Shown one piece after another: positions 1-64,000 of a stretch of DNA of 64,000 bases. Both the position numbers and the translations under genes were made by a program. The notes under the pieces were generated by a model. The model saw only the letters and a program-made list of their open reading frames with translations. It was not told where the DNA came from and ran no database searches. The DNA lies in the NCBI GenBank assembly GCA_017506865.1, contig JAFCMP010000078.1:62001-126000 (forward strand), given 5' to 3'. Positions within the stretch are counted from its first letter, which is position 1, and each line of letters opens with the position of its first letter. The stretch comes from Tribonema minus (taxonomy: Eukaryota > Sar > Xanthophyceae > Tribonematales > Tribonemataceae).

Positions 1-2160
1 AGCGGCGGCCTTGAAGCAGCACGCCTCAGCTGCGGAAGACATGCCGCTGCTGGCGTCCTCCCAGCGCGCTGTCATGCCGGCGCCCTATGCCGGTTTCCCC
101 GATGTTGCCTAGGCTGTTGACTAGTAGGAATATGTCTGGGGCCTCACAGAAGCAGCGGCGGGCTTTGGGTCCTGCTGCTCCCCTGCACCATCGTTGTATG
201 GTATCGTCTAGCATCCCTGCCTCAAGTGGGGCCCCCCCTCAGAAATGCTGGGTGTTAAGTGTAGGCATGTCACAAATCTGTGGCACACAGTAGGCCTTCT
301 GCCATTTCTGAGACCAGCGCGACTGTGAGCTTTTCCAGGGCTCCCACGCATGGCGCTTGTGTTCAGTACACCACCAAGCCGTCAAGGCTTGAGATGCATC
401 CAAAGAGTGGTACTGTACTGTCATGCGCCAGCAACAGCGCTTCGCACTCGATCACGGTATTTGCAACGACAGACGTCAGGAGCTGCGGTGCGTTAGTTGC
501 CTTGTCAGACACCTCATCTCAGCACATCCCCTTCAGGGACACACCTCCACACCTCTGGCATACTCGTACAGCAGGCGTAGTACACATCCGCAACGCACAG
601 CACATTGTGCGAATCTGCGGCGACGGTCTCGGTGAGATACCATCTACGCACAATGGTCCACTGCTCAGAGGCAGAACATGGTTCTGCCCAACATATGAGC
701 GCAATATGGGTGCCGCGGTGAGGATGTGTCCCGACAAGTCTAATGAAGCATTTCACTCTACATAATCGCGTGCACGCGCCGGCACTTTGGTGGCCACTTG
801 TCTCTTCCTGCTTGCAAGGTTTGCTTGCTGTGACACCGCGAGGAGGCAGCACGCGCTCTGACAATTTCAACAGAGCAACATTTGAGCCAATTGCCTGCAT
901 ACATGCCGCATCGGACTCTGCTGCCACTTGCCATTCGCTGCTAGCAACATTTGTTTGCAAGTGCCGCTGGACAGAGGGCAATGTCTTCAACATTTGTACA
1001 TGCTGGCAAATGCGAGTTCAAGTGCTGCACTGAGTGTCTTGATGCGGCATGTAGAACTATCAGGCAACACGCAAGACAATCGTGTACGCTGACTTGCTTC
1101 TTGAGTATGCCATGGTTCGTACACAGTGCATTGTGATGAAAGATGTCTTCCTTCATGCGTCAGGTATTCCGAAGCTTGGTGGTTTTTAGGCTGGCTTGCA
1201 TGGTTCGCACAAGCAGCAAGATCGTGTGGTGACCATGCAGGCATTTGTGAACAGTACTGCTGGTAGGTGTCGCAGGATATTGTTGCCCTCCGTCTCTCGC
1301 GCTTGGCACATTTAGCATACTCGCATGTCAAGAGGAGCGCCTTGTATATGGCCGAATAGACAGGGTTTGCCTGCACACGGTCCTCACGTAGGCAAGTCTG
1401 CAAGTGCTTGGCGACTCGCTGAAGTAAGCGCATTGTGACGGTGCACCACCATGTTGCCCTGGCTGTGTGCGATCTGCTTCCCATGCCCCTTTCAATACTC
1501 ATGGACCTGCGCAAGCTGTTGAGTTGTCTCACTTTGGTGATGAGGCATGCAACTTTCAATCTGCTGTGAACCAGAGTAGCAAGCTACAGGAGAGCAGTCA
1601 TGCCCCAAGCAGCCTATATAAAGCCTACATGGACTACATGGCAAGAGAAACTTGGCGTGCCACTGGCCCCTATCCAATGGCCAGCGCGCTGCCCACAGAA
1701 TACCCCCCCCTTCCAACCATAGGGCAACTTACAGTTGTGTCCCAGCAACCTTACGCAGCAATGCACAATGAAGCGTTTGACTGATGCATGCAGTTCGGTG
1801 TCGAGTGGTCACGACTTGAACAAAAAATCAAATGCCTCGATCAATTGGCCGCCGCAGTGTGCCAAGATTCCAAAGCCAAACGGCGGAATGACGGGAGCAA
1901 TACATTTACGGAAATGTAGCCCTTGTATTGACCAAGCCACACCTGCAATGCGTGCAACAAGATGAAGTATGACCAGGCTGTGGTTGATGCAAACAAGACC
2001 GTGCCCAGAGCACAGAATGTGCTCGAGGATCCGATCCGTGCACCACGTCTCAACGATGCACAGCCTTCGAAGTCAAGTTTGAGTGCAGCCCCCTCAGCAC
2101 ACAAAACACAGAAAGAGCCACTGAAGCGCCGTGCAATTCCCATCGCCGCATGTGGACACG
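1..2160. other. Intergenic and 3'-UTR DNA
   Basis: No exon with a convincing frame and splice sites was found here. The part nearest 2160 is probably the 3' UTR of the minus-strand UBE3D-like gene. At the extreme left, 1-33 on the minus strand reads as a possible Ala/Cys-rich exon after an AG, but it is too short to call. Confidence 0.4.
1729..1733 (-). terminator. Candidate TGTAA polyadenylation signal of the UBE3D-like gene
   Basis: TTACA on the plus strand reads TGTAA on the minus strand, about 430 bases past the stop at 2161. TGTAA is the usual signal in chlorophycean algae. The motif is short and occurs by chance, so this is only a candidate. Confidence 0.25.
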
Positions 2161-5100
2161 CTACATGAAGAGGTACGACACTCGGCTGACGTGGGTGCTA
2201 TCAAGCTGGCAGCTTGCGGGCACCGCGCGCGCGGCAGCCTCCAAGGAAGCTCTGATGTCCGCATACTCGTCCGGGCACACGGACAGCATCTGCTGCTGCA
2301 CTTGCGATGCCTCGTCTTCGGCGGGCTCCGTGGCGTCGTGCGCTGCGTGATCGTGATCACCTGAGCAGCTGCCTGAGCACTGTGCTGTGGTATCATCGGG
2401 GGCTGCGGCTGGGTGCTCCTCGGCGAAGAGCAGCTGTCACAACAACGTAAGCATGCCGAATACGGCAGGTCAGTTCACTACAGGCTGAGCACTGACAGGC
2501 TGGCGTTAGAGCCTGATGCCCTGCTAGTGTTTTTTAGATACACAATCCACTTTGCACAAAAATGGAATCGTCAAACTGTCTGCGTATTCTCACCTACTCT
2601 GCATCCATGCTATTCACCTCAAGGTGCCCCTGAGCTGAAGTTAGAATCCGCAATGGCCACCATCTATGCTGTGAGCAGGTTGCAAGAGTCAGAGGCTTCT
2701 TGCTTGATCAACAGTTTTGGGGGCGTGCATACGTGCATACTACTAGCCAGCATGAACGTCACTGTACGCTGCTGTTTCGGTCCCCTCCACAGGATGGGCA
2801 TTAGCTGCGCGCATAGCTTTTCAGGGATAGCTTGGTAAGTGCATTGAACCACGGATTGCCAGTGACGGATTTGACCTGATATGACATCCAAGGGGTATCA
2901 TGGTTGTATTGGCATAGTCTAGAGCTCTGGTTCACCACGAGGCTTGCCAAAATTTGCGCGCCAGCAACACCACATTTTCAGGCCAGCAGACGCTGACAGT
3001 GAAGCACGCCCTCATTGCTCATGGCGAGCTTCGGCGATACACACACCATATATGATGGCACTGCTTGACTCGTGGCCAATGTCTGCAGCAGCGGCGACCA
3101 CGGTTTTTGGTGAAAGGCACTTGCGGCTAATCACAGCATGTCACCTAGAGCTCTACGATCTTTTGATTCGTTTCCATGGGACAGATAATATCACTGGCAA
3201 CGAGGCAGTCATGATCCGCATTACCTTGATTGCTGGCCGTGCAGGGTAGTCGACATCGAGCGCCACCTTGCAGCGTAGTGTCACAATGCGCAGCCTGAGT
3301 ATGGGATGCGTGTCCCACCCTTCGACTTGCACAACCATGCGATGGCACCTGTCCACCTGAGGGTGTCAAGATCGCACGCAAGGAAGGCACGAAATGAGTG
3401 CACGGCAAAAACTTGTGTCCAAAGTCTGGCAGGTGGCGTGGCTGCTGTATGTCAGAAGCATATTTCTACAAATTCAATTAAATATTGTTCTATTTGTCCT
3501 CACATATCAATTAAGCTTCTGAACGGTGTGCACAGTTCCTGCAGCGTTGAATTTACTAGTGCCGGTTGTTGTAAGTGCATGGTGTTTTTATGACCTGCTG
3601 GGTGCCATAGACCCTTAAGTACGTTGAGGTGCATGAATGCAAATGAGAAACATGTGCGCAAACATGTAGAACTGCAGTGATCATCAGACGGTGACTGATT
3701 GTACGTTGTGCAATGCTTACGAGTAAAAGGCAGTTTGAGGTACCTCTGCAGCTCTGCACAGCTCGCATGCCAAGTAGTCCCGCGCTGTGAACCCCGCAAA
3801 CACGGTATCTTTCCCTGCTGCTGCATTGGCTGCTGCGTTGATGTCTGAGGCGGCCAACGGTTGCAGTGGCAGCAGAAGTCATGAAACGTGCTGGCAGGCT
3901 GAGAGATTGCGTGAATTTACAGAATCTATTGATGTCTTAGGAGCCTCAGAGCGGCGATGGCATTTGGTTCATGTCTTGTGCAGCAGGCTTCCAGATGCAG
4001 CATGCACACAATTTAGTGAAGTAGAACTGAGGAAACAGATCTGCCACAGCATTGGAGCCTGAGAAGTGCGAAGCAGTGCACACTGCAGCAATATCTACAC
4101 TCGGTGTTGAGCACTGCAAATGATTGCACCAAGCATCGCTGCAGCAACATTCAGTGCTCGATGGCAAACTCAGTGACTGCGGGTAAGGGATGCCAGCAAC
4201 TACACACACCAACTCTATGAACAACAAAAGTATTCAGCATGTCCATTATTGCGAGGATGCGGTGCGGATTCTAAGCGCAGCTCTAGTACTGCAGGCACAG
4301 CACTCTGAAGACAATGTCAAAGGGCACAACAACTTTGAAGTCTACAACAAGGCACCAACACCCACTGCTCGGGACAGGCACCATTGCAATCGATTCCAAA
4401 GAGCTGATGAAGTGGTCGCACCCAGTGTTGTACGCACGCTGTCGGTTTTTCATAGTTCGGATGCTTTGCGCTCAATTTTGAGTCCTGGCACCTCTCATTG
4501 CCTCAAGTGCTCACCTTTGAGGTGCTCTGCAAGATGAGCGCCCTCGTCAGGATCCAAATGCAAACTTGCTTCTGCTGCAAGAGGCGCTGCTTTGGCCGCA
4601 AGGGCCCTAAGCGCATCAGCAGCGGATGCCTGTTTCGCCGCTTCACCAGTCACCCTGTGCCGCAAAAGCACCAGGCCTGCGGCAGAAAAAGTCAGGCACT
4701 ATGGCGAGTCAAGGAATTGCCGTGATATATTTCATGAACTCAGTGTATGCATACAGGTGTGCTGCCATGCTGGCTCAGCTGATCAAACCACTGTGCACTG
4801 GTGCTTGTGTTCAAGACGCCAGGCACCCTTGAGTGTTGACACAAAATGCACCAAAATCACAGCGTTGCAAAGTTAGCTGCAAGCTCTGAGAAATAGACTA
4901 GCCACGTCTGTATGACTCCTCTATACATGACCAAGAGCTTGCTATACCATCACCGTACTAGCGTACCTGGAGCGCTGCTGCCTGTTGAAGTCTGCGCACC
5001 CAGCGGAGCGTCACACCTAGCACAACTGATGCTCTCCAGTGACTGGCCTCCAAGCGTCGCTTCCGAAGCAATGGGGAGAGGCGCTGCGGGCCCCTTGCTG

Positions 5101-8100
5101 CTGAACGTGGCTGCTGCGTGGCAGTCATCAGCATGCAGGAGCAGGAAGGTCTGCCCCACAAGGCAGAGGCCTTTGCGCGCAAACGACACCTGCACATCGC
5201 GCAAGCAGCGCATGCAGGGTGAAACGTGTCAGCATTGCACTACTGGGACCGCAAGCGGTTTATGTAGGTAGCTCAGGCAGATGTGCGTGGCCTCAGACGT
5301 GTGCATGCCATGTTCGCATGCGATAGGCGCCTAGCATATACATTCCAATCAAAGCATGTACGCCTGTAGATACTTGAGGCAGCTACAGTACGTGCGTCAC
5401 TGAGACCAACATATGCAAATGAACATGTCGACAGCAGCTGCTTCGCCTGAAACAAGGCTCTTGCACTCCACTACCTCATGCCCCATAAATCAGCAGCACC
5501 AAAGTAACTGTAACAAACACCAGACAGCAGTTACAGTTGCCCCAGCGAACGCATCGCACAAGCATACCCCGTACACTGTCATGATCACCATGTGGGTCCC
5601 TCAACACACACTCGCATCATCAGAATGACAACAGGTCAGCAATGGGCAATCTGTGTTTTGGCCAATCTTCAAACATCTGTCAAAACGGCATACCTCTCGT
5701 GCTGTCATAGGCACAGCGGTGGGTCCCTCGAAGCACACCATCTCATCAATCACATCATCGAAGCGGCCAGAAGGCAGTGGCAGGGCGCGCCGAAGGGAGC
5801 ACTCCTTTGTGATGGCAGCGCCACAAAACCGGCACCAAACAGCCGTAACCTGAAGTTGGTTGCAGCAGAGGAACGGGATTGCGAGCAGAGGTCCACACGG
5901 TTAGTAGACGACTTTGGGAAGGCATGGTGCATGCAATTGTGGTGAGAGCTGCATCGAGAACTGGTGACAAACGGGCCTCACCTGCAGTCAAGTGCAGGTA
6001 CAGCACACAAGCTAATTGCACCCGGTCAATATGCATCCCAAGCTGCTGCAAAGAGGCATGCAACTCAACCTGCCACCGCTGCCGTTGAACAATCGTTTGA
6101 CAATCAGGTCACAGACACGTCGCTCTTGACCAAGGAGGCGTTGGGAAGCACGATTACATGCAGCAGCGGTGCAAACTGCCGCGCCCTGCCTTGCACCTTG
6201 ATGATACCCGTTCTTCATCGTCAGCTATGGTCAAGAGCAAGTGACGTGTCAGACCTACTTAGTACAACGAGCTCGTAGAGCGCCTCATGATATCCATACA
6301 AGGGCAAGAATGCTGAGGGATGCAGCGCAGCCAGTTTCTTGCCTGATGAGGTGTGGTGTGCCTCATGTAGCTGCATAAAAACTGCCGAAATGTATGCGCA
6401 AACAGCTGGCCAATCTCACGGCCGCAGATAGATTCATGACAGCACGCAAGTTGAACAGTACAGATGCACCAACCTGCTTTGCGGCATCGTCATCACAGGC
6501 GTGCGCGGCCTCCTCATTGGCGGCCAGCTCCTGCGCAGCAAAGCAAAGTTTGCAAAAATGGGTGACCTAATTATAAAAGCTACAATAAGTACCATCTCAG
6601 GAAAAGACGCACGCCGCGGCTGACACATTCAAGTGAGAATGGTGTTCAGCTACAGGAGCGCGGTCCACTGCATGTGACTCGCACAGTGGCCAACTGTGGT
6701 GTGCAGGCTGATGGAGCATGGCGCATGCAAGAGGTTTGTGCGGAAAGCTTCCAGTGGTCGAAGCTGTGCTGATATATGAACTTGCCCACATCATGTGCTC
6801 AGCGCAGCCAGTAGGGTCTGCAAGAGCTTCACTGGCAATAAGGCTGACAACCAAATTCGCTAGCGTCTCTGTTTCATTCGCAGGCTGCTTCCGTGGCTTC
6901 GAAAAACATCCTGCACTCCTGTTGTACCTTTGACTCTGACAAAATGACTTCAGGCATGCGCTCTGCAGGGAGGAGCTGGCTCATGCTGGACGTTAAAGAT
7001 TACCTGCGCGGCAATGCTGCCAGGAGTTGGCACGCTGTAGGGCACGCGCACCACAACACAGTCATCCCTGATGGTGATAGACGCGGCGTCTGCGTTGAAG
7101 CCCTGCACACAAAGTAAGCATCAGCAGTAGGGTTGATATAAGAGGCAACGTCACTACACTGGAGCACATATGAAAAGTCCTGGAGTGAAGGAGCAAAGAG
7201 CAGTCAAGAAGCAGAGGGCGTTTTGCCAGGAGCTCTGTCAAGGTAGAATCAGGTTGGTGACCAAACATACTGTGTGCACACACCATGCTCTTGTTCACTT
7301 GAAGTTCTAGCATAGGACCCTTTGGGCGCGCGCAGTCCCACGTGAATCAAGGGCAGATGTTGCGCTTGGTTGCGTGAGCTGCATGTGCGTGCCATTGCAT
7401 CAGCAACGGGAGCGGACGTGCGCATCGACATATAAGCAGCCATACAGCTGAGCAAAAAAAGGACGCAGAGGTACAGGACAGTGGTACAGGTACAGTACAG
7501 CAGTACAGTACAGTACATACACGCACAGCACACGCCGCCAGCTGCTGGGACTGCTACATCACATGCAGGCATCAGAGTGCCAGGCATGCCGGAGAGCATG
7601 TCCTCCAAATGTTCAGGCCTGTCAAGCTGTAGAGGCAAAAAAAAATGCTGCCTGCATACGATGCACAAGAAACGTGCTTGCACAGGCGCAGCAGCTGCTT
7701 GGACATGACGACTTGTTTCCAGCATTTAACCCTTGACAACAACCAGTCAATACAATAAAGCTGAGTATATGGGAGGCAGCCACACTTGCAGTCCATTTAC
7801 ACTGCACAACACACCTTGGCCATGTAGAAGTACTTGCGTATGCCTTGCTTGGTTCCGTGCTCATCCATGCACACGGCTGTTGTGCCAAAGCACTCATCTG
7901 CCACCTTGAATGCCCTGTTCAGGTGAAACAGGACAGGGGAGCACAGCACATGAGGTTCACATACACAACAACAGCATACAATCAAGAAAGATTTCGGTAT
8001 TATCCTTAAATGTACATGGCCACTTTCCGCTCAATGCAGGATCAGTTATTGCAACCGCTTTCCAAGTGCTTCCACAGGCTTTAATGAAGGAGACCAGAGA

Positions 8101-8992
8101 AATTCATGTGATGGACATTCATGTTGTCACAAGGCAGACCTTAACGGGCGTTTCAAATCGGTGCGCGCAGTAAACCCAACCATACCATGCAGCCAAGAGC
8201 TGCGCCAGATCGCCAGCAAGGAAGTGAAATTGAAGTGCAGAGCTGTTCAGCAACGAGTCATACCAAGCAGCAGTGTGCTACATACTTCCCATCGCTCCAG
8301 TAGATGGCATGTCTAATGTGTTTGCAACCGCAAGTAAGTGGACAATGCCCGTAATCCTATGAGGGCACTGCCACATCTGCTTGTCCACACCCATATCGCA
8401 AATGCCGCAGCCAGCATGCCTGAACCTGGTCCCAGACAGTATGGTTGGTCAAATAGACACGTTTGAAGCATTGGAAGCTGCGCTGTGTTCTGCGTTGAAG
8501 TGCAACCGTGGACACGCACCAAGCAGATGTAACATTTACGGCCAGTGCAGCATCACCGAAGCATGGCAATGAGCTTGGAATAAGCACAGCAACTGCCAAT
8601 TACTCGAATGCACTCACTTGGCACTCAGCGCCTTCCATTGTGGCGGCAGGGTCAAGAACACTTGATATGCACCGATGTTCACCTGTTTGCGCGACGACAG
8701 GCGGAGATAAGCTAGCTTACTTGATGGTGGTGGAGAGCGACAGATGAAGAGACCAGCTTTAACTGAATGTTGCGCACAATGTTAGTTGAGGGGCTGAACA
8801 CGAGATCCTGGAAGTGCCGGCAAAATGAGATGATGCTGTGGTGCGCACTTGCTTTACTGCATATACATGCATGCCGCGTCATGGATGTGTTGACTTGTGA
8901 CCACGAGAGGTTTCTGAGCAAGAAGCGAGCAAATATGACTATTCATGCTGTTGACATAGCCAACAGCCCAACACGCGCGCACACATACACAA

Positions 8993-9031
<39 letters not shown>

Positions 9032-9549
9032 CCAATCTGCAGTAACAAAGCACTGAACAGGGAAACGTGTGCAGTGATACAAAGATAAAAACAGGTTTGT
9101 TGGTACTTCACCTGCTGCTCAAGCAGCCATGCCGCGGGCAGGTGCGTGGGCAGTCGCTCCCCTGCCGCTGCCTCTGCCCCCTGCCTGCTTGTAACGTGCG
9201 CAGCAACAGCAGTAGCACCATTGACCCCCGCCTGCCCCGGTACAGCATCACCTTTTGAAGTTGAATGGACCAGCACTGGTGCCTCCGCAGCAACCTCCGT
9301 GGCCTCCATTGTGGCTTCAGGAAATGCAGGTGCGCTGTCACCGGCAACAGTGGCTGCAACTGCAGTGCCGTTGGCAGCGCGTGGCGCGCACAGCGACATG
9401 AGTGCGCTAGCGGCAGCCTCGCGCTTCGCCTCTACGTCCCCTACGCTGGCGAGCGCCGCGGCGGCTTGCGCTTTGGCCGCCTCCACATCGTTGAGCGCTG
9501 CGTCCAGCTGCTGCCGCGCATCGCTCAGCGAGTCCTGCAACTGTGACAT
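2161..9549 (-). CDS. UBE3D-like (HECT_2 family) E2-binding E3 ubiquitin ligase, 11 exons
   Basis: Exons on the minus strand: 9549-9112, 8807-8721, 8682-8618, 7914-7815, 7102-7004, 6530-6474, 5849-5694, 5189-4967, 4676-4515, 3844-3744 and 2433-2161, ending in TAG. All eleven join with matching phase and GT-AG ends, giving about 586 residues. Family features visible: CRFCGAAI followed by RALPLPSGRFDD, matching the cysteine pair and LPLPS-x-W/F segment of UBE3D; a later LLLHADDC segment like the DC-x-G-D-x-FFL stretch; and ISCARCDAPLG, the second C-x2-C-x4-LG motif. UBE3D binds E2 enzymes such as UBE2C and acts as a HECT-like ligase. The N-terminal exon starts MSQLQDSLSD and is a predicted coiled coil with an Ala-rich tail, absent from animal UBE3D. 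The start ATG lies nine bases before a possible acceptor, so an upstream exon is possible. An alternative start at 8638 with a good Kozak context was rejected because its exon reads better in another frame. Confidence 0.75.
8994..9022. repeat. (CA)n microsatellite
   Basis: An uninterrupted CA run lies in the intron between the first two exons of the UBE3D-like gene. Nothing else is seen there. Confidence 0.9.
9112..9549 (-). other. Coiled-coil first exon of the UBE3D-like gene
   Basis: One exon of 146 codons. Roughly residues 1-50 are rich in Gln, Asp, Glu, Ala and Leu in a heptad-like pattern (DARQQLDAALNDVEAAKAQA), followed by an Ala/Gly/Thr-rich tail that ends LPAAWLLEQQ before a GTGAAG donor. 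Assignment to the downstream gene rests on phase 0 at both sides and on proximity. It could instead be the last part of a different gene. Confidence 0.55.
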
Positions 9550-12120
9550 GAAGGCAAACACAGGGCTCAGAAAGTTGTGTCTTGCAATGCAATGACTGAA
9601 TCCTTGTTCTACTTCTGAGACATTCAAGCTCATGCAATATGCGATATGGGCCATTCTTCTCACAAGCCCTGCAGCGCCTGAGGCAATAAGCGACTTGCTG
9701 ACGCTGAGTGCAGCGGCTGCAAAGCTGCACTCAGAGCTGGACAAGAAATAGTAGTGCACAACAGCATGCAAAACATTATAGGGACGTGTTGCAAGTGCAG
9801 CGGCGTTTGCAGCGCGGCGCACGATATGTAAGGCTGTAGCATACCTACGTACAAAGTATATTTGAAACGCGTTGACCAGACACAAGCATAAAGTGCAGCA
9901 CCCTTTGCGCTGCAGCGCAATGTCTGGAATGATTGCAAGACCATGTCGTGTTGTGCGGCAAAGACGCAATGTCGCTCGGTCACAGTAGCATCCATGACAA
10001 ATGCACTCAGTAGCATGAATGTGACATAGTAGCACAAGCTCTATGACACCTGAAAGGCAGTGGTGGACTGTCACCAATTGCGCAATGTAGCCACTGATAT
10101 GCAGCCGACCGCAGTGATGGGATGCAATATCAGCACCATCGCAAGGATCCCCGACCACTAATGACCAAAATGATGAATGTGACTCAAGCTGCTGGTCATT
10201 GCCAGAGATGTGCTGAGCAGTGCTTAAGCTTCGTGCTAACCGCAAGGCTGACAGACAGCGTTGTCAATACCGGCACTTTTGGGTATGTACGTACGTGCGT
10301 ACGCGGTAACAGCCGGAATTCTATTACGGTGCGTTATGACCGGCTAGCGTTTAGGGTTTGGCTCATGCTGAAGTTACTATGTGGGGTTGAACTTCAACTG
10401 TTCTGATGACTTTTCGCTGGATTTGACTCCGCGGTGCAATGCAACGAGCAAAAAGAGGCCGCTGTGGCAGCAGCCCCGTGTAGCTAGCGACGAGGGCTCC
10501 AAGTGGCAGCGCAATGCTGCGACTTTACAGTGTACACCTGGTGGTCATCAGCTATCACGGCTTCTTGTGCACCGTGCTCTCGCACGAGTGCCCGATAAGC
10601 AAACGCATCAACGACGCAGTGGCATCAGCCACCAAGAAGCGCAGGATGTCGCAGAGAGCAGGACAGGCTGTACGTGTAGCTGCTGCCGGCAAGGCAAAAC
10701 GAGCAAGCTAGTAGTACCACAGTTTACGGCAAACACAAGCCCAATGGCTAATGCATGAGGTTCTACCGTACTACCGTACTTAGTCTAGTACTACACAGTC
10801 TGCACGTCAATAGGCGGTCCCAGCATGAGCATCAGAGGACATAAGACAGAACAAGTAGGACATGGCATATGGTTGATGGTAGAAGGACTAGGGGTTCGGA
10901 GTTAACGTTAGGGCTAGGGTTGGTTAACCCTAGCTAAGGTTGGCTAACTCTAGCTAACCCTAATGGTAGGGTTAGTCGGTAACACGGTAACACTCTGAGA
11001 ATCCTATGTACTCCCCTGTTACCTTGTGCGTACGTACTCCCCCGTACGTACGTCATTAACAACACTGCTGACAGATGCTCAGAACTCAACTGTTAGGTTC
11101 AAATGGGGTAGGATCATTCATTGAAGCCGCAACGCAATAGCAAGCGTCTCTCGTAATTTAAGACAGCAAATGTCACATTTGGAATCAGGCGCCATCCAAC
11201 AAAACCTGGCAGGCATGGCAACTTCAAGCACAATCGCTTAAGCTTTGTCTTAGCCATTTCGAGACTATAGCAAATTATGGTCATATGCTTCCATCATGTG
11301 CTGTTGGCGTACCGTAGCGCTGTCCCCTACGAAACTGGCTGGTGCCGAAGTGAGCTGTGGTGGCGGTATGTTTGGATATGCGCCCAACTTGGCTGACAGG
11401 GGCCGCCAACAACTGGGCTTGGTCAGTGTGTATGCACCTGCAAAATAGTGGCCGTCAGGTCCCTCAGATCAACAAGGACTGACTTTTCGCAGCAGAACAG
11501 GCCCACATTTGCATGAAACAATGTACTTGAAGTATGCATTTGTCATTGCTCCGAATGCAGCACCGCTGAATTGCCAGCAAGAGCTTTGCCAGCTGCATGT
11601 GTGCGCACATATAATTAGCAGACGCCACATCCCCGCCTGCTTTATTCCAGAGACGCGGACATTCTCCCATACGATTTGAGCACTGCTGATGAAGTGCAGC
11701 TCATCATTGACTTGTAGAAAGTGTGCTGCAAATACCACTCGTTGGCTACTACAAGGCTTGATTGAACGAAGAGGCCAGAGGCTCATCAAACACGCAAACA
11801 CAAGAAGTCAGGAATGGGCAACAAATGTCGTGACCTGCTCTCAAGCTGGCTGTTTAAGTGGCATAGCACGTCACACGTCATAGGTGACATGGCAGAAGAG
11901 TCAGATGCAAATGCGCATGGCGCGCAGTCTCACCACAATGAACACAGGCATACATGCATGTATGGTTGGTCACACAGAAGGAAGATTCAGACTTCATACT
12001 GTGGCGTACATCTGAATTGCCCTTGACTGCGTGATGTAAGAGCATCTCATTACGACCTCTCCAGCTTGTACATGTCATGAAGCAACAACAACGCGCACAT
12101 GAACCTTGCTCACAACTTAC
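9550..12120. other. Mostly non-coding stretch
   Basis: This 2.6-kb stretch separates the UBE3D-like gene from the methyltransferase exons. It holds a degenerate telomere-like tract (10890-10980), GTAC-rich palindromic runs near 10285-10310 and 11030-11055, and an exon-like minus segment near 11720-11680 (VNDELHFISSAQI before GTATGG) that would fit the phase of the methyltransferase gene. ORFs at 10514-10711 exist on both strands but neither is convincing. Confidence 0.4.
10890..10980. repeat. Degenerate interstitial telomere-like tract
   Basis: GTTAGGG, CTAGGG and CCCTAA/CCCTAG units alternate over about 90 bases, in both orientations. They are imperfect, so this is an old or rearranged tract and not a live telomere. 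Confidence 0.55.
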
Positions 12121-12609
12121 CTTCTCTTGCATCTGCCAACGCCGCCTCAACCCCAAAGTAGGCTGCCACATCAGCACTGCCCATGCACGCTCCCCCCCCA
12201 TCCATCGCCGCCTTCAGCACCACCAGGCGCCCGTCTTTGTGCACTACTCGCATCACCTCCGAGCACCGTTTCAACGCGACTTTGTCACATGAGCCTCCCT
12301 TAAGGACGGATTGGTACACGTCGCAGTCAACGGCCGCTGCGAACGCGTTTGCCCCGAACTCCAGCCTTGCCGGATCCTGGGAGAAAAGGGCACGCACGAT
12401 GCATACGGTCAGGTCGACTGTGGGTTACTGCTTGTATGTCAGCTGAGCTGCGCTGCACGCGCAGTTAATGTTCCAAAGCAGCGAGTGCATTTTCAGGAGC
12501 GACGAAGCCCGCGCTATGCCATTAGGTGCTGCAGTAGCTGCGTTGATATGACAACAGCGTTCAACACAGCACACACATGACACGCCTACCCCATCCATAA
12601 ACACCTCCT

Positions 12610-12647
<38 letters not shown>

Positions 12648-14331
12648 CTGCACAGTGCTACCTACTCATCAGAGTGTCCAATGCTTGCCAATGATGCACC
12701 AACTGTGGTCCATGCCGATGCCATGGCTTCAGTGCCTTGATGCGCGCATGTTCTCTGCCTTCACATGCACCGCAGCTGCAATGCTGAGCGGTGCTGTGGA
12801 TCCTGCAACATGGCTTCCATGCACCACAGCGTATGCTGATTGATGCAGCTACATATGTGTTGTAGTGGCTCGCACAATGTTGCGTGCTGTCATGTCTTAC
12901 CATGGGAAAGGCTTGTATGCTGCGTTCCACGTGGGCTTGAGACACGACTGCCTCCGTTGCCGCGGCCGCTGCCTCGCTGCTCTCAATGCATGTTATGGAC
13001 TTGAAGCCTGAACAGCATGAACACAGACGACATGTCAGTAACAGTTTGGACAGTTACGATCGATGAAGGAGGGCACTGCCGACCGACAGCGCTGCCGCTG
13101 CGGATTTGCATGCTCAAGATCATCGCATGTGACAGTGCGGGAACTGTGAATTCCTACATCAAGCATGTATCAGGACTTGTGACTCAGCGGCATGAGGCAA
13201 ATATCAGCACTTGCCGCATGACTGCTTGCACCTAGCAAGAGATCGGCTAGCTGAGTGTGTACAGTACCGTTTGAACTACTGCGATTGTCGGACTCGACTT
13301 TGGTCAAGCAATGAGCCATGCACTCCTGGCTGCATACAGAACAACTGGCAAGCAAATGCACCGTTCAAACGGAAAATGCTGCATGTCAATTGCTGGGCAT
13401 GGAGCCGGTGTGCTTTAACACCAGCGCGCACATCCATCATCCGCTCTTGAACCCCTATGCAAGGGGCCAGGTGACACGCAACATGACCGCCAGAGTCGGC
13501 TCGCCAGAGTCAGCTTCACAGAAACAGCAGCATGCGCCATGGCAGCGTATGCCATTCTTGACAAAAATGAATGCGTTAATTTGCTTCCTGCGGGACTTTA
13601 AAGTGCGCCAGTAGTTCATGGTGCTAGCTCGTGTGCGTGATGCAACGTGATGTCACTGTGGCATTGTGCGTGAAATGCTCCAACCTCACCACTTGAACTT
13701 CAACAACTGCCGCTCCCCTGTGCAGCGTGCCATGCCTACATCCTGTACAACACGCTGGAGCCGCTCGCAGAGAAGAAGTTTGAGAACTTCATGCAGTTCG
13801 GGAGCACCTATGTGCAGTATGACGTGTCTCACCATCATGTGCCAATGCAAGCGCCACCTGCACAGCTGCGCCGCCGCCGCCGCTCCCCACCACCAGCAAT
13901 CCTTGCCCCTTGTCCTGTACCCCTGCTAGGGCCTCCTTGATAACGCTCCAAGTCCCCCCCGACCAGGCGCCATCTGCAAGTCCGCCTGCTGCTCCATGCT
14001 CTTGGCCTGAGGTCCCAGGTGCTGCTGCGGCTACAGATGCCCGGGGAGGTGGAGGCAGTTCAGTGTGATTAGTCGCCGCAATCCCATTGGAGCCAGGGGC
14101 CATGCCATTGCTCACTGACGGCTCCATCGGGCTGCCGACAACGACAGTTTTTGGTGTAACTGTCGTTGTTACAGTCGCTGTGTCACTCTGCGATGAAGCT
14201 GCTGGCGTTGTGGTGGCAAAGGGCGCTATTTGTTGCGACGTTGGCTGTGCCGCCGGTCGTTTTGCCTGCACAGGCGCCTTTGACTGCTCCTTCCATTGTG
14301 ACCGCATCTCCTGCAGCTTCGTCGATGCTTG
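12121..14331 (-). CDS. Class I SAM-dependent methyltransferase (partial), three exons recognised
   Basis: Exons 14331-13833, 13007-12901 and 12376-12121 join in phase (phase 1, then 0, leaving phase 1). The first exon opens with a short Gln/Lys coiled stretch (QASTKLQEMRSQWKEQ), runs through a Pro/Thr/Ala-rich linker, and ends in QGLLVVGSGGGG, a methyltransferase motif I. The second exon starts GFKSITCIESSEAA, the acidic post-motif I strand. The third contains FAAAVDCDVYQSVLKGG and SEVMRVVHKDGRLVVLKA, matching motif II and the R-V-x-K-x-G-G-x-x-v-x-l strand typical of METTL13/EEF1AKMT-type enzymes. The substrate cannot be told. Both the start and the final exon(s) are missing: the last exon leaves one base over and needs a downstream exon. 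A candidate continuation lies near 11720. Confidence 0.65.
12613..12647. repeat. Homopolymer G(35)
   Basis: Thirty-five consecutive G, in an intron of the methyltransferase gene. Tracts this long are often mis-sized in assemblies, so the true length is uncertain. Confidence 0.95.
13727..13823 (+). other. Orphan plus-strand exon-like segment
   Basis: After a CCCCTGTGCAG acceptor the plus strand reads CHAYILYNTLEPLAEKKF then ENFMQFGSTYVQYD, ending at a weak GTGTCT donor. The composition is strongly protein-like. It lies opposite a methyltransferase intron. No partner exon was found on the plus strand. Confidence 0.35.
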
Positions 14332-15105
14332 CTGCAAGGCACATGTGTGGAGCAACAGGTCAGATAAGGCACTGCTTGCGGTTATGAAGTACATTTCGAG
14401 GCCAAAATGAGCGCATCTGCTGCGACTTGGTTGATGCATGCTGTGCAACATGCTTGCACCGAAGAGAAGGTGGTACTTGACAGAGCGCATGTCGTTATCG
14501 AATGAGCTGCGTTCAACTTCAAGTACTTCAAAGTACATGATTTCAACGCAAAGTAACTGCTGCGCCTTCTTGAAACATCCAAGATGCATCATCAAGGTGT
14601 ATACCTAAAAAAGTGGTTGACACTCCACACTTGCAAAGAAGGTGCAGCACAAATGCTTCATTTGTGCAGGTAATGGTACTGCTATGCTTCAAAGTAGAAG
14701 TATGCTTTTGATGCCGCGTGTTGGTGGAGACTTGGCGCTGACAGGTTTGCTGGTTACAGTAGTTGTGCGTCGCAGTACATGCAGCGAACCGCTCACTATC
14801 AGCAATGCTAAGTGATATGCCAAACTACAGAGCTGATACAGCTAACATTTTCTCCTGAAACGTTTCATGATGCGGCTTCAAACGTGACGTCAACATTTCA
14901 GCAGGGTGTGTTCTGTGCGACAGCAAGTTCAATAATCCTCTGCAGGCACCTTGTAAGCATGTCAAAGACATCTTGTCAACACGAGTGCATCATATCATCA
15001 TATTCTGAAAAAAAAGTCCAGCATCCAAGAAGTGGTGACGCTCAGCAATGCACCTAAACGCATGTCATCAAGAGCTCGCGTGACAAGGGTGCAAATCGTG
15101 GGCGG
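14332..15105. other. Intergenic stretch between MYND and methyltransferase genes
   Basis: No exon was recognised. It probably includes the 3' UTR of the MYND gene (a TGTAA on the minus strand at 14754-14758) and the promoter or first exon of the methyltransferase gene. Confidence 0.35.
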
Positions 15106-16193
15106 TTATGCAGGCGCATATTGCTGCCTTGCCTGAATCTCAGCAGCGGCAGCTTCTGCTGGTAGCGTCTGAAGCATGGTTTCCAGCTCCTGCTGCAGCT
15201 TAATAGCTGCGTCATGTGTTAGTAGAGCAGCCGCGCCTTTTGTGTCCCCTCCGCCGCTGCCACCTCCAGCTCTTGCGCCATCACCGCCACACTGCCGCTT
15301 GTGCCCAGCCCGCCAATGTTGTCTCTGTGTGGCACACGAGCCAACATAATATGCAGTACACGAGAGCAAGATGACAAGTCAGAGAGCACATGACAATGCT
15401 TGGGCTTTCAGGCCAAACCAGGTTATCGTTGAGCGAGGGACCTGTGGCAAAACTCAAACCGTTCTGGCCAGCGTGGACTTGGACAACATGGCAACTGGTG
15501 AAATTGATGTACGGAATGATTTGCTGCACAGGCTTGTTGTCAGGCACATCCCAGTCAAACCCAACAATTCAAAACATTGTAAGATGACAAGTCAGAGAGC
15601 ACATGACAATGCTTGGGCTTTCAGGCCAAACCAGGTTATCGTTGAGCGAGGGACCTGTGGCAAAACTCAAACCGTTCTGGCCAGCGTGGACTTGGACAAC
15701 ATGGCAACTGGTGAAATTGATGTACGGAATGATTTGCTGCACAGGCTTGTTGTCAGGCACATCCCAGTCAAACCCAACAATTCAAAACATTGTAGAAGCC
15801 TCCTCGTTCTCGTATCGTTTCTCCCAATGTACGACTTGGGCTGCTGATATGACCTGGGCTGGATGCAAAGCACCATGAGGTGAAAGGTCAGTACCTTCTG
15901 TGTTGTGCCCCGCGAATCATTGCGGAATATCGCTGGCACATCGCATTTCATCACGGCGTGTGCGAGTTCATCAGCGCCAAGATGAGTGACTGTCAGAGTG
16001 AGATCACATCGGACGAAGATGCCTCACAATCGTTGTAATTTAAGCCCACCTGACAATCCTTGCTGCAGTAGCGAGCAGAATGGCAACGCGCACAAGCGAA
16101 AGGAGCATCCCCCTTGCCGCAGGTGATGCAGATCACCATGCTCTTGGATCCACAGTGCGCCAGTCGTCTTTGTGGATCCTTTGCTTTCGGATC
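15106..16193 (-). CDS. MYND-type zinc-finger protein, C-terminal two exons
   Basis: Exons 16193-16050 and 15324-15106 (stop TAA) join in phase 0 and give the last 120 residues. The first exon follows a tcacagccttag acceptor. The zinc finger is complete across the junction: CITC, then CARC, then YCSKDCQ in exon one and RQHWRAGHKRQC in exon two, i.e. the C-x2-C-x(n)-C-x2-C-x4-YC-x3-CQ-x2-HW-x2-GH-x3-C pattern of MYND fingers, which bind proline-rich partners. After it come a Gly-rich linker and a helical Gln/Glu-rich tail ending QQYAPA. Upstream exons are expected because the exon begins after an acceptor; a candidate near 16411-16368 (AWRVFGMAPSR) does not match in phase. The 725-bp intron contains a 213-bp tandem duplication. 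Confidence 0.8.
15369..15794. repeat. 213-bp direct tandem duplication
   Basis: The segment beginning AGATGACAAGTCAGAGAGCA at about 15369 recurs at about 15582, and the copies look identical. The unit is 71 codons long, so an open frame runs through both copies, but neither frame looks like protein. It lies inside the MYND intron. Confidence 0.9.
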
Positions 16194-17074
16194 CTAAGGC
16201 TGTGACACAAGCAGCGAGCTATGTAGATCTCATGAGGCAGTGCCACATTGTCAGCGACTACGACGCGTAGTGGTAGGTTCGCCACTGGCGCTGCATCGGC
16301 AGCTTGGTCGCAGCAATCAAAATCAAAAAGTAGCAATCTCTGATTTGATCGTCACGGGATCGATACCTGCTCGGAGCCATGCCGAAGACCCGCCAAGCTG
16401 TCCCCCCCCTTTTTGCCTGGCTCAGGAGGGTGGGGGGGCTGTGGGGCCATACAACTTTTGAAAATTTTAATTTTTCAAGAGTGTGGGGTTGCAAACACCA
16501 ATCTGCCACTTGCCACTGACACCTGCTGGGGGGGGGCGGGGGGAGCAGTGCTCAAAGTACGTCTATTATTTGCGCGCACGTGCAGATAGGAACGGGCAAC
16601 TCATCTCAGAGGATGGGGTCCAGACAGGTCCAGGGCATCCTGGGGGAGCTCAACAGCTAGGTCTCAAATTCCCGAGGCTGTTTGATTGATAGGTTTTGTG
16701 AAAGCAGCGGAAAAAAAACTAGTAGTGCTGCGTTGAGCACAGTTCCGCAACTGCAAATTAGATATCTTCAAGAGTATATGCATTTGCTGCTGCCCATAGG
16801 GTAGCGTGCAGATGTCCTCAAGGCGCTGGCTTTCCCAAATCCTGTTGAGGACACAAGTTTGCAACTTCATTTTGTGCACCTGCACTGCCTGGAGCCTTGC
16901 ATTAATATTAAAATTCAGTTCCGTGTCCTGATGCTGTTCTGCTTTTGAAGTAGAGCGCACTTCTGCTGAAGTCAGCTTTGGTGCAACGTTGCAATGGAAA
17001 GGCAGCACAGGAGTGTGTGTGTACCATCAAACACTGCAGAGAAAGCGAGTGCACAAGAAAAAAAGACGAGTCAT
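16194..17074. other. Non-coding stretch upstream of the MYND exons
   Basis: Contains C-rich and G-rich runs near 16400-16440 and 16530 and one weak exon candidate (16411-16368, minus). No other gene is seen. Confidence 0.35.
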
Positions 17075-17086
17075 GTATGATTGTAC
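17075..17086. repeat. Left target-site duplication of the retroelement
   Basis: GTATGATTGTAC, repeated exactly at 19868-19879 on the other side of the insertion. Confidence 0.85.
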
Positions 17087-19867
17087 GTATGGACTTGTAT
17101 TTATAAAGGCCCAAGGGAGGCCGGGTTGCCTATGCAATCGAAAAGCTTGCGTCAACGCAGCAGCCTAGTCTGCGCTGTGCCCTAGGAGTTTGGATACCGG
17201 CGCCGCAACACAGCCCAGCATTCGCGCTCCACGTGTGTATGCCATGACGCGCTCCGCCAACTCCCGCGCCAGCGATATGCTCAGCTCAATGTGGATCTGA
17301 CGCTTAGCTAACCCGGCCTTGCGTAACACATCTGCCTTCCCCCCCCCTGAGCACAGTGCTGAGTGCATTGCCAACTCCTTAACAAAAAGGCTTGTCTGCT
17401 TGCCCAGCCGTCCGTACGACTCCTGCACGAATGGCACAAAAGCCCAAGATGACGTCAAGGTGCCGGTGTGGTGCTTGACCTTCGCGTCCTCCCCCACCCC
17501 AGCAGCATAGCCGTCCGTGTTCGAGGCATTTGTTTTGCCTGTCAGGTACGAGCTCGCTGTGGGCGCGCGCACACTTGTGTCTAGCACTATTCCCTTGTTA
17601 CGGTATGCACTGCTAAAGTGCAGACACCCTGGGTCAATGACTGTGTCCGCCCGATACCCCGGTACCTTGAAGACGCTAGCGTCCTCATTGCGGACAATAG
17701 AGACATGGTGCTGTCTCAAGATGCGCTGTAGGCACCGCTTTTGGGCAGTGTGTGTCGCGTTGTGCCCCCGTATGTGCTGGCTGGGGCAGCTGATCGCATG
17801 CGTGGAGGTGGGGCTCACGTCACTGCACCGCCATGGGCACACCTCGCCCTGTATGCCCCACCCGTCTATAAAGATCGCAACCATAATCATCGTGGCTGCT
17901 GCCATACTGGACATGGGCGCCGCACCCGGGCGGTCATTGGCAGCGGGTGGCACGCTCATCCACGCCATTGCCCCGGACGCACGCTGGCTGCGCAGCTGCG
18001 CCAGGACCCGCGCGCTAGCCTGTTGGCGGCGGCGGCTGGTGTCACGCAAGTCACCAATAAGTGTAGCCTGCGTCGGCTTGCCCACGGCACCAGCCGAGGC
18101 AGCCTCTAGGTCCTCCACCAGGCAGTCCTCGTATTGACGTCGAAGAACATTTGAAAGGCCGGCTTGTAGTCCGTGCGTGAAGTGACCGCGCCGGCGGCGG
18201 GGCACTACCTTTCTGCAGATCTCGTCAGCATAGGCCTCCCAGTCGTCGTCGTCGTCCTCCTGCCCGCCGCTGCAGCTGCTTTCTTCCGCGCTAGTTTGTG
18301 TTTTAGCGGGCGTGGAAGAGGCAGCCGCGGCAGCGGCTTGAGGGCCAGGTACGGTCGCCGCCGCAGCGGCCGCCTCGGCGCCAGGCACAATGCCGTGGGT
18401 GTGTGGGGCTGGCTCAGTGGTCCCCGTCTCCGTGACGGCAGTTGCGGCGTAGATCGCTTGCACCGCAGTGGGGAGCGTCGACGCTGCGGCCGTTGTATCC
18501 GCTGCCCACCGTAGCAACGATGCTGGGAGCTGCTCGGCCACAGCTGTGCGTGATTTTTCGCCGCCATCAGCTGTCAGCGCTCGCGTAGAGCGTCGCACGG
18601 CCTCGATGATTGGCGGCAGTCCCTGGTCCTCGCGTATTGCGCATGAGTGCTGCGCGAACCAGGTGACTGCGCCGTGTTCGTCAGTGCCGAGCCTCAGGGC
18701 CCCTGCTGCCACAGTGGCATGAATTATTGCAGGCCGCAGTGTTGTGCATGCCTGGGCCGTGTATGCGGCTGGTGCCAGTAGCCCCAAAAGCGGCATGCCC
18801 AGACCGCCTCGTCGCTCCGGCAACCGTGACGCCCGCAGTGGCACTGCGATGTCCGTGAGTTCTGGCGGGCCCAAGCGCGGCAATACCAGCACGCTGCCAC
18901 TGCTGGCTACCTCATTGTCACCAGCAGTGCAGGCGGCCAGCAGGTGTGACTTCATGACTGCCGCGGTAGCGCAGCCGTGCAGGTGCAGCATGCGTTCAAG
19001 CGTCCATGCACAGAACCCGTCAAATGCGTGCAGCCATGTCTCACTCAAAGCCGTGTCAACGACCCGAGCTAAGAAGCCCATGCGCTTCGTCAGTGACCTG
19101 CGCAGAATGAACTGTGCTGCCTGTAGGTGATGCCGCGCCATCCCAGCTAGCTGCCACGACAATCGCCATGTCCCTGCGTCAACAAGATGCTTGCTCATGG
19201 CAGCATGCACATAGGCTGGGTGCCCTACCGGTACCCCGACCGACGTAAAGCCCTGACTGGATTCTGGCATGGTGGCGTCCACAAACGGTATGTCAAGGGC
19301 GCGCAGGCGTGCTCTGGCCGCTTCATCAAACACTGTGCCGCGCATGGCAATGGCCAGCGACTTGTCTGGTCGAACGCGTAGGCCCCCTGCCGCAAGCCGA
19401 CGGATCACCTCTGCCACCCCAGCGGCCGCTGCATCGTCGAAGTAGGCAGCTTGCAGCACGTTGAGGTCATCCAGGAAAGCGCAGTGCGGGGCTGGCGGTT
19501 CCGCTGTGCTGTGGCCGTAGGCCGGCATACTGCCGGGCGTCGCATTCACTCCATCAGGGTAGAAGAGTAGGAATGCCGCTGCCACTGCAAAGTACAGCGG
19601 CCCTAGAGGGTCCCCTTGCTGGCACCCTAGGTGGGAGCAGATAATGCGAGCTTCACCGTTCACCTCCACTCGCATCTCTGGGGCAGTGTCACCACAGTAT
19701 ACGGACTCAAAGTGCGGGAGCAGCTCCGGACAGAAGAGCATAAGTCCCCGCACAATGGCGGCGCGATCCACACTGTTAAATGCGTTCTCACAGTCCAGCT
19801 GGATTGTGGTGCCATACAGCTCGTGCCACACGCGCGCGCGCGCTGCCACATGCTCGACGCCAGACCG
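17087..19867 (-). mobile_element. 5'-truncated non-LTR retrotransposon, RLE type
   Basis: The 2,781-bp insertion is flanked by a perfect 12-bp target-site duplication. On the minus strand it starts in the middle of the reverse transcriptase, so its 5' end was lost, as is usual after target-primed reverse transcription. Its 3' tail (about 78 bases past the stop) ends TACAAGTCCATAC with no poly(A). The same 3' end recurs at 31778-31909. The frame upstream of the junction meets a stop at once, confirming that coding ends at the insertion edge. Confidence 0.85.
17165..19867 (-). CDS. Reverse transcriptase-zinc finger-endonuclease polyprotein, truncated at the N terminus
   Basis: About 900 residues in one frame. 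Reverse transcriptase motifs in order: QLDCENAFNSVDR (catalytic Asp of motif A), GCQQGDPLGPLYF (the QGDPLGP motif) and FLDDLNVL (FLDD in place of the usual YADD). The earlier fingers motifs are missing because of the 5' truncation. Further on, CPWRC and HAISCPSQHIRGHN form a CCHH zinc motif. After it YRADTVIDP and GIVLDTSVRAP look like the acidic residues of a PD-(D/E)XK restriction-like endonuclease, followed by SWAFVPFVQESYGRLG, common in this domain. The order RT, zinc finger, nuclease is that of R2-type or Utopia-type elements. There is no start codon, so it is not expected to be active. The middle linker is very Ala-rich. Confidence 0.85.
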   Translation of the reverse strand, partial: RSGVEHVAARARVWHELYGTTIQLDCENAFNSVDRAAIVRGLMLFCPELLPHFESVYCGDTAPEMRVEVNGEARIICSHLGCQQGDPLGPLYFAVAAAFLLFYPDGVNATPGSMPAYGHSTAEPPAPHCAFLDDLNVLQAAYFDDAAAAGVAEVIRRLAAGGLRVRPDKSLAIAMRGTVFDEAARARLRALDIPFVDATMPESSQGFTSVGVPVGHPAYVHAAMSKHLVDAGTWRLSWQLAGMARHHLQAAQFILRRSLTKRMGFLARVVDTALSETWLHAFDGFCAWTLERMLHLHGCATAAVMKSHLLAACTAGDNEVASSGSVLVLPRLGPPELTDIAVPLRASRLPERRGGLGMPLLGLLAPAAYTAQACTTLRPAIIHATVAAGALRLGTDEHGAVTWFAQHSCAIREDQGLPPIIEAVRRSTRALTADGGEKSRTAVAEQLPASLLRWAADTTAAASTLPTAVQAIYAATAVTETGTTEPAPHTHGIVPGAEAAAAAATVPGPQAAAAAASSTPAKTQTSAEESSCSGGQEDDDDDWEAYADEICRKVVPRRRRGHFTHGLQAGLSNVLRRQYEDCLVEDLEAASAGAVGKPTQATLIGDLRDTSRRRQQASARVLAQLRSQRASGAMAWMSVPPAANDRPGAAPMSSMAAATMIMVAIFIDGWGIQGEVCPWRCSDVSPTSTHAISCPSQHIRGHNATHTAQKRCLQRILRQHHVSIVRNEDASVFKVPGYRADTVIDPGCLHFSSAYRNKGIVLDTSVRAPTASSYLTGKTNASNTDGYAAGVGEDAKVKHHTGTLTSSWAFVPFVQESYGRLGKQTSLFVKELAMHSALCSGGGKADVLRKAGLAKRQIHIELSISLARELAERVMAYTRGARMLGCVAAPVSKLLGHSAD

Positions 19868-19879
19868 GTATGATTGTAC
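19868..19879. repeat. Right target-site duplication of the retroelement
   Basis: GTATGATTGTAC, identical to 17075-17086. Confidence 0.85.
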
Positions 19880-21022
19880 AAGTTTGGTTCACTCCTGATT
19901 TTTCTCATCGGCATAATGGTACCTCGCTGTGCACTGCCAATACGTGCATACTCCACTTGCAGCTTGGCTGAAGTGCGATGGCCCTCAAACATCACAACTG
20001 CTCATGGTGCTGTCCTTCTTCAACTTGCCCCTTGTCCCTGGTCACCGACCAAACCTGATGAATCCGTCATTGCGTGCATCAGCCCTCAGGTTTGCGGATG
20101 CAACCTTCACCGTGCACCCCCCCCCCCCACACACACACACACAACCGCCACAACTCACTGTCCCGCCCCTGCTGCAATCATTTGCGCTCGATTTCACCAC
20201 CGCCTCTATGTGGGCCCCCTCCCCTCCCCCCGGGCCTCCCCCACCCCCTTCCGCTGCGTGCTCCTGACGGCTCAGCATCTCCGCAATCAGCTGCAGCTTG
20301 TCGGCAGACATCGTGAACGTCTGGCCGCCGCGCGCGGGCAGCGCGAGCGACACGCTGACGGTCATGACGGGCTCCACGCGCTGCTTCCGCACGGGGCGCG
20401 CGACATCTTCATCAGCGTCGCCTCCCTCTCCCTCTGCGTCAGCGTCCTCAGGCTCATCCTCCGCCGGCGTGATGGCCTTGCGCTTGAGCGACGCAGCTGC
20501 CGCCTTGGGTTGCGTTGGCGCAACTGCCGGCGCCGCCGCCGTGGCGTTCGGCGCCTGGGCCCTGTCCATGGGCGCCCCCGCCTGCCTGCACCAGGCTGCT
20601 GTGTCTTCATCCCTGTTCTCGACAATGTTGTAGACACGCGTATCCCAGGGGCAGAGGTCGGCGTCCGACTAGCGCATCCACCGCAGCAGCTCGTAGTTGC
20701 CGCTGCGCGCTGCGTTGACGCACGTCATGACGCTCCATGGACACGGGGGGGTAAGGCTGCGTAGCCACTGCACCGTCGCGAGCTGCCCCCCGGCGGCAGC
20801 AGCGTTCATGGCAAGCAGGCTGATGCACTTGCGCTTGACACCTGAGTTCTTCTTCCCCTGCAGCACGTGCAGCTCCATGAGGATGTCAATGAGACCGTGC
20901 CGCGCCGCCGCCGCTGCGGTGGCAGCTGCCGCAGGGCAGCCGTTGTTTTTGAGCCAGCTGTAGATCTTCAGGTTGGCGGGCTTGAGCGCTGCCGCAGTGG
21001 TGCTGGCATCCCAGGGGCAGTC

Positions 21023-22450
21023 CTGGGGAGAGGGCAGGTTTCAGTTGCTCAGGTGTCGGCGTCGTTGAATGCCTTGAAGTGTGTGTAAGCGATTGATTGG
21101 CACTACACAGGCAAAATGTGGAGCAGGGCCATGAGGGAATAATGACTGTCTTAGGCTAGAACCCATCGCCCACTGTGTGAGTCATTTGATGGTAGTGCAC
21201 GATGCTGCAACTCAACTGCTTATGGCCAATAATCACAGTATTTGGCATTGCGGAGCAGCTGACATCATGTGATGCCATACCTCATAGCACCACAAGTCTT
21301 CGATAATAAAATGGTCATGTTCAGCAGAAGTTCCACCCCAGGACATCTGTGTCGGTAGTGTGCTCAAAGGCAGACATAAGTGCTGGCGCAGCCACACTCC
21401 ATTTGGAAGTGTTACAACCCTGCTGCGGCGCGTGTGACACATGGATTCAGAGCGTTGTCCTTAGGCCCATCAGGAGGCCCAATGTCTTCGAGTACTGAAA
21501 CATACACAAGGCATTCTCAACTCCAAGGCTTCAAGGAAGACCCACCCAGTGTTCTTGTACTTTTATTCATTCTCTTGTACTTCTGAAGCAGACACAATGC
21601 TTTCGCATTGCCAAGTACTGCAAGCCTACCTTTAAAATTGTCATGGCCTGCATCATGGTGTCGCACTCAGCTGGACCATACTATTTGATACAAACGGCAA
21701 AAGGGCTGCTCCCCAAATAAGAACTCTGACAGCGATCAAGGTACTTGTGTGCAGCAACCAATTGGCATTCGACTTGACACGTGGCGCACGGGGGTGCAGG
21801 CACCTGCAGCATGCAACCGATGACTTGCCTAGTAGATCAGTGGCTACGCAGCGGCACTCAAAGCACAGGGTATACAGCTGCAAGGGGTGGTCGATGTAAC
21901 TTTGAAACTCATGGTACTGCATGCTGTGCTAGCGTCCTGTAGGCACACCATGTAAGGATCCCCTACACTTGCCTGAGCAATGTATTGCCGCGCATCACTT
22001 GTGTGGCCAATAGGGTACTTGTGAAGTGGATAGAAGTATTACCTTGCAAGCTTTGGTCATCTTCGCATTTTGCTGCCGTTCACATGCACTGCGCGCCTGA
22101 CAGCAAAGAACTTATTGATGCTGTGTCCACCTTTGCTGCGACAAGCACCAACTTCAATTTTGCATGTGCATTACAATCTCAATATAAACTGTTCTACTAC
22201 AACGAGCATCATAGTTGCGCCAATGCATCTGAGTTGAAGTTGACAGGCACGCCACAGGGTACTGGAGGAAAAGCTGACCGTGAATGCGGAGCTCAATTGT
22301 TACCTTGCAGTACTGATGAGCATGGTCGCGAAGCAACATGCTGCAGCTGTGAATGGGTTCTTCGGCAGACTGTGTAGAGCCAGCCGCCTGTTGAACGATG
22401 TTATGCTATGTACCACTACAGGCAATGAAATGACGGTGTCTGGTGCATAC
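21023..22450 (-). other. 1.4-kb intron of the minus ankyrin copy
   Basis: Donor GTATGC after CATGAACAG and acceptor CTCTCCCCAG. It is twice as long as its counterpart at 30032-30714, and no exon or element is recognised inside. Confidence 0.7.
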
Positions 22451-23533
22451 CTGTTCATGAAGCCACTGCAGGATCTCAAGCTCGCCATTCAGCGCCGCCG
22501 CGCTGCAGGTCTCGTGCTTCTTCGCAAACGGGCACCCGTTGGTGTGCGCCCACTTGAGCATGTCCAGGTGGCCATTTGCGGCGAGAGTAGTGCACGTAGT
22601 TGCGTCCCAGGGGCACCCATTCTCATGCGCCCACCTGAGCATCTCGAAATTACCCTGCTCTGCTATGAGCTGGCTCGTTGTCGTGGTGCACGGGCACCCA
22701 CGGCTGCAGGCCCACTTGAACATCTCGAGATCACCACGGTCTGCCGCGTGCCAGCTCGTGTTGTCGTCCCACGGGCAGCCGCCAGCATGGAGCCACTGGA
22801 GCACATTGAGATGGCCGTTCTGCGCCGCGGCGGAGCAGGCCTCCTCATTCCACGGGCACTTGAGCTCGCCACGCAGGCACCGCAGGACGTCCAGGTGCCC
22901 GTGCGCAGCCGCCTTCGTGCACGCGTCCACTGCGTCATCGCTTGCGGTCCACAGCGGCTGGCCGGCTGGGGCGTTGGCCGCCATCCATCTGAGCACTGCC
23001 ACATGGCCATCGTGCGCCACCGCAATGTGCGTGTGGACGTCGAAGAGCTTCTCCAGGGCGTCCTGTCAGTCTGGAAAGTCCGGCATGACGTGCAGAAACT
23101 GCAGCATCGCCAGGTGGCCCGCGTTAGCGGCCCTGGACAGCAGCGAGCCGGGGATGAGGCACCCCACACCCTGCCGCAGGAGCTCTGGCAGCAGCCACTG
23201 CACCACCTGCAGGCTGCCGCTCTCGACCGCTGCGTAGGCGACGCCGGTGTCCCAAGGACACGGTGGAGTCGCGGCGCGGCACCACTGCAGGACGTGCAGA
23301 TGGTCGCCCGCCGCCGCCGCGGCGGTCGTGCTTTCGTCCCAGGCGCAGCCCTCCTGGTGCAGGTATTGTAGTGCGTCCAGATGGCCCTCGAAAGCGGCAA
23401 CGGTGGCCAGCCTGGACGACATGGCGTCCCAGGGGCATGGCAATGGCTGAGAGCGCATCCAGCGGAGGACGTCGAGGTGGCCGCTGCTCACAGCTGCCTC
23501 GCAAGCTTCAGCGTTCCAGCTGCAGGGCGGGTC

Positions 23534-25249
23534 CTGTGCATGCATCCAAGTATAGAGAGACTGAGGGTGAGTGGGGGGGTGAGTGTTGGAGCTTCAAACT
23601 AAATATTGATGGTGATTTGTCAAAGACTGCGTGATCGTAATTTGCACTGGCTTGTTCACAAACAAGTACAGGTTTTGAAAAAGGCGCTGCTGCTGGCCAA
23701 GCTTTTATCGGTCGGCAATCAGCACATAACATAGACACTGTGGCACCTTGCTGCAAGCCGCAGCACATGTCCTTGTGCTTGCAGTTGTGCGACTGGTAGA
23801 TACCTGTTGAAGTCAACAACACATTGCAATTGGCGACCGTCAATGTTTTAAAAAGGGTTACAGCCCTTCGAAAATCTTCAGACAGAGAGTCTGAGCACGC
23901 TTTTTAAAAGTACTTGAGGCCAACCACGACATAGCGTGCATTCCGTGCTTGAACAATTTGAAAGAGGCCTGCACACCCGATCAACAAAGTGTAGGAGTAC
24001 CTTTGAATTTTTGCATGGCAGGTTCATGAGGAATGTCTTAGCATTTCAGCACATATATGATGTTGATACCACATGAGGTGTCTCAATCTTTGACCATGCA
24101 CCACTGCATGTAAGAAGTGGTGAAGAAAACAGCACTCTGATAATCATATTATATATTGAAGTTGCCGGCATTGAAAAAAGGCGCATGATTCCGAGTCATT
24201 TGCCACTTGCCACTTGCAATTGCCTATGCGACAAGGAAATCCACGCACTTGATGTTGAAGTAGCATTCGCCAAACCCATGTTCTTGGCGGGTAAAAAGAC
24301 ATATGTTTGGGCTAGCAGTTGAAGCTGGCCTACTGAACACGTGAGACCTTTTCATACTGAACACCCATGCCTCGAATGCTGAAAAGCTTGCACACAAAGT
24401 CTTTTGACTTCTGTGGATATGATGGCACTCAGTAGGCTATTTGGCTCGTGGCCAATGACTGCAGCAGCGGCAACCACAGCGGAAGGCACTTGCGGCTAAC
24501 CACTCCTTGTTACGTAGAACTCTATGATGTTTTGATTTGTTTCCATATTGTGTCATTAGTCGTTCAGACATCAACTTCAAGTGAGTGACTCAGTGAGTGA
24601 CTCAGTAACTCACTTAAAGTTGTCATGGAGCTCTATGGCTGGATTGTGTGTCAGACCGATTGCAGATGTCATGATGGTCACGTTGCCCAGTGGGCAGTTG
24701 CTTTAAAAGTACTGCATATCTGGACGATAACGGCACAAGAGCAGGTGTTCAAGACAAGTGATGGAGGAAATTCATCAAGTCATTGAATTTTTGTGGACCC
24801 GGTGAGTGTCAGCATGCGGGTATATCCAGAAAGTGCCATTCCTCAGCAGGTAGGACGGTGTAGCCAGCCATTATCTCTGCTGCCTTGAGGCTGTAAAGAT
24901 GAGTTGAAAGGGCCCACAAAAGCGGGGCTGTAACAACAGTGTTGTTGAGCTGCAACACTCGACCATTTTGTAGTTCACAACCTCCGGCTTTTCGGTGCAA
25001 TTTGCTCATGACGATTACTCATGGCACACTTCGAATCAACCGCCGTTCAAATCAGTGACAGCGTCAATAGTTCACAACCTCCGGCTTTTCGGTGCAATTT
25101 GCTCATGACGATTACTCATGGCACACTTCGAATCAACCGCCGTTCAAATCAGTGACAGCGTCAAAAGCACTTGAATGCTCAAGAAGTACATGGTTAACCT
25201 GGCGATGATTGAACTAGCAGGCTGCAGCATGCTGCTTGACGTATGATAC
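23534..25249 (-). other. 1.7-kb intron of the minus ankyrin copy
   Basis: Holds a 97-bp tandem duplication (24971-25164) and short GTGAGTGACTCA repeats near 24580-24615. The hAT-like element found in the matching plus intron is absent. Confidence 0.65.
24971..25164. repeat. 97-bp direct tandem duplication
   Basis: The block starting TAGTTCACAACCTCCGGCTT at 24971 is repeated at 25068, apparently without change, ending in GACAGCGTCAA each time. It sits in an ankyrin intron. Confidence 0.9.
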
Positions 25250-25519
25250 CTGGTTGCGAAGCCACTTCAGCACGCCGAGGTGGCCCCCACCCGCAGCAGC
25301 GACACTCGTCTCATTGCTCCACTCAAAGGGGGGCGCCTGAGCCCTCACGCGTTCAAGCAGTGGCACTGAGCCGATGCCTGCGGCGAACTCGCAGATCTGG
25401 CTGCCGGCGGCGGCCCTGGGAAGAACTGAGAGGAAGAGCTCCTCCCTGGCAACAGCACGCCTGGTATGGGCTGCATTGCTTTCCTGGAGCTGCTTTTTCA
25501 GGCGCCACCAGGATGTCAT

Positions 25520-26998
25520 CTGCATCAGGAGGAGAGCATGAAGTTTCTCTGAGCTTGAAAACAATGGCGATTTTATCCAGGAGCGTGTACATTGCAGACT
25601 CTGAGCCTTTTGCATTCAATCATCATGATGCCATCAGTGTATGGTCACCCGGTCCGGTGTTCGGTGTTGCTGGTCATATACAGGGGTCCGCCGACTTGAT
25701 GCATGTTGCTGTCGCTGTTACAGCATAGTCATCGTCTGGATGTCCTCAAGACCAAAAGAAACTCCAAGCCGGCTTCATGAGGAAGGCAGGTAATTATTCT
25801 GGCAGCAATTGCTTCATGCTTGGTGCCGAACGATTTAAATTATCGAACTTGCTACACCTTTTGCGCAGTTCGTGACGCGAGAGGCCTTTGCAAATTGCTT
25901 GAGAGCCAGCAGGCTTCCTGCTTCAGACCGTTGTAGGCGAAGCTGCAAGCTCACCTTGTCCTCGATGCGGTGCCTTGATGACAAGTATTGCACCTAAGCA
26001 GGACCAGTCTCACGATAGCTGCAAGTGTGCCCTGCTGTCCAACGCGTTGTGATGCGACAGGCAATGAGTGGGTTGTCTGGGAGATGGAAACATGGTGCGC
26101 TGGCCGTTGATGAAAGTTTCGCTTTTAGAGCCTGTATGACTGTTGCTCCTCTGCAGATGAACATCAACATCGCGCTTTTTCGCCAGCGCGTGTCTTTGAA
26201 GCAATCGCATGCACAAGGTAGCGCTGACCTGTTGTGAGTATCATACGTGCATATTTTAGGCACAACATCTGTCTTGCCGGCATGCCGCTAATCGGTATAC
26301 CTCCACGAAACGCATTTTTAGTATTGTTCTCAAACTTGCAAACTTTAACGGTTACGGTCCAAGTTCAAGATCGAAGACAAAAAAAAGTGGTTGAAGAATG
26401 GTGTACCGGCTTGGCTTGCGATCCGAACATGTTCACCGCCAGCATACTGCATGCATCAACGCACGTTGCTGCGCCGTTTATAAAAAGGCGGCCGGCGGGG
26501 TCGAGTAGAGATTTTCCGGAGGTTGCCGAGTTGTTGCCGAGTTGACGTTTGTTCCCGATCTCCTGGCGACTCCCTGAGGCCTGTCGGGGTCACGATGGGG
26601 GACAGCAACGCACGCTACATCATTTGCAGGCATCGGTGCGGGACGCAATCAAACACTGCCTGGGACGAAGGTGAGCCCCCCAGCTCAGTCAGATCATGTA
26701 CGAGGCTTGCTTGTGAAGTAGCAACAGGAAAGCTGAGCTTCATGCGTGGTACAGGTGCGTGCGAACGGTCTCGAAGCGATGCGAAAGTTGCGATGTATAT
26801 GGACAACTGCTTTTTCGATCTTCCATGCCTATGATTCTTAACGGCAGAGTTAGCCTGTGCAAGGAGTCGACGTACTACGACGAGTAGTGACAGTACACGC
26901 CGAATTTATTCATCAAAGTTATGTGGGCGTCCAACTTCTGATAGAGCAAGCATGCAAGCTGTGCTTTAATGGAACTTCATGTTTTTTTAGTGACGCAG
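25520..26998. other. Spacer at the centre of the inverted ankyrin pair
   Basis: Lies between the two diverging first exons, so it should hold both promoters and any 5' UTR exons. A TATAAAAA at 26479 lies about 520 bases before the plus first exon. A small exon-like segment, ATG at 26595 to a GTGAGC donor at about 26670, cannot be joined in phase to the next exon. Confidence 0.4.
26476..26487 (+). promoter_or_regulatory. Possible TATA box of the plus ankyrin copy
   Basis: TTTATAAAAAGG in a GC-rich setting, about 520 bases upstream of the first recognised coding exon. The distance implies a 5' UTR intron. This is a motif match only. Confidence 0.25.
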
Positions 26999-29900
26999 AT
27001 GGTGGCCTGGTGGCAGCTTCAAAGGCAGGTCGAGGGAAACAACGCAGCGCGTACGAAGCGTGCTTTCGCAAGGGAGGAGCTCTTTCTCTCAGTTCTCCCC
27101 AGGGCCGCCGCCGGCAGCCAGACCTGCGAATTCGCTGCAAGCATTGGCTCAGCGCCGCTGCTTGAGCGCCTCAGGGCTCAGGTCCCCCCGTTTGAGTGGA
27201 GTACGGAGACAAGCATCGCTGCTGTGGGTGGGGGCCATCTCAGCGTGTTGAAGTGGCTACGCAACCAGGTACGCAGCATACCGAGCCTCTTGGCGTGAGG
27301 GTTTTCACATCAATCGTCAGGGTGACAGCCGTATTCGCTCGCACAGACAACGATCGATTCACATGGTCGTCAGCAACTGCTTAAAAAAACATCAGTCTGC
27401 AGTGTAGGCTGATGAAGGTGCAAGTCGACAAAGCGCAAATAGCCATGCGTTTGTCTGCTCCTTCACGCGCTTGTAATGCACTTCAAGGCCAAAGAGGGTA
27501 TGTCATTATACTGAAATAGCAGACCTGCAACAAATAGTTGATTGACTGTTTTACGCTACCAACATTTTTTCCCCTTGTTCCCTACATGATGCCAGTTTTC
27601 AGGGTGGCAACTCTAAGAAACTCTTGAGCAAGTTATTTCTGTTCAGCATGTCCACAAATAGACGTGCATGTTGGAAATGGTGCATATATGTATGTGTTAT
27701 GTTGTAATGTCCATTGCCGTCGTGACCTGCCATTTTAAGGCAACTGGCCCTCCACGTTTATTGAACCCTTTCTGGTGGGCAACGTATTCGACTTAGAGAC
27801 CCTGATCGATCGAAAATGACTCGAACGTTCGATGTGTTCGTTCGGTTCGAAAGTTCGTTCGAAATTCCCGGTTCGTTCGCGATCTCGAACAGTCGACCAC
27901 AATCATGTCCGAACATGCTCGAACATTGCGTTCGAACGTGTTCGAACACATTCGGACATGTTCGAGCACACTCGAATAATGCGTTCGTAATGTTCGGACA
28001 TGTTCGAACGCATCGAACATCGTGGTTGAAGTTGCCGTTGCAGTTGGTCCAAAAGGTGCACGTGCTGCGATCATGGCCGCTGGGGGCTTGTTGCGATACA
28101 GCAGTGTATATACCACCATGCTATACTTCAGCGCGGCACGTGATCTCTGCGAAGTAGCCACATCACTCACGGACATGTGTACACGAACCAGCAAAAGCAC
28201 CAACATCGCTTTGTCCGTGTGCACCACGGTCGGCAGCAGCAACAGCGAAAGCTGGTGACGACGCAGCTGGTTGCCTCGTGAAGCAGTGCTGAAGCGCGTG
28301 CAGTGCTCGTTGTGCTACACGAAAGAACAGAACAACAGGTTTATCTTCACTTGCAAGCAGAGAGGAGCCAGGGCCAGAAGTGAACATAGATCTGGCTTCT
28401 CTTTGCACAGCACTCATTTACTTGCAGGGACTGATGTTGCAGTGTGTCTGGGTTATGTGTGGGTGTTTTGGCAGATAATTGGTGAATACTTAGTTCGAAC
28501 ATGTTCGGACGTTCGATCGAAATTTTTTGTTCGTTCGAAAAGTGTTCGGACAGTTTCAATCAGGGTCTCTAATTCGACTATGTGGAAAGGGTGCAATGCA
28601 CTAACGTCCTACTTCGTGTTATGAGGTGTGGCGAACTTCAAGAGTCCTCCAGACGCCTTCAGCGCGCACTCAGTCTGCAACTTCACTATCAACCACTGCT
28701 GACGGCTAGTTTGGCACCTGCTCGCACTTTAAATTTCCCTGTGTATTAAGACGCAGAGATAACCTGCAGTCTGCATTTATGTGTTTGTGTTCATGAACTA
28801 TTACCACCCCGATTGCTCTGCAGCAGCACCATGCCACATGCTGCTTTTCCAAAGTATAGAAATGGTCGACCCAGCAGACATGCCTGTCAAGACGTAGCTT
28901 GCTACACTCGCTCCTGCTCATCCTCAGTCTCTCCATACAACGATGCCCTTGCAGGACCCGCCCTGCAGCTGGAACGATGAAGCATGCGAAGGGGCCGTAA
29001 GCGGTGGCCACCACGATGTCCTCCGCTGGATGCGCTCTCAGCCATCGCCGTGTCCCTGGGATGCGACATCACCCAGGCTGGCCAACATTGCAGCTTTCGA
29101 AGGGCATCTGGACGTGCTGCAGTACCTGCGCGAGCAGGGCTGCGCCTGGGACGATAGTACAACCGCTGCGGCGGCGGCGGGCGGCCATCTGCACGTCCTG
29201 CAGTGGTGCCGCGCCGCAGTGCCGCCGTGTTCCTGGGACATAGACGTCGCCGAAGCAGCTGTTAAGAGTGGCAACCTGACCCTGGTGCAGTGGCTAATCC
29301 CAGAGCTCCTGCGGGAAGGCGTGAGGTGGCTCGTATGCATCTCGCTGATGTCCACCGCTGCGAGAGCCGGACACCTGACAGTGCTGCAGTTCCTGCACGC
29401 CATGCCGGACTATCCCGACCGAGAGGACGCCTTGAAGAGCCTGTTCAGCGTCCATACGCACATTGTGGTGGCGCGCGGGGGTCATGTGGCAGTGCTCAGG
29501 TGGCTGGCGGAGAACGCTCCGGCCGGCCAGCCGCTGTGGACCGCGAGCGACAACGCAGCGGACGCGTGCACGATAGCGGCGGCGCACGGGCACCTGGACG
29601 TCCTGCGCTGCCTGCGCGGGGAGCTCAGGTGCCCGTGGAACGAGGAGGCCTGCTCCGCCGCGGCGCAGAACGGCCATCTCGACGTGCTCCAGTGGCTCCA
29701 TGCCGGCGGCTGCCCGTGGGACAAGCACACAAGCTACTACGCGGCGAAGCGCGGCGATCTCGATATGTTCCAGTGGGCGTGCAGCCGCGGGTGCCCGTGG
29801 AGCAAGATCACGAGTCGGGTCGCAGCAGAGCAGGGCCATTTCGAGATGCTCCAGTGGGCACATGAGAATGGGTGCCCCTGGGACACAGCCACGTGCACCG

Positions 29901-31632
29901 CTCTCGCCGCAAATGGACGCCTGGACATGCTCCAGTGGGCGCACGCGAATGGCTGCCCCTTCAATGAGAGCACATGCAGCGCAGCGGCGTTGAACGGCAA
30001 GTTCGACACCCTGCAGTGGCTTCATGAGCAGGTATGCAAAAGCGACTCTAGCCTTGACTGCACATGCTGCTATTGCAAAGCTCAAACGGTTGCAGAATGA
30101 GTCTTTCACTGGTTGCTGGCTCTGCAGACTGAGCGTCACCCTGTCACGGTCGTCCTTTCTTATGGTTGGTAGGTTGCAACGTTAACCACGCACTCACTCT
30201 TCTGGCAGCCTGAGCCAGACAATTCACTGGGTGTTCAAATTACAATACATTAGAGCCGCAATTGTTATAGCTTCCAGTTGTTGGCATTGGTTTTACCATG
30301 ATGCATGGACATTGCAGCATGTTTTCATACAGCACACCACCCTATTTGCCACATATGATGTGTCGAACAGCAACTGGTTTGACTTTGTTGTTGTTGTTTG
30401 CCCAGTGATGCATACCACACCTTGCAGCCATTGCTTTGCATTTCCAGTGGAGAATGTCGAGCCAAACGCGGCGCCTGGTTGCTCTACACAAGTATGCGCC
30501 TTCAAATTACGTTGGCCTTCAGGGCCCACACCTAGTCGATATTTTCATGTCCATCCTTACCATTGAAGGCCGCTGCCGCAGCGGTGCATTCGTGGTCGCA
30601 AACCCCCTTATGCCATGCCCTATATTCTGCAGTACTGATGCCAATCACATACATGCATGAAAGGTACTCAGATGACGGCACCAATACCCAAAAACCTTGA
30701 ACCTGTCCTCTCAGGCTTGCCCATGGGACGCCAGCGCCACCACTTCAGCCCTCCAGCCTCGTGCCTCCAACCTGCACATCTACCGCTGGCTCAGAGACCC
30801 CGGACGCCCTGCGGCAGCCGCCACCGCAGCGGCGGCCGCACGGCACGGCCTCACCGACGTCCTCAAGGACCTGCATGAGCTGCAGGGGAAGGAAAATTCC
30901 AGCGTGACGGGCGAGTGCATCGGTCTGCTCGCCATGAACGCCGCCGCCGCCGGCGGGCAGCTCGCAATGGTGCAGTGGCTGCGCAGCCTCGCCCCGCCGT
31001 GTCCGTGGACGTCAATGACATGCTGGAAAGCCGCGAAGAGCGGCAACTATGAGCTGCTGCGGTGGATGTGCGAGTCGGACCCCGACCCCTGTCCCTGGGA
31101 TGCGCGCGTCTGTACCTTGCTCGAGATCAGAGATGCTGATGCGGCTGCCTGGTGCAGGCAGGCACTGGCAGAGGCGACCACGACCTGCTTCCAGACGGCA
31201 CGTGCGGCAGGGGCGGAGACGGCGGCTGCGGCGGCAGCTGCGCAGCCTGGCGGCGCGGGGGCGGTAGCGGCACCGTGCAGGAGTAGGCACAAGGCCAGTA
31301 CGCCAAAGGCGGGTGCGGACAGCGACACAGACTCGGATGAAGATTGCTTTCAACATCGTACATCCTATGCAGCGGCAGGGCACGAAGCCTGTTGCGACAG
31401 TAAACGTGCAGCTTGTGGTGCCCGGGGCTGGCAGTCAGACGTTCGCAATTTCAGCCGACAGGCTGCAGCTGATTATGGAGATACTCAGCCGGCCGAGGCG
31501 TGTAGCGTGAGGGGGGGCGGGGGGGGGGGGGGAGTGGATTCGCAAGGAGCAATGGCAAGGTTGGTGGCAAATGATCGCAGTGAGGCAGCGCAGTGGGTGG
31601 GGGGGAGTGTAGGTCATGCAATGCAAAGTTAA
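26999..31632 (+). CDS. Ankyrin-like repeat protein, plus copy, with frameshifted C terminus
   Basis: Exons 26999-27268, 28955-30031 and 30715-31632 join in phase 0 (about 754 residues). Exon one starts MVAWWQLQRQVE after a cag. Exon two carries about fifteen repeats around HLDVLQWLHAGGCPWD, exon three a few more plus an Ala/Arg-rich linker. Relative to the minus copy, 13 extra bases at about 31345-31357 (just after GATGAAGAT) shift the frame. The conserved end (TFAISADRLQLIMEILSR) is therefore encoded in the other frame, ending at 31510, and the continuous frame runs on with unrelated residues to TAA at 31630. Such repeats usually mediate protein binding; no enzymatic domain is seen. Introns are 1,686 and 683 bp, the first containing a hAT-like element. 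Whether this copy still makes a useful protein is open. Confidence 0.75.
27794..28571. mobile_element. hAT-like non-autonomous DNA transposon, 778 bp
   Basis: A perfect 13-bp terminal inverted repeat (TAGAGACCCTGAT at the left, its reverse complement at the right) is bounded by a perfect 8-bp duplication ATTCGACT (27786-27793 and 28572-28579). An 8-bp duplication and ends starting TAG are hAT hallmarks. Subterminal regions are full of TTCGAA and GTTCGAACATG palindromes (27825-28015 and 28495-28555), the likely transposase binding sites. No transposase is encoded. A short C-x2-C segment near 28300 (VQCSLCYTKEQNN) may be captured sequence. Confidence 0.85.
31345..31357 (+). other. 13-nt insertion causing a frameshift in the plus ankyrin copy
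   Basis: TGCTTTCAACATC sits between GATGAAGAT and GTACATCCT. The minus copy reads GATGAAGAT directly into the equivalent of the second block. Conserved residues after this point are in the shifted frame. Confidence 0.6.
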
Positions 31633-31765
31633 GGTGGCAGATGTAAGCGCTGATGGCAGCTTTTTGGCGATGCTTGTTGTACGAACGGTAGACGGGGAAG
31701 GTAAAGAATAAGCAGTGGCTTGAACAGCTGTGATGCCATCTTTTTTTCAGCAAACGTCGTCAACT

Positions 31766-31777
31766 CATGTGGTGTAC
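31766..31777. repeat. Left target-site duplication of the short retroelement copy
   Basis: CATGTGGTGTAC, repeated at 31910-31921. Confidence 0.8.
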
Positions 31778-31909
31778 GTATGGACTTGTATTTATAAAGG
31801 CCCAAGGGAGGCCGGGTTGCCTATGCATTCGAAAAGCTTGCATCAACGCAGCAGCCTAGTCTGCGCTGTGCCCTAGGAGTTTGGATACCGGCGCCGCAAC
31901 ACAGCCCAG
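31778..31909 (-). mobile_element. 132-bp 5'-truncated copy of the same retroelement
   Basis: Nearly identical to the 3' end of the element at 17087-17219, including the last 18 codons (GCVAAPVSKLLGHSAD then stop) and the 3' tail. It is flanked by the 12-bp duplication CATGTGGTGTAC. Both copies lie on the minus strand and both duplications end in GTAC. Confidence 0.85.
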
Positions 31910-31921
31910 CATGTGGTGTAC
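31910..31921. repeat. Right target-site duplication of the short retroelement copy
   Basis: CATGTGGTGTAC, identical to 31766-31777. Confidence 0.8.
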
Positions 31922-32725
31922 CACTGCTAAGGTAAAACAAACAGAGGCTTCACCATGCATGAACTCTGGTCTGCATGTGTGGCTTGAGAATACTGTACGT
32001 TTCTCTTTTGCTTGTTGCGTTGTGGCGCACATGATGGCTTGCCTTCTCGCACTTGTGTTTGTGCACCAAGCAGCTGACAACACCACTGCACTACTTACAG
32101 GAACAGGTTGCTGTTGCTTCATTTTTTCTAAAAAATATTCAGCAGGCCTGTGCACGCACATTTTGCATTCTTCTTTTGAAATGAAAAATTGGCCTGCGCA
32201 TTGTCCTGTAGAGTATTGTGAAGGGCCGCTGAGCCAAATACATTTGGGTGCTGTAACATTGCTGCATGCCGCACAAAGCAACCTTAAAGCGACAAAATTG
32301 CGCAAGATCCCGTGCTCTCTCTGGCTTTCATTACGTTGCTGATGCATGTAAAACCTTTGGCGCAATCTCATGCTCTCTTGGGCTTGTGCTTATTACAATG
32401 TGATGCATGTAAACCTTTATGTGCAATTCGCAACATTCCACATGACACCACTGCATTCATGCACATGCTTTCGTGTTGTGAGAAAGTCATGAAATTCCTA
32501 TGCCACAATGTCAGTGTTGCACATGTCTACACTCAATGGTGCAAGGAAGAAACAGTGTGAACCGAACCAAAACAATCAGAACAGCACAGCGTATGCATCA
32601 CACTGTGGTGCACAGCACCGGAAATCAATTCTGCCCGTCTCATTGCGTGCCTGTTGCGACAAATAAATGCACTTGCACAGCTGTTGTAGACAGCATGCGT
32701 TGTATGCTCATGCAGCAAAAGCGCA
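31922..32725. other. 3' flank of the giant minus gene
   Basis: No coding exon is seen. On the minus strand TGTAA occurs at 32397-32393, about 330 bases past the stop, a possible polyadenylation signal. Confidence 0.35.
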
Positions 32726-34947
32726 TCAGCAGCACGCGAGCAGCTTTGCAGATGCCGTGCCAGCGCACGAAGCGCACAGCACATGCCCGCAGCGCAGCAC
32801 CCGCGCCTCCGCTGCGCCGCCGCTGCCGCCGTGCTCATTATCTTGACCAGGGCTGCCGCCACTGACGCGGAGTGCTATGTAAGGCGCTTGCAATGCTGCC
32901 ACGTGCGCATTGCACGCCATGCACGCCGTGTCAGGCGACACATCCCTATGGTGACTGTGCCCACGGAGAGCTGACAAGATGGCGTGCGCGCCGGGTTCAT
33001 CACTACGAGCAGCTGCTGTTGCCATTACGGCTGCTAGTGCGGGAGACAGCCGAGGGAAAGTGGGTTCGGGAGAAGACTCTGAGGCAGATGCCGCGCTGCT
33101 GCGCAATGCTGACGACAGCTCGTGAAGGATGGACGCACTCAGCTGCTGCTTGTGCATCTCCGCAGCGCACCTGTGTGATGGTGCAAGAGCAGCAACAAAG
33201 GATATATAGAGTTACAGGTTGTAAGGCGAGCAATAAATGCATCAACTTTGTGTATGCCTGATTAAACTGAAGCAGCACATGGTCACACAATTGCGCTGCA
33301 CTGGCATGACTGATCTGAGAAACGCCATTAAAGATAGAACAGCGTACTATGCAGAAGGACCACTCGAGGAACATACGTTTCAAGATGCACGCATGAAAGA
33401 CCAGGCACCACAAACAATGTGATCCACCTGTCCTCGCTGGCAGGACACTATGAGCATGCTTTGATGCAGTACCTAAGAACGCAAGGCATCACTTTCTGCA
33501 GCGGTACATAGGCAGAGAGCAGTATCCTGACAACACTCCCAAGCACTGGAGGTGTTCAGAGTGCTGATTGGCGTTTGCAGAAGGCAGATGAGAAGTCGCA
33601 AGCCTTGCTGATGCGCGTGCTTCACACAATACGCACACGAAACCACAATTCCGCACCAGGTCATCATGACCAATCAAAACTCTGCGCTCACCTGTCACTG
33701 AGGTCAAACAAAAATGTGTTTGAGACGCCCTGTTGCATTGCCGGCACGGCGCTCACGACCTCAAGAGTCGCTGCTGCCCCTATCGCAGCTGGCAGCGCCG
33801 CCGCCACAGCCGACACATCTTTGTCTGCCTCCACCAACCTCGCCAGCGCCGTTACGAAGTAACCGTCAGTCTCGCCACCATGGTGTCTGACATCACCTGA
33901 GCTGCTACGGGCACCACCATCGCCGCTGCCAACAGCACCGTGGCTGTCATTCACTGCGGCGGCGGCAGCAGCAGCAGGGGGAGGGGATGCCCTGCCCCCC
34001 AAAGCCTGCACCCCCCTGCTCGTTGGCGTCACCGGTGACCTAGCATTAGCATGAGGGCCTGAGGGTGGACTGGCTATGGTGGTGCGTGAAGGCATGGCTG
34101 GACTTGGAGAACGACGACCGTACGAGTGCGTTGGCGGGCTCGCAACAGGACTGATGTGGGGGGTGGTACGGACTGCAGGGGGGCGTTCACTGGCGGCAGG
34201 CGTGGCGGTAAGGCAGCGATCAACCTCCCACAGGGCGTGCAGCGCTGCCGTGAGGAGCTCACTGTCACCGCTGCGCAGCGCTGCTGCGGCTGCCGCCTCT
34301 GCCGCGTCCAGCGCAGCTGGGAACATCAGAAAACAAATGCAAAGCACGAGGAAGGTAAGCAGACAAGGGGTGCCACTTCTGGTGCAAGTTACAGAAGCGG
34401 GGATCTCGCACCAGAAGGCAAAAACTAGGGTACACAACAACAGTTGCAAATATATCAAATGCCATCGCTGGCGGGCATAAGCTGCGGGCGAAAGGAAAAT
34501 GGCAAGCGTGGGTTCCAAGAAGAAGTATTTCACAGGTCTGACCGCAGACTGCAGGGCGCTTCAGAGCACATTAAACGAACTCATGAAATTGTTGCCGTCA
34601 CAAGTACTCACTTGACAGCCGCACGAATACAAAACGCGCACAATCAAGTTACCTAAGCTGTCCCTCATCAAAGCAGCATGTCTCAGCAGCAAGTCTCACC
34701 TCGCAGCATCGTCACTGTGCCGGCTGAACAGGTTGCAGCGGAGACGCGAGCGTCGCCGCCGCAGCAGCAGCACCGCGACAGTGCGACACACGCCTCAGGT
34801 ACCAACTGCCAAGCGCCGTGCTGCTTCAGCGCATCCAGAAGCCAGCCGGCGCCTAAGGCTGTGCCAAACGGAGCTTGCGCCCAGCGAGATAAGAGCGATC
34901 GCGCTGTCGCCATGTGCATTGCTGCAGCTGCCGGGTCCGGTGCCGTG
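32726..34947 (-). other. C-terminal exons with RING-like zinc motif
   Basis: Exons 34947-34700, 34316-33692 and 33170-32726 join in phase. The first two hold helical Ala/Leu segments (WLLDALKQHGAWQLVPEACV) and a Ser/Pro-rich linker. The last has TACMACNAHV, a Gly-rich loop, then RVLRCGHVLCASC, i.e. C-x2-C ... C-x-H-x2-C-x2-C, but the final C-x2-C pair of a RING is reduced to LLACC at the stop. It is either a degenerate RING, a different zinc fold, or another exon follows. Confidence 0.6.
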
Positions 34948-37900
34948 CTACGGGGTTCCAAAAAAAGAGTTGGCCAGTTGGTCATGTGGTGCCGGTACAG
35001 TCAAGGCATTTGAGAGACGCGGCAGAAGATGGGAGCGACTGTACAGCTATCAGGTGCGCATAGCAACGTCCAGGTTGGTGCCATGCTGCAAGTGTAAAGG
35101 TGTGGAATCAGGGACTCGAGTGAAGCAACACCATAACTGCGTCAGAGACAATGTGCAGTATTAGAGCATCAGAACAGCACATTTGCTGACAGTGGCTGCC
35201 CCATGCTATGCTGAAGCTTCCAAGCGCGGCCGGAATCTGCAGATCGTGGCAGAGGCAGAATTTGCATTTACGTATTGACATGAAGCATCATTTTTCAAGC
35301 AGCCAATGTGTGGCGTGCAAGCTGTTGCTTACAAGGGAATTATGCAGGAAACTGTGGACAGACATCGATGGGACATGAGTACTTGGTGGTATCCTGCACA
35401 CTGCACAGGACGTCACAGACCACAGCAAGACACCATTTCTCAACTCATCGCGCATACTCACTCAACCTGTTCGCACGTCTGCAGATGGCGCAAGTACGCT
35501 GACTGCTGTGTCTGACAAGTTTGGACGTCTGCAGAACTAGCTGCCGGGCTTTGGTGCATGTCCATCCATGAGTTTCACAGACAGCTATCTCCCTGCACTT
35601 CTTCAACGTACCTCTGCAGCTGAAGCGTGAGGCTGATGCAGCGCTGCACCACGTGTGCGTCCCTCCAGCAGTCATCAAGTGACGCGTCTTTGCCAAGCAG
35701 CAAGGCACGGAGGTATGCCTGGAAGGCTGCGCGCTCAACAGACAGAGCAGATGTACTTCTGCATGTCAAGTGCGATTTATATGCACAAAAGCAATTGGGA
35801 TCTGGTATGATGCTGGTGGCAACGATGCGTGTGGCAACGCATGCGAGGCCACCAGCATCACAGGCGGCCTCGATAACGTCATGAATGAACGCGGTAGACG
35901 TGTTGCGCCGTGACACAGCAGACAGCAGGCACGTCAATAGCCAACGAGGCCATTGAACAGGTGTGCACTGCCTTTTAAGTCGCCCGGCAACAGGCGCACT
36001 CGGAAGTGCATCACACACCAATTACAGATGGAAAAAGCTAGTTCCACCTGCATTGTGAATTGAGTTTACAGCCGCTTTAGCAACGCAGAATGCAGATTGT
36101 GCAAAGCGGGCCTTCATGCGCTGGCACTCAAGTGCATTTATGAAAAGCACGGCACCTACACACCTCTCTTTAGAAGCCACAGGCGAGGCAGCGTCACACA
36201 CAACCTGTCAGAAAGCGCACTGCCGCACCCTGGCGCAGTGTACGATTTTTCAATAGCTCACAGTGTGAGTCAATCCATCTTTCGTGGCGCAGAACGGTCA
36301 CCAGGTTATGATTTTGCAGAGCAAATAAACTAGCAAGGTGCGTGTGTCTTTTGAAGGCTTTGTAGGCATGATAGAACAGGCGCACCTTCGTCAGCTTGTC
36401 TCCGCGCGAGGTTCCTGGCACCGCCATAGATGGCTTGCCAGACAGCCCATGGCCGCACATTCGGGAAGTGAGCCACCGCCGCAGCAGCGGCCGATGGCGC
36501 ATGCCACTGAAACAGGCGCGACAGGCTCCTTAGGCAGACGCACAGTAGCGGCAGACTGGAAGGGGCGGGGGGAAGGGGGGGAAGGGGGCAACAGCAAATG
36601 AGCAGGCAACATTACACTAAGGCCAATATATTATATTTATGGTCCCCCGCTTGGACTTGCGTGGGGCAGTTGGCGGTACATGCTGCGCAAACTCTGGTGT
36701 TGTGGACATCATGACTTGAGTATGCGGAGAAAATAAGGTACTTTAACTAGCATGTTCTCACACACCCAGGCGCCATGTTAAATAACCCCCTTGTGTAAGT
36801 GGAGCCAGGTCATTGACAACTACAAAACTCGAGAGATCGAGGCCGTAGGCAATGACAGAGATGGGAGCATGCAAGACGGGCTTTATGATGACAGCTGCTG
36901 TAGTGACAGTGTGGTTGGCACACGCTGGCATAGCACTGCACTTTTGTTACCAAGCCATTTTGTAAACAAAGAAGCGTGCCTCCTTTCGCTTGAAAGTCAA
37001 TGCTCATGCTGCAAAACCACCCCTGGACGTGACAGTGACTGCAATGAAGGCCCACCCTTGCGATGGTTAGCTGCACAACGTGTGATCATGCAGCGCCACC
37101 GAAATTCCAATGACACGTTCACTTTAACACCATCGCTCAAGCAACTGGTTTAGTAGTTTGGGCACACTCTAACATTAATGTTCAACTGAGTGATCCAGTG
37201 TTGACACTCTTAAAAACGACATGGTTATGCCAACATGCCTTGCCTCACCTGTTGGACCCCTTTGCCTGCACTTGGCGTGGATCTAGCATCCGCAAGGCCT
37301 CCTGAGACATACATGGACAACAGTGAAAGCATCCATCGCTTGAGGCGCGAATATGGACCAGATGTGCCTTATTAAGCCGCCCAAGAGGCAGGCAGTGTTA
37401 TGTTCACAACCAGCGCAGTGACCATTAATCCGCGCAAATGCAGTGCTCCAACAACCGCTGGACACGGTGTACTCATAGAATGCCACAGCACCTGCATGGG
37501 TTTTGTTAAAATAACTTGAACAAGACAAACTTGCTAACAACGGCAGCCTGCCATGGATGACGTGCTGGCGTACACATTGTTGTGGTGCTCTCACTGCTTG
37601 CGCGGTGCACTGATGCACTACCAGCAACTACAGGTACTGAAAAGCCTGCTGAAAATGCATGCCATCGCACAGCAAGCGTTGTGGCGGACTGAGAAATGAA
37701 CGCCAGGTCCAGATTTATAGCGAACTACGCCAGGTCGTAAGCTGAGTTTACGGTATGTAGGGCGCAACTATATCTGAGTATGTTGTAGTTGAAGCCGAAC
37801 ACGCAACGTGCCACGTAATCTGGCATGCCATCAGAAGTCCATCGTCATTGGGCCAAAGCCGACGTGTCATCATTACAATGTGGCCGAAGGTATGGATCAA

Positions 37901-40900
37901 TGGGATTATCTGGTTTATCCTGGTTTATTGAGCTATCTACTTGGTGCCAAAAACCTGTTGGCCCGCTGTGTCGTGAAATGGCTAAAGGATCATCGCTGTG
38001 CTCTTCGCTGCATTGCCAGCAATAGAACAGCCACCATTTGCACCAAAACGTGACGAATACGTTTGTGAAGTAGTGCCAGCATTGCCGTGAAGCATTCTGA
38101 TTCGAGGATCTGCAGGTGCCTGCAGTAATCGTGTAGCTCAAAGCAGGTGAGCAAACCCTGACGGACCTGAAACACCTATCATCTTCGCTCACACAATTGC
38201 TGCTGCTTACGTGTGCTGTGCTGCCACCAGGCTCTAATCCTAACCCTAAACCTAAACTCTCACTAAAACCTATCCCACTTCCTAACCCTATCCTTGATTC
38301 TTCCCCTTACCTGAGGGGTGCTGTCATCTGGCTCCAGACCTGCGCTCTGGTGCTTTTCAACCGCCGCCAGCACCTCGCCATCTAAATGCTTGGCAGCTGG
38401 GTCTTGGACGACGCTCGAAAGCACCTTCACGGGGGTCAGTTCACAAAATCACAAAAACTCAGCCGGTAAGATCAGAAGATGTGCACGCCAGGCATAGGCA
38501 GTAGGTTGATGCTCAGCTGGAGGTATGTGCCATAAGCTTCATGTGCGGCTGAAATAGCAACTCTGTGGTATTGCGCCAATTCACAGTTGCACTGCTTTAA
38601 AACAAAAAGAAGGTAAAGTGATGTGGCATCGAAATGTCACTGTGTGTCAGCATGCTGACATAAGCCGGCCAGGGCACAAGTCATGCTTTGTCCTGAGGTC
38701 CTGAGTTCGCTGTGCTGAAAACGATCTTCAAGAGTCTAAAGGTAATTGGTCGGCTGGGTCATCTATCCGCAGGTATTTTCGTTGCTAACATGAGGTGGAT
38801 GTAGTAGGCGTTAGATGCAATCAAGACAGTGGGTAGTTTATCAAGCAGCTCAATATGCACGACGAAGCATGCCTGCCGCCGAACAATGAGGGCAAAATCG
38901 CCATGCAGACAAAAGACGACCATGATTACAAAATACTCACATCGTTGCATGTCGCTTTATCAAATTTACACTGTCTTTGTTCCCTTCATACGCTTTCCAG
39001 GTACACAGTGTGAGCTGTAGCACACAAACACAAGGCTACTTTGTACAATGCAGCAGTACCTGGCCGAGCAGCCCACTCATTTCCCTGGCACACGCAGCAG
39101 CAGCGACGGTGTCTGGGTGCAGATGCTGCGCATAGCGTGCGCTGAATGACATGGCATCAGCCTCGTCCCACTGCAGCGACACGAATGCAGCACCAGTGCA
39201 GCGCAGGTTGCACAGGCGTTGTAACAGAGATGGCGCGTTAACTTGTTGCACCGGTACGAGTGCAAGTGTTCATACCGGTTCTAACGCGTAACCAGTGGCC
39301 CGCTGCGCCGCACGCGTTAACCGGTACGTGTAACTTGCCGTGGGAGGCAACGCGTAAACACCCATCGGTCCCGCAGCTGATAACTTGCGGTACAAGTTAA
39401 ATGCCCGTCCACTTTATTCTGTCGGTGCTCGGTAGTTTTGCCGAGGGAGAACAAGGGAACACATCAGTTATGGTTGGTAGCGACCGATGGCGAGCGATGT
39501 TTGCCACTTCTTTACGGTTGAGCAGCTCGAAAAGGCCTTCTAGCTTTGAGCGGTAAGGTTAGAGTTCGTGGAACTATGTGTCACGCTCGGCTGCCTGCAG
39601 AACACAAGTGCCAACACCAAGCAGTGCTGCACAGCACGCGGCTTTCAGCTTGATGCGTTCACTTCGTGAGTTATTTGCAGAGGACAAGCTGTGCTGGCAT
39701 GCTGCTGCTGTGATGTGCCGCACGCTATGCATATTATGCACATGCACTTTTGTGACATTCGCGTGCAAATGCGTGCCCACCTCTTGCAGCCATCACACCC
39801 ATGCCAGTCTTGAGTGAGTACATGAGCGATGAAGTTTGCATGACATGAAGACTGGTAGGCCTTCCAAATAACTGGTGCAGCTGGTGAAAACTTGTTGAAC
39901 CAGTAATAACCGGTGCAACAAGTATACGGGTACCGGTTGGCACAGCTCACCAGTTAAACTTGTACAGGTAGCCACAGCTACAAGTTTTGGAAAACTCGTA
40001 CACGTACTTGTCAAAAATTTTCTCGAACTACGCGCGACCGGTGCAGATGGCACTACGCGCCATCTCTGCATTGTAATGAGTGACTAATTGAGTGTGGGAC
40101 ACGTGCAGACATGGACTCGAATCTGCGACCTTGGCAGGTTTATTGTTGCCCTGGTCGCGGTCAAAGCTCACAATTACTGCTGATGTGATGCGTGATTGCG
40201 CTGCGCCAAAGCACGCATCAGCTGTCGCGCACTGCTGAGTTCGCAATGTGCAACCTTACAGACTTCACAGTATTGGGGCTGGTGCACCAGACGCTTCCTT
40301 GTCCGCTGAGACTCACTTCTACAAGTCTGCTGGCCTGATTATCACAAATGAGATAGGCATGTCCTTCTTCTGCTGGACATTCACCTTCCAAGTTTGCTGG
40401 CCTGGTTGTCATAAATGAGATAGGCAAGTGTGCCTAGACAAATTCAACCTTGCATGTAAGCATTGCTGTCCCAGCCTCACCTCATCAGCACCAGTGCAGC
40501 CGCTTGCGCTGTACTGATATAATACGATTGACATTGATTGAGCGCCAGAGCTCTTGAATGTGCCAATGATTATCAATGGGCAACGCCACTCACCTGCAGC
40601 GGCGGGGTGGAGACGCCTGCATTGCCCCCAAACCAATCCATTCTGAATGCAACGTAACCGCCATGACTGGCACCGTCGTCGCTGCCGTTGCCGCCACTGC
40701 TGCTTCGGCCCTGCGTGCGCAACACAATATGATGAAATGTGAGCCATTCGCTTACGTTTTGATGCCATGGCAGGTCCTGAGATAAAATTGGTGACACGCC
40801 CGAGACCTCAACTTCCGGTCACCGCTGTTATGCTAGCCAACTGCAGATGTCATGGTAGCAGACTTGTGCAGGGCACATACGTGGCATTGAGCATACTGAT

Positions 40901-43900
40901 TCCATTGATTTTGGTATTGCACACACTTGACCCCGCATCCTGCACAAATGGTTGCGCCTGGAGCTACTATGAGTAGCATGAGCCTCACCATTACATCCAT
41001 GATATCTGCGTTCCAGTCAGCAAATTGTGATATGCTTTACCTTTCACTGTCCTCGTGACAGCTTCAGTTACGCTGCCAACAACAGACAAGATACATGACC
41101 GATGCATTCGACACCAATGTTATTTGCAAGACGTAAACACTCACTTCCACGTGGTATATTGAACCAAGACATTGAAGTAGACACAGAGTAGGCATTATGC
41201 ACCTGTTCAGCTGCCCCGTAGGCCCGCCGCAGAAAACCATACGCCGTGCGTAGCTGAAAGTACGCCGTCACAAGCTCGCTGGTGACACGTGTCAGTACCG
41301 CACGTTCTTCAGCCGCTTCATCCTCTGAATCGCTGCCAAGACCCCCAGTAGGGCCCCTCTTGGCTCTGCGTGGGGACTTGGCTGGGGCCGCTTCTGGGGT
41401 GAAGGTTTCAAGCCAGGCCTCGAGCAGAGGGGCTAGGGGGGCAGGAGGGGCCAGGGGGTCTTGCAGCATGCAAGCTGTCGCAACTGCACGTGGCACAAGC
41501 AGCAAGTAGAGCGTCCAGGTTTCAAAGCCGTGATGCGTGCTGCAAGAATGGAGCAGCGCGTGGTGTAACGCGCCATGACTCACGAGCAAAACACACAGTT
41601 TTTAAAGCAAGCGTCGACGAGAACTACGCAGCATGTGCCAGGGTGCCAGAGGTGTGCCCCATTGAGTATGAGCCCGCGACCGCAGGCGCGCCACTGCAGC
41701 AGCAGCAGCGCACACCTAAGACAAGCCTGCGGAGCCTGAAGGGTATTGATATGTAGCCCTCGCCTCTTGATGCATACTGATGTCCGCTTGTCGCTGATTG
41801 TGTTCAGCTTGCACTGTCACACTGCAGCATAATCCCACAAATATGCTCCACATACTCCAGGCAGGCACTGAGTCCAACCATATGTTGTTTGCATGACGAT
41901 CAACGATGTGAAACATACCTGAATATGTCAAGTCCAGCGGAGGGAGTGGGGGTAGGGGGCCCCTGTGTTGTTTGCTCCCCTTCCTGTCCCCCCTACCCCC
42001 CTTGAGCCCCTTGCGGTCCCCTGGCTCAGCGCTTTCAGGGCTTAGGGGATTGGCGCGTAGCTGCAGCAAAAGCGCACAGGGGCACACCGCAAAGCAATTA
42101 AGGAGTCACAGCCCTGATCTGATGTGTTTCACAGCAACGCTTTGCACAAATCATGCAACGCCTGGTGTGAATTGGTGCACGTCCGTGTGTGTTGGAGTTG
42201 AAATCTAAGCATAGCCAGCAGTGTGCAATAGCAGCCATCCCTCATACAAACACTGGTAAAAAGTTATATGTGGCCCGTTGTAGACTAGGGTTTGGGGTTT
42301 CATGACCTCCTTGCTTACTTTGCCAGCCTGGCTGGGCGAAAGAGTAAAATAGGGTGGCGCACAATCGCACAGTTCAAGACATGCACAAAGACACGTTCTA
42401 CAGACATCGTTGCTCTGCGTGCATTGATGATTAACTTTGCGGTGCTTCGTTGCTTCAACCACTGGATCAGCGCCATCATCCGCAGGTGCAGCAAACCTGT
42501 GCCAACTAGGTCTCCCTTGGCATACATTCGTACATCATGCACAGGTCAACACTCACCAACACGGCAGCAAACGTCGAAGCAAGAGAAAAGTGGAACCCAA
42601 ACTGGGACTACAGAAAGAGACAAGAGACCTATGAAAACTGTTGATTTAGGGTCAGGGTTCAAGCATGTCCCTGAATCCCCCAAGCAAGCTTTACCCAGAG
42701 CATGCTCTTTGCCGCACCAGCTGATGATTAACCTGCTATCACTTCAACGTCATGAGAGTTGTCACCATCTCATTGCACAGTTGGTGCACAGCTCACCTCT
42801 GCTGCGATTCCCTTGGCGGCAGCGATCAGGCCCTCCGCAGCCGTCACGGCATCGTATGCAGCGGTGTCGCTGTCTTCGTCCCTGTCACAAACATGACACA
42901 GCAGCGCTCAGCATGGAACCCCGCTGATGGTTGCAGAGTATGCCACCTTGATCATCTGAGTGCTACTTACATTTGGGTATTTACAGTCGATGGATCAGGC
43001 AAGTTACCAGCAGTCCTCTTAATCGTCAGGACCAGTCAAGGTAGGGTCACATGAAGATCGAGCGACATACGGACAGCCTCCACAAGAGGCCCAATTGCTG
43101 ATGCGGCAGCACTACAACCATTCACCTGACGAACGGCTCCCATATATACTTGTGTGTCGTTCTCAAGGTTGCTCCAGAGCACATAGCAAGTGCTCCATAG
43201 GTTTGGGTCAAATCGCCAGCAGCGGAAAAGTGGCTATGGGGTTGGCGGCTGGTATACAGTAACTTCAGATTGTGAGGGAGGTGCAACCTAATTTCATGTT
43301 AACGACAATCTCATGTTGGAAGGTATTATTAGTTAAAAATGTGTCGGACTTTAGCCGGCACTGATCCCAGAAACTCGCAGAAAGTCGCAGTTGACTAACC
43401 ATATCGACCGACGCTGACTGCAATTGGCTATGACTGCCCGAATTGGCAAAAATCCTCCCCTGGAGCTCTTCAACGTCAACGACCTCTGAGGCCATCAGCA
43501 GGTCTTCAACGAAGTCCCACATGGGCACCTGCCACTATGACACTACTGATCAATCATGCGCAGCAGGACAGAACTGCCACTTACTCATGAACTTTTTGGA
43601 AAAGAGTCTCAAAGTGCATTTAAAAGGGCTCGTCAAGTCCGACAATCTGAGCTACTGACCACAAGCAACAAAGTGAGGTCTCTAAGAATGTTTCAGACGC
43701 GCATGCTCATTTGTTATTCACTGCTTCCACTGTACATACCTGTCTGCTTGCAGGTCCAGGGGCACGGCCTCATGCAGCACGTCAGCAAATGGCTCATCGT
43801 CATCCTCATCGCTGTCCTCCCATGCAGACGAGGAGGGGTGCTCCTCAACCCCCCGCTGCTGCGCGCATAGCAGGCAGCGACAGGCAGCATGTGAGTGGCG

Positions 43901-46900
43901 TATTTGACTGTGCATGGCCACAATTAACTGGCGCAGCTGTGCATAAGATGTATTCATGCGTTGCTGAATGTTATTCAGCATGTACAGACGGGGGCAGCAG
44001 CCTGGTATGTGTCTTCATGTCAGTCTTGTGTTCAGTTGTGAACTGAACCAATGAAGGTGCGTGCATAGGGTATGTTCAAATGAAGCGGTAGCAAACCACC
44101 ATACTCATATCACATAAGCAAGGGCCGGCGGCGGCATTCTGCTGGCGCACGCGCACGTTGATGTGTTTCTCAATGCACGAGACAATGCATATAGACGCGT
44201 ACATGTGCAGCGCAGGCCTCCTAAACCATGTTGCCATATGTTCACCAAACCCAAACCCGGAATGTGTGCAGCTTTCCATGGGAGTGGGATTACCCTCATG
44301 CGTTGATCATCATGCGTTTTGCTGCAGCTGCTGACGGTGTGTTGCAACGGGGTATGGACCATGTACGAGCTTCAGATCGCACCCGATGACTGGCGCAGCT
44401 ATTCCAGGTCACAAACTTCGCAATGACATCAGCTGTGTCCGCTTCAGTGCTGCATGCATTGCACGCCGCTTGAAATCCCACAGTGTTCAGATCGTGCACC
44501 GCATTGACACCCCAGAAGCGCGCGCGTAGGGCGCCCAGGATGTGCTTTGTTCTGATTGGATAAAATTGACAATGCCTGGTGATGCAGAGTCACCGGTTGA
44601 GATGACCAGAAATGGCCTTCTAGTCAACTCCCCAGCTCATGTGGTCCACTGGCATCGCGAGGCATACACCCAACCAGCGACTGTAGACGCTGAGCGTTCG
44701 CGCTCTGGGTGCACTTCAGGTGGCCGGCTCAGTTGGTTAGAGTTTGGTCGAGTTGAACCGCCTCTGTCCCTTTTCGCTGCTTGAAATCGAACACACGTGC
44801 GCTTGACGGAGACAAAACTCTAGCTGCAGCTGCTTCTGTTCGCATTTCAAACACTTTATTGCTTACCACCCACCTGATTCATGCTTGCCTCCATCTCCAC
44901 CTGCCAGTAGGGGCCCTCCTGACCCGCACTTGGGCTCTCTTGCAGCCCCAGCACAGCCGCAATCAGGCCTTCCATGGTATCCTCCGAGGAAGTGCTGCTA
45001 GGGCGCCTGTGAAGGCCATGTCGCTGGTGTCGCTGTTCGTGCAAGTGGTGGAGCTCCCTCGAGACGAGCTCACGAGATGTTGACACATCTGGGATTCGCT
45101 TCGGCGCAGCGGCTGGCAGCGGCAGGAGGGTCACAGTGTGAACTCTAGGTAGCACCAAGTGCAACAAAGGGAGCGACACCATGCGCCGCACGTGGCCACA
45201 ATTAAAGAAACGATGGGCATAAGACGCTGAGACGTGCAATAGGGGTGGCTGGCAGCAGAGACATGGTGTCAAAAAGATGTACGTGTTGAACTGGGCAGAT
45301 GTCAGGCACTGAGCACTGCTGTCATCTGTTGTAAGGTTTCTTGTGGATACTCGAGGTAGTTGCAATTCATGAAAAGTGCTGCAGGATGGCCGAAATAACA
45401 TAGAAGTACGTGACTGCGCTGGCTGCTGCAGGTTGAGATGCCACACAAGCGTACAGCCGCAGCCAAGAGGGCAACTGTCTGAGCGACACACAGTATCACT
45501 GCAAGTGGATTCATTCCTGATAGGCAAATCTCTGATCTGCTTAGCATGGACCAACACGCGTTTGACATTTTCAACGCCAAACATTAATCATACTTTAAAG
45601 CTCGTGTGTTGTGACGAAACTTCAAATTGCAAGGCGGACCCTCCTCCGCCCGCGGCTGCTGATGTCAGGAGACCAGGCATCAATAATTTACCAGATAACG
45701 CAAGCAAGGCAACTGTGGCATCAGCCTGCAGTGCAAACATCAGGCGCAAGGCTGGCCTGCAGTAGGCAATTTTGAGTGGATTGCACTGTAAGAGAGTATT
45801 TACTTGAAGCACGTCCGTACCTGCATCTGGTGGCACGGAAGTGCGTTGGAGGGGCACCTGGCGAGGCGGGGTAGCTATGAGCGCACAGCGCTGCTGCCCC
45901 TCAAAAAACCTGCAGAAACAGCATGCATACATCGTGAGTGTGTTGTCGTACCTGTATAGATTCAGGAGCGCGTTTGAATGATCAATTTGAGCCATCCACC
46001 CAGAGCTTCTAATTGACATGCAGGTATAGCAAGGCAAGCGCACGCCTGCCTGGACGTGATGTCAATGTTGTTAAGCTGCAAGCGCGCAGGTCATGCATGC
46101 ACCGTTGCCACTACTCCGACAGGGGTAGTCTACCATCATTGCTTCGCTGCTTCTCGTACACATACCGTAACCCTCAATGGCACATGAGCGCCCATGTACA
46201 ACAGTGAGCACACAGTCAAGATGATAGCCGACGGCTACCTACATACCACCCACCTGGATGTGTTGGCCGCGTCGACCATAGCATTGAGTGTGCGCAGATC
46301 CTGCGCAATGTCGGTGAGCCTGTCGCGAACAGCATCGCTTGACCACTCGGAGACCAAGTAGGGGGTGCCGCCGCTTGCACCCCTGCCCCCTCCACTGGTT
46401 CGTTCGCCCCACCTACCGGGCATGCGTGCAATGCACGGTGTGTATGACAGTTAGGGTATGCTAGTGTAGCAGGTGATGCAGAATCATAGCGCGCGCTAAG
46501 CTGCAGAGAGCGGGCTACGTCAGGATTACCGGCTGCGGTCAGCAGCCTTTAGTGCACCACCTGCGACGTCCAATGAGCCAATCATTGATGGCTCAGATGT
46601 CCTCCCAACACACTTCCACTCTGAGGTGTTTTTAAATCAGAGCTCAAAATGTTGATCCCCCACACAATTGCCTGAACTCCCGCCGCTGCGCCACTGAATC
46701 TAGGCTCCACGGTGTAAGACCTCCATCCGATGGTTCAGATTCTGATTGGACTTCATGGGGGCTTGATGCCAACCTTGAGCATACATAACCCACTCCTCAC
46801 CCACATCCTTCAACCAACCCCTGCCCTTGCCCCAACCTTCACCCCTTTCATTCCATCGTAGCGTCGCATAGGGCTTCACGTGATTTCCCTCTCACCTCAC

Positions 46901-49900
46901 CCGCACCATTCCGCCACATCGGGCTTGTCACAATATCATACCACTTGGCATATGGTCTTCACCTGCTCGCCCGTTCCGTAGCGCGTGGAGGCAACGCGCG
47001 CGGCTGTGCGGCCGGCCTCACAATCGACGGACGCGAAGCTGGTCGCTGGGCAGCCTGAAGGTAAGTATCTCCTCTGTGCGATTGATACGAGTCCACTTGG
47101 TGCGGCGTGCGCTGCGAGCGCCGCGGCGGTGGCAGCTGTGGCGGCGACTGCGATCGCGCTGCTCGGAGGTGGCCGGGCTCTGCAGAGCGCGCAAATTGGC
47201 GGTCGGGGGATAGGCAAGTGATGATTGTGTTGAAGTGAGAGCAAGCAACCCAAAGGGACGAACTACAAACTGCAGGCTGAGCAAACATCTGATCCATTGG
47301 TGTCAAAGTTGAGACAGTAAGGGCGTACACTCGGGGCTCTGCATGCCAATGAGAAGCCGACCTGCGTCGAGGATGCCAGTCACCAAGTTGCCGATGCCAA
47401 AACTTCCGCATTGGCACAGACCTGCGTCATTCCCCAAAGTACCATGCTGGCAAATGAGCCGGAGCAGCGACTTCCAGGGAAAAGCAATTAGCATCAATAG
47501 CTGAGCTGCAGATTTCAGATCTACGAGGGCCGCTGCAGGTTTCGGGATGTGGAGCACCGAGGCATCAATCATATTTCTGGTGAACATCATGAAGAAAGTC
47601 AGCAAAACGTGCTGAACCCCCGGTCAGCAACGGACATGTTGAAATTGCTAGCTACAAAGTCAGCAACACAAAATTTTCTTCCTGTCTCTGATACAAATAC
47701 CTGCACCACGTGCGCACCCTGAACCACGTTCAGCTATGATTGGGGGGTGGTTGCCCCCTCTTCTCAAGAGGCGCTATGTCATGCCATACTGTACTGCAAA
47801 AACTCACCCTGCTCTGCCTCCAGCAGCAGTTGCTCCTCCTGCCCATAGGCAAACCTGCAGGCACGCAATGCATTGATCAAAGAGCAGCGCACCGGTCGCC
47901 ACTAAGCGAATTGAACATGTGGCGCATTGCATTCCCGCTGCCCATACCCACATGCCGTAAACCAGCAAGGAAACTTCACTCTGATGATGAACGACAAGCT
48001 TGCACAAATCACCAGCTTGACACCTGTGGCCCACAGGGTGGAAGCGCGCGCAATGCGCGAAGGGAGAAATGTGCACTAAAAGGGAAATACACGCACCCTA
48101 AGACATGTGAGCTGGACGAGCAGTTGTTCAATCACAATTGACCGGAGGTACCCTACTTGCAGACTTTGCAACAACTGCTGCAAATGTTTTGCAAACAGCT
48201 GTGCATTGAGTACGTCCAACACTACAAGTACCACACGCTTGCCGTTGAGCAGTGCTCATAATGAACAGTGCGCAAGGGCGATCCAGACATGCATGCTGCC
48301 GCTGTTGGCACGCCATGCCGCAAGGCGCTCCAAGCAAGCAAGCACATGTACCACACAATTGCCGCTGAGCAGTGCTCATACTGCAAAGCGTGCAAGGGCA
48401 ATCCAGACATGCACGCTGCCGCTGTTGCCACGTCGCAAGACGCGCTTGAAGCAAGTGAGTCACCTGAGCGTCACTGTGCCCTCCTTAATGCGCGGCAGCG
48501 CTCGCAGGACCCCCAGTATATCATTGAAGCGCATCAGCGTCAGGTCACGCCCGTTTACGCCCTGTACACAATTGGAGTTGAAGATCGCACGGTGGTGTGG
48601 GCATAAATGAACGCGGAAAAACTTTCTTCTTGGAGAATAAAGTGGCAGAGTGCTGATCACTGCTCGCTTTCGGTCCCCGGGCTCTGAGCTTTGAGTGTAT
48701 GACATGCATGAAGCATCTGTCTGGCTGTGCACTGCTGCACAAGATGCAAGAACTTACTGCATGGATGCTGCATTGCTCATTGAACAAGGTCTGGCATATG
48801 GGGCACATTGCTGACACACGACACGCTTTGTGTTGTGCGGCACTTGCAGTAATAGAAGCAGGTGTATGTGCACAGCGGCATGCAGCTGCTTCTGATTTGG
48901 CGTATTGACGCTAGTCATTGTGACATGATTTTGTCAAATGTGATGTCTCAAGCTCACCAGCAGCACGTCTCCGACAGATATGATACCGCTGAGCTGGGCT
49001 GCGCTCATTGCGCCGTTTGCGGCGGGCGCAAAGCCACCGACACGAACCTGCAACAAGGCAGCGACAAATAATAAGGCCAACTCACAGATTGAGATACACA
49101 AAAATGTCTAAAATACCAGTTGTGAATGCTTCTTGATTGATGTTCATATGCAATTGTGGCCGCAAAATGGCAAATTAGATGCCTCAAATTGACATACTAA
49201 TGTCCAGTCAGAATCACACCTCACAGGCGTGCCAGCAATCGATCAACCGCACTTGTGCAAGAGGGAGCAGAAAGTGGGCTCTATTGCCAAAAAACGACTC
49301 AGATTTTGATTGCGTAACAAGCGGAAAGCACAGCTCACTGCTGCCCTTTGACACCCGATGCGGCGAGCACCTCAAGAGTTGTAAACTCCCTTGCTGTATC
49401 CACTGCACGGCGTTTCTTTATCCAATCTCAATGCACTAAAAAAATACTTCAAGCACTTCAAAAGACAGCAGTGTCCCAAGAACCACTGGAGAAGCCCCTT
49501 GCCACAAAGTGCTTCGAGGTATGCTCGTTTCCTCCTTGCGCATGAGGGCCGCACCAGCACAGCACACAGCTGACGCCGTACAAAGCGCTTACTTTGACGC
49601 CAGTGATCTGCAGGTGGATGCCGCACAAAGCACTTATTTTTACGCCTGTGATCTGAAGGTTATGCCGCACGAAGCACTTACTTTGACGCCAGTGATCTGA
49701 AGGTTGATGCCAAGCCCCTTGGATGCGTCCAGGCGTGCAATATACTGACTGGGGGGCACAAATGGGCTTGGATCGTCCACGGACGAGGCTGGTAAGGAGC
49801 CAATGGATGCTGCCCTGATCCTGCGTGCACGTTGCGGGACGGTTTGCCCCTCCGCAGAAGGTCCCTGCTTCCTGGACACGGCACGTCGGCAGACAGCAGT

Positions 49901-52900
49901 ATTTGTTCAGCACTATTAGCGTCTGCTGCTGCTGTCAGTACCAGCTTTGCACCGTGCAGGACCTCCTCGTGCAGATGCTTCATTCAATCTGCCAACTTGA
50001 AGTTGCCAACCTGCCGTACGCATGACACTTGATACAGATCCTACAATTACTGCAGCACGTTCCTGTAGGCAGCAACCCCTTCTGCTGTGTGCGTCATACC
50101 CATAGTGCTCAATTTCTTGTCATGGTGTCACTCATCCCCAGCTTCAAGACAACGTAAGGTGCCTACAAATTTTGCCCTTATGACCGCTTGTTCCCGCTTT
50201 CAGCACTAGGTTATTGGAGAAATAATCTAATGCAGGTGCACAGGTTGTTCCAGTTGTTTGTTGTAGCGACGTTGCATGACATTTGTCCCACACACAAAGC
50301 AGGTACAATCTACAGCCCCCCCCCCCACTCCTCCCCACGGTTGGCCATGCCTGCTCCACCTTGCCAGATGCTTGAATCTGCGATAAAGTCATGGTCACAG
50401 TACAGGTGTTGTAGTACAAGAATCACTTATTATGTCTGCATCGTACTTCGAAGTACTGTTGTGTACAGCTATTGCATTGCGCACTCACCGCTTGATGCCG
50501 TACATGCCGTATGCAAAGATGAACTCGGACCCTGCAGTCCCCTCCTCTTCTTCCAGCCCCTCATCCCCCCCCTCTTCCCCCTGTCCCTCCTCTTCTCCCC
50601 CAAACTCCCCTACCTGCCGCGGAGCCGTTACCGCAACGGGTGTCGTGGGAGCGGAATGAAAAGTCGGCGTCGCCACTCCTGGCTGGGAGTTGAGCTGTCT
50701 GTTTGCCTGATCGTCGCTGTCGCTGCTGCTGCTGTACAGCTCTCCCATGCCGGGCTGCAAGGCCTGCACGTGGTCACATACAGGAAGTAATATGGAGAGC
50801 AGTGCGCGGAGGCATGGAACTATGAGGTGAGTTGCAATTCAGAGGGCTGATCACTACTGCTAGCTGCTCCTTCACGGCGTGCCTGTGGCTTACTAGTCAC
50901 AAAGTCTGCATGCGACCTCAGTTAGAATGACAAGTGAAATGTGCTGAGAACATGATTTTCTTGGACAGCAAAGCCCTGTTGTAGCATGCATTCCCAAGCG
51001 CTGTTGCAACAAAAAAGCTCGGGCTGCAAGGCCTGCACGGTATGGCAGGAACAACCGCCTGGTCGCCTTAATAAGATTCGAGGTCAGTTGGTGAGCTATT
51101 CAAGCCTATCGCAAAAACTCACAATGTGTGCTTACCCGACGCTTCTAGAGCACAGAGAAGCAGAGCTATGGTGTGCCTCTAACAGCCTGCCAAAGGCATC
51201 CTTGTGTACTGTGTTCGTCTTAGGGTTAGGGGTAGGGTTTACTACAAGCTTGTGCCCGCCTGCTTGATGATCAACACCGCTGCTGCTGCTGTTGCTATTG
51301 CTGCTTCTAGTCATGGTCAACGCGAGTCACACCCGCAGCAATGTCAGTGACGAGGGCTACTATGTCTGGCGAAAGCTTCTGCGACACGTTTCAGCAATAA
51401 GAGCATTCAAGTCCAGGCTGTTACACACTTCAACAAGAAGAGTATGCGTGTGCAGCACACATCTCGCCAATGGTAGGACAACTTCAAAGACTACGGTTTT
51501 TTTGCCAGGGCCCTGAATCATGATTAGCAGATGGTGGCATGCAAGGCGCACTCAGCGAGGTCGCACAGAATCCCGGAGACACAATTGAGACCTCTTATCA
51601 CTGCAGTTGTTCATTTCTTGAAAGCGCAGCAAGACGCAGCGTTTTGAGTGGACACCATTGCAAGCGCCAACGCCCAAATCACTGTGTGTGTGGTTCCAAT
51701 AGGCGTCCAGATGGAATTGTCTCACTGTCGCGAGATAACTGTGTGGCCTGCTGCTGAATGCGCTGTGGGAGTAGGGGTAGGGAGACCCGCAACTCATGAC
51801 CCACACCGGCTAGTGCCCGCTGCTGACACACTGACGTATGCACAAACACGGCGACCCCCCCCCCCCCCCCCCCCCCTCAATACACGTGTGCGGCGAGTTA
51901 TACGTCAACGTGGATCTGCAGCTTGGAGGGTCGCACACAGCACCATCCTTGTCACAACATGCTGAGGTACAGCACGACAACGTATCGTACTGAAGCTCAG
52001 CCAGTCGAACCTGTCACACGCCAATGTCGTGCTAGGATGGTAGGAAAACCACGCAGCGTGGTTTGGAACGGCGCGGACGTGGTGCCGTGCATGGCGATTG
52101 GCACCCTTGTGCCAGCCAAGCGTAGGTGGGGAGTATTGCCAGCGGTGCCAGCACACAGACGGGGCGTAGCGCAGCGGCTGCCGTGGGCAGTCATCGTCGC
52201 ACGTGCGCTGCCGTGCGCTGAGCTTATGCACACATGTTTAAAGTGAGTGCTTCGGATATCACTGAGTGCGCGCATGCCAATGGGAGATTGCTGCGCACGC
52301 GCGCTCGAGGTTGACAGCACCTGAGCGTTGTGCACACGCTACCAAGGACGGTTGCCTATGCGCCCTGGAGGTTGCTCGGCGCTGCTAGCCAAGCCATGGC
52401 CCGGCCCAGTGGAGTTGATGACCAAGGGGACTCAGCGAGAGTGCGCGCCAAGTGTATTGCAGACACTGCAACCATAATGGGTCAGGTCCACTGCTGAAGA
52501 ACCAAACGTCACCAAGGCCAGGCTCATGATCGAGACTGCAGGCACCCCACAAAAACCAACTGCCGCTGCTGTCACGTCACTCAAGGCCCTGCATCCATGC
52601 TGGGTGTCTACCATCTACAGTCTCTATAGCGCCTACGCTTCAAGAAGCATTGGCCGTGTACTTGAAGAACGTATTCGGTCGTCAAGGCGCGTAAAACCCT
52701 GCCGCAGAGGCCCAGGCCTCGTCGCACAGTTCCTTGAGTCCGGAAGTTGCGGGGACCTGCAACAGCCAACACCCGGGGGTACAGTGCGGTTGAGCGACTG
52801 CCCGCCCCGCGCGCATGCTGCAGGCTGGCATGCGCATTGAACTAGCTGCAACTTCAACCCAGGGGGTACTGTCCTCGCACGATGGAACTGCCACTTTGCA

Positions 52901-55900
52901 CCCAGACCTACAAAGCAGCGGGCTGAACCCGTTCATTGCAGGTCATCATATGTGTGGGACTTCAGGCGCTGTATCGAAAACCAGACGGCAGGGGCCGCAG
53001 TCTGCCGGAATGAGCAAGCCTGGACTTCAATACCTCAAACTTCCTTGCGGCCTTGCAGAGTGCCCTCATCAGCCAGTACAGTGTAGCTGCATCTGCCCAC
53101 TTAGCAGACCAGACGGTGTCCTGCATGCATGCGTTCACTTCAACTTAACCTCCCCAAATCAACCATTCGAGGAAGGATCGACTGCAATTCTGGTTGAACC
53201 GCCTGCGCTTGCACTTCCAGTTACAGCAATGCTCAGCAATGAGCACAGCTGTGCGCGGGCCCCACATTTTTCAAAAGGTATGTATTGATTTTGAAAGGGC
53301 TTGGTGGACTGCCTTGCGCGCTTCTGCAGACACGCAGCTGCGTCAGGTGGAGCAGCGCAGCTGCTGAGTTGTTTTGAGCGCTGCACCTGAGCGCTGCTGC
53401 ACGGTACTGCTCTCGCCCTCTCCACTCGTGAACATATGCATTTGAGTGGCGCGTGCAGCTTCTCAATTATGATGGTGTCCAGCCCACTAGGACATCCGCG
53501 CAGCTGATGCAACGCGCAGTTATTTAGATGATGAATTCCAAAATCTGCAGTCTCAAGCATCAAACTATGCTCATGGCAGAAAGTATGCTTGACCGCCTGC
53601 AGCACAACACCCTAGTACAATCCTTACCCATACAACTGTACTAATCTGCCCAATAGCATTCATAATACTGTACTAACCTGCCCCATAGACTTGGCCCAGC
53701 TGGCCAGCAACCCAAACGCCGTGCCGCCCATGCCCCCTCCCCCACCCGGCGAACCCGCGCCTCCCGCTGCGCCGCCAACAGGCGCTGAGCTCTGGCGGCG
53801 ATGCCTGCCGCTGTTGCCGAGCGCTGCTGCTTCTCCGCTGCCACCATCGCCATCCGCTGCCGCCGCCGCTGCTGCTACCGCCGCTGCTGCCGATGGCGGC
53901 GTCAGCGGCGCCCCTGCTGCCGCCGCTGCTGCCGCGGGTGCGCGGTCAAGCGGCCCGGTGGCGGCGGCAGCGGCGCCTTGCTGACCGGTGGCGCGAGGCA
54001 CGGCAGCAACGCTCGACACGGAGGCCAGCGCGCTTGTGTACTGGTCGGAGACCTCGCGGATGGCGCGCTGCGTGGCGGCGTCGCTCGCGCGCATGCGCGT
54101 CTCCAGGTCATCGTCGGCGCCATCACCGGCCTGCGCGATGACATCGCAATGAAATCATCATTGTCCTCGTGTCATTCAACTGCGGTGCGTGAGTTCGTCG
54201 TGTCATGCTGCGTGGCGGCGTCGCTCGCGCGCATGCGCGCCTCCAGGTCGTCGTCGGCGCCCTCGTTGGCCTGAGCAGTGACATACGTGGTCATGGTGTC
54301 CTCGTGTCAGTCAGTTGCAGCAAACGGCGTGTGAGTTCCATGCGGGGTGCTGCGGAGCCTCCATGCGCACAGCGGCTCCTGAGAGCCATACGCTGAGGCA
54401 ACGCCCTCATCAGCCTGCGCAATGGCACACATTGCCATTGTCCTCGTGTCGGTCCGTTGCAGCAAGCGGCGTGTGAGTTTGATGCGTCGTGCTGCGGAGC
54501 CCACATGCGCGCAGCGACTTCTCTGAACTGTACTCTGCGTTGCGGCGCGAACGTGACAATGGAGCAAATTATGATGCCCACAATTGGGGAGTCGTGAGCC
54601 CCCTGCCCGTAGCTCGTGCGATGACAGCAGCATTTGTGCCCCGCGCCAGGAGACGCATTGTAGACATCAGCAACGCAGACACGCGTTGGCGCTTTGAAGT
54701 GCGCAAAACGGCGCGCTTTGATGACAGCGCTCAGGTCGCGGGAGCGCGGCATGCGCTCCATCTGCAACATCAAGTTGAGCAATGCAACAAGGCACATTCA
54801 AGACGCCGCAGCCTCACCCAACCGCCAGAGTTTGCCCCACTCTGGGCCACACAGTCTGCCGCACAGTTCAAATGATGAGTATTGGGCCACACTGTGCAAG
54901 GCTTTCTTTTCACGCTGCTGCTGTGATGCGCGCGGCATTGACACCTCAAGGCTGTGATCAATTGTCGCGCACAGATTCACTTGCGCCGTGCAGTACGTCA
55001 AGGTCTCTCATAATGAGCATGGCACAGCAGCCTGACCTCACAGTCACTGCACTCACAAAGCGTGCGAGAAGTCCGCAGAAAAGCTATGGCAACAAGCACA
55101 GCAGCTGTTTATGCTGAGGGGCAAAGCAGCGCTCACCACTTGCGCTGCGGCTTGACCGTCCCCCTGCCCCCCCAGCGCCTCGTGTGTCGCCAGCACCAGC
55201 TGCTCGACCTCCAGCAGCAGTGACGAGCTGCGCTGCCTGTGCCCCGGACTCAGCTCCCCCTGCCCCTCCTCCTCCTCTGCCGCCGCCTCCTCTTCCGCCT
55301 CCGCCGCCGCCGCCGCTGCTGCCGCACCCTCTGCAGCTGCGGCGGCAGCGGATGCGCGGAGGCGGCGGCGGGCGGAGGGGGGGTTGCCAGTTGCAGCCTC
55401 GTCCGAGCTTGCAGTGAGCGCTGCCGCCTCATCGAGCACCGCCTCCGCGCCGCGCAGCGCGTGGTCGCTGGCGCGCCGCAGCGCCGTGACCTCCGCCGCG
55501 TGCGCCGCCGCTGCCGCCGCCTCCTCCTCCGCCGCTGCTGCGCCGCCGCCGCTGCTCCCTGCCGCCGCCGTCGCCGCCGCCGCCGCTTCCGCCGACGCCT
55601 CCCCCGCTGACGCTGCGGACGCGCTGCCGCCGCCCGCACCGCGCAGCTGCGGCGGGGTCACAAACGGGTTGCCGCTGCCGCCGCCGCCGCCGCTCGCCTG
55701 CGGACTCCGCTGCTGCGGCGGTGACGCGCCCCTCCTGACGGGCGTCACGGCCTCCCGTTGCTGAGCGCTGCCGGGGCTGGCGCCTCTCAAATCCCCCATG
55801 GGGGGCGTCGAGGGGGGCTCAAGGCCCAGGTCGCGCAGCGTGACGAGCAGGCGGCTGACCATGCCGCGCCCGTGCAGCGCGTACGCGCAGAAGAACGGCG

Positions 55901-58900
55901 GGTACACGGGGTCGTCGTCCACGGCGCCGACGGCCGCGAGCGCCGTCACGCCGCCAGTCAGCTCGCCGCCGCACGCGCACACCACCGCGTTGGCGAATGG
56001 GTTCACGAGCACGACGGCTGCTGCGGTGGCAGCGGCGGCGGCGGCGGTGGTTGCTCGCTGTGACGCGCCTGCGGCAGTGGCGGTTTCGCCTCTGCTGCCG
56101 CCGCCGCCGCCGCTGCTGCTGAGGCCAGTGCCTGCAGTCCCAGCGCTGCTGGTGCCGGTGTCAGCTGTGGTGCTGCCTGATTCTGGTGTTTCTGAGGTGG
56201 ACGCATTAGCGCCTGGCACAGCGACGGCAACAGTATCTGCACCGCTGGCAGCGTCCGCAGCGGCAGGAGACCCTCCAGCGCCAGCATCAGCGCTTGCGTC
56301 GCTGCTGCTGGCGGTGCTGGCGCTGGCGCCGGTGGCAGGGGCACTGGTGTCGGCAGCAGCCGCGCTGTCGCCATCAGCGGCATCAACAGCGGCGGCGCTG
56401 CTGCTGCTGGTGCCTTCGCCAGCAGCAGCAGTAGCAGGTGGAGCGTGTTCGCCGACAGCAGGTTGTGCACTCGCTGTTGCAGCAGCGGCGGCAGCGGCAG
56501 CAGCGGCGGCGGCGGCGACGGCAGCAGCAGCGTCTTCATCATGGGGAACCCAGCTCAGCAGAGGACCGCCCTCTATGAACGGCAGTAGCAGGCCCATATT
56601 GACCTCTGGGGCGGCGATGGCTGCGTCGAAGGGGTTGGTGGAGGCTTGGAATCGCGGTCGGTGGGTGGACTGCAGAAGTTGAAGTTGTAACAGACAGCGC
56701 AAGGGGGGAGCGATTATCATCATGCCGCATGTAAATGGCAACGCATGACGTGGCGCATAGGTGCGGCGACGCAGCTCGACATGCGTCAGTATTATGAGGT
56801 AGAAACTTGAATCAAGTTCAAGTATGTGTGTATGAGGCACTATGTAGCTCACACCTGCGCCTTCTGAGCTGCCAATGACTGGCAGCAACACTGCTCCCCT
56901 TGCACGGCACAAGCGCTTGGCGACGGCACGTCACATGTGACTTCTGTCAACTTCAAGATTTCAACTTCAACACTGCATGCGAGCGGCACGTCTCACCTGC
57001 ACCTCCCCGTCCGCCAGAGACATGCACCAGAGGCGCCCCCCCGGCTGAGACACAAAGGCTTTTGTGGGCACAACAGGGGGTGAGACCCCCGTCTCATCCC
57101 CCGCCCCATCGCCCCCTGCCTCTGGAAGGGGTCCCCACAAGCAGCCGCCGTGGGTGAGGGGGGCCTTGCCAGCTCCGTCAATGTCCACTGGCCGCAAGTC
57201 GAGATCCACAGCTGCGGGGGCGAGAGTACAGAGGTGAAGCGAAGACGTTGAATGCATTGGAGGTGAAAAGCGACAGCTTCGAGGCGAGTTGATGTTGTGT
57301 ACATGAAGTTCCAGAAATGTGAGGTGCAACGCGTTCGAGTTGGCGACATGTTCCGTGTCCCCGCCCCACTGTCCAGCCTCTCCCGCAGGGGTAGCTGCTT
57401 TTGAGTACAACGAGAAAAATGTCTTGCCAATCAAATGTCAGAAGGGTGCATACGCAATCCCGCGGCTGCCGATGACAAACACAGACATATGCAAGACATC
57501 AACAGGCATTGAGTGTACGGCATTGGGTACAAGAACACGAAGTTGAGTTGATGCAGCTGCTGAGCCTTGCATACGGGGTCAAGGGTGAGAGGTCAGGAAC
57601 GATTCCTGCAATCGAGCAGGGATGGTCCCCAAGTGAGTGGATTGCTGCTTGCGAGCAGGGACAGATGATGTGAAGTCCTCAAACCTAACCGTAGACCTAC
57701 CCAACGCTAAAATTCAACAACGCGGACAGCATACACAGCAGGTTGGCACATCCTTTCACTTGTCATTTTGTCATGCGAACTTGATCTCGCTGACCTAGCC
57801 CTAATCTAGGGTTGCTACGTCTAGAGCTCAGGGATGTGGCCAGCATACACAGCCGAGCAAGCACATCTTTCTTCACTTGTCGTTTCGTCGCAAGACTTTA
57901 GCCCTCGTCACTCACTCAGACACAACAACCTGTGACGGAGTGCGCCGCCACTAACCCTGACCTTAACCCTAATTCTAACCCCAACCAAGGAACAAGTTGT
58001 ATGGGATGTATACATAAATGCACTCGAGACGACCCTACCCTAGCTCTAACCCTACATATAAGTCGCATGGGATGCATACATACCTGCACTCGCGACGACC
58101 CTCACCCTAGCTCTAACCCTAGGAGCAAGGTGCGTGGGATGCATACATACCTGCACTCGCGACGACGTCCCCTGCGCCCGGCGGCGCGGGCTGGTCGGGC
58201 GGCGGCCGCGTGCTGAAGTACAGCAGCAGCGCTCGGCGCGGGGACACCACCAGCAGCACGTCTCTCACGGCCCTGTTGTAATTCAACAAGCAATAGGCAA
58301 GTCAACAAAAGCAATTTGAGGTTCAACAAGCAGCTCAGGAGAAGGTGCAGAGTGCGGTGAGATGCGCGGTGCGCAGAGCAGAACGACCGAAAAACACCAG
58401 ATGTGTGTTAATCATCACGGTGGATGAGCGCTGGTGCGGAGCTGCGGAGCAGCAGCGCTCAGCATGGTGCTTCTATCGCGGGTCCTCACAATCTCTAGAG
58501 GTAACTACACAGGCACGGATTGAGACAAATCATGGATGTGGCACCCCAAACATGTGCAGTGCTTGGAGGCAGTCATGTGACAAGCAAGACTGCTGGGGGC
58601 TGTCTGCTGCACTGCAGTACGCATTGCATGCGCAGAGCTGCAGTAACTTCTCTGCCTGATGCCTGGTGTCTTACACATGCAGTACTGCTGTAGCTGCTCG
58701 GAGAACAGCAACAGTTCTATAAGTATGATATTCCTAGCACCTGCATGCGAAGAGCTGCAGTAAATCCACTGCAAGATGCCTGGAGTATCACAAATTATCA
58801 CACATTCAGTACTGCTGTAGCTGCTGGGAGAGCAACAGTTGTCTATGTATGAAAATCCTAACCTTACTGACTTCCATGCACCACCCATCAATTCCTCTAC

Positions 58901-60853
58901 TTCAGCGTTGTCAAACCCTGACAGCAGCACCATGCATATTGCCTACACGTCTACATTTAAAAATCAGTGCTCATCCAGTACCTACAGTACAACTTCAATT
59001 AAACATAGGCCTCGACAATCACTATTTATGCCCGCTGTGAGAATTAAAGGCGCTCACACACTTTACTTGGGAATATCAGTGAAACAGTACAGAGTCCACA
59101 GCAGTGAGCACAACCTCTAGGCACGCTGGAACGCGCCACACACAAAAGGCATGTATGTATGTGACCACAGGATACCTACCCAATGCCCCCAACCGACGTC
59201 GCCACGCCCTCCCCCCAGTCCAGCTGCACCACAGGAGCCCCCTCTTTAGCAACCACCATAGCCCGTGCCCCCGACCCCTGCCCCGCCCCCTTCCCCAGCG
59301 CTAATGCGAGACCTGCGACCAGAGTGCTAGACTGGCGCGTGTGATTCGGGGAGGGGAGGAATGCGCTTACAACAGTTCCTCCGGCACACGCCGAGAACAG
59401 TCTCCGCTCGTCGCGGCTCCACCTGCAGCGGACATACAGTTTTGGGCACAGACACCATTGAGAGTTTAACGAAAACGATTCAAAAGATTGTAGAGCTCTA
59501 GGTGACAAGAAGTGGTTAGCCGCAAGTGCCTTCCACCAATCTAATATACGGACAGCATCCATGATTATGTGATTAGGTACTGTTGAGGAACTTGGGATGT
59601 GCCACACACATAATAATAAGGCATCAAGGCGTCGACACGGTCCCGCTGCTACAGCACTGCACAAGGCGCCCCTTCAGCGACCAGCAACTTCAACTGACAC
59701 CATCAGGGCGCTACACACCGCCACTTCAACTTCACCTCAGAGCGATGACATCCCCGCCCTGATCACCGCCACCGACCCGTCCGACATTGTCCCACTGCTA
59801 CACCACTGCACAGGCGCCCCCCCCTCAGCAGCCATCAACCTCAACCGCCACTTCAACTCACCTCAGCGCTGTCACCGCGTGCGGCGCGTGCCCCACGTAG
59901 CGGTACCACACGCTGGCGCCCCCCTCCGCCTCCGCGCGCGCAAACGCGCTGAGCGATGACAGCCCCGCCCTGATCACTGCCACCGACCCATCCGACATGC
60001 CCACCGCCAGGTAGCCCATCGCGCCGCCACTGATGCGCAGACACGTCACCGCTGGGATGCGCTGCGTGGGGTCCGCAAAGCCGCGCGAGGGGTAGATCCA
60101 TCGCCGCAGCTTCAGGCTCGGCGGCAGCTCCTTCGCGCCTGGCGCGTGGCGGTTTGTGGGTGTTTGAGGGGGGGGCAGACAGAGCGGTGAAGGGTCAGCA
60201 GTGCCGTCAACAGCAGATGAAAGCATGCGCACGCAGCCAAGCGTGTGGCCTTGCCACTTCGCAGTGATGGGATGCTGCAGTTGTACAAATTTGCCCATGT
60301 TCAATGTGTTGCATATACATATGTATGTACATGTGGGCACGGACCACATTGAAACGATGAAGCCTGGAGGTGTGGTCGAAGTTTAAGCAGCGGTTCTCAG
60401 CATGCCAAGTGGTGCCCGAGAGGCAATCGACACGTGTATATCCACAATAAAGAGTGAACTTCCATCAAAAATATGTTATCAGAGCAAACTTGCACACTCT
60501 TTGCTGCTGCTGCTGCTGCTGCTGCTCTTGCGTGCATGCAGGATGTGCCAGCATCAAGTTGTCATACCACTTGCACATAAAAGCACAGATCGCCGAAAGC
60601 AAAGGGACACCATTTTCGGCACAAAAAGAGTTCAGCAGATCACAATACACAAATGCTCACCTGCTGCAGCACTATGCGCAGGGGGGGTGCGATCCGCCCA
60701 CGAGTGTATATGTACAGCTCCGGTATTTGTGCCACATGCAACAAAAAGCTTGGAGGCCGATATACACTGATAGGTAATGGGTGGTCTCCTGCCGCCGCTA
60801 CCGCTCGAATATGCCGACGCAGGGCCAGGCAACAGCAGCACCTCTGTCCGCAT
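32726..60853 (-). CDS. Giant HPS5-like propeller-PDZ-RING protein, about 31 exons
   Basis: Exons (minus): 60853-60661, 60138-59862, 59422-59180, 58272-58151, 57211-56997, 56669-55137, 54130-53678, 50754-50489, 49871-49682, 49047-48958, 48561-48464, 47854-47808, 47054-46963, perhaps a 23-nt microexon near 46900, 46412-46254, 45909-45821, 45088-44901, 43858-43740, 42881-42797, 42060-41919, 41483-41203, 40710-40594, 40513-40481, about 39235-39060, 38424-38311, 37301-37249, 36555-36386, about 35990-35612, 34947-34700, 34316-33692, 33170-32726. Nearly all junctions match in phase; unresolved ones are before 39235 and before 35990. The N terminus resembles HPS5, a BLOC-2 subunit in trafficking to lysosome-related organelles. 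A PDZ domain lies near residues 1150-1235 and a RING-like motif at the end. It starts at MRTEVLLLPGP beside a divergent promoter. One gene is inferred from phase continuity; two adjacent genes remain possible. Confidence 0.65.
38225..38300. repeat. Degenerate telomere-like tract in intron
   Basis: Runs of CCTAACCCTAAACCTAAACT type directly downstream (minus sense) of the donor of exon 38424-38311. Units are irregular. Confidence 0.5.
39225..40068. mobile_element. Second hAT-like element, 844 bp
   Basis: Terminal inverted repeats of 14 bp (CAGAGATGGCGCGT left, reverse complement at 40055-40068) with a 7-of-8 flanking duplication: CGTTGTAA (39217-39224) and CATTGTAA (40069-40076). Ends starting CAGAG and an 8-bp duplication fit hAT. 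Subterminal parts repeat ACCGGT, ACAAGT and TAACGCG motifs in both orientations. No transposase was found. It abuts the 5' edge of a coding exon of the giant gene. Confidence 0.7.
48228..48445. repeat. About 121-bp diverged tandem duplication
   Basis: The block from TACCACACGCTTGCCGTTGA (48228) recurs at 48349 with scattered changes; both contain CAGACATGCA and GCTGCCGCTGTTG. It lies in the intron just after PDZ exon 11. Confidence 0.75.
48464..49871 (-). other. PDZ domain encoded by exons 9-11
   Basis: Three exons in phase spell a complete PDZ fold: GLGINLQITGVK (the carboxylate-binding loop, GLGI in place of GLGF), VRVGGFAPAANGAM, LSGIISVGDVLL joined to GVNGRDLTLMRFNDILGVLR (the GD-x-LL-x-VNG signature and the alpha-B helix), and KEGTVTLRFAY. 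PDZ domains bind C-terminal peptides of membrane or scaffold proteins. Animal HPS5 lacks one. Two of the three exons have no ATG. Confidence 0.85.
49575..49711. repeat. Three 45-bp tandem repeats carrying a splice donor
   Basis: Units 49575-49619, 49620-49663 and 49664-49708. On the minus strand each reads about ATCACTGGCGTCAAA then GTAAGT/C. The donor in the third unit is the one used for exon 9; in the middle unit GTAAGT is ATAAGT; in the first it is GTAAGC. Confidence 0.85.
50755..53677 (-). other. 2.9-kb intron of the giant gene
   Basis: Bounded by donor GTTAGT after GGGCAG and acceptor CTTGCAG (or GTGCAG nine bases earlier). Several open frames exist but none has exon-like composition with matching splice sites; a missed small exon is possible. 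Confidence 0.5.
51855..51876. repeat. Homopolymer C(22)
   Basis: In the 2.9-kb intron between exons 7 and 8 of the giant gene. No exon was recognised elsewhere in that intron. Confidence 0.9.
54131..54540. repeat. Tandem array copying the acceptor and 5' edge of exon 7
   Basis: On the minus strand a GCGCAG or GCTCAG acceptor followed by GCC-AAC/GGT-GAG-GGC type sequence occurs at 54415, 54271 and 54131, about 140-144 bp apart. The copy starting 54270 repeats some 60 bases of exon 7 (GADDDLEARMRASDAAT) and then runs into TGA after about 33 codons. Only the 54131 acceptor leads to the full exon. Confidence 0.8.
57930..58160. repeat. Tandem array of about 66 bp copying the donor of exon 4, with telomere-like units
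   Basis: The block GGGATGCATACATACCTGCA and following CTCGCGACGAC appears at about 58006, 58072 and 58138. The rightmost contains the donor of exon 4 (minus sense GTGCAG then GTATGT). The middle copy keeps the same donor; in the leftmost it is mutated. Between units lie CCCTAGCTCTAACCCTA stretches. Confidence 0.8.
60502..60526. repeat. (GCT)n microsatellite
   Basis: About eight GCT/CTG units in the first intron of the giant gene. Confidence 0.85.
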
Positions 60854-61101
60854 CGAGGAATCCGACTTGCATCAAGACGGCTTTTTCAAAGCGTCGTCTG
60901 ACGCGTTGTGCAGGCAAGGCACCAGAAAATCAGGCCCTTGTGCCAGTCCACCATAAACATTCGCCAGCACACATTTCTGCTGTTCAGTTAGGCCCAGCTC
61001 TCTTCTGCAAACCGGGAGGCAAGTCAACTTCCCGTCACGGCTGAAGTTATAGGTTGGGAAAACAGTGAGGATATATCTATATCGTATATATATCGTGCAG
61101 C
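60854..61101. promoter_or_regulatory. Divergent promoter between the HPS5-like and TMEM242-like genes
   Basis: The two start codons are 248 bases apart and face away from each other, so both promoters and 5' UTRs must fit here. An AT-rich TATA-like run lies at 61071-61093, just before the plus start. Sharing is inferred from geometry alone. Confidence 0.55.
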
Positions 61102-63090
61102 ATGTCCGAATCAAAACCGCCCTTAATTATGCCGCCCCCACCGGCAGCAATGTCCGCAGCTGAAGCACAGAGGCGCGCAGCTTCCCGACAGCAACAGCAG
61201 GTGCCCTGGTGGTATGTGGCCGGCCCTGGCACGTTGCTGCTGGGTGGTGGGGCATACATGGGTTACAGGAGGGCCATGAAGCAGGAAGCCGCTTTCGCAC
61301 AGGAAGCGGCTCAAAGAGGCCTCGGCCGTGCTGCTGCTGCTGCTGCTGCAGACCTGCCTTTCAGGTATGCAACTATGGCTATGTAGCGTTTGTGTGCTCG
61401 CTCATGTAACAGAGGGACGAGTCTAGGCTGTAAGTTCAAACCTGGTGCGCTCTTGCAGACAACAGACGCGATTTTTGTTTCCTGGTGCTTGGGTTGTTGA
61501 AGTTCCCGATTCGCTCCAGCGCTCCGCGTAGGGTCGTCAGCATTCCACTTGCCTCACTCATCTCTGCGCGAATGCCCACTCCCAGCCCGCCGCCTGTGAC
61601 GCACCCCACTGCAGCCCCACGCACCACGCGGCACGTGCCCTATGCTACGGCACGGCACTGGCTTGCGCTGGCTGCGGCTTGGGAGTGGTGGCCATTGGCG
61701 TAGGGCTAGGCGTGAGCAACGTTCAAGAGTTTGCAGCGGTGATGCGGCAGTGGACGCCGAATGCGCTGCGGCGGCTGGGCTGGCAGCCGCCCGCGGCGCA
61801 GCAGGCAGAGGCCAGAGTGTGAGTGCCCCACGGGGTGTTGGTGAATGATATATTGATGTAGTCGTGCTGACTTCTTGGTGACACATCTAGTTTGAGGCTG
61901 CCTGCACGTCATTTTGTTGCACCTTTGTAACCATACACCTGGAACTGGTGGGGGGAGGTGCACATGGTGTACAACAATACATGCTAGAGCGCACATGCAC
62001 GCGTAGCGGTAAATGCACGACATCCACTGCAGCAATAGGCAGTTATTGTGCATGCAGAGATGGCTGTATGCGATACTTTCACCTCCTCCATGATAACACC
62101 AGCGGACAAGTACCTTTATAAATTGTGTTTAACAGACAGTGGTCAGCAGACAGCTGGCTGGCAGGAGCCTCTGAGAGACTGTACCAGTCATGGGTTCCAT
62201 TCCATGGCAAACGCGTTTGCAATGCATCTGAGGCGCTGTGCGAGCGGGCCGACCGTGCACCAGTGATGTGCCGTTGTAGCAGTGGCGAGCTTCGCAGCAG
62301 CTGCACAGGCGTGTGCGCAGCGGCGGGTGTGTGATGATTCACTGATCAGTATACATACTGCTGCCATCTCCCTGGGCACCGCGCTCAATATGCGCTGAGA
62401 TGAGCGTGTTTTCAGTAGTTTTATTGGTAGTGTTTGCTGAATAACTTCAGTGAAGTGCGCTGGTCCCGACAGCAGCACAACAAAACACAATCTGTGCGGT
62501 ACAAATGATCAAGTGTACGTTCTTGTTCCTATCTTGCAGGTCAAGTGTACCTCTCACTGTACTAACGCAATGCATTGATGTATGCGTTCACTACTTGTAC
62601 TTCAGTATGGTGTTTGACTGCGCAACTGGCGGTGATGCTCACAACTACTAAGTGCAGCGGTGTGTTGTACAAAGTGCTTGCCGTTCACAATGACGCATGT
62701 TGTGTGTGGTCGTGATGTTGCAGTGTATGTAGTCACAAGCATGGGTTGAGCACTGCTGCACTCTTGCGCTTTTGCCATTACAGACTTGAGGGGATGACGT
62801 TTGAAGAGGAGCTAGCTTACTGGTCAAAGGTGACTGCGGCAGAAGAAGCCTCAGGACAGCGCAGCAGCAGAGCAGGCGTAAAATAGCTATTGTCATTGTA
62901 CCCTCAGAGGCTCCTCCCCCCTTTCTGCTTTCCTAGGCTGTCACTTTTGTGAACATAGTCTCTTTTTGCCATGTGTGCAATGCGACTCTTCCTGCAACAG
63001 AGGCGGCTTGCATGTGCATTGTTGAAGACGTCGGAGCCCTTTGACGAGAACGCACGCGGCGCCATCTATGACGCAGCGACAGCGTTTTAA
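61102..63090 (+). CDS. TMEM242-like small membrane protein with two possible C termini
   Basis: Exons 61102-61364, 61615-61818 and 62784-62886 (stop TAG) join in phase (2, then 2) for 189 residues. An alternative donor at 62830 (AAAG then GTGACT) joins in phase 0 to 63001-63090 (stop TAA) for 200 residues. Residues about 36-53 (VPWWYVAGPGTLLLGGGAYM) and a second segment in exon 2 (CAGCGLGVVAIGVGLGV) are hydrophobic and could be two membrane helices. The second helix is followed by SNVQEFAAVMRQWTP, resembling the ALGV-x(2)-M-x-DFR-x-KM-x(3)-FP stretch of TMEM242, which helps assemble mitochondrial ATP synthase and complex I. The N terminus is Gln/Ala/Pro-rich. The match is short, so the family is tentative; the exon structure is firmer. 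Confidence 0.6.
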
Positions 63091-63881
63091 TTATAGCAAA
63101 GGACGTGCAGCGGAAAGTCCTCGCTGGCGGCGGTGCTGCAGACACCGCAATCTTTGTGGGACGCTACGACGTGCGAACAGCGGGCAGCATCCTGTATCGG
63201 AACACATTGTGAAGTCGTGTGGCATTGTGGACAAAGTCCTTCTCGAAGGCTGCTCAGTAGTTGGCCTGGCGGTCAGTGAGCGTATAATTGCACAGACAAC
63301 AGCGCTTGTTGTCCATTGCGGTCACAAATGCGTATGAGCACACGCTTGACACGAGCCAAAATACTGCAGGAAAAGTAGGGTGAACTACCCTACTTGCATA
63401 CAACTACACGTGGACCGGTGTGGCTAACCACATGAAATTGCAATAACTGCACATTTGAGATGTGACACGCAATGTGCGACACACACACTGTCGCCGCTGG
63501 TCTATCATCATGAGTCATGCCTGAGATAATCCGTTCAACAAGGCGTTCAACAAGGCATGAATGCTACATCGACTTGCAGCAGAGACAGGCACGCAACACC
63601 AAGAAAAGGTACGGAGTTTTCACGCACTAGTGAAAATGACGATCAATGAAGTGTACGACGAGACTGTGGGCTCAAACACAGTGTAAACCATGGGGGCGAA
63701 AGGTGGTGTGCGGGGGGTGAAACACACAAGAATCAGCACCGCAAGCAACCTAATGGCATGCAGAGCTTGAGCATTGATCACAGGGTGCCGAGGGCGTCCA
63801 CGCCATAAGTTTGTTCTGGCAGGCAGGCTGCCAATGCTGACACAGGCTGCCAAATGTCTTCAACTTTAACTTTTGCTGCAG
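63091..63881. other. Intergenic stretch
   Basis: No exon is recognised. A TGTAA at 63682-63686 on the plus strand could end the TMEM242-like transcript. The rest may hold the promoter or first exon of the next gene. Confidence 0.35.
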
Positions 63882-64000
63882 GAACACAACCTCCGTTGCA
63901 CTGGCAGAAGGTGTCTCCAGCAGCACCGCGCTTAGTGTCCTTCGTGCCTTGCAAGCTGCTTGCGTTCACGCTGACCATGCCTGGCGTCTTGTGCGCGCCG
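63882..64000 (+). CDS. Partial exon of an unrecognised plus-strand gene
   Basis: Follows a TTTTGCTGCAG acceptor and stays open to the window end (39 codons after one leading base). It contains SVALAEGVSSSTALSVLRAL and CVHADHAWRLVRA, exon-like in composition. No family is recognised; the gene continues beyond the window. Confidence 0.5.

Follow-up and report, generated by a model that had tools for sequence, protein, structure and literature searches.

An exon chain on the minus strand

Within the window, i.e. the whole stretch of 64,000 nucleotides that was analysed, a chain of 27 exons was modelled on the minus strand, starting with an ATG at 60853 and closing with a TGA that ends at 32726. 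The joined exons comprise a frame of 6381 nt, which codes for 2126 aa without an internal stop, with all joints in phase and GT..AG introns throughout (26 introns of 327-2923 nt). Phase-consistent splicing on one strand over 28 kb had been claimed in the initial annotation and was recovered here, and the two end points proposed for it proved to be exactly the TGA and the ATG.

A scan that used splice scores and codon usage only, and no phase, returned both ends as modelled for 14 of the 27 exons (2, 4, 5, 7-13, 15-17 and 20). Exons 3, 6, 14, 18, 21, 22, 24, 25 and 26 were found in part or with a different end, and exons 1, 19, 23 and 27 were absent in the frame of the model. Since the exons and ends missed by the scan were set by hand, in the case of many downstream exons with phase and similarity considered, the agreement in phase over the complete chain arises partly by construction.

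When consecutive exons were chosen without phase, 13 of 17 joints on the minus strand fitted at a threshold of 13 (p 3.4e-4), 15 of 23 at a threshold of 11 (p 0.0017) and 10 of 13 at a threshold of 15 (p 0.0016), where the p values assume a null of 1/3 per joint and ignore bias in intron phase. The plus strand showed a fit of 4/6, 5/11 and 2/4 (thresholds 13, 11 and 15). For the section leading from the propeller via the PDZ to the acidic exons (42700-58300), 11/13, 12/14 and 8/11 were determined at the same thresholds, the 12 of 14 joints at threshold 11 corresponding to a p of 8.2e-5 under the same null. Between 32600 and 60900, 18 splice-delimited coding exons with a score of at least 13 were counted on the minus strand and 7 on the plus strand, compared to 0-7 in the controls (n=20, Markov-1 resampled). 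The splice weights were fixed at values generally expected for splice sites of green algae. The codon model, which was trained on exons of other loci in the same genome (kinase, kinesin and PDZ), favoured the frame of the model in 24 of the 27 exons, with exons 1, 23 and 25 as exceptions. It made use of 63 of the 69 fetched loci; four of the six loci left out hold stops in or near the match.

A TGTAA, a possible polyadenylation signal of the green-alga type, lies at 32393-32397 on the minus strand, 329 nt beyond the stop. As a candidate signal it is weak, since the motif occurs 17 times per strand in the 28.3 kb from 32600 to 60900.

At the start of the introns after exons 2, 4 and 9, the end of the exon before is partially repeated in tandem, together with its splice donor (59740-59862, 57959-58166 and 49571-49711, respectively). 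In the intron before exon 3, a segment of 70-75 bp (59466-59540) matches at least 40 other places in the genome with 91-97% identity. Among five flanks that were read, four have a longer sequence in common on one side, and the fifth contains the last part of it, which suggests that the segment is a piece of a dispersed repeat. Except for this short repeat, which lies in 56600-60200, no second copy of 56600-60200 or of 48400-50800 was found in the genome, and two scans gave no relatives in viral contigs.

Propeller and PDZ domain

The N-terminal part is encoded by exons 1 to 6. Exon 1 (60661-60853) holds the start codon and the first propeller blade (SKLFVACGTNTGAVHIHSW); it was placed by hand and shows the lowest codon score of all 27 exons. 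Exons 2 (59862-60138) and 4 (58151-58272), both propeller, were given by scan and model, and for exon 3 (59180-59422, WSRDERRLF to VVQLDW, the latter at 59215-59232) the scan gave the 3' part and the start was set by hand. Exon 5 (56997-57211) contributes the propeller stretch GGRLWCMSLADGEVQ, with GGRLWCMS at 57018-57041 and LADGEV at 57000-57017, and is connected by a phase 0 joint to the STH of exon 6 (55137-56669). The latter, which the scan returned as two pieces sharing one frame, comprises the last propeller strands with an Ala-rich insert of 171 aa, followed by a low-complexity linker.

With the 171-aa stretch of exon 6 (84% A, G, S, T and P) omitted from the query, Beta-prop_HPS5 (PF23756) matched the N-terminal part with 40.4 bits compared to a cut-off of 34 (E 2.8e-10). 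It was the best of the 7 families listed, the next one being WD40 with an E of 0.00097. For an earlier, rougher model 32.3 bits had been determined, which lies below the cut-off. In the six-frame Pfam search of the genome, Beta-prop_HPS5 gave no match, probably because the exons are short; the joined exons do match.

All comparisons with human HPS5 refer to a typed copy of the human sequence. The score of residues 1-400 against it was reached by none of 300 shuffles, and the stretches GRLWCMSLADGEVQSTH and FVSQPGGRLWCMSLADGEVQSTHR align with it. The top blastp HSP (model 331-364, human 237-269, E 0.009) involves exon 5, and a third one (model 107-229, human 89-187) showed an E of 1.4. When the segment containing the final propeller strands was compared by itself, it was not above chance, as 129 of 200 shuffles scored as high. 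The profile match supports the HPS5-type propeller that had been claimed initially. A PDB search with the propeller resulted in 14 beta-lactamase matches with an E of 0.055 or worse, which were taken as chance.

The propeller is followed by the linker of exon 7 (53678-54130), whose frame stops at 53662 if the donor is not used, and by an acidic linker in exon 8 (50489-50754). The PDZ domain, likewise part of the initial annotation, was found to be complete over exons 9-12, from QYIARLD and GLGI to GTVTLRF. Exon 9 (49682-49748) contains its start (QYIARLDASKGLGINLQITGVK) including the carboxylate-binding loop GLGI, exon 10 (48958-49047) its middle, exon 11 (48464-48561) its end (GVNGRDLTLMRFNDILGVLRALP...GTVTL) and exon 12 (47808-47854) the final residues together with linker. 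Compared to the PF00595 cut-off of 23.2 bits the match is borderline, with 23.7 bits for a short query and 22.8 bits, just under the cut-off, for a longer one.

The PDB matches of the domain were led by nNOS (E 1.7e-4), Par3 (5.3e-4) and InaD-like PDZs. With these scaffold-type PDZs it shares the GLGI loop, GDVLLGVNGRDL and the segment of the alpha-B helix; it differs in sitting in an HPS5-like protein and in a Phe at the position of the nNOS Tyr. This position is presumably alpha-B1, and a Phe at this point suggests that hydrophobic, class II-like ligands may be bound. The genome holds nine further PDZ matches, and for seven of these (L004 and L008 left out) pairwise z values of 13.6 (L005), 11.9 (L003), 8.9 (L009), 5.6, 2.5, 1.6 and 0.9 were obtained. 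Since the L005 PDZ is an uninterrupted frame and the alignment passes both splice joints of exons 9-11, the splicing of these exons is supported independently of phase. Several PDZs of the genome exceed the Pfam cut-off (L001, L003, L005 and L009), and three of them (L003, L005 and L009) closely resemble the one in this gene.

C-terminal half and zinc motif

Downstream of the PDZ, exons 13 (46963-47054) and 15 (44874-45006) were given by scan and model, in a frame favoured by codon usage. For exon 14 (46254-46300) the acceptor was picked for phase, the best acceptor of the scan at 46319 being out of phase. Exons 16 (43740-43858) and 17 (42797-42881) are acidic, and the hand-placed exon 18 (41919-42060) is linker. 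The C-terminal half begins with exon 19 (41203-41474, CMLQDPL...LLEAWLETF), which was also placed by hand. It continues with exon 20 (40594-40710, scan and model), exon 21 (38311-38424), whose weak acceptor was set by hand, and exon 22 (37249-37301). Exon 23 (36386-36555) was placed by hand, and the starts of exon 24 (35612-35726, AYLRALLLGKD...) and exon 25 (34700-34947) were set by hand; for exons 23 and 25 another frame is slightly better by codons. Exon 26 (33692-34316) was returned by the scan as two pieces in one frame, and the hand-placed exon 27 (32726-33170) carries the C-terminal zinc-knuckle motif (Cx2C...CxHx2Cx2C) and the stop.

The Pfam family TPR_HPS5 (PF23758), which covers residues 721-1100 of human HPS5 with 632.9 bits, showed no hmmscan match to the C-terminal half at an E of up to 10, and its single match in a scan of the genome lies on another contig (E 4.86). 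Since this family is not matched, the protein is called HPS5-like and not HPS5. With the human sequence, phmmer gave 0.9 bits. The second-best blastp HSP (model 1595-1667, human HPS5 846-922, E 0.67) falls into exons 23-24. The best 3 of the 12 HSPs listed are collinear and flank the PDZ, with an E below 0.01 for the propeller one only, and the other nine break the collinear order.

Against shuffles, the similarity in the putative solenoid was equalled in 28 of 300 cases for exons 19-25 and in 34 of 300 for residues 1408-1820. Exon 23 alone gave a z of 3.0 at the collinear place 846-876 of human HPS5, a score reached by 4 of 300 shuffles. Exon 19 maps collinearly to 624-644, no better than shuffles. 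Good scores were also obtained at non-collinear places of the human protein, by exon 25 at 22-101 (z 3.7) and by exon 20 at 498-516 (z 2.4), which calls for caution against over-reading the scores of single exons. No similarity to human HPS5 beyond shuffles was detected for residues 1013-1407 with the PDZ and the acidic part (153 of 200 shuffles as high) or for the last 211 residues (89 of 200).

The final 65 residues contain CMAC, RCGHVLCASC and a terminal CC, i.e. C-x2-C, 40 residues, C-x-H-x2-C-x2-C and then CC at the end. Of the C-terminal RING-like motif in the initial annotation, the CGHVLCASC (32765-32791) is thus present, but a classic RING is not: the closing Cx2C is missing, so that the eight zinc ligands do not occur in RING order, and all RING profiles listed remained below the cut-off, the best one (zf-RING_5) with 17.5 compared to 27.9 bits. 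AlphaFold2 on exon 27 alone, run without an alignment, gave a mean pLDDT of 43.3 and was uninformative.

It is very improbable that this motif represents an active RING E3 ligase domain. The match of CxHx2Cx2C to RING positions 3-6 and the E of 0.0042 of zf-RING_5 on the isolated stretch would speak for such a domain, but in the larger context the E rises to 0.71, and in place of the final Cx2C there is only the CC at the very end. The ligase activity initially considered possible is not supported by the sequence, since the last two RING zinc ligands are missing and no RING family reaches its cut-off.

Number of genes and possible function

The exon chain, the family of the propeller and the PDZ can be regarded as established at the sequence level, and the unity of the gene as likely rather than proven. 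We consider it probable that the locus holds one long minus-strand gene, whose product would be an HPS5-like subunit of the BLOC-2 type that carries a PDZ of its own. The single gene of the initial annotation is supported by phase and strand as well as by codon usage and a weak collinearity with HPS5, whereas a crude ab initio gene finder preferred three genes (199.1) to one (188.9). One of its breaks separates exons 6 and 7, and the other affects the PDZ, in that exons 9-10 were omitted and a gene started inside exon 11; the latter break is contradicted because the PDZ homology runs across it. With relaxed splice costs, one gene of 118-119 mostly tiny exons resulted, forced or not (448.0, 452.0), which is uninformative. 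Self-training led the gene finder towards numerous tiny exons rich in GC, and this version was dropped.

The main alternative, which we regard as unlikely, is a break between exons 7 and 8. It would result in two genes on the same strand, the upstream one comprising the HPS5-like propeller and linker and ending at the 53662 stop past exon 7, and the downstream one starting at the Met of exon 8 and coding for a PDZ protein with the acidic linker, the C-terminal half and the zinc knuckle. The frame of exon 7 indeed meets a stop 16 nt past the donor, a TGTAA follows at 53225 (437 nt beyond this in-frame stop), none of the other introns is as long as the one at this point (2923 nt) and exon 8 has an early Met. 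However, the donor of exon 7 has a score of 6.2, which is reached about once per kb on this strand, and the joint 7/8 is in phase. The TGTAA carries little weight, given the 17 occurrences of the motif per strand. The region is split by the crude gene finder, but at other points (6/7 and within the PDZ), and although no TPR_HPS5 was detected downstream, the second-best HSP to human HPS5 lies downstream of the PDZ at a collinear place.

Rather improbable is also a separate third gene, or a partly wrong prediction, from about exon 18 to exon 27. In this case the zinc motif would be part of something else, and the protein with the HPS5-like propeller and the PDZ would be shorter. Codon scores are indeed negative for exons 18, 19, 22, 23 and 25-27, and two of the three exons that prefer another frame (23 and 25) lie in this part, in which most exons were placed or adjusted by hand. 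On the other hand, each joint is in phase through to the stop, the donors of exons 18-26 score 4.4-8.7 within a range of 3.9-8.7 for all 26 donors, and the second-best HSP to human HPS5 is carried by exons 23-24.

For the single HPS5-like gene, the predicted product would begin with a beta propeller, followed by long linkers of low-complexity and acidic sequence in which the PDZ is located. The C-terminal half would be divergent, presumably a helical solenoid, and would close with a zinc knuckle. With HPS5 the protein shares the N-terminal Beta-prop_HPS5 and the aligned propeller stretch, and tentatively a linker followed by a C-terminal half in the same, weakly collinear order. It differs from HPS5 in its length (2126 aa compared to 1129 aa in human), the PDZ in the linker, the 171-aa Ala-rich insert in the propeller, the zinc knuckle and the lack of a TPR_HPS5 profile match. 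As assumed initially for animal HPS5, neither a PDZ nor a RING was among the 13 Pfam families listed for the human protein as typed. In titles and abstract starts, including those on HPS5 in Chlamydomonas and on HPS5 combined with PDZ, no report of an HPS5 with a PDZ was found.

Work on BLOC-2 has mainly been done in animals. A review describes HPS5 as a part of BLOC-2 together with HPS3 and HPS6, and BLOC-2 as helping to steer endosomal tubules to lysosome-related organelles (PMC12493267); another paper describes HPS3 and HPS5 as structurally similar to propeller-plus-TPR transport proteins (PMC9674347). In the genome, HPS3_N (PF14761) and HPS6 (PF15702) were silent, but they were equally silent in 14 control genomes, and PF23756 also gave nothing in the six-frame search. 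By analogy, the algal protein may act like HPS5 in BLOC-2, as a propeller-plus-solenoid tether that would guide endosomal carriers to organelles resembling lysosomes, for which acidocalcisomes or the vacuole may be considered. The PDZ could provide an additional site at which a cargo, a SNARE or a partner protein docks with its C-terminal peptide.

The C-terminal RINGs of HOPS/CORVET subunits are thought to help subunit assembly, and the zinc motif of the algal protein would most likely aid assembly as well rather than ubiquitin transfer. Vps41, Vps8 and Vps11 of HOPS/CORVET presumably share the plan of propeller, solenoid and C-terminal zinc or RING-like motif. Here, however, the propeller profiles of these subunits rank far below that of HPS5 (10 bits for PEP5_VPS11_N, and Vps41 and Vps8 propellers unlisted at an E of up to 10), and the zinc motif is incomplete. 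In a bolder and less likely reading, the protein could be viewed as a BLOC-2-type tether with its own peptide receptor, the PDZ fused into HPS5 taking the C-termini of cargo or SNAREs as direct ligands, and with a zinc knuckle that would be the remnant of a RING shared with Vps41 and Vps8 and lost in animal HPS5. If this were true, HPS5 would form a bridge between BLOC-2 and HOPS/CORVET. An algal HPS5-like subunit with a PDZ would offer a genetically testable system for the partner choice of a tether, and a way to ask whether the C-terminal zinc domain is ancestral.

The algal origin assumed initially agrees with the genome: 92 matches to chlorophyll a/b-binding proteins (E 0.001 or better), together with kinesin matches that are split into many exon-sized pieces, point to a photosynthetic eukaryote. 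Elsewhere in the window, a 907-aa open frame at 17168-19888 on the minus strand matches reverse transcriptase with 28.5 bits compared to a Pfam cut-off of 29.6. Ankyrin-repeat frames are located at 28898-31629 (plus strand) and 22409-23065 (minus strand), those on the plus strand converging on the 3' end of the gene. Two-copy tandem repeats with a 100% match lie at 15368-15794 (213 bp) and 24971-25164 (97 bp), which indicates a very recent origin or an effect of the assembly. Kinase matches agree in E-value, score and frame length among contigs C144, C223 and C278, and nearly agree between C90 and C179, which suggests that parts of the assembly are duplicated or uncollapsed.
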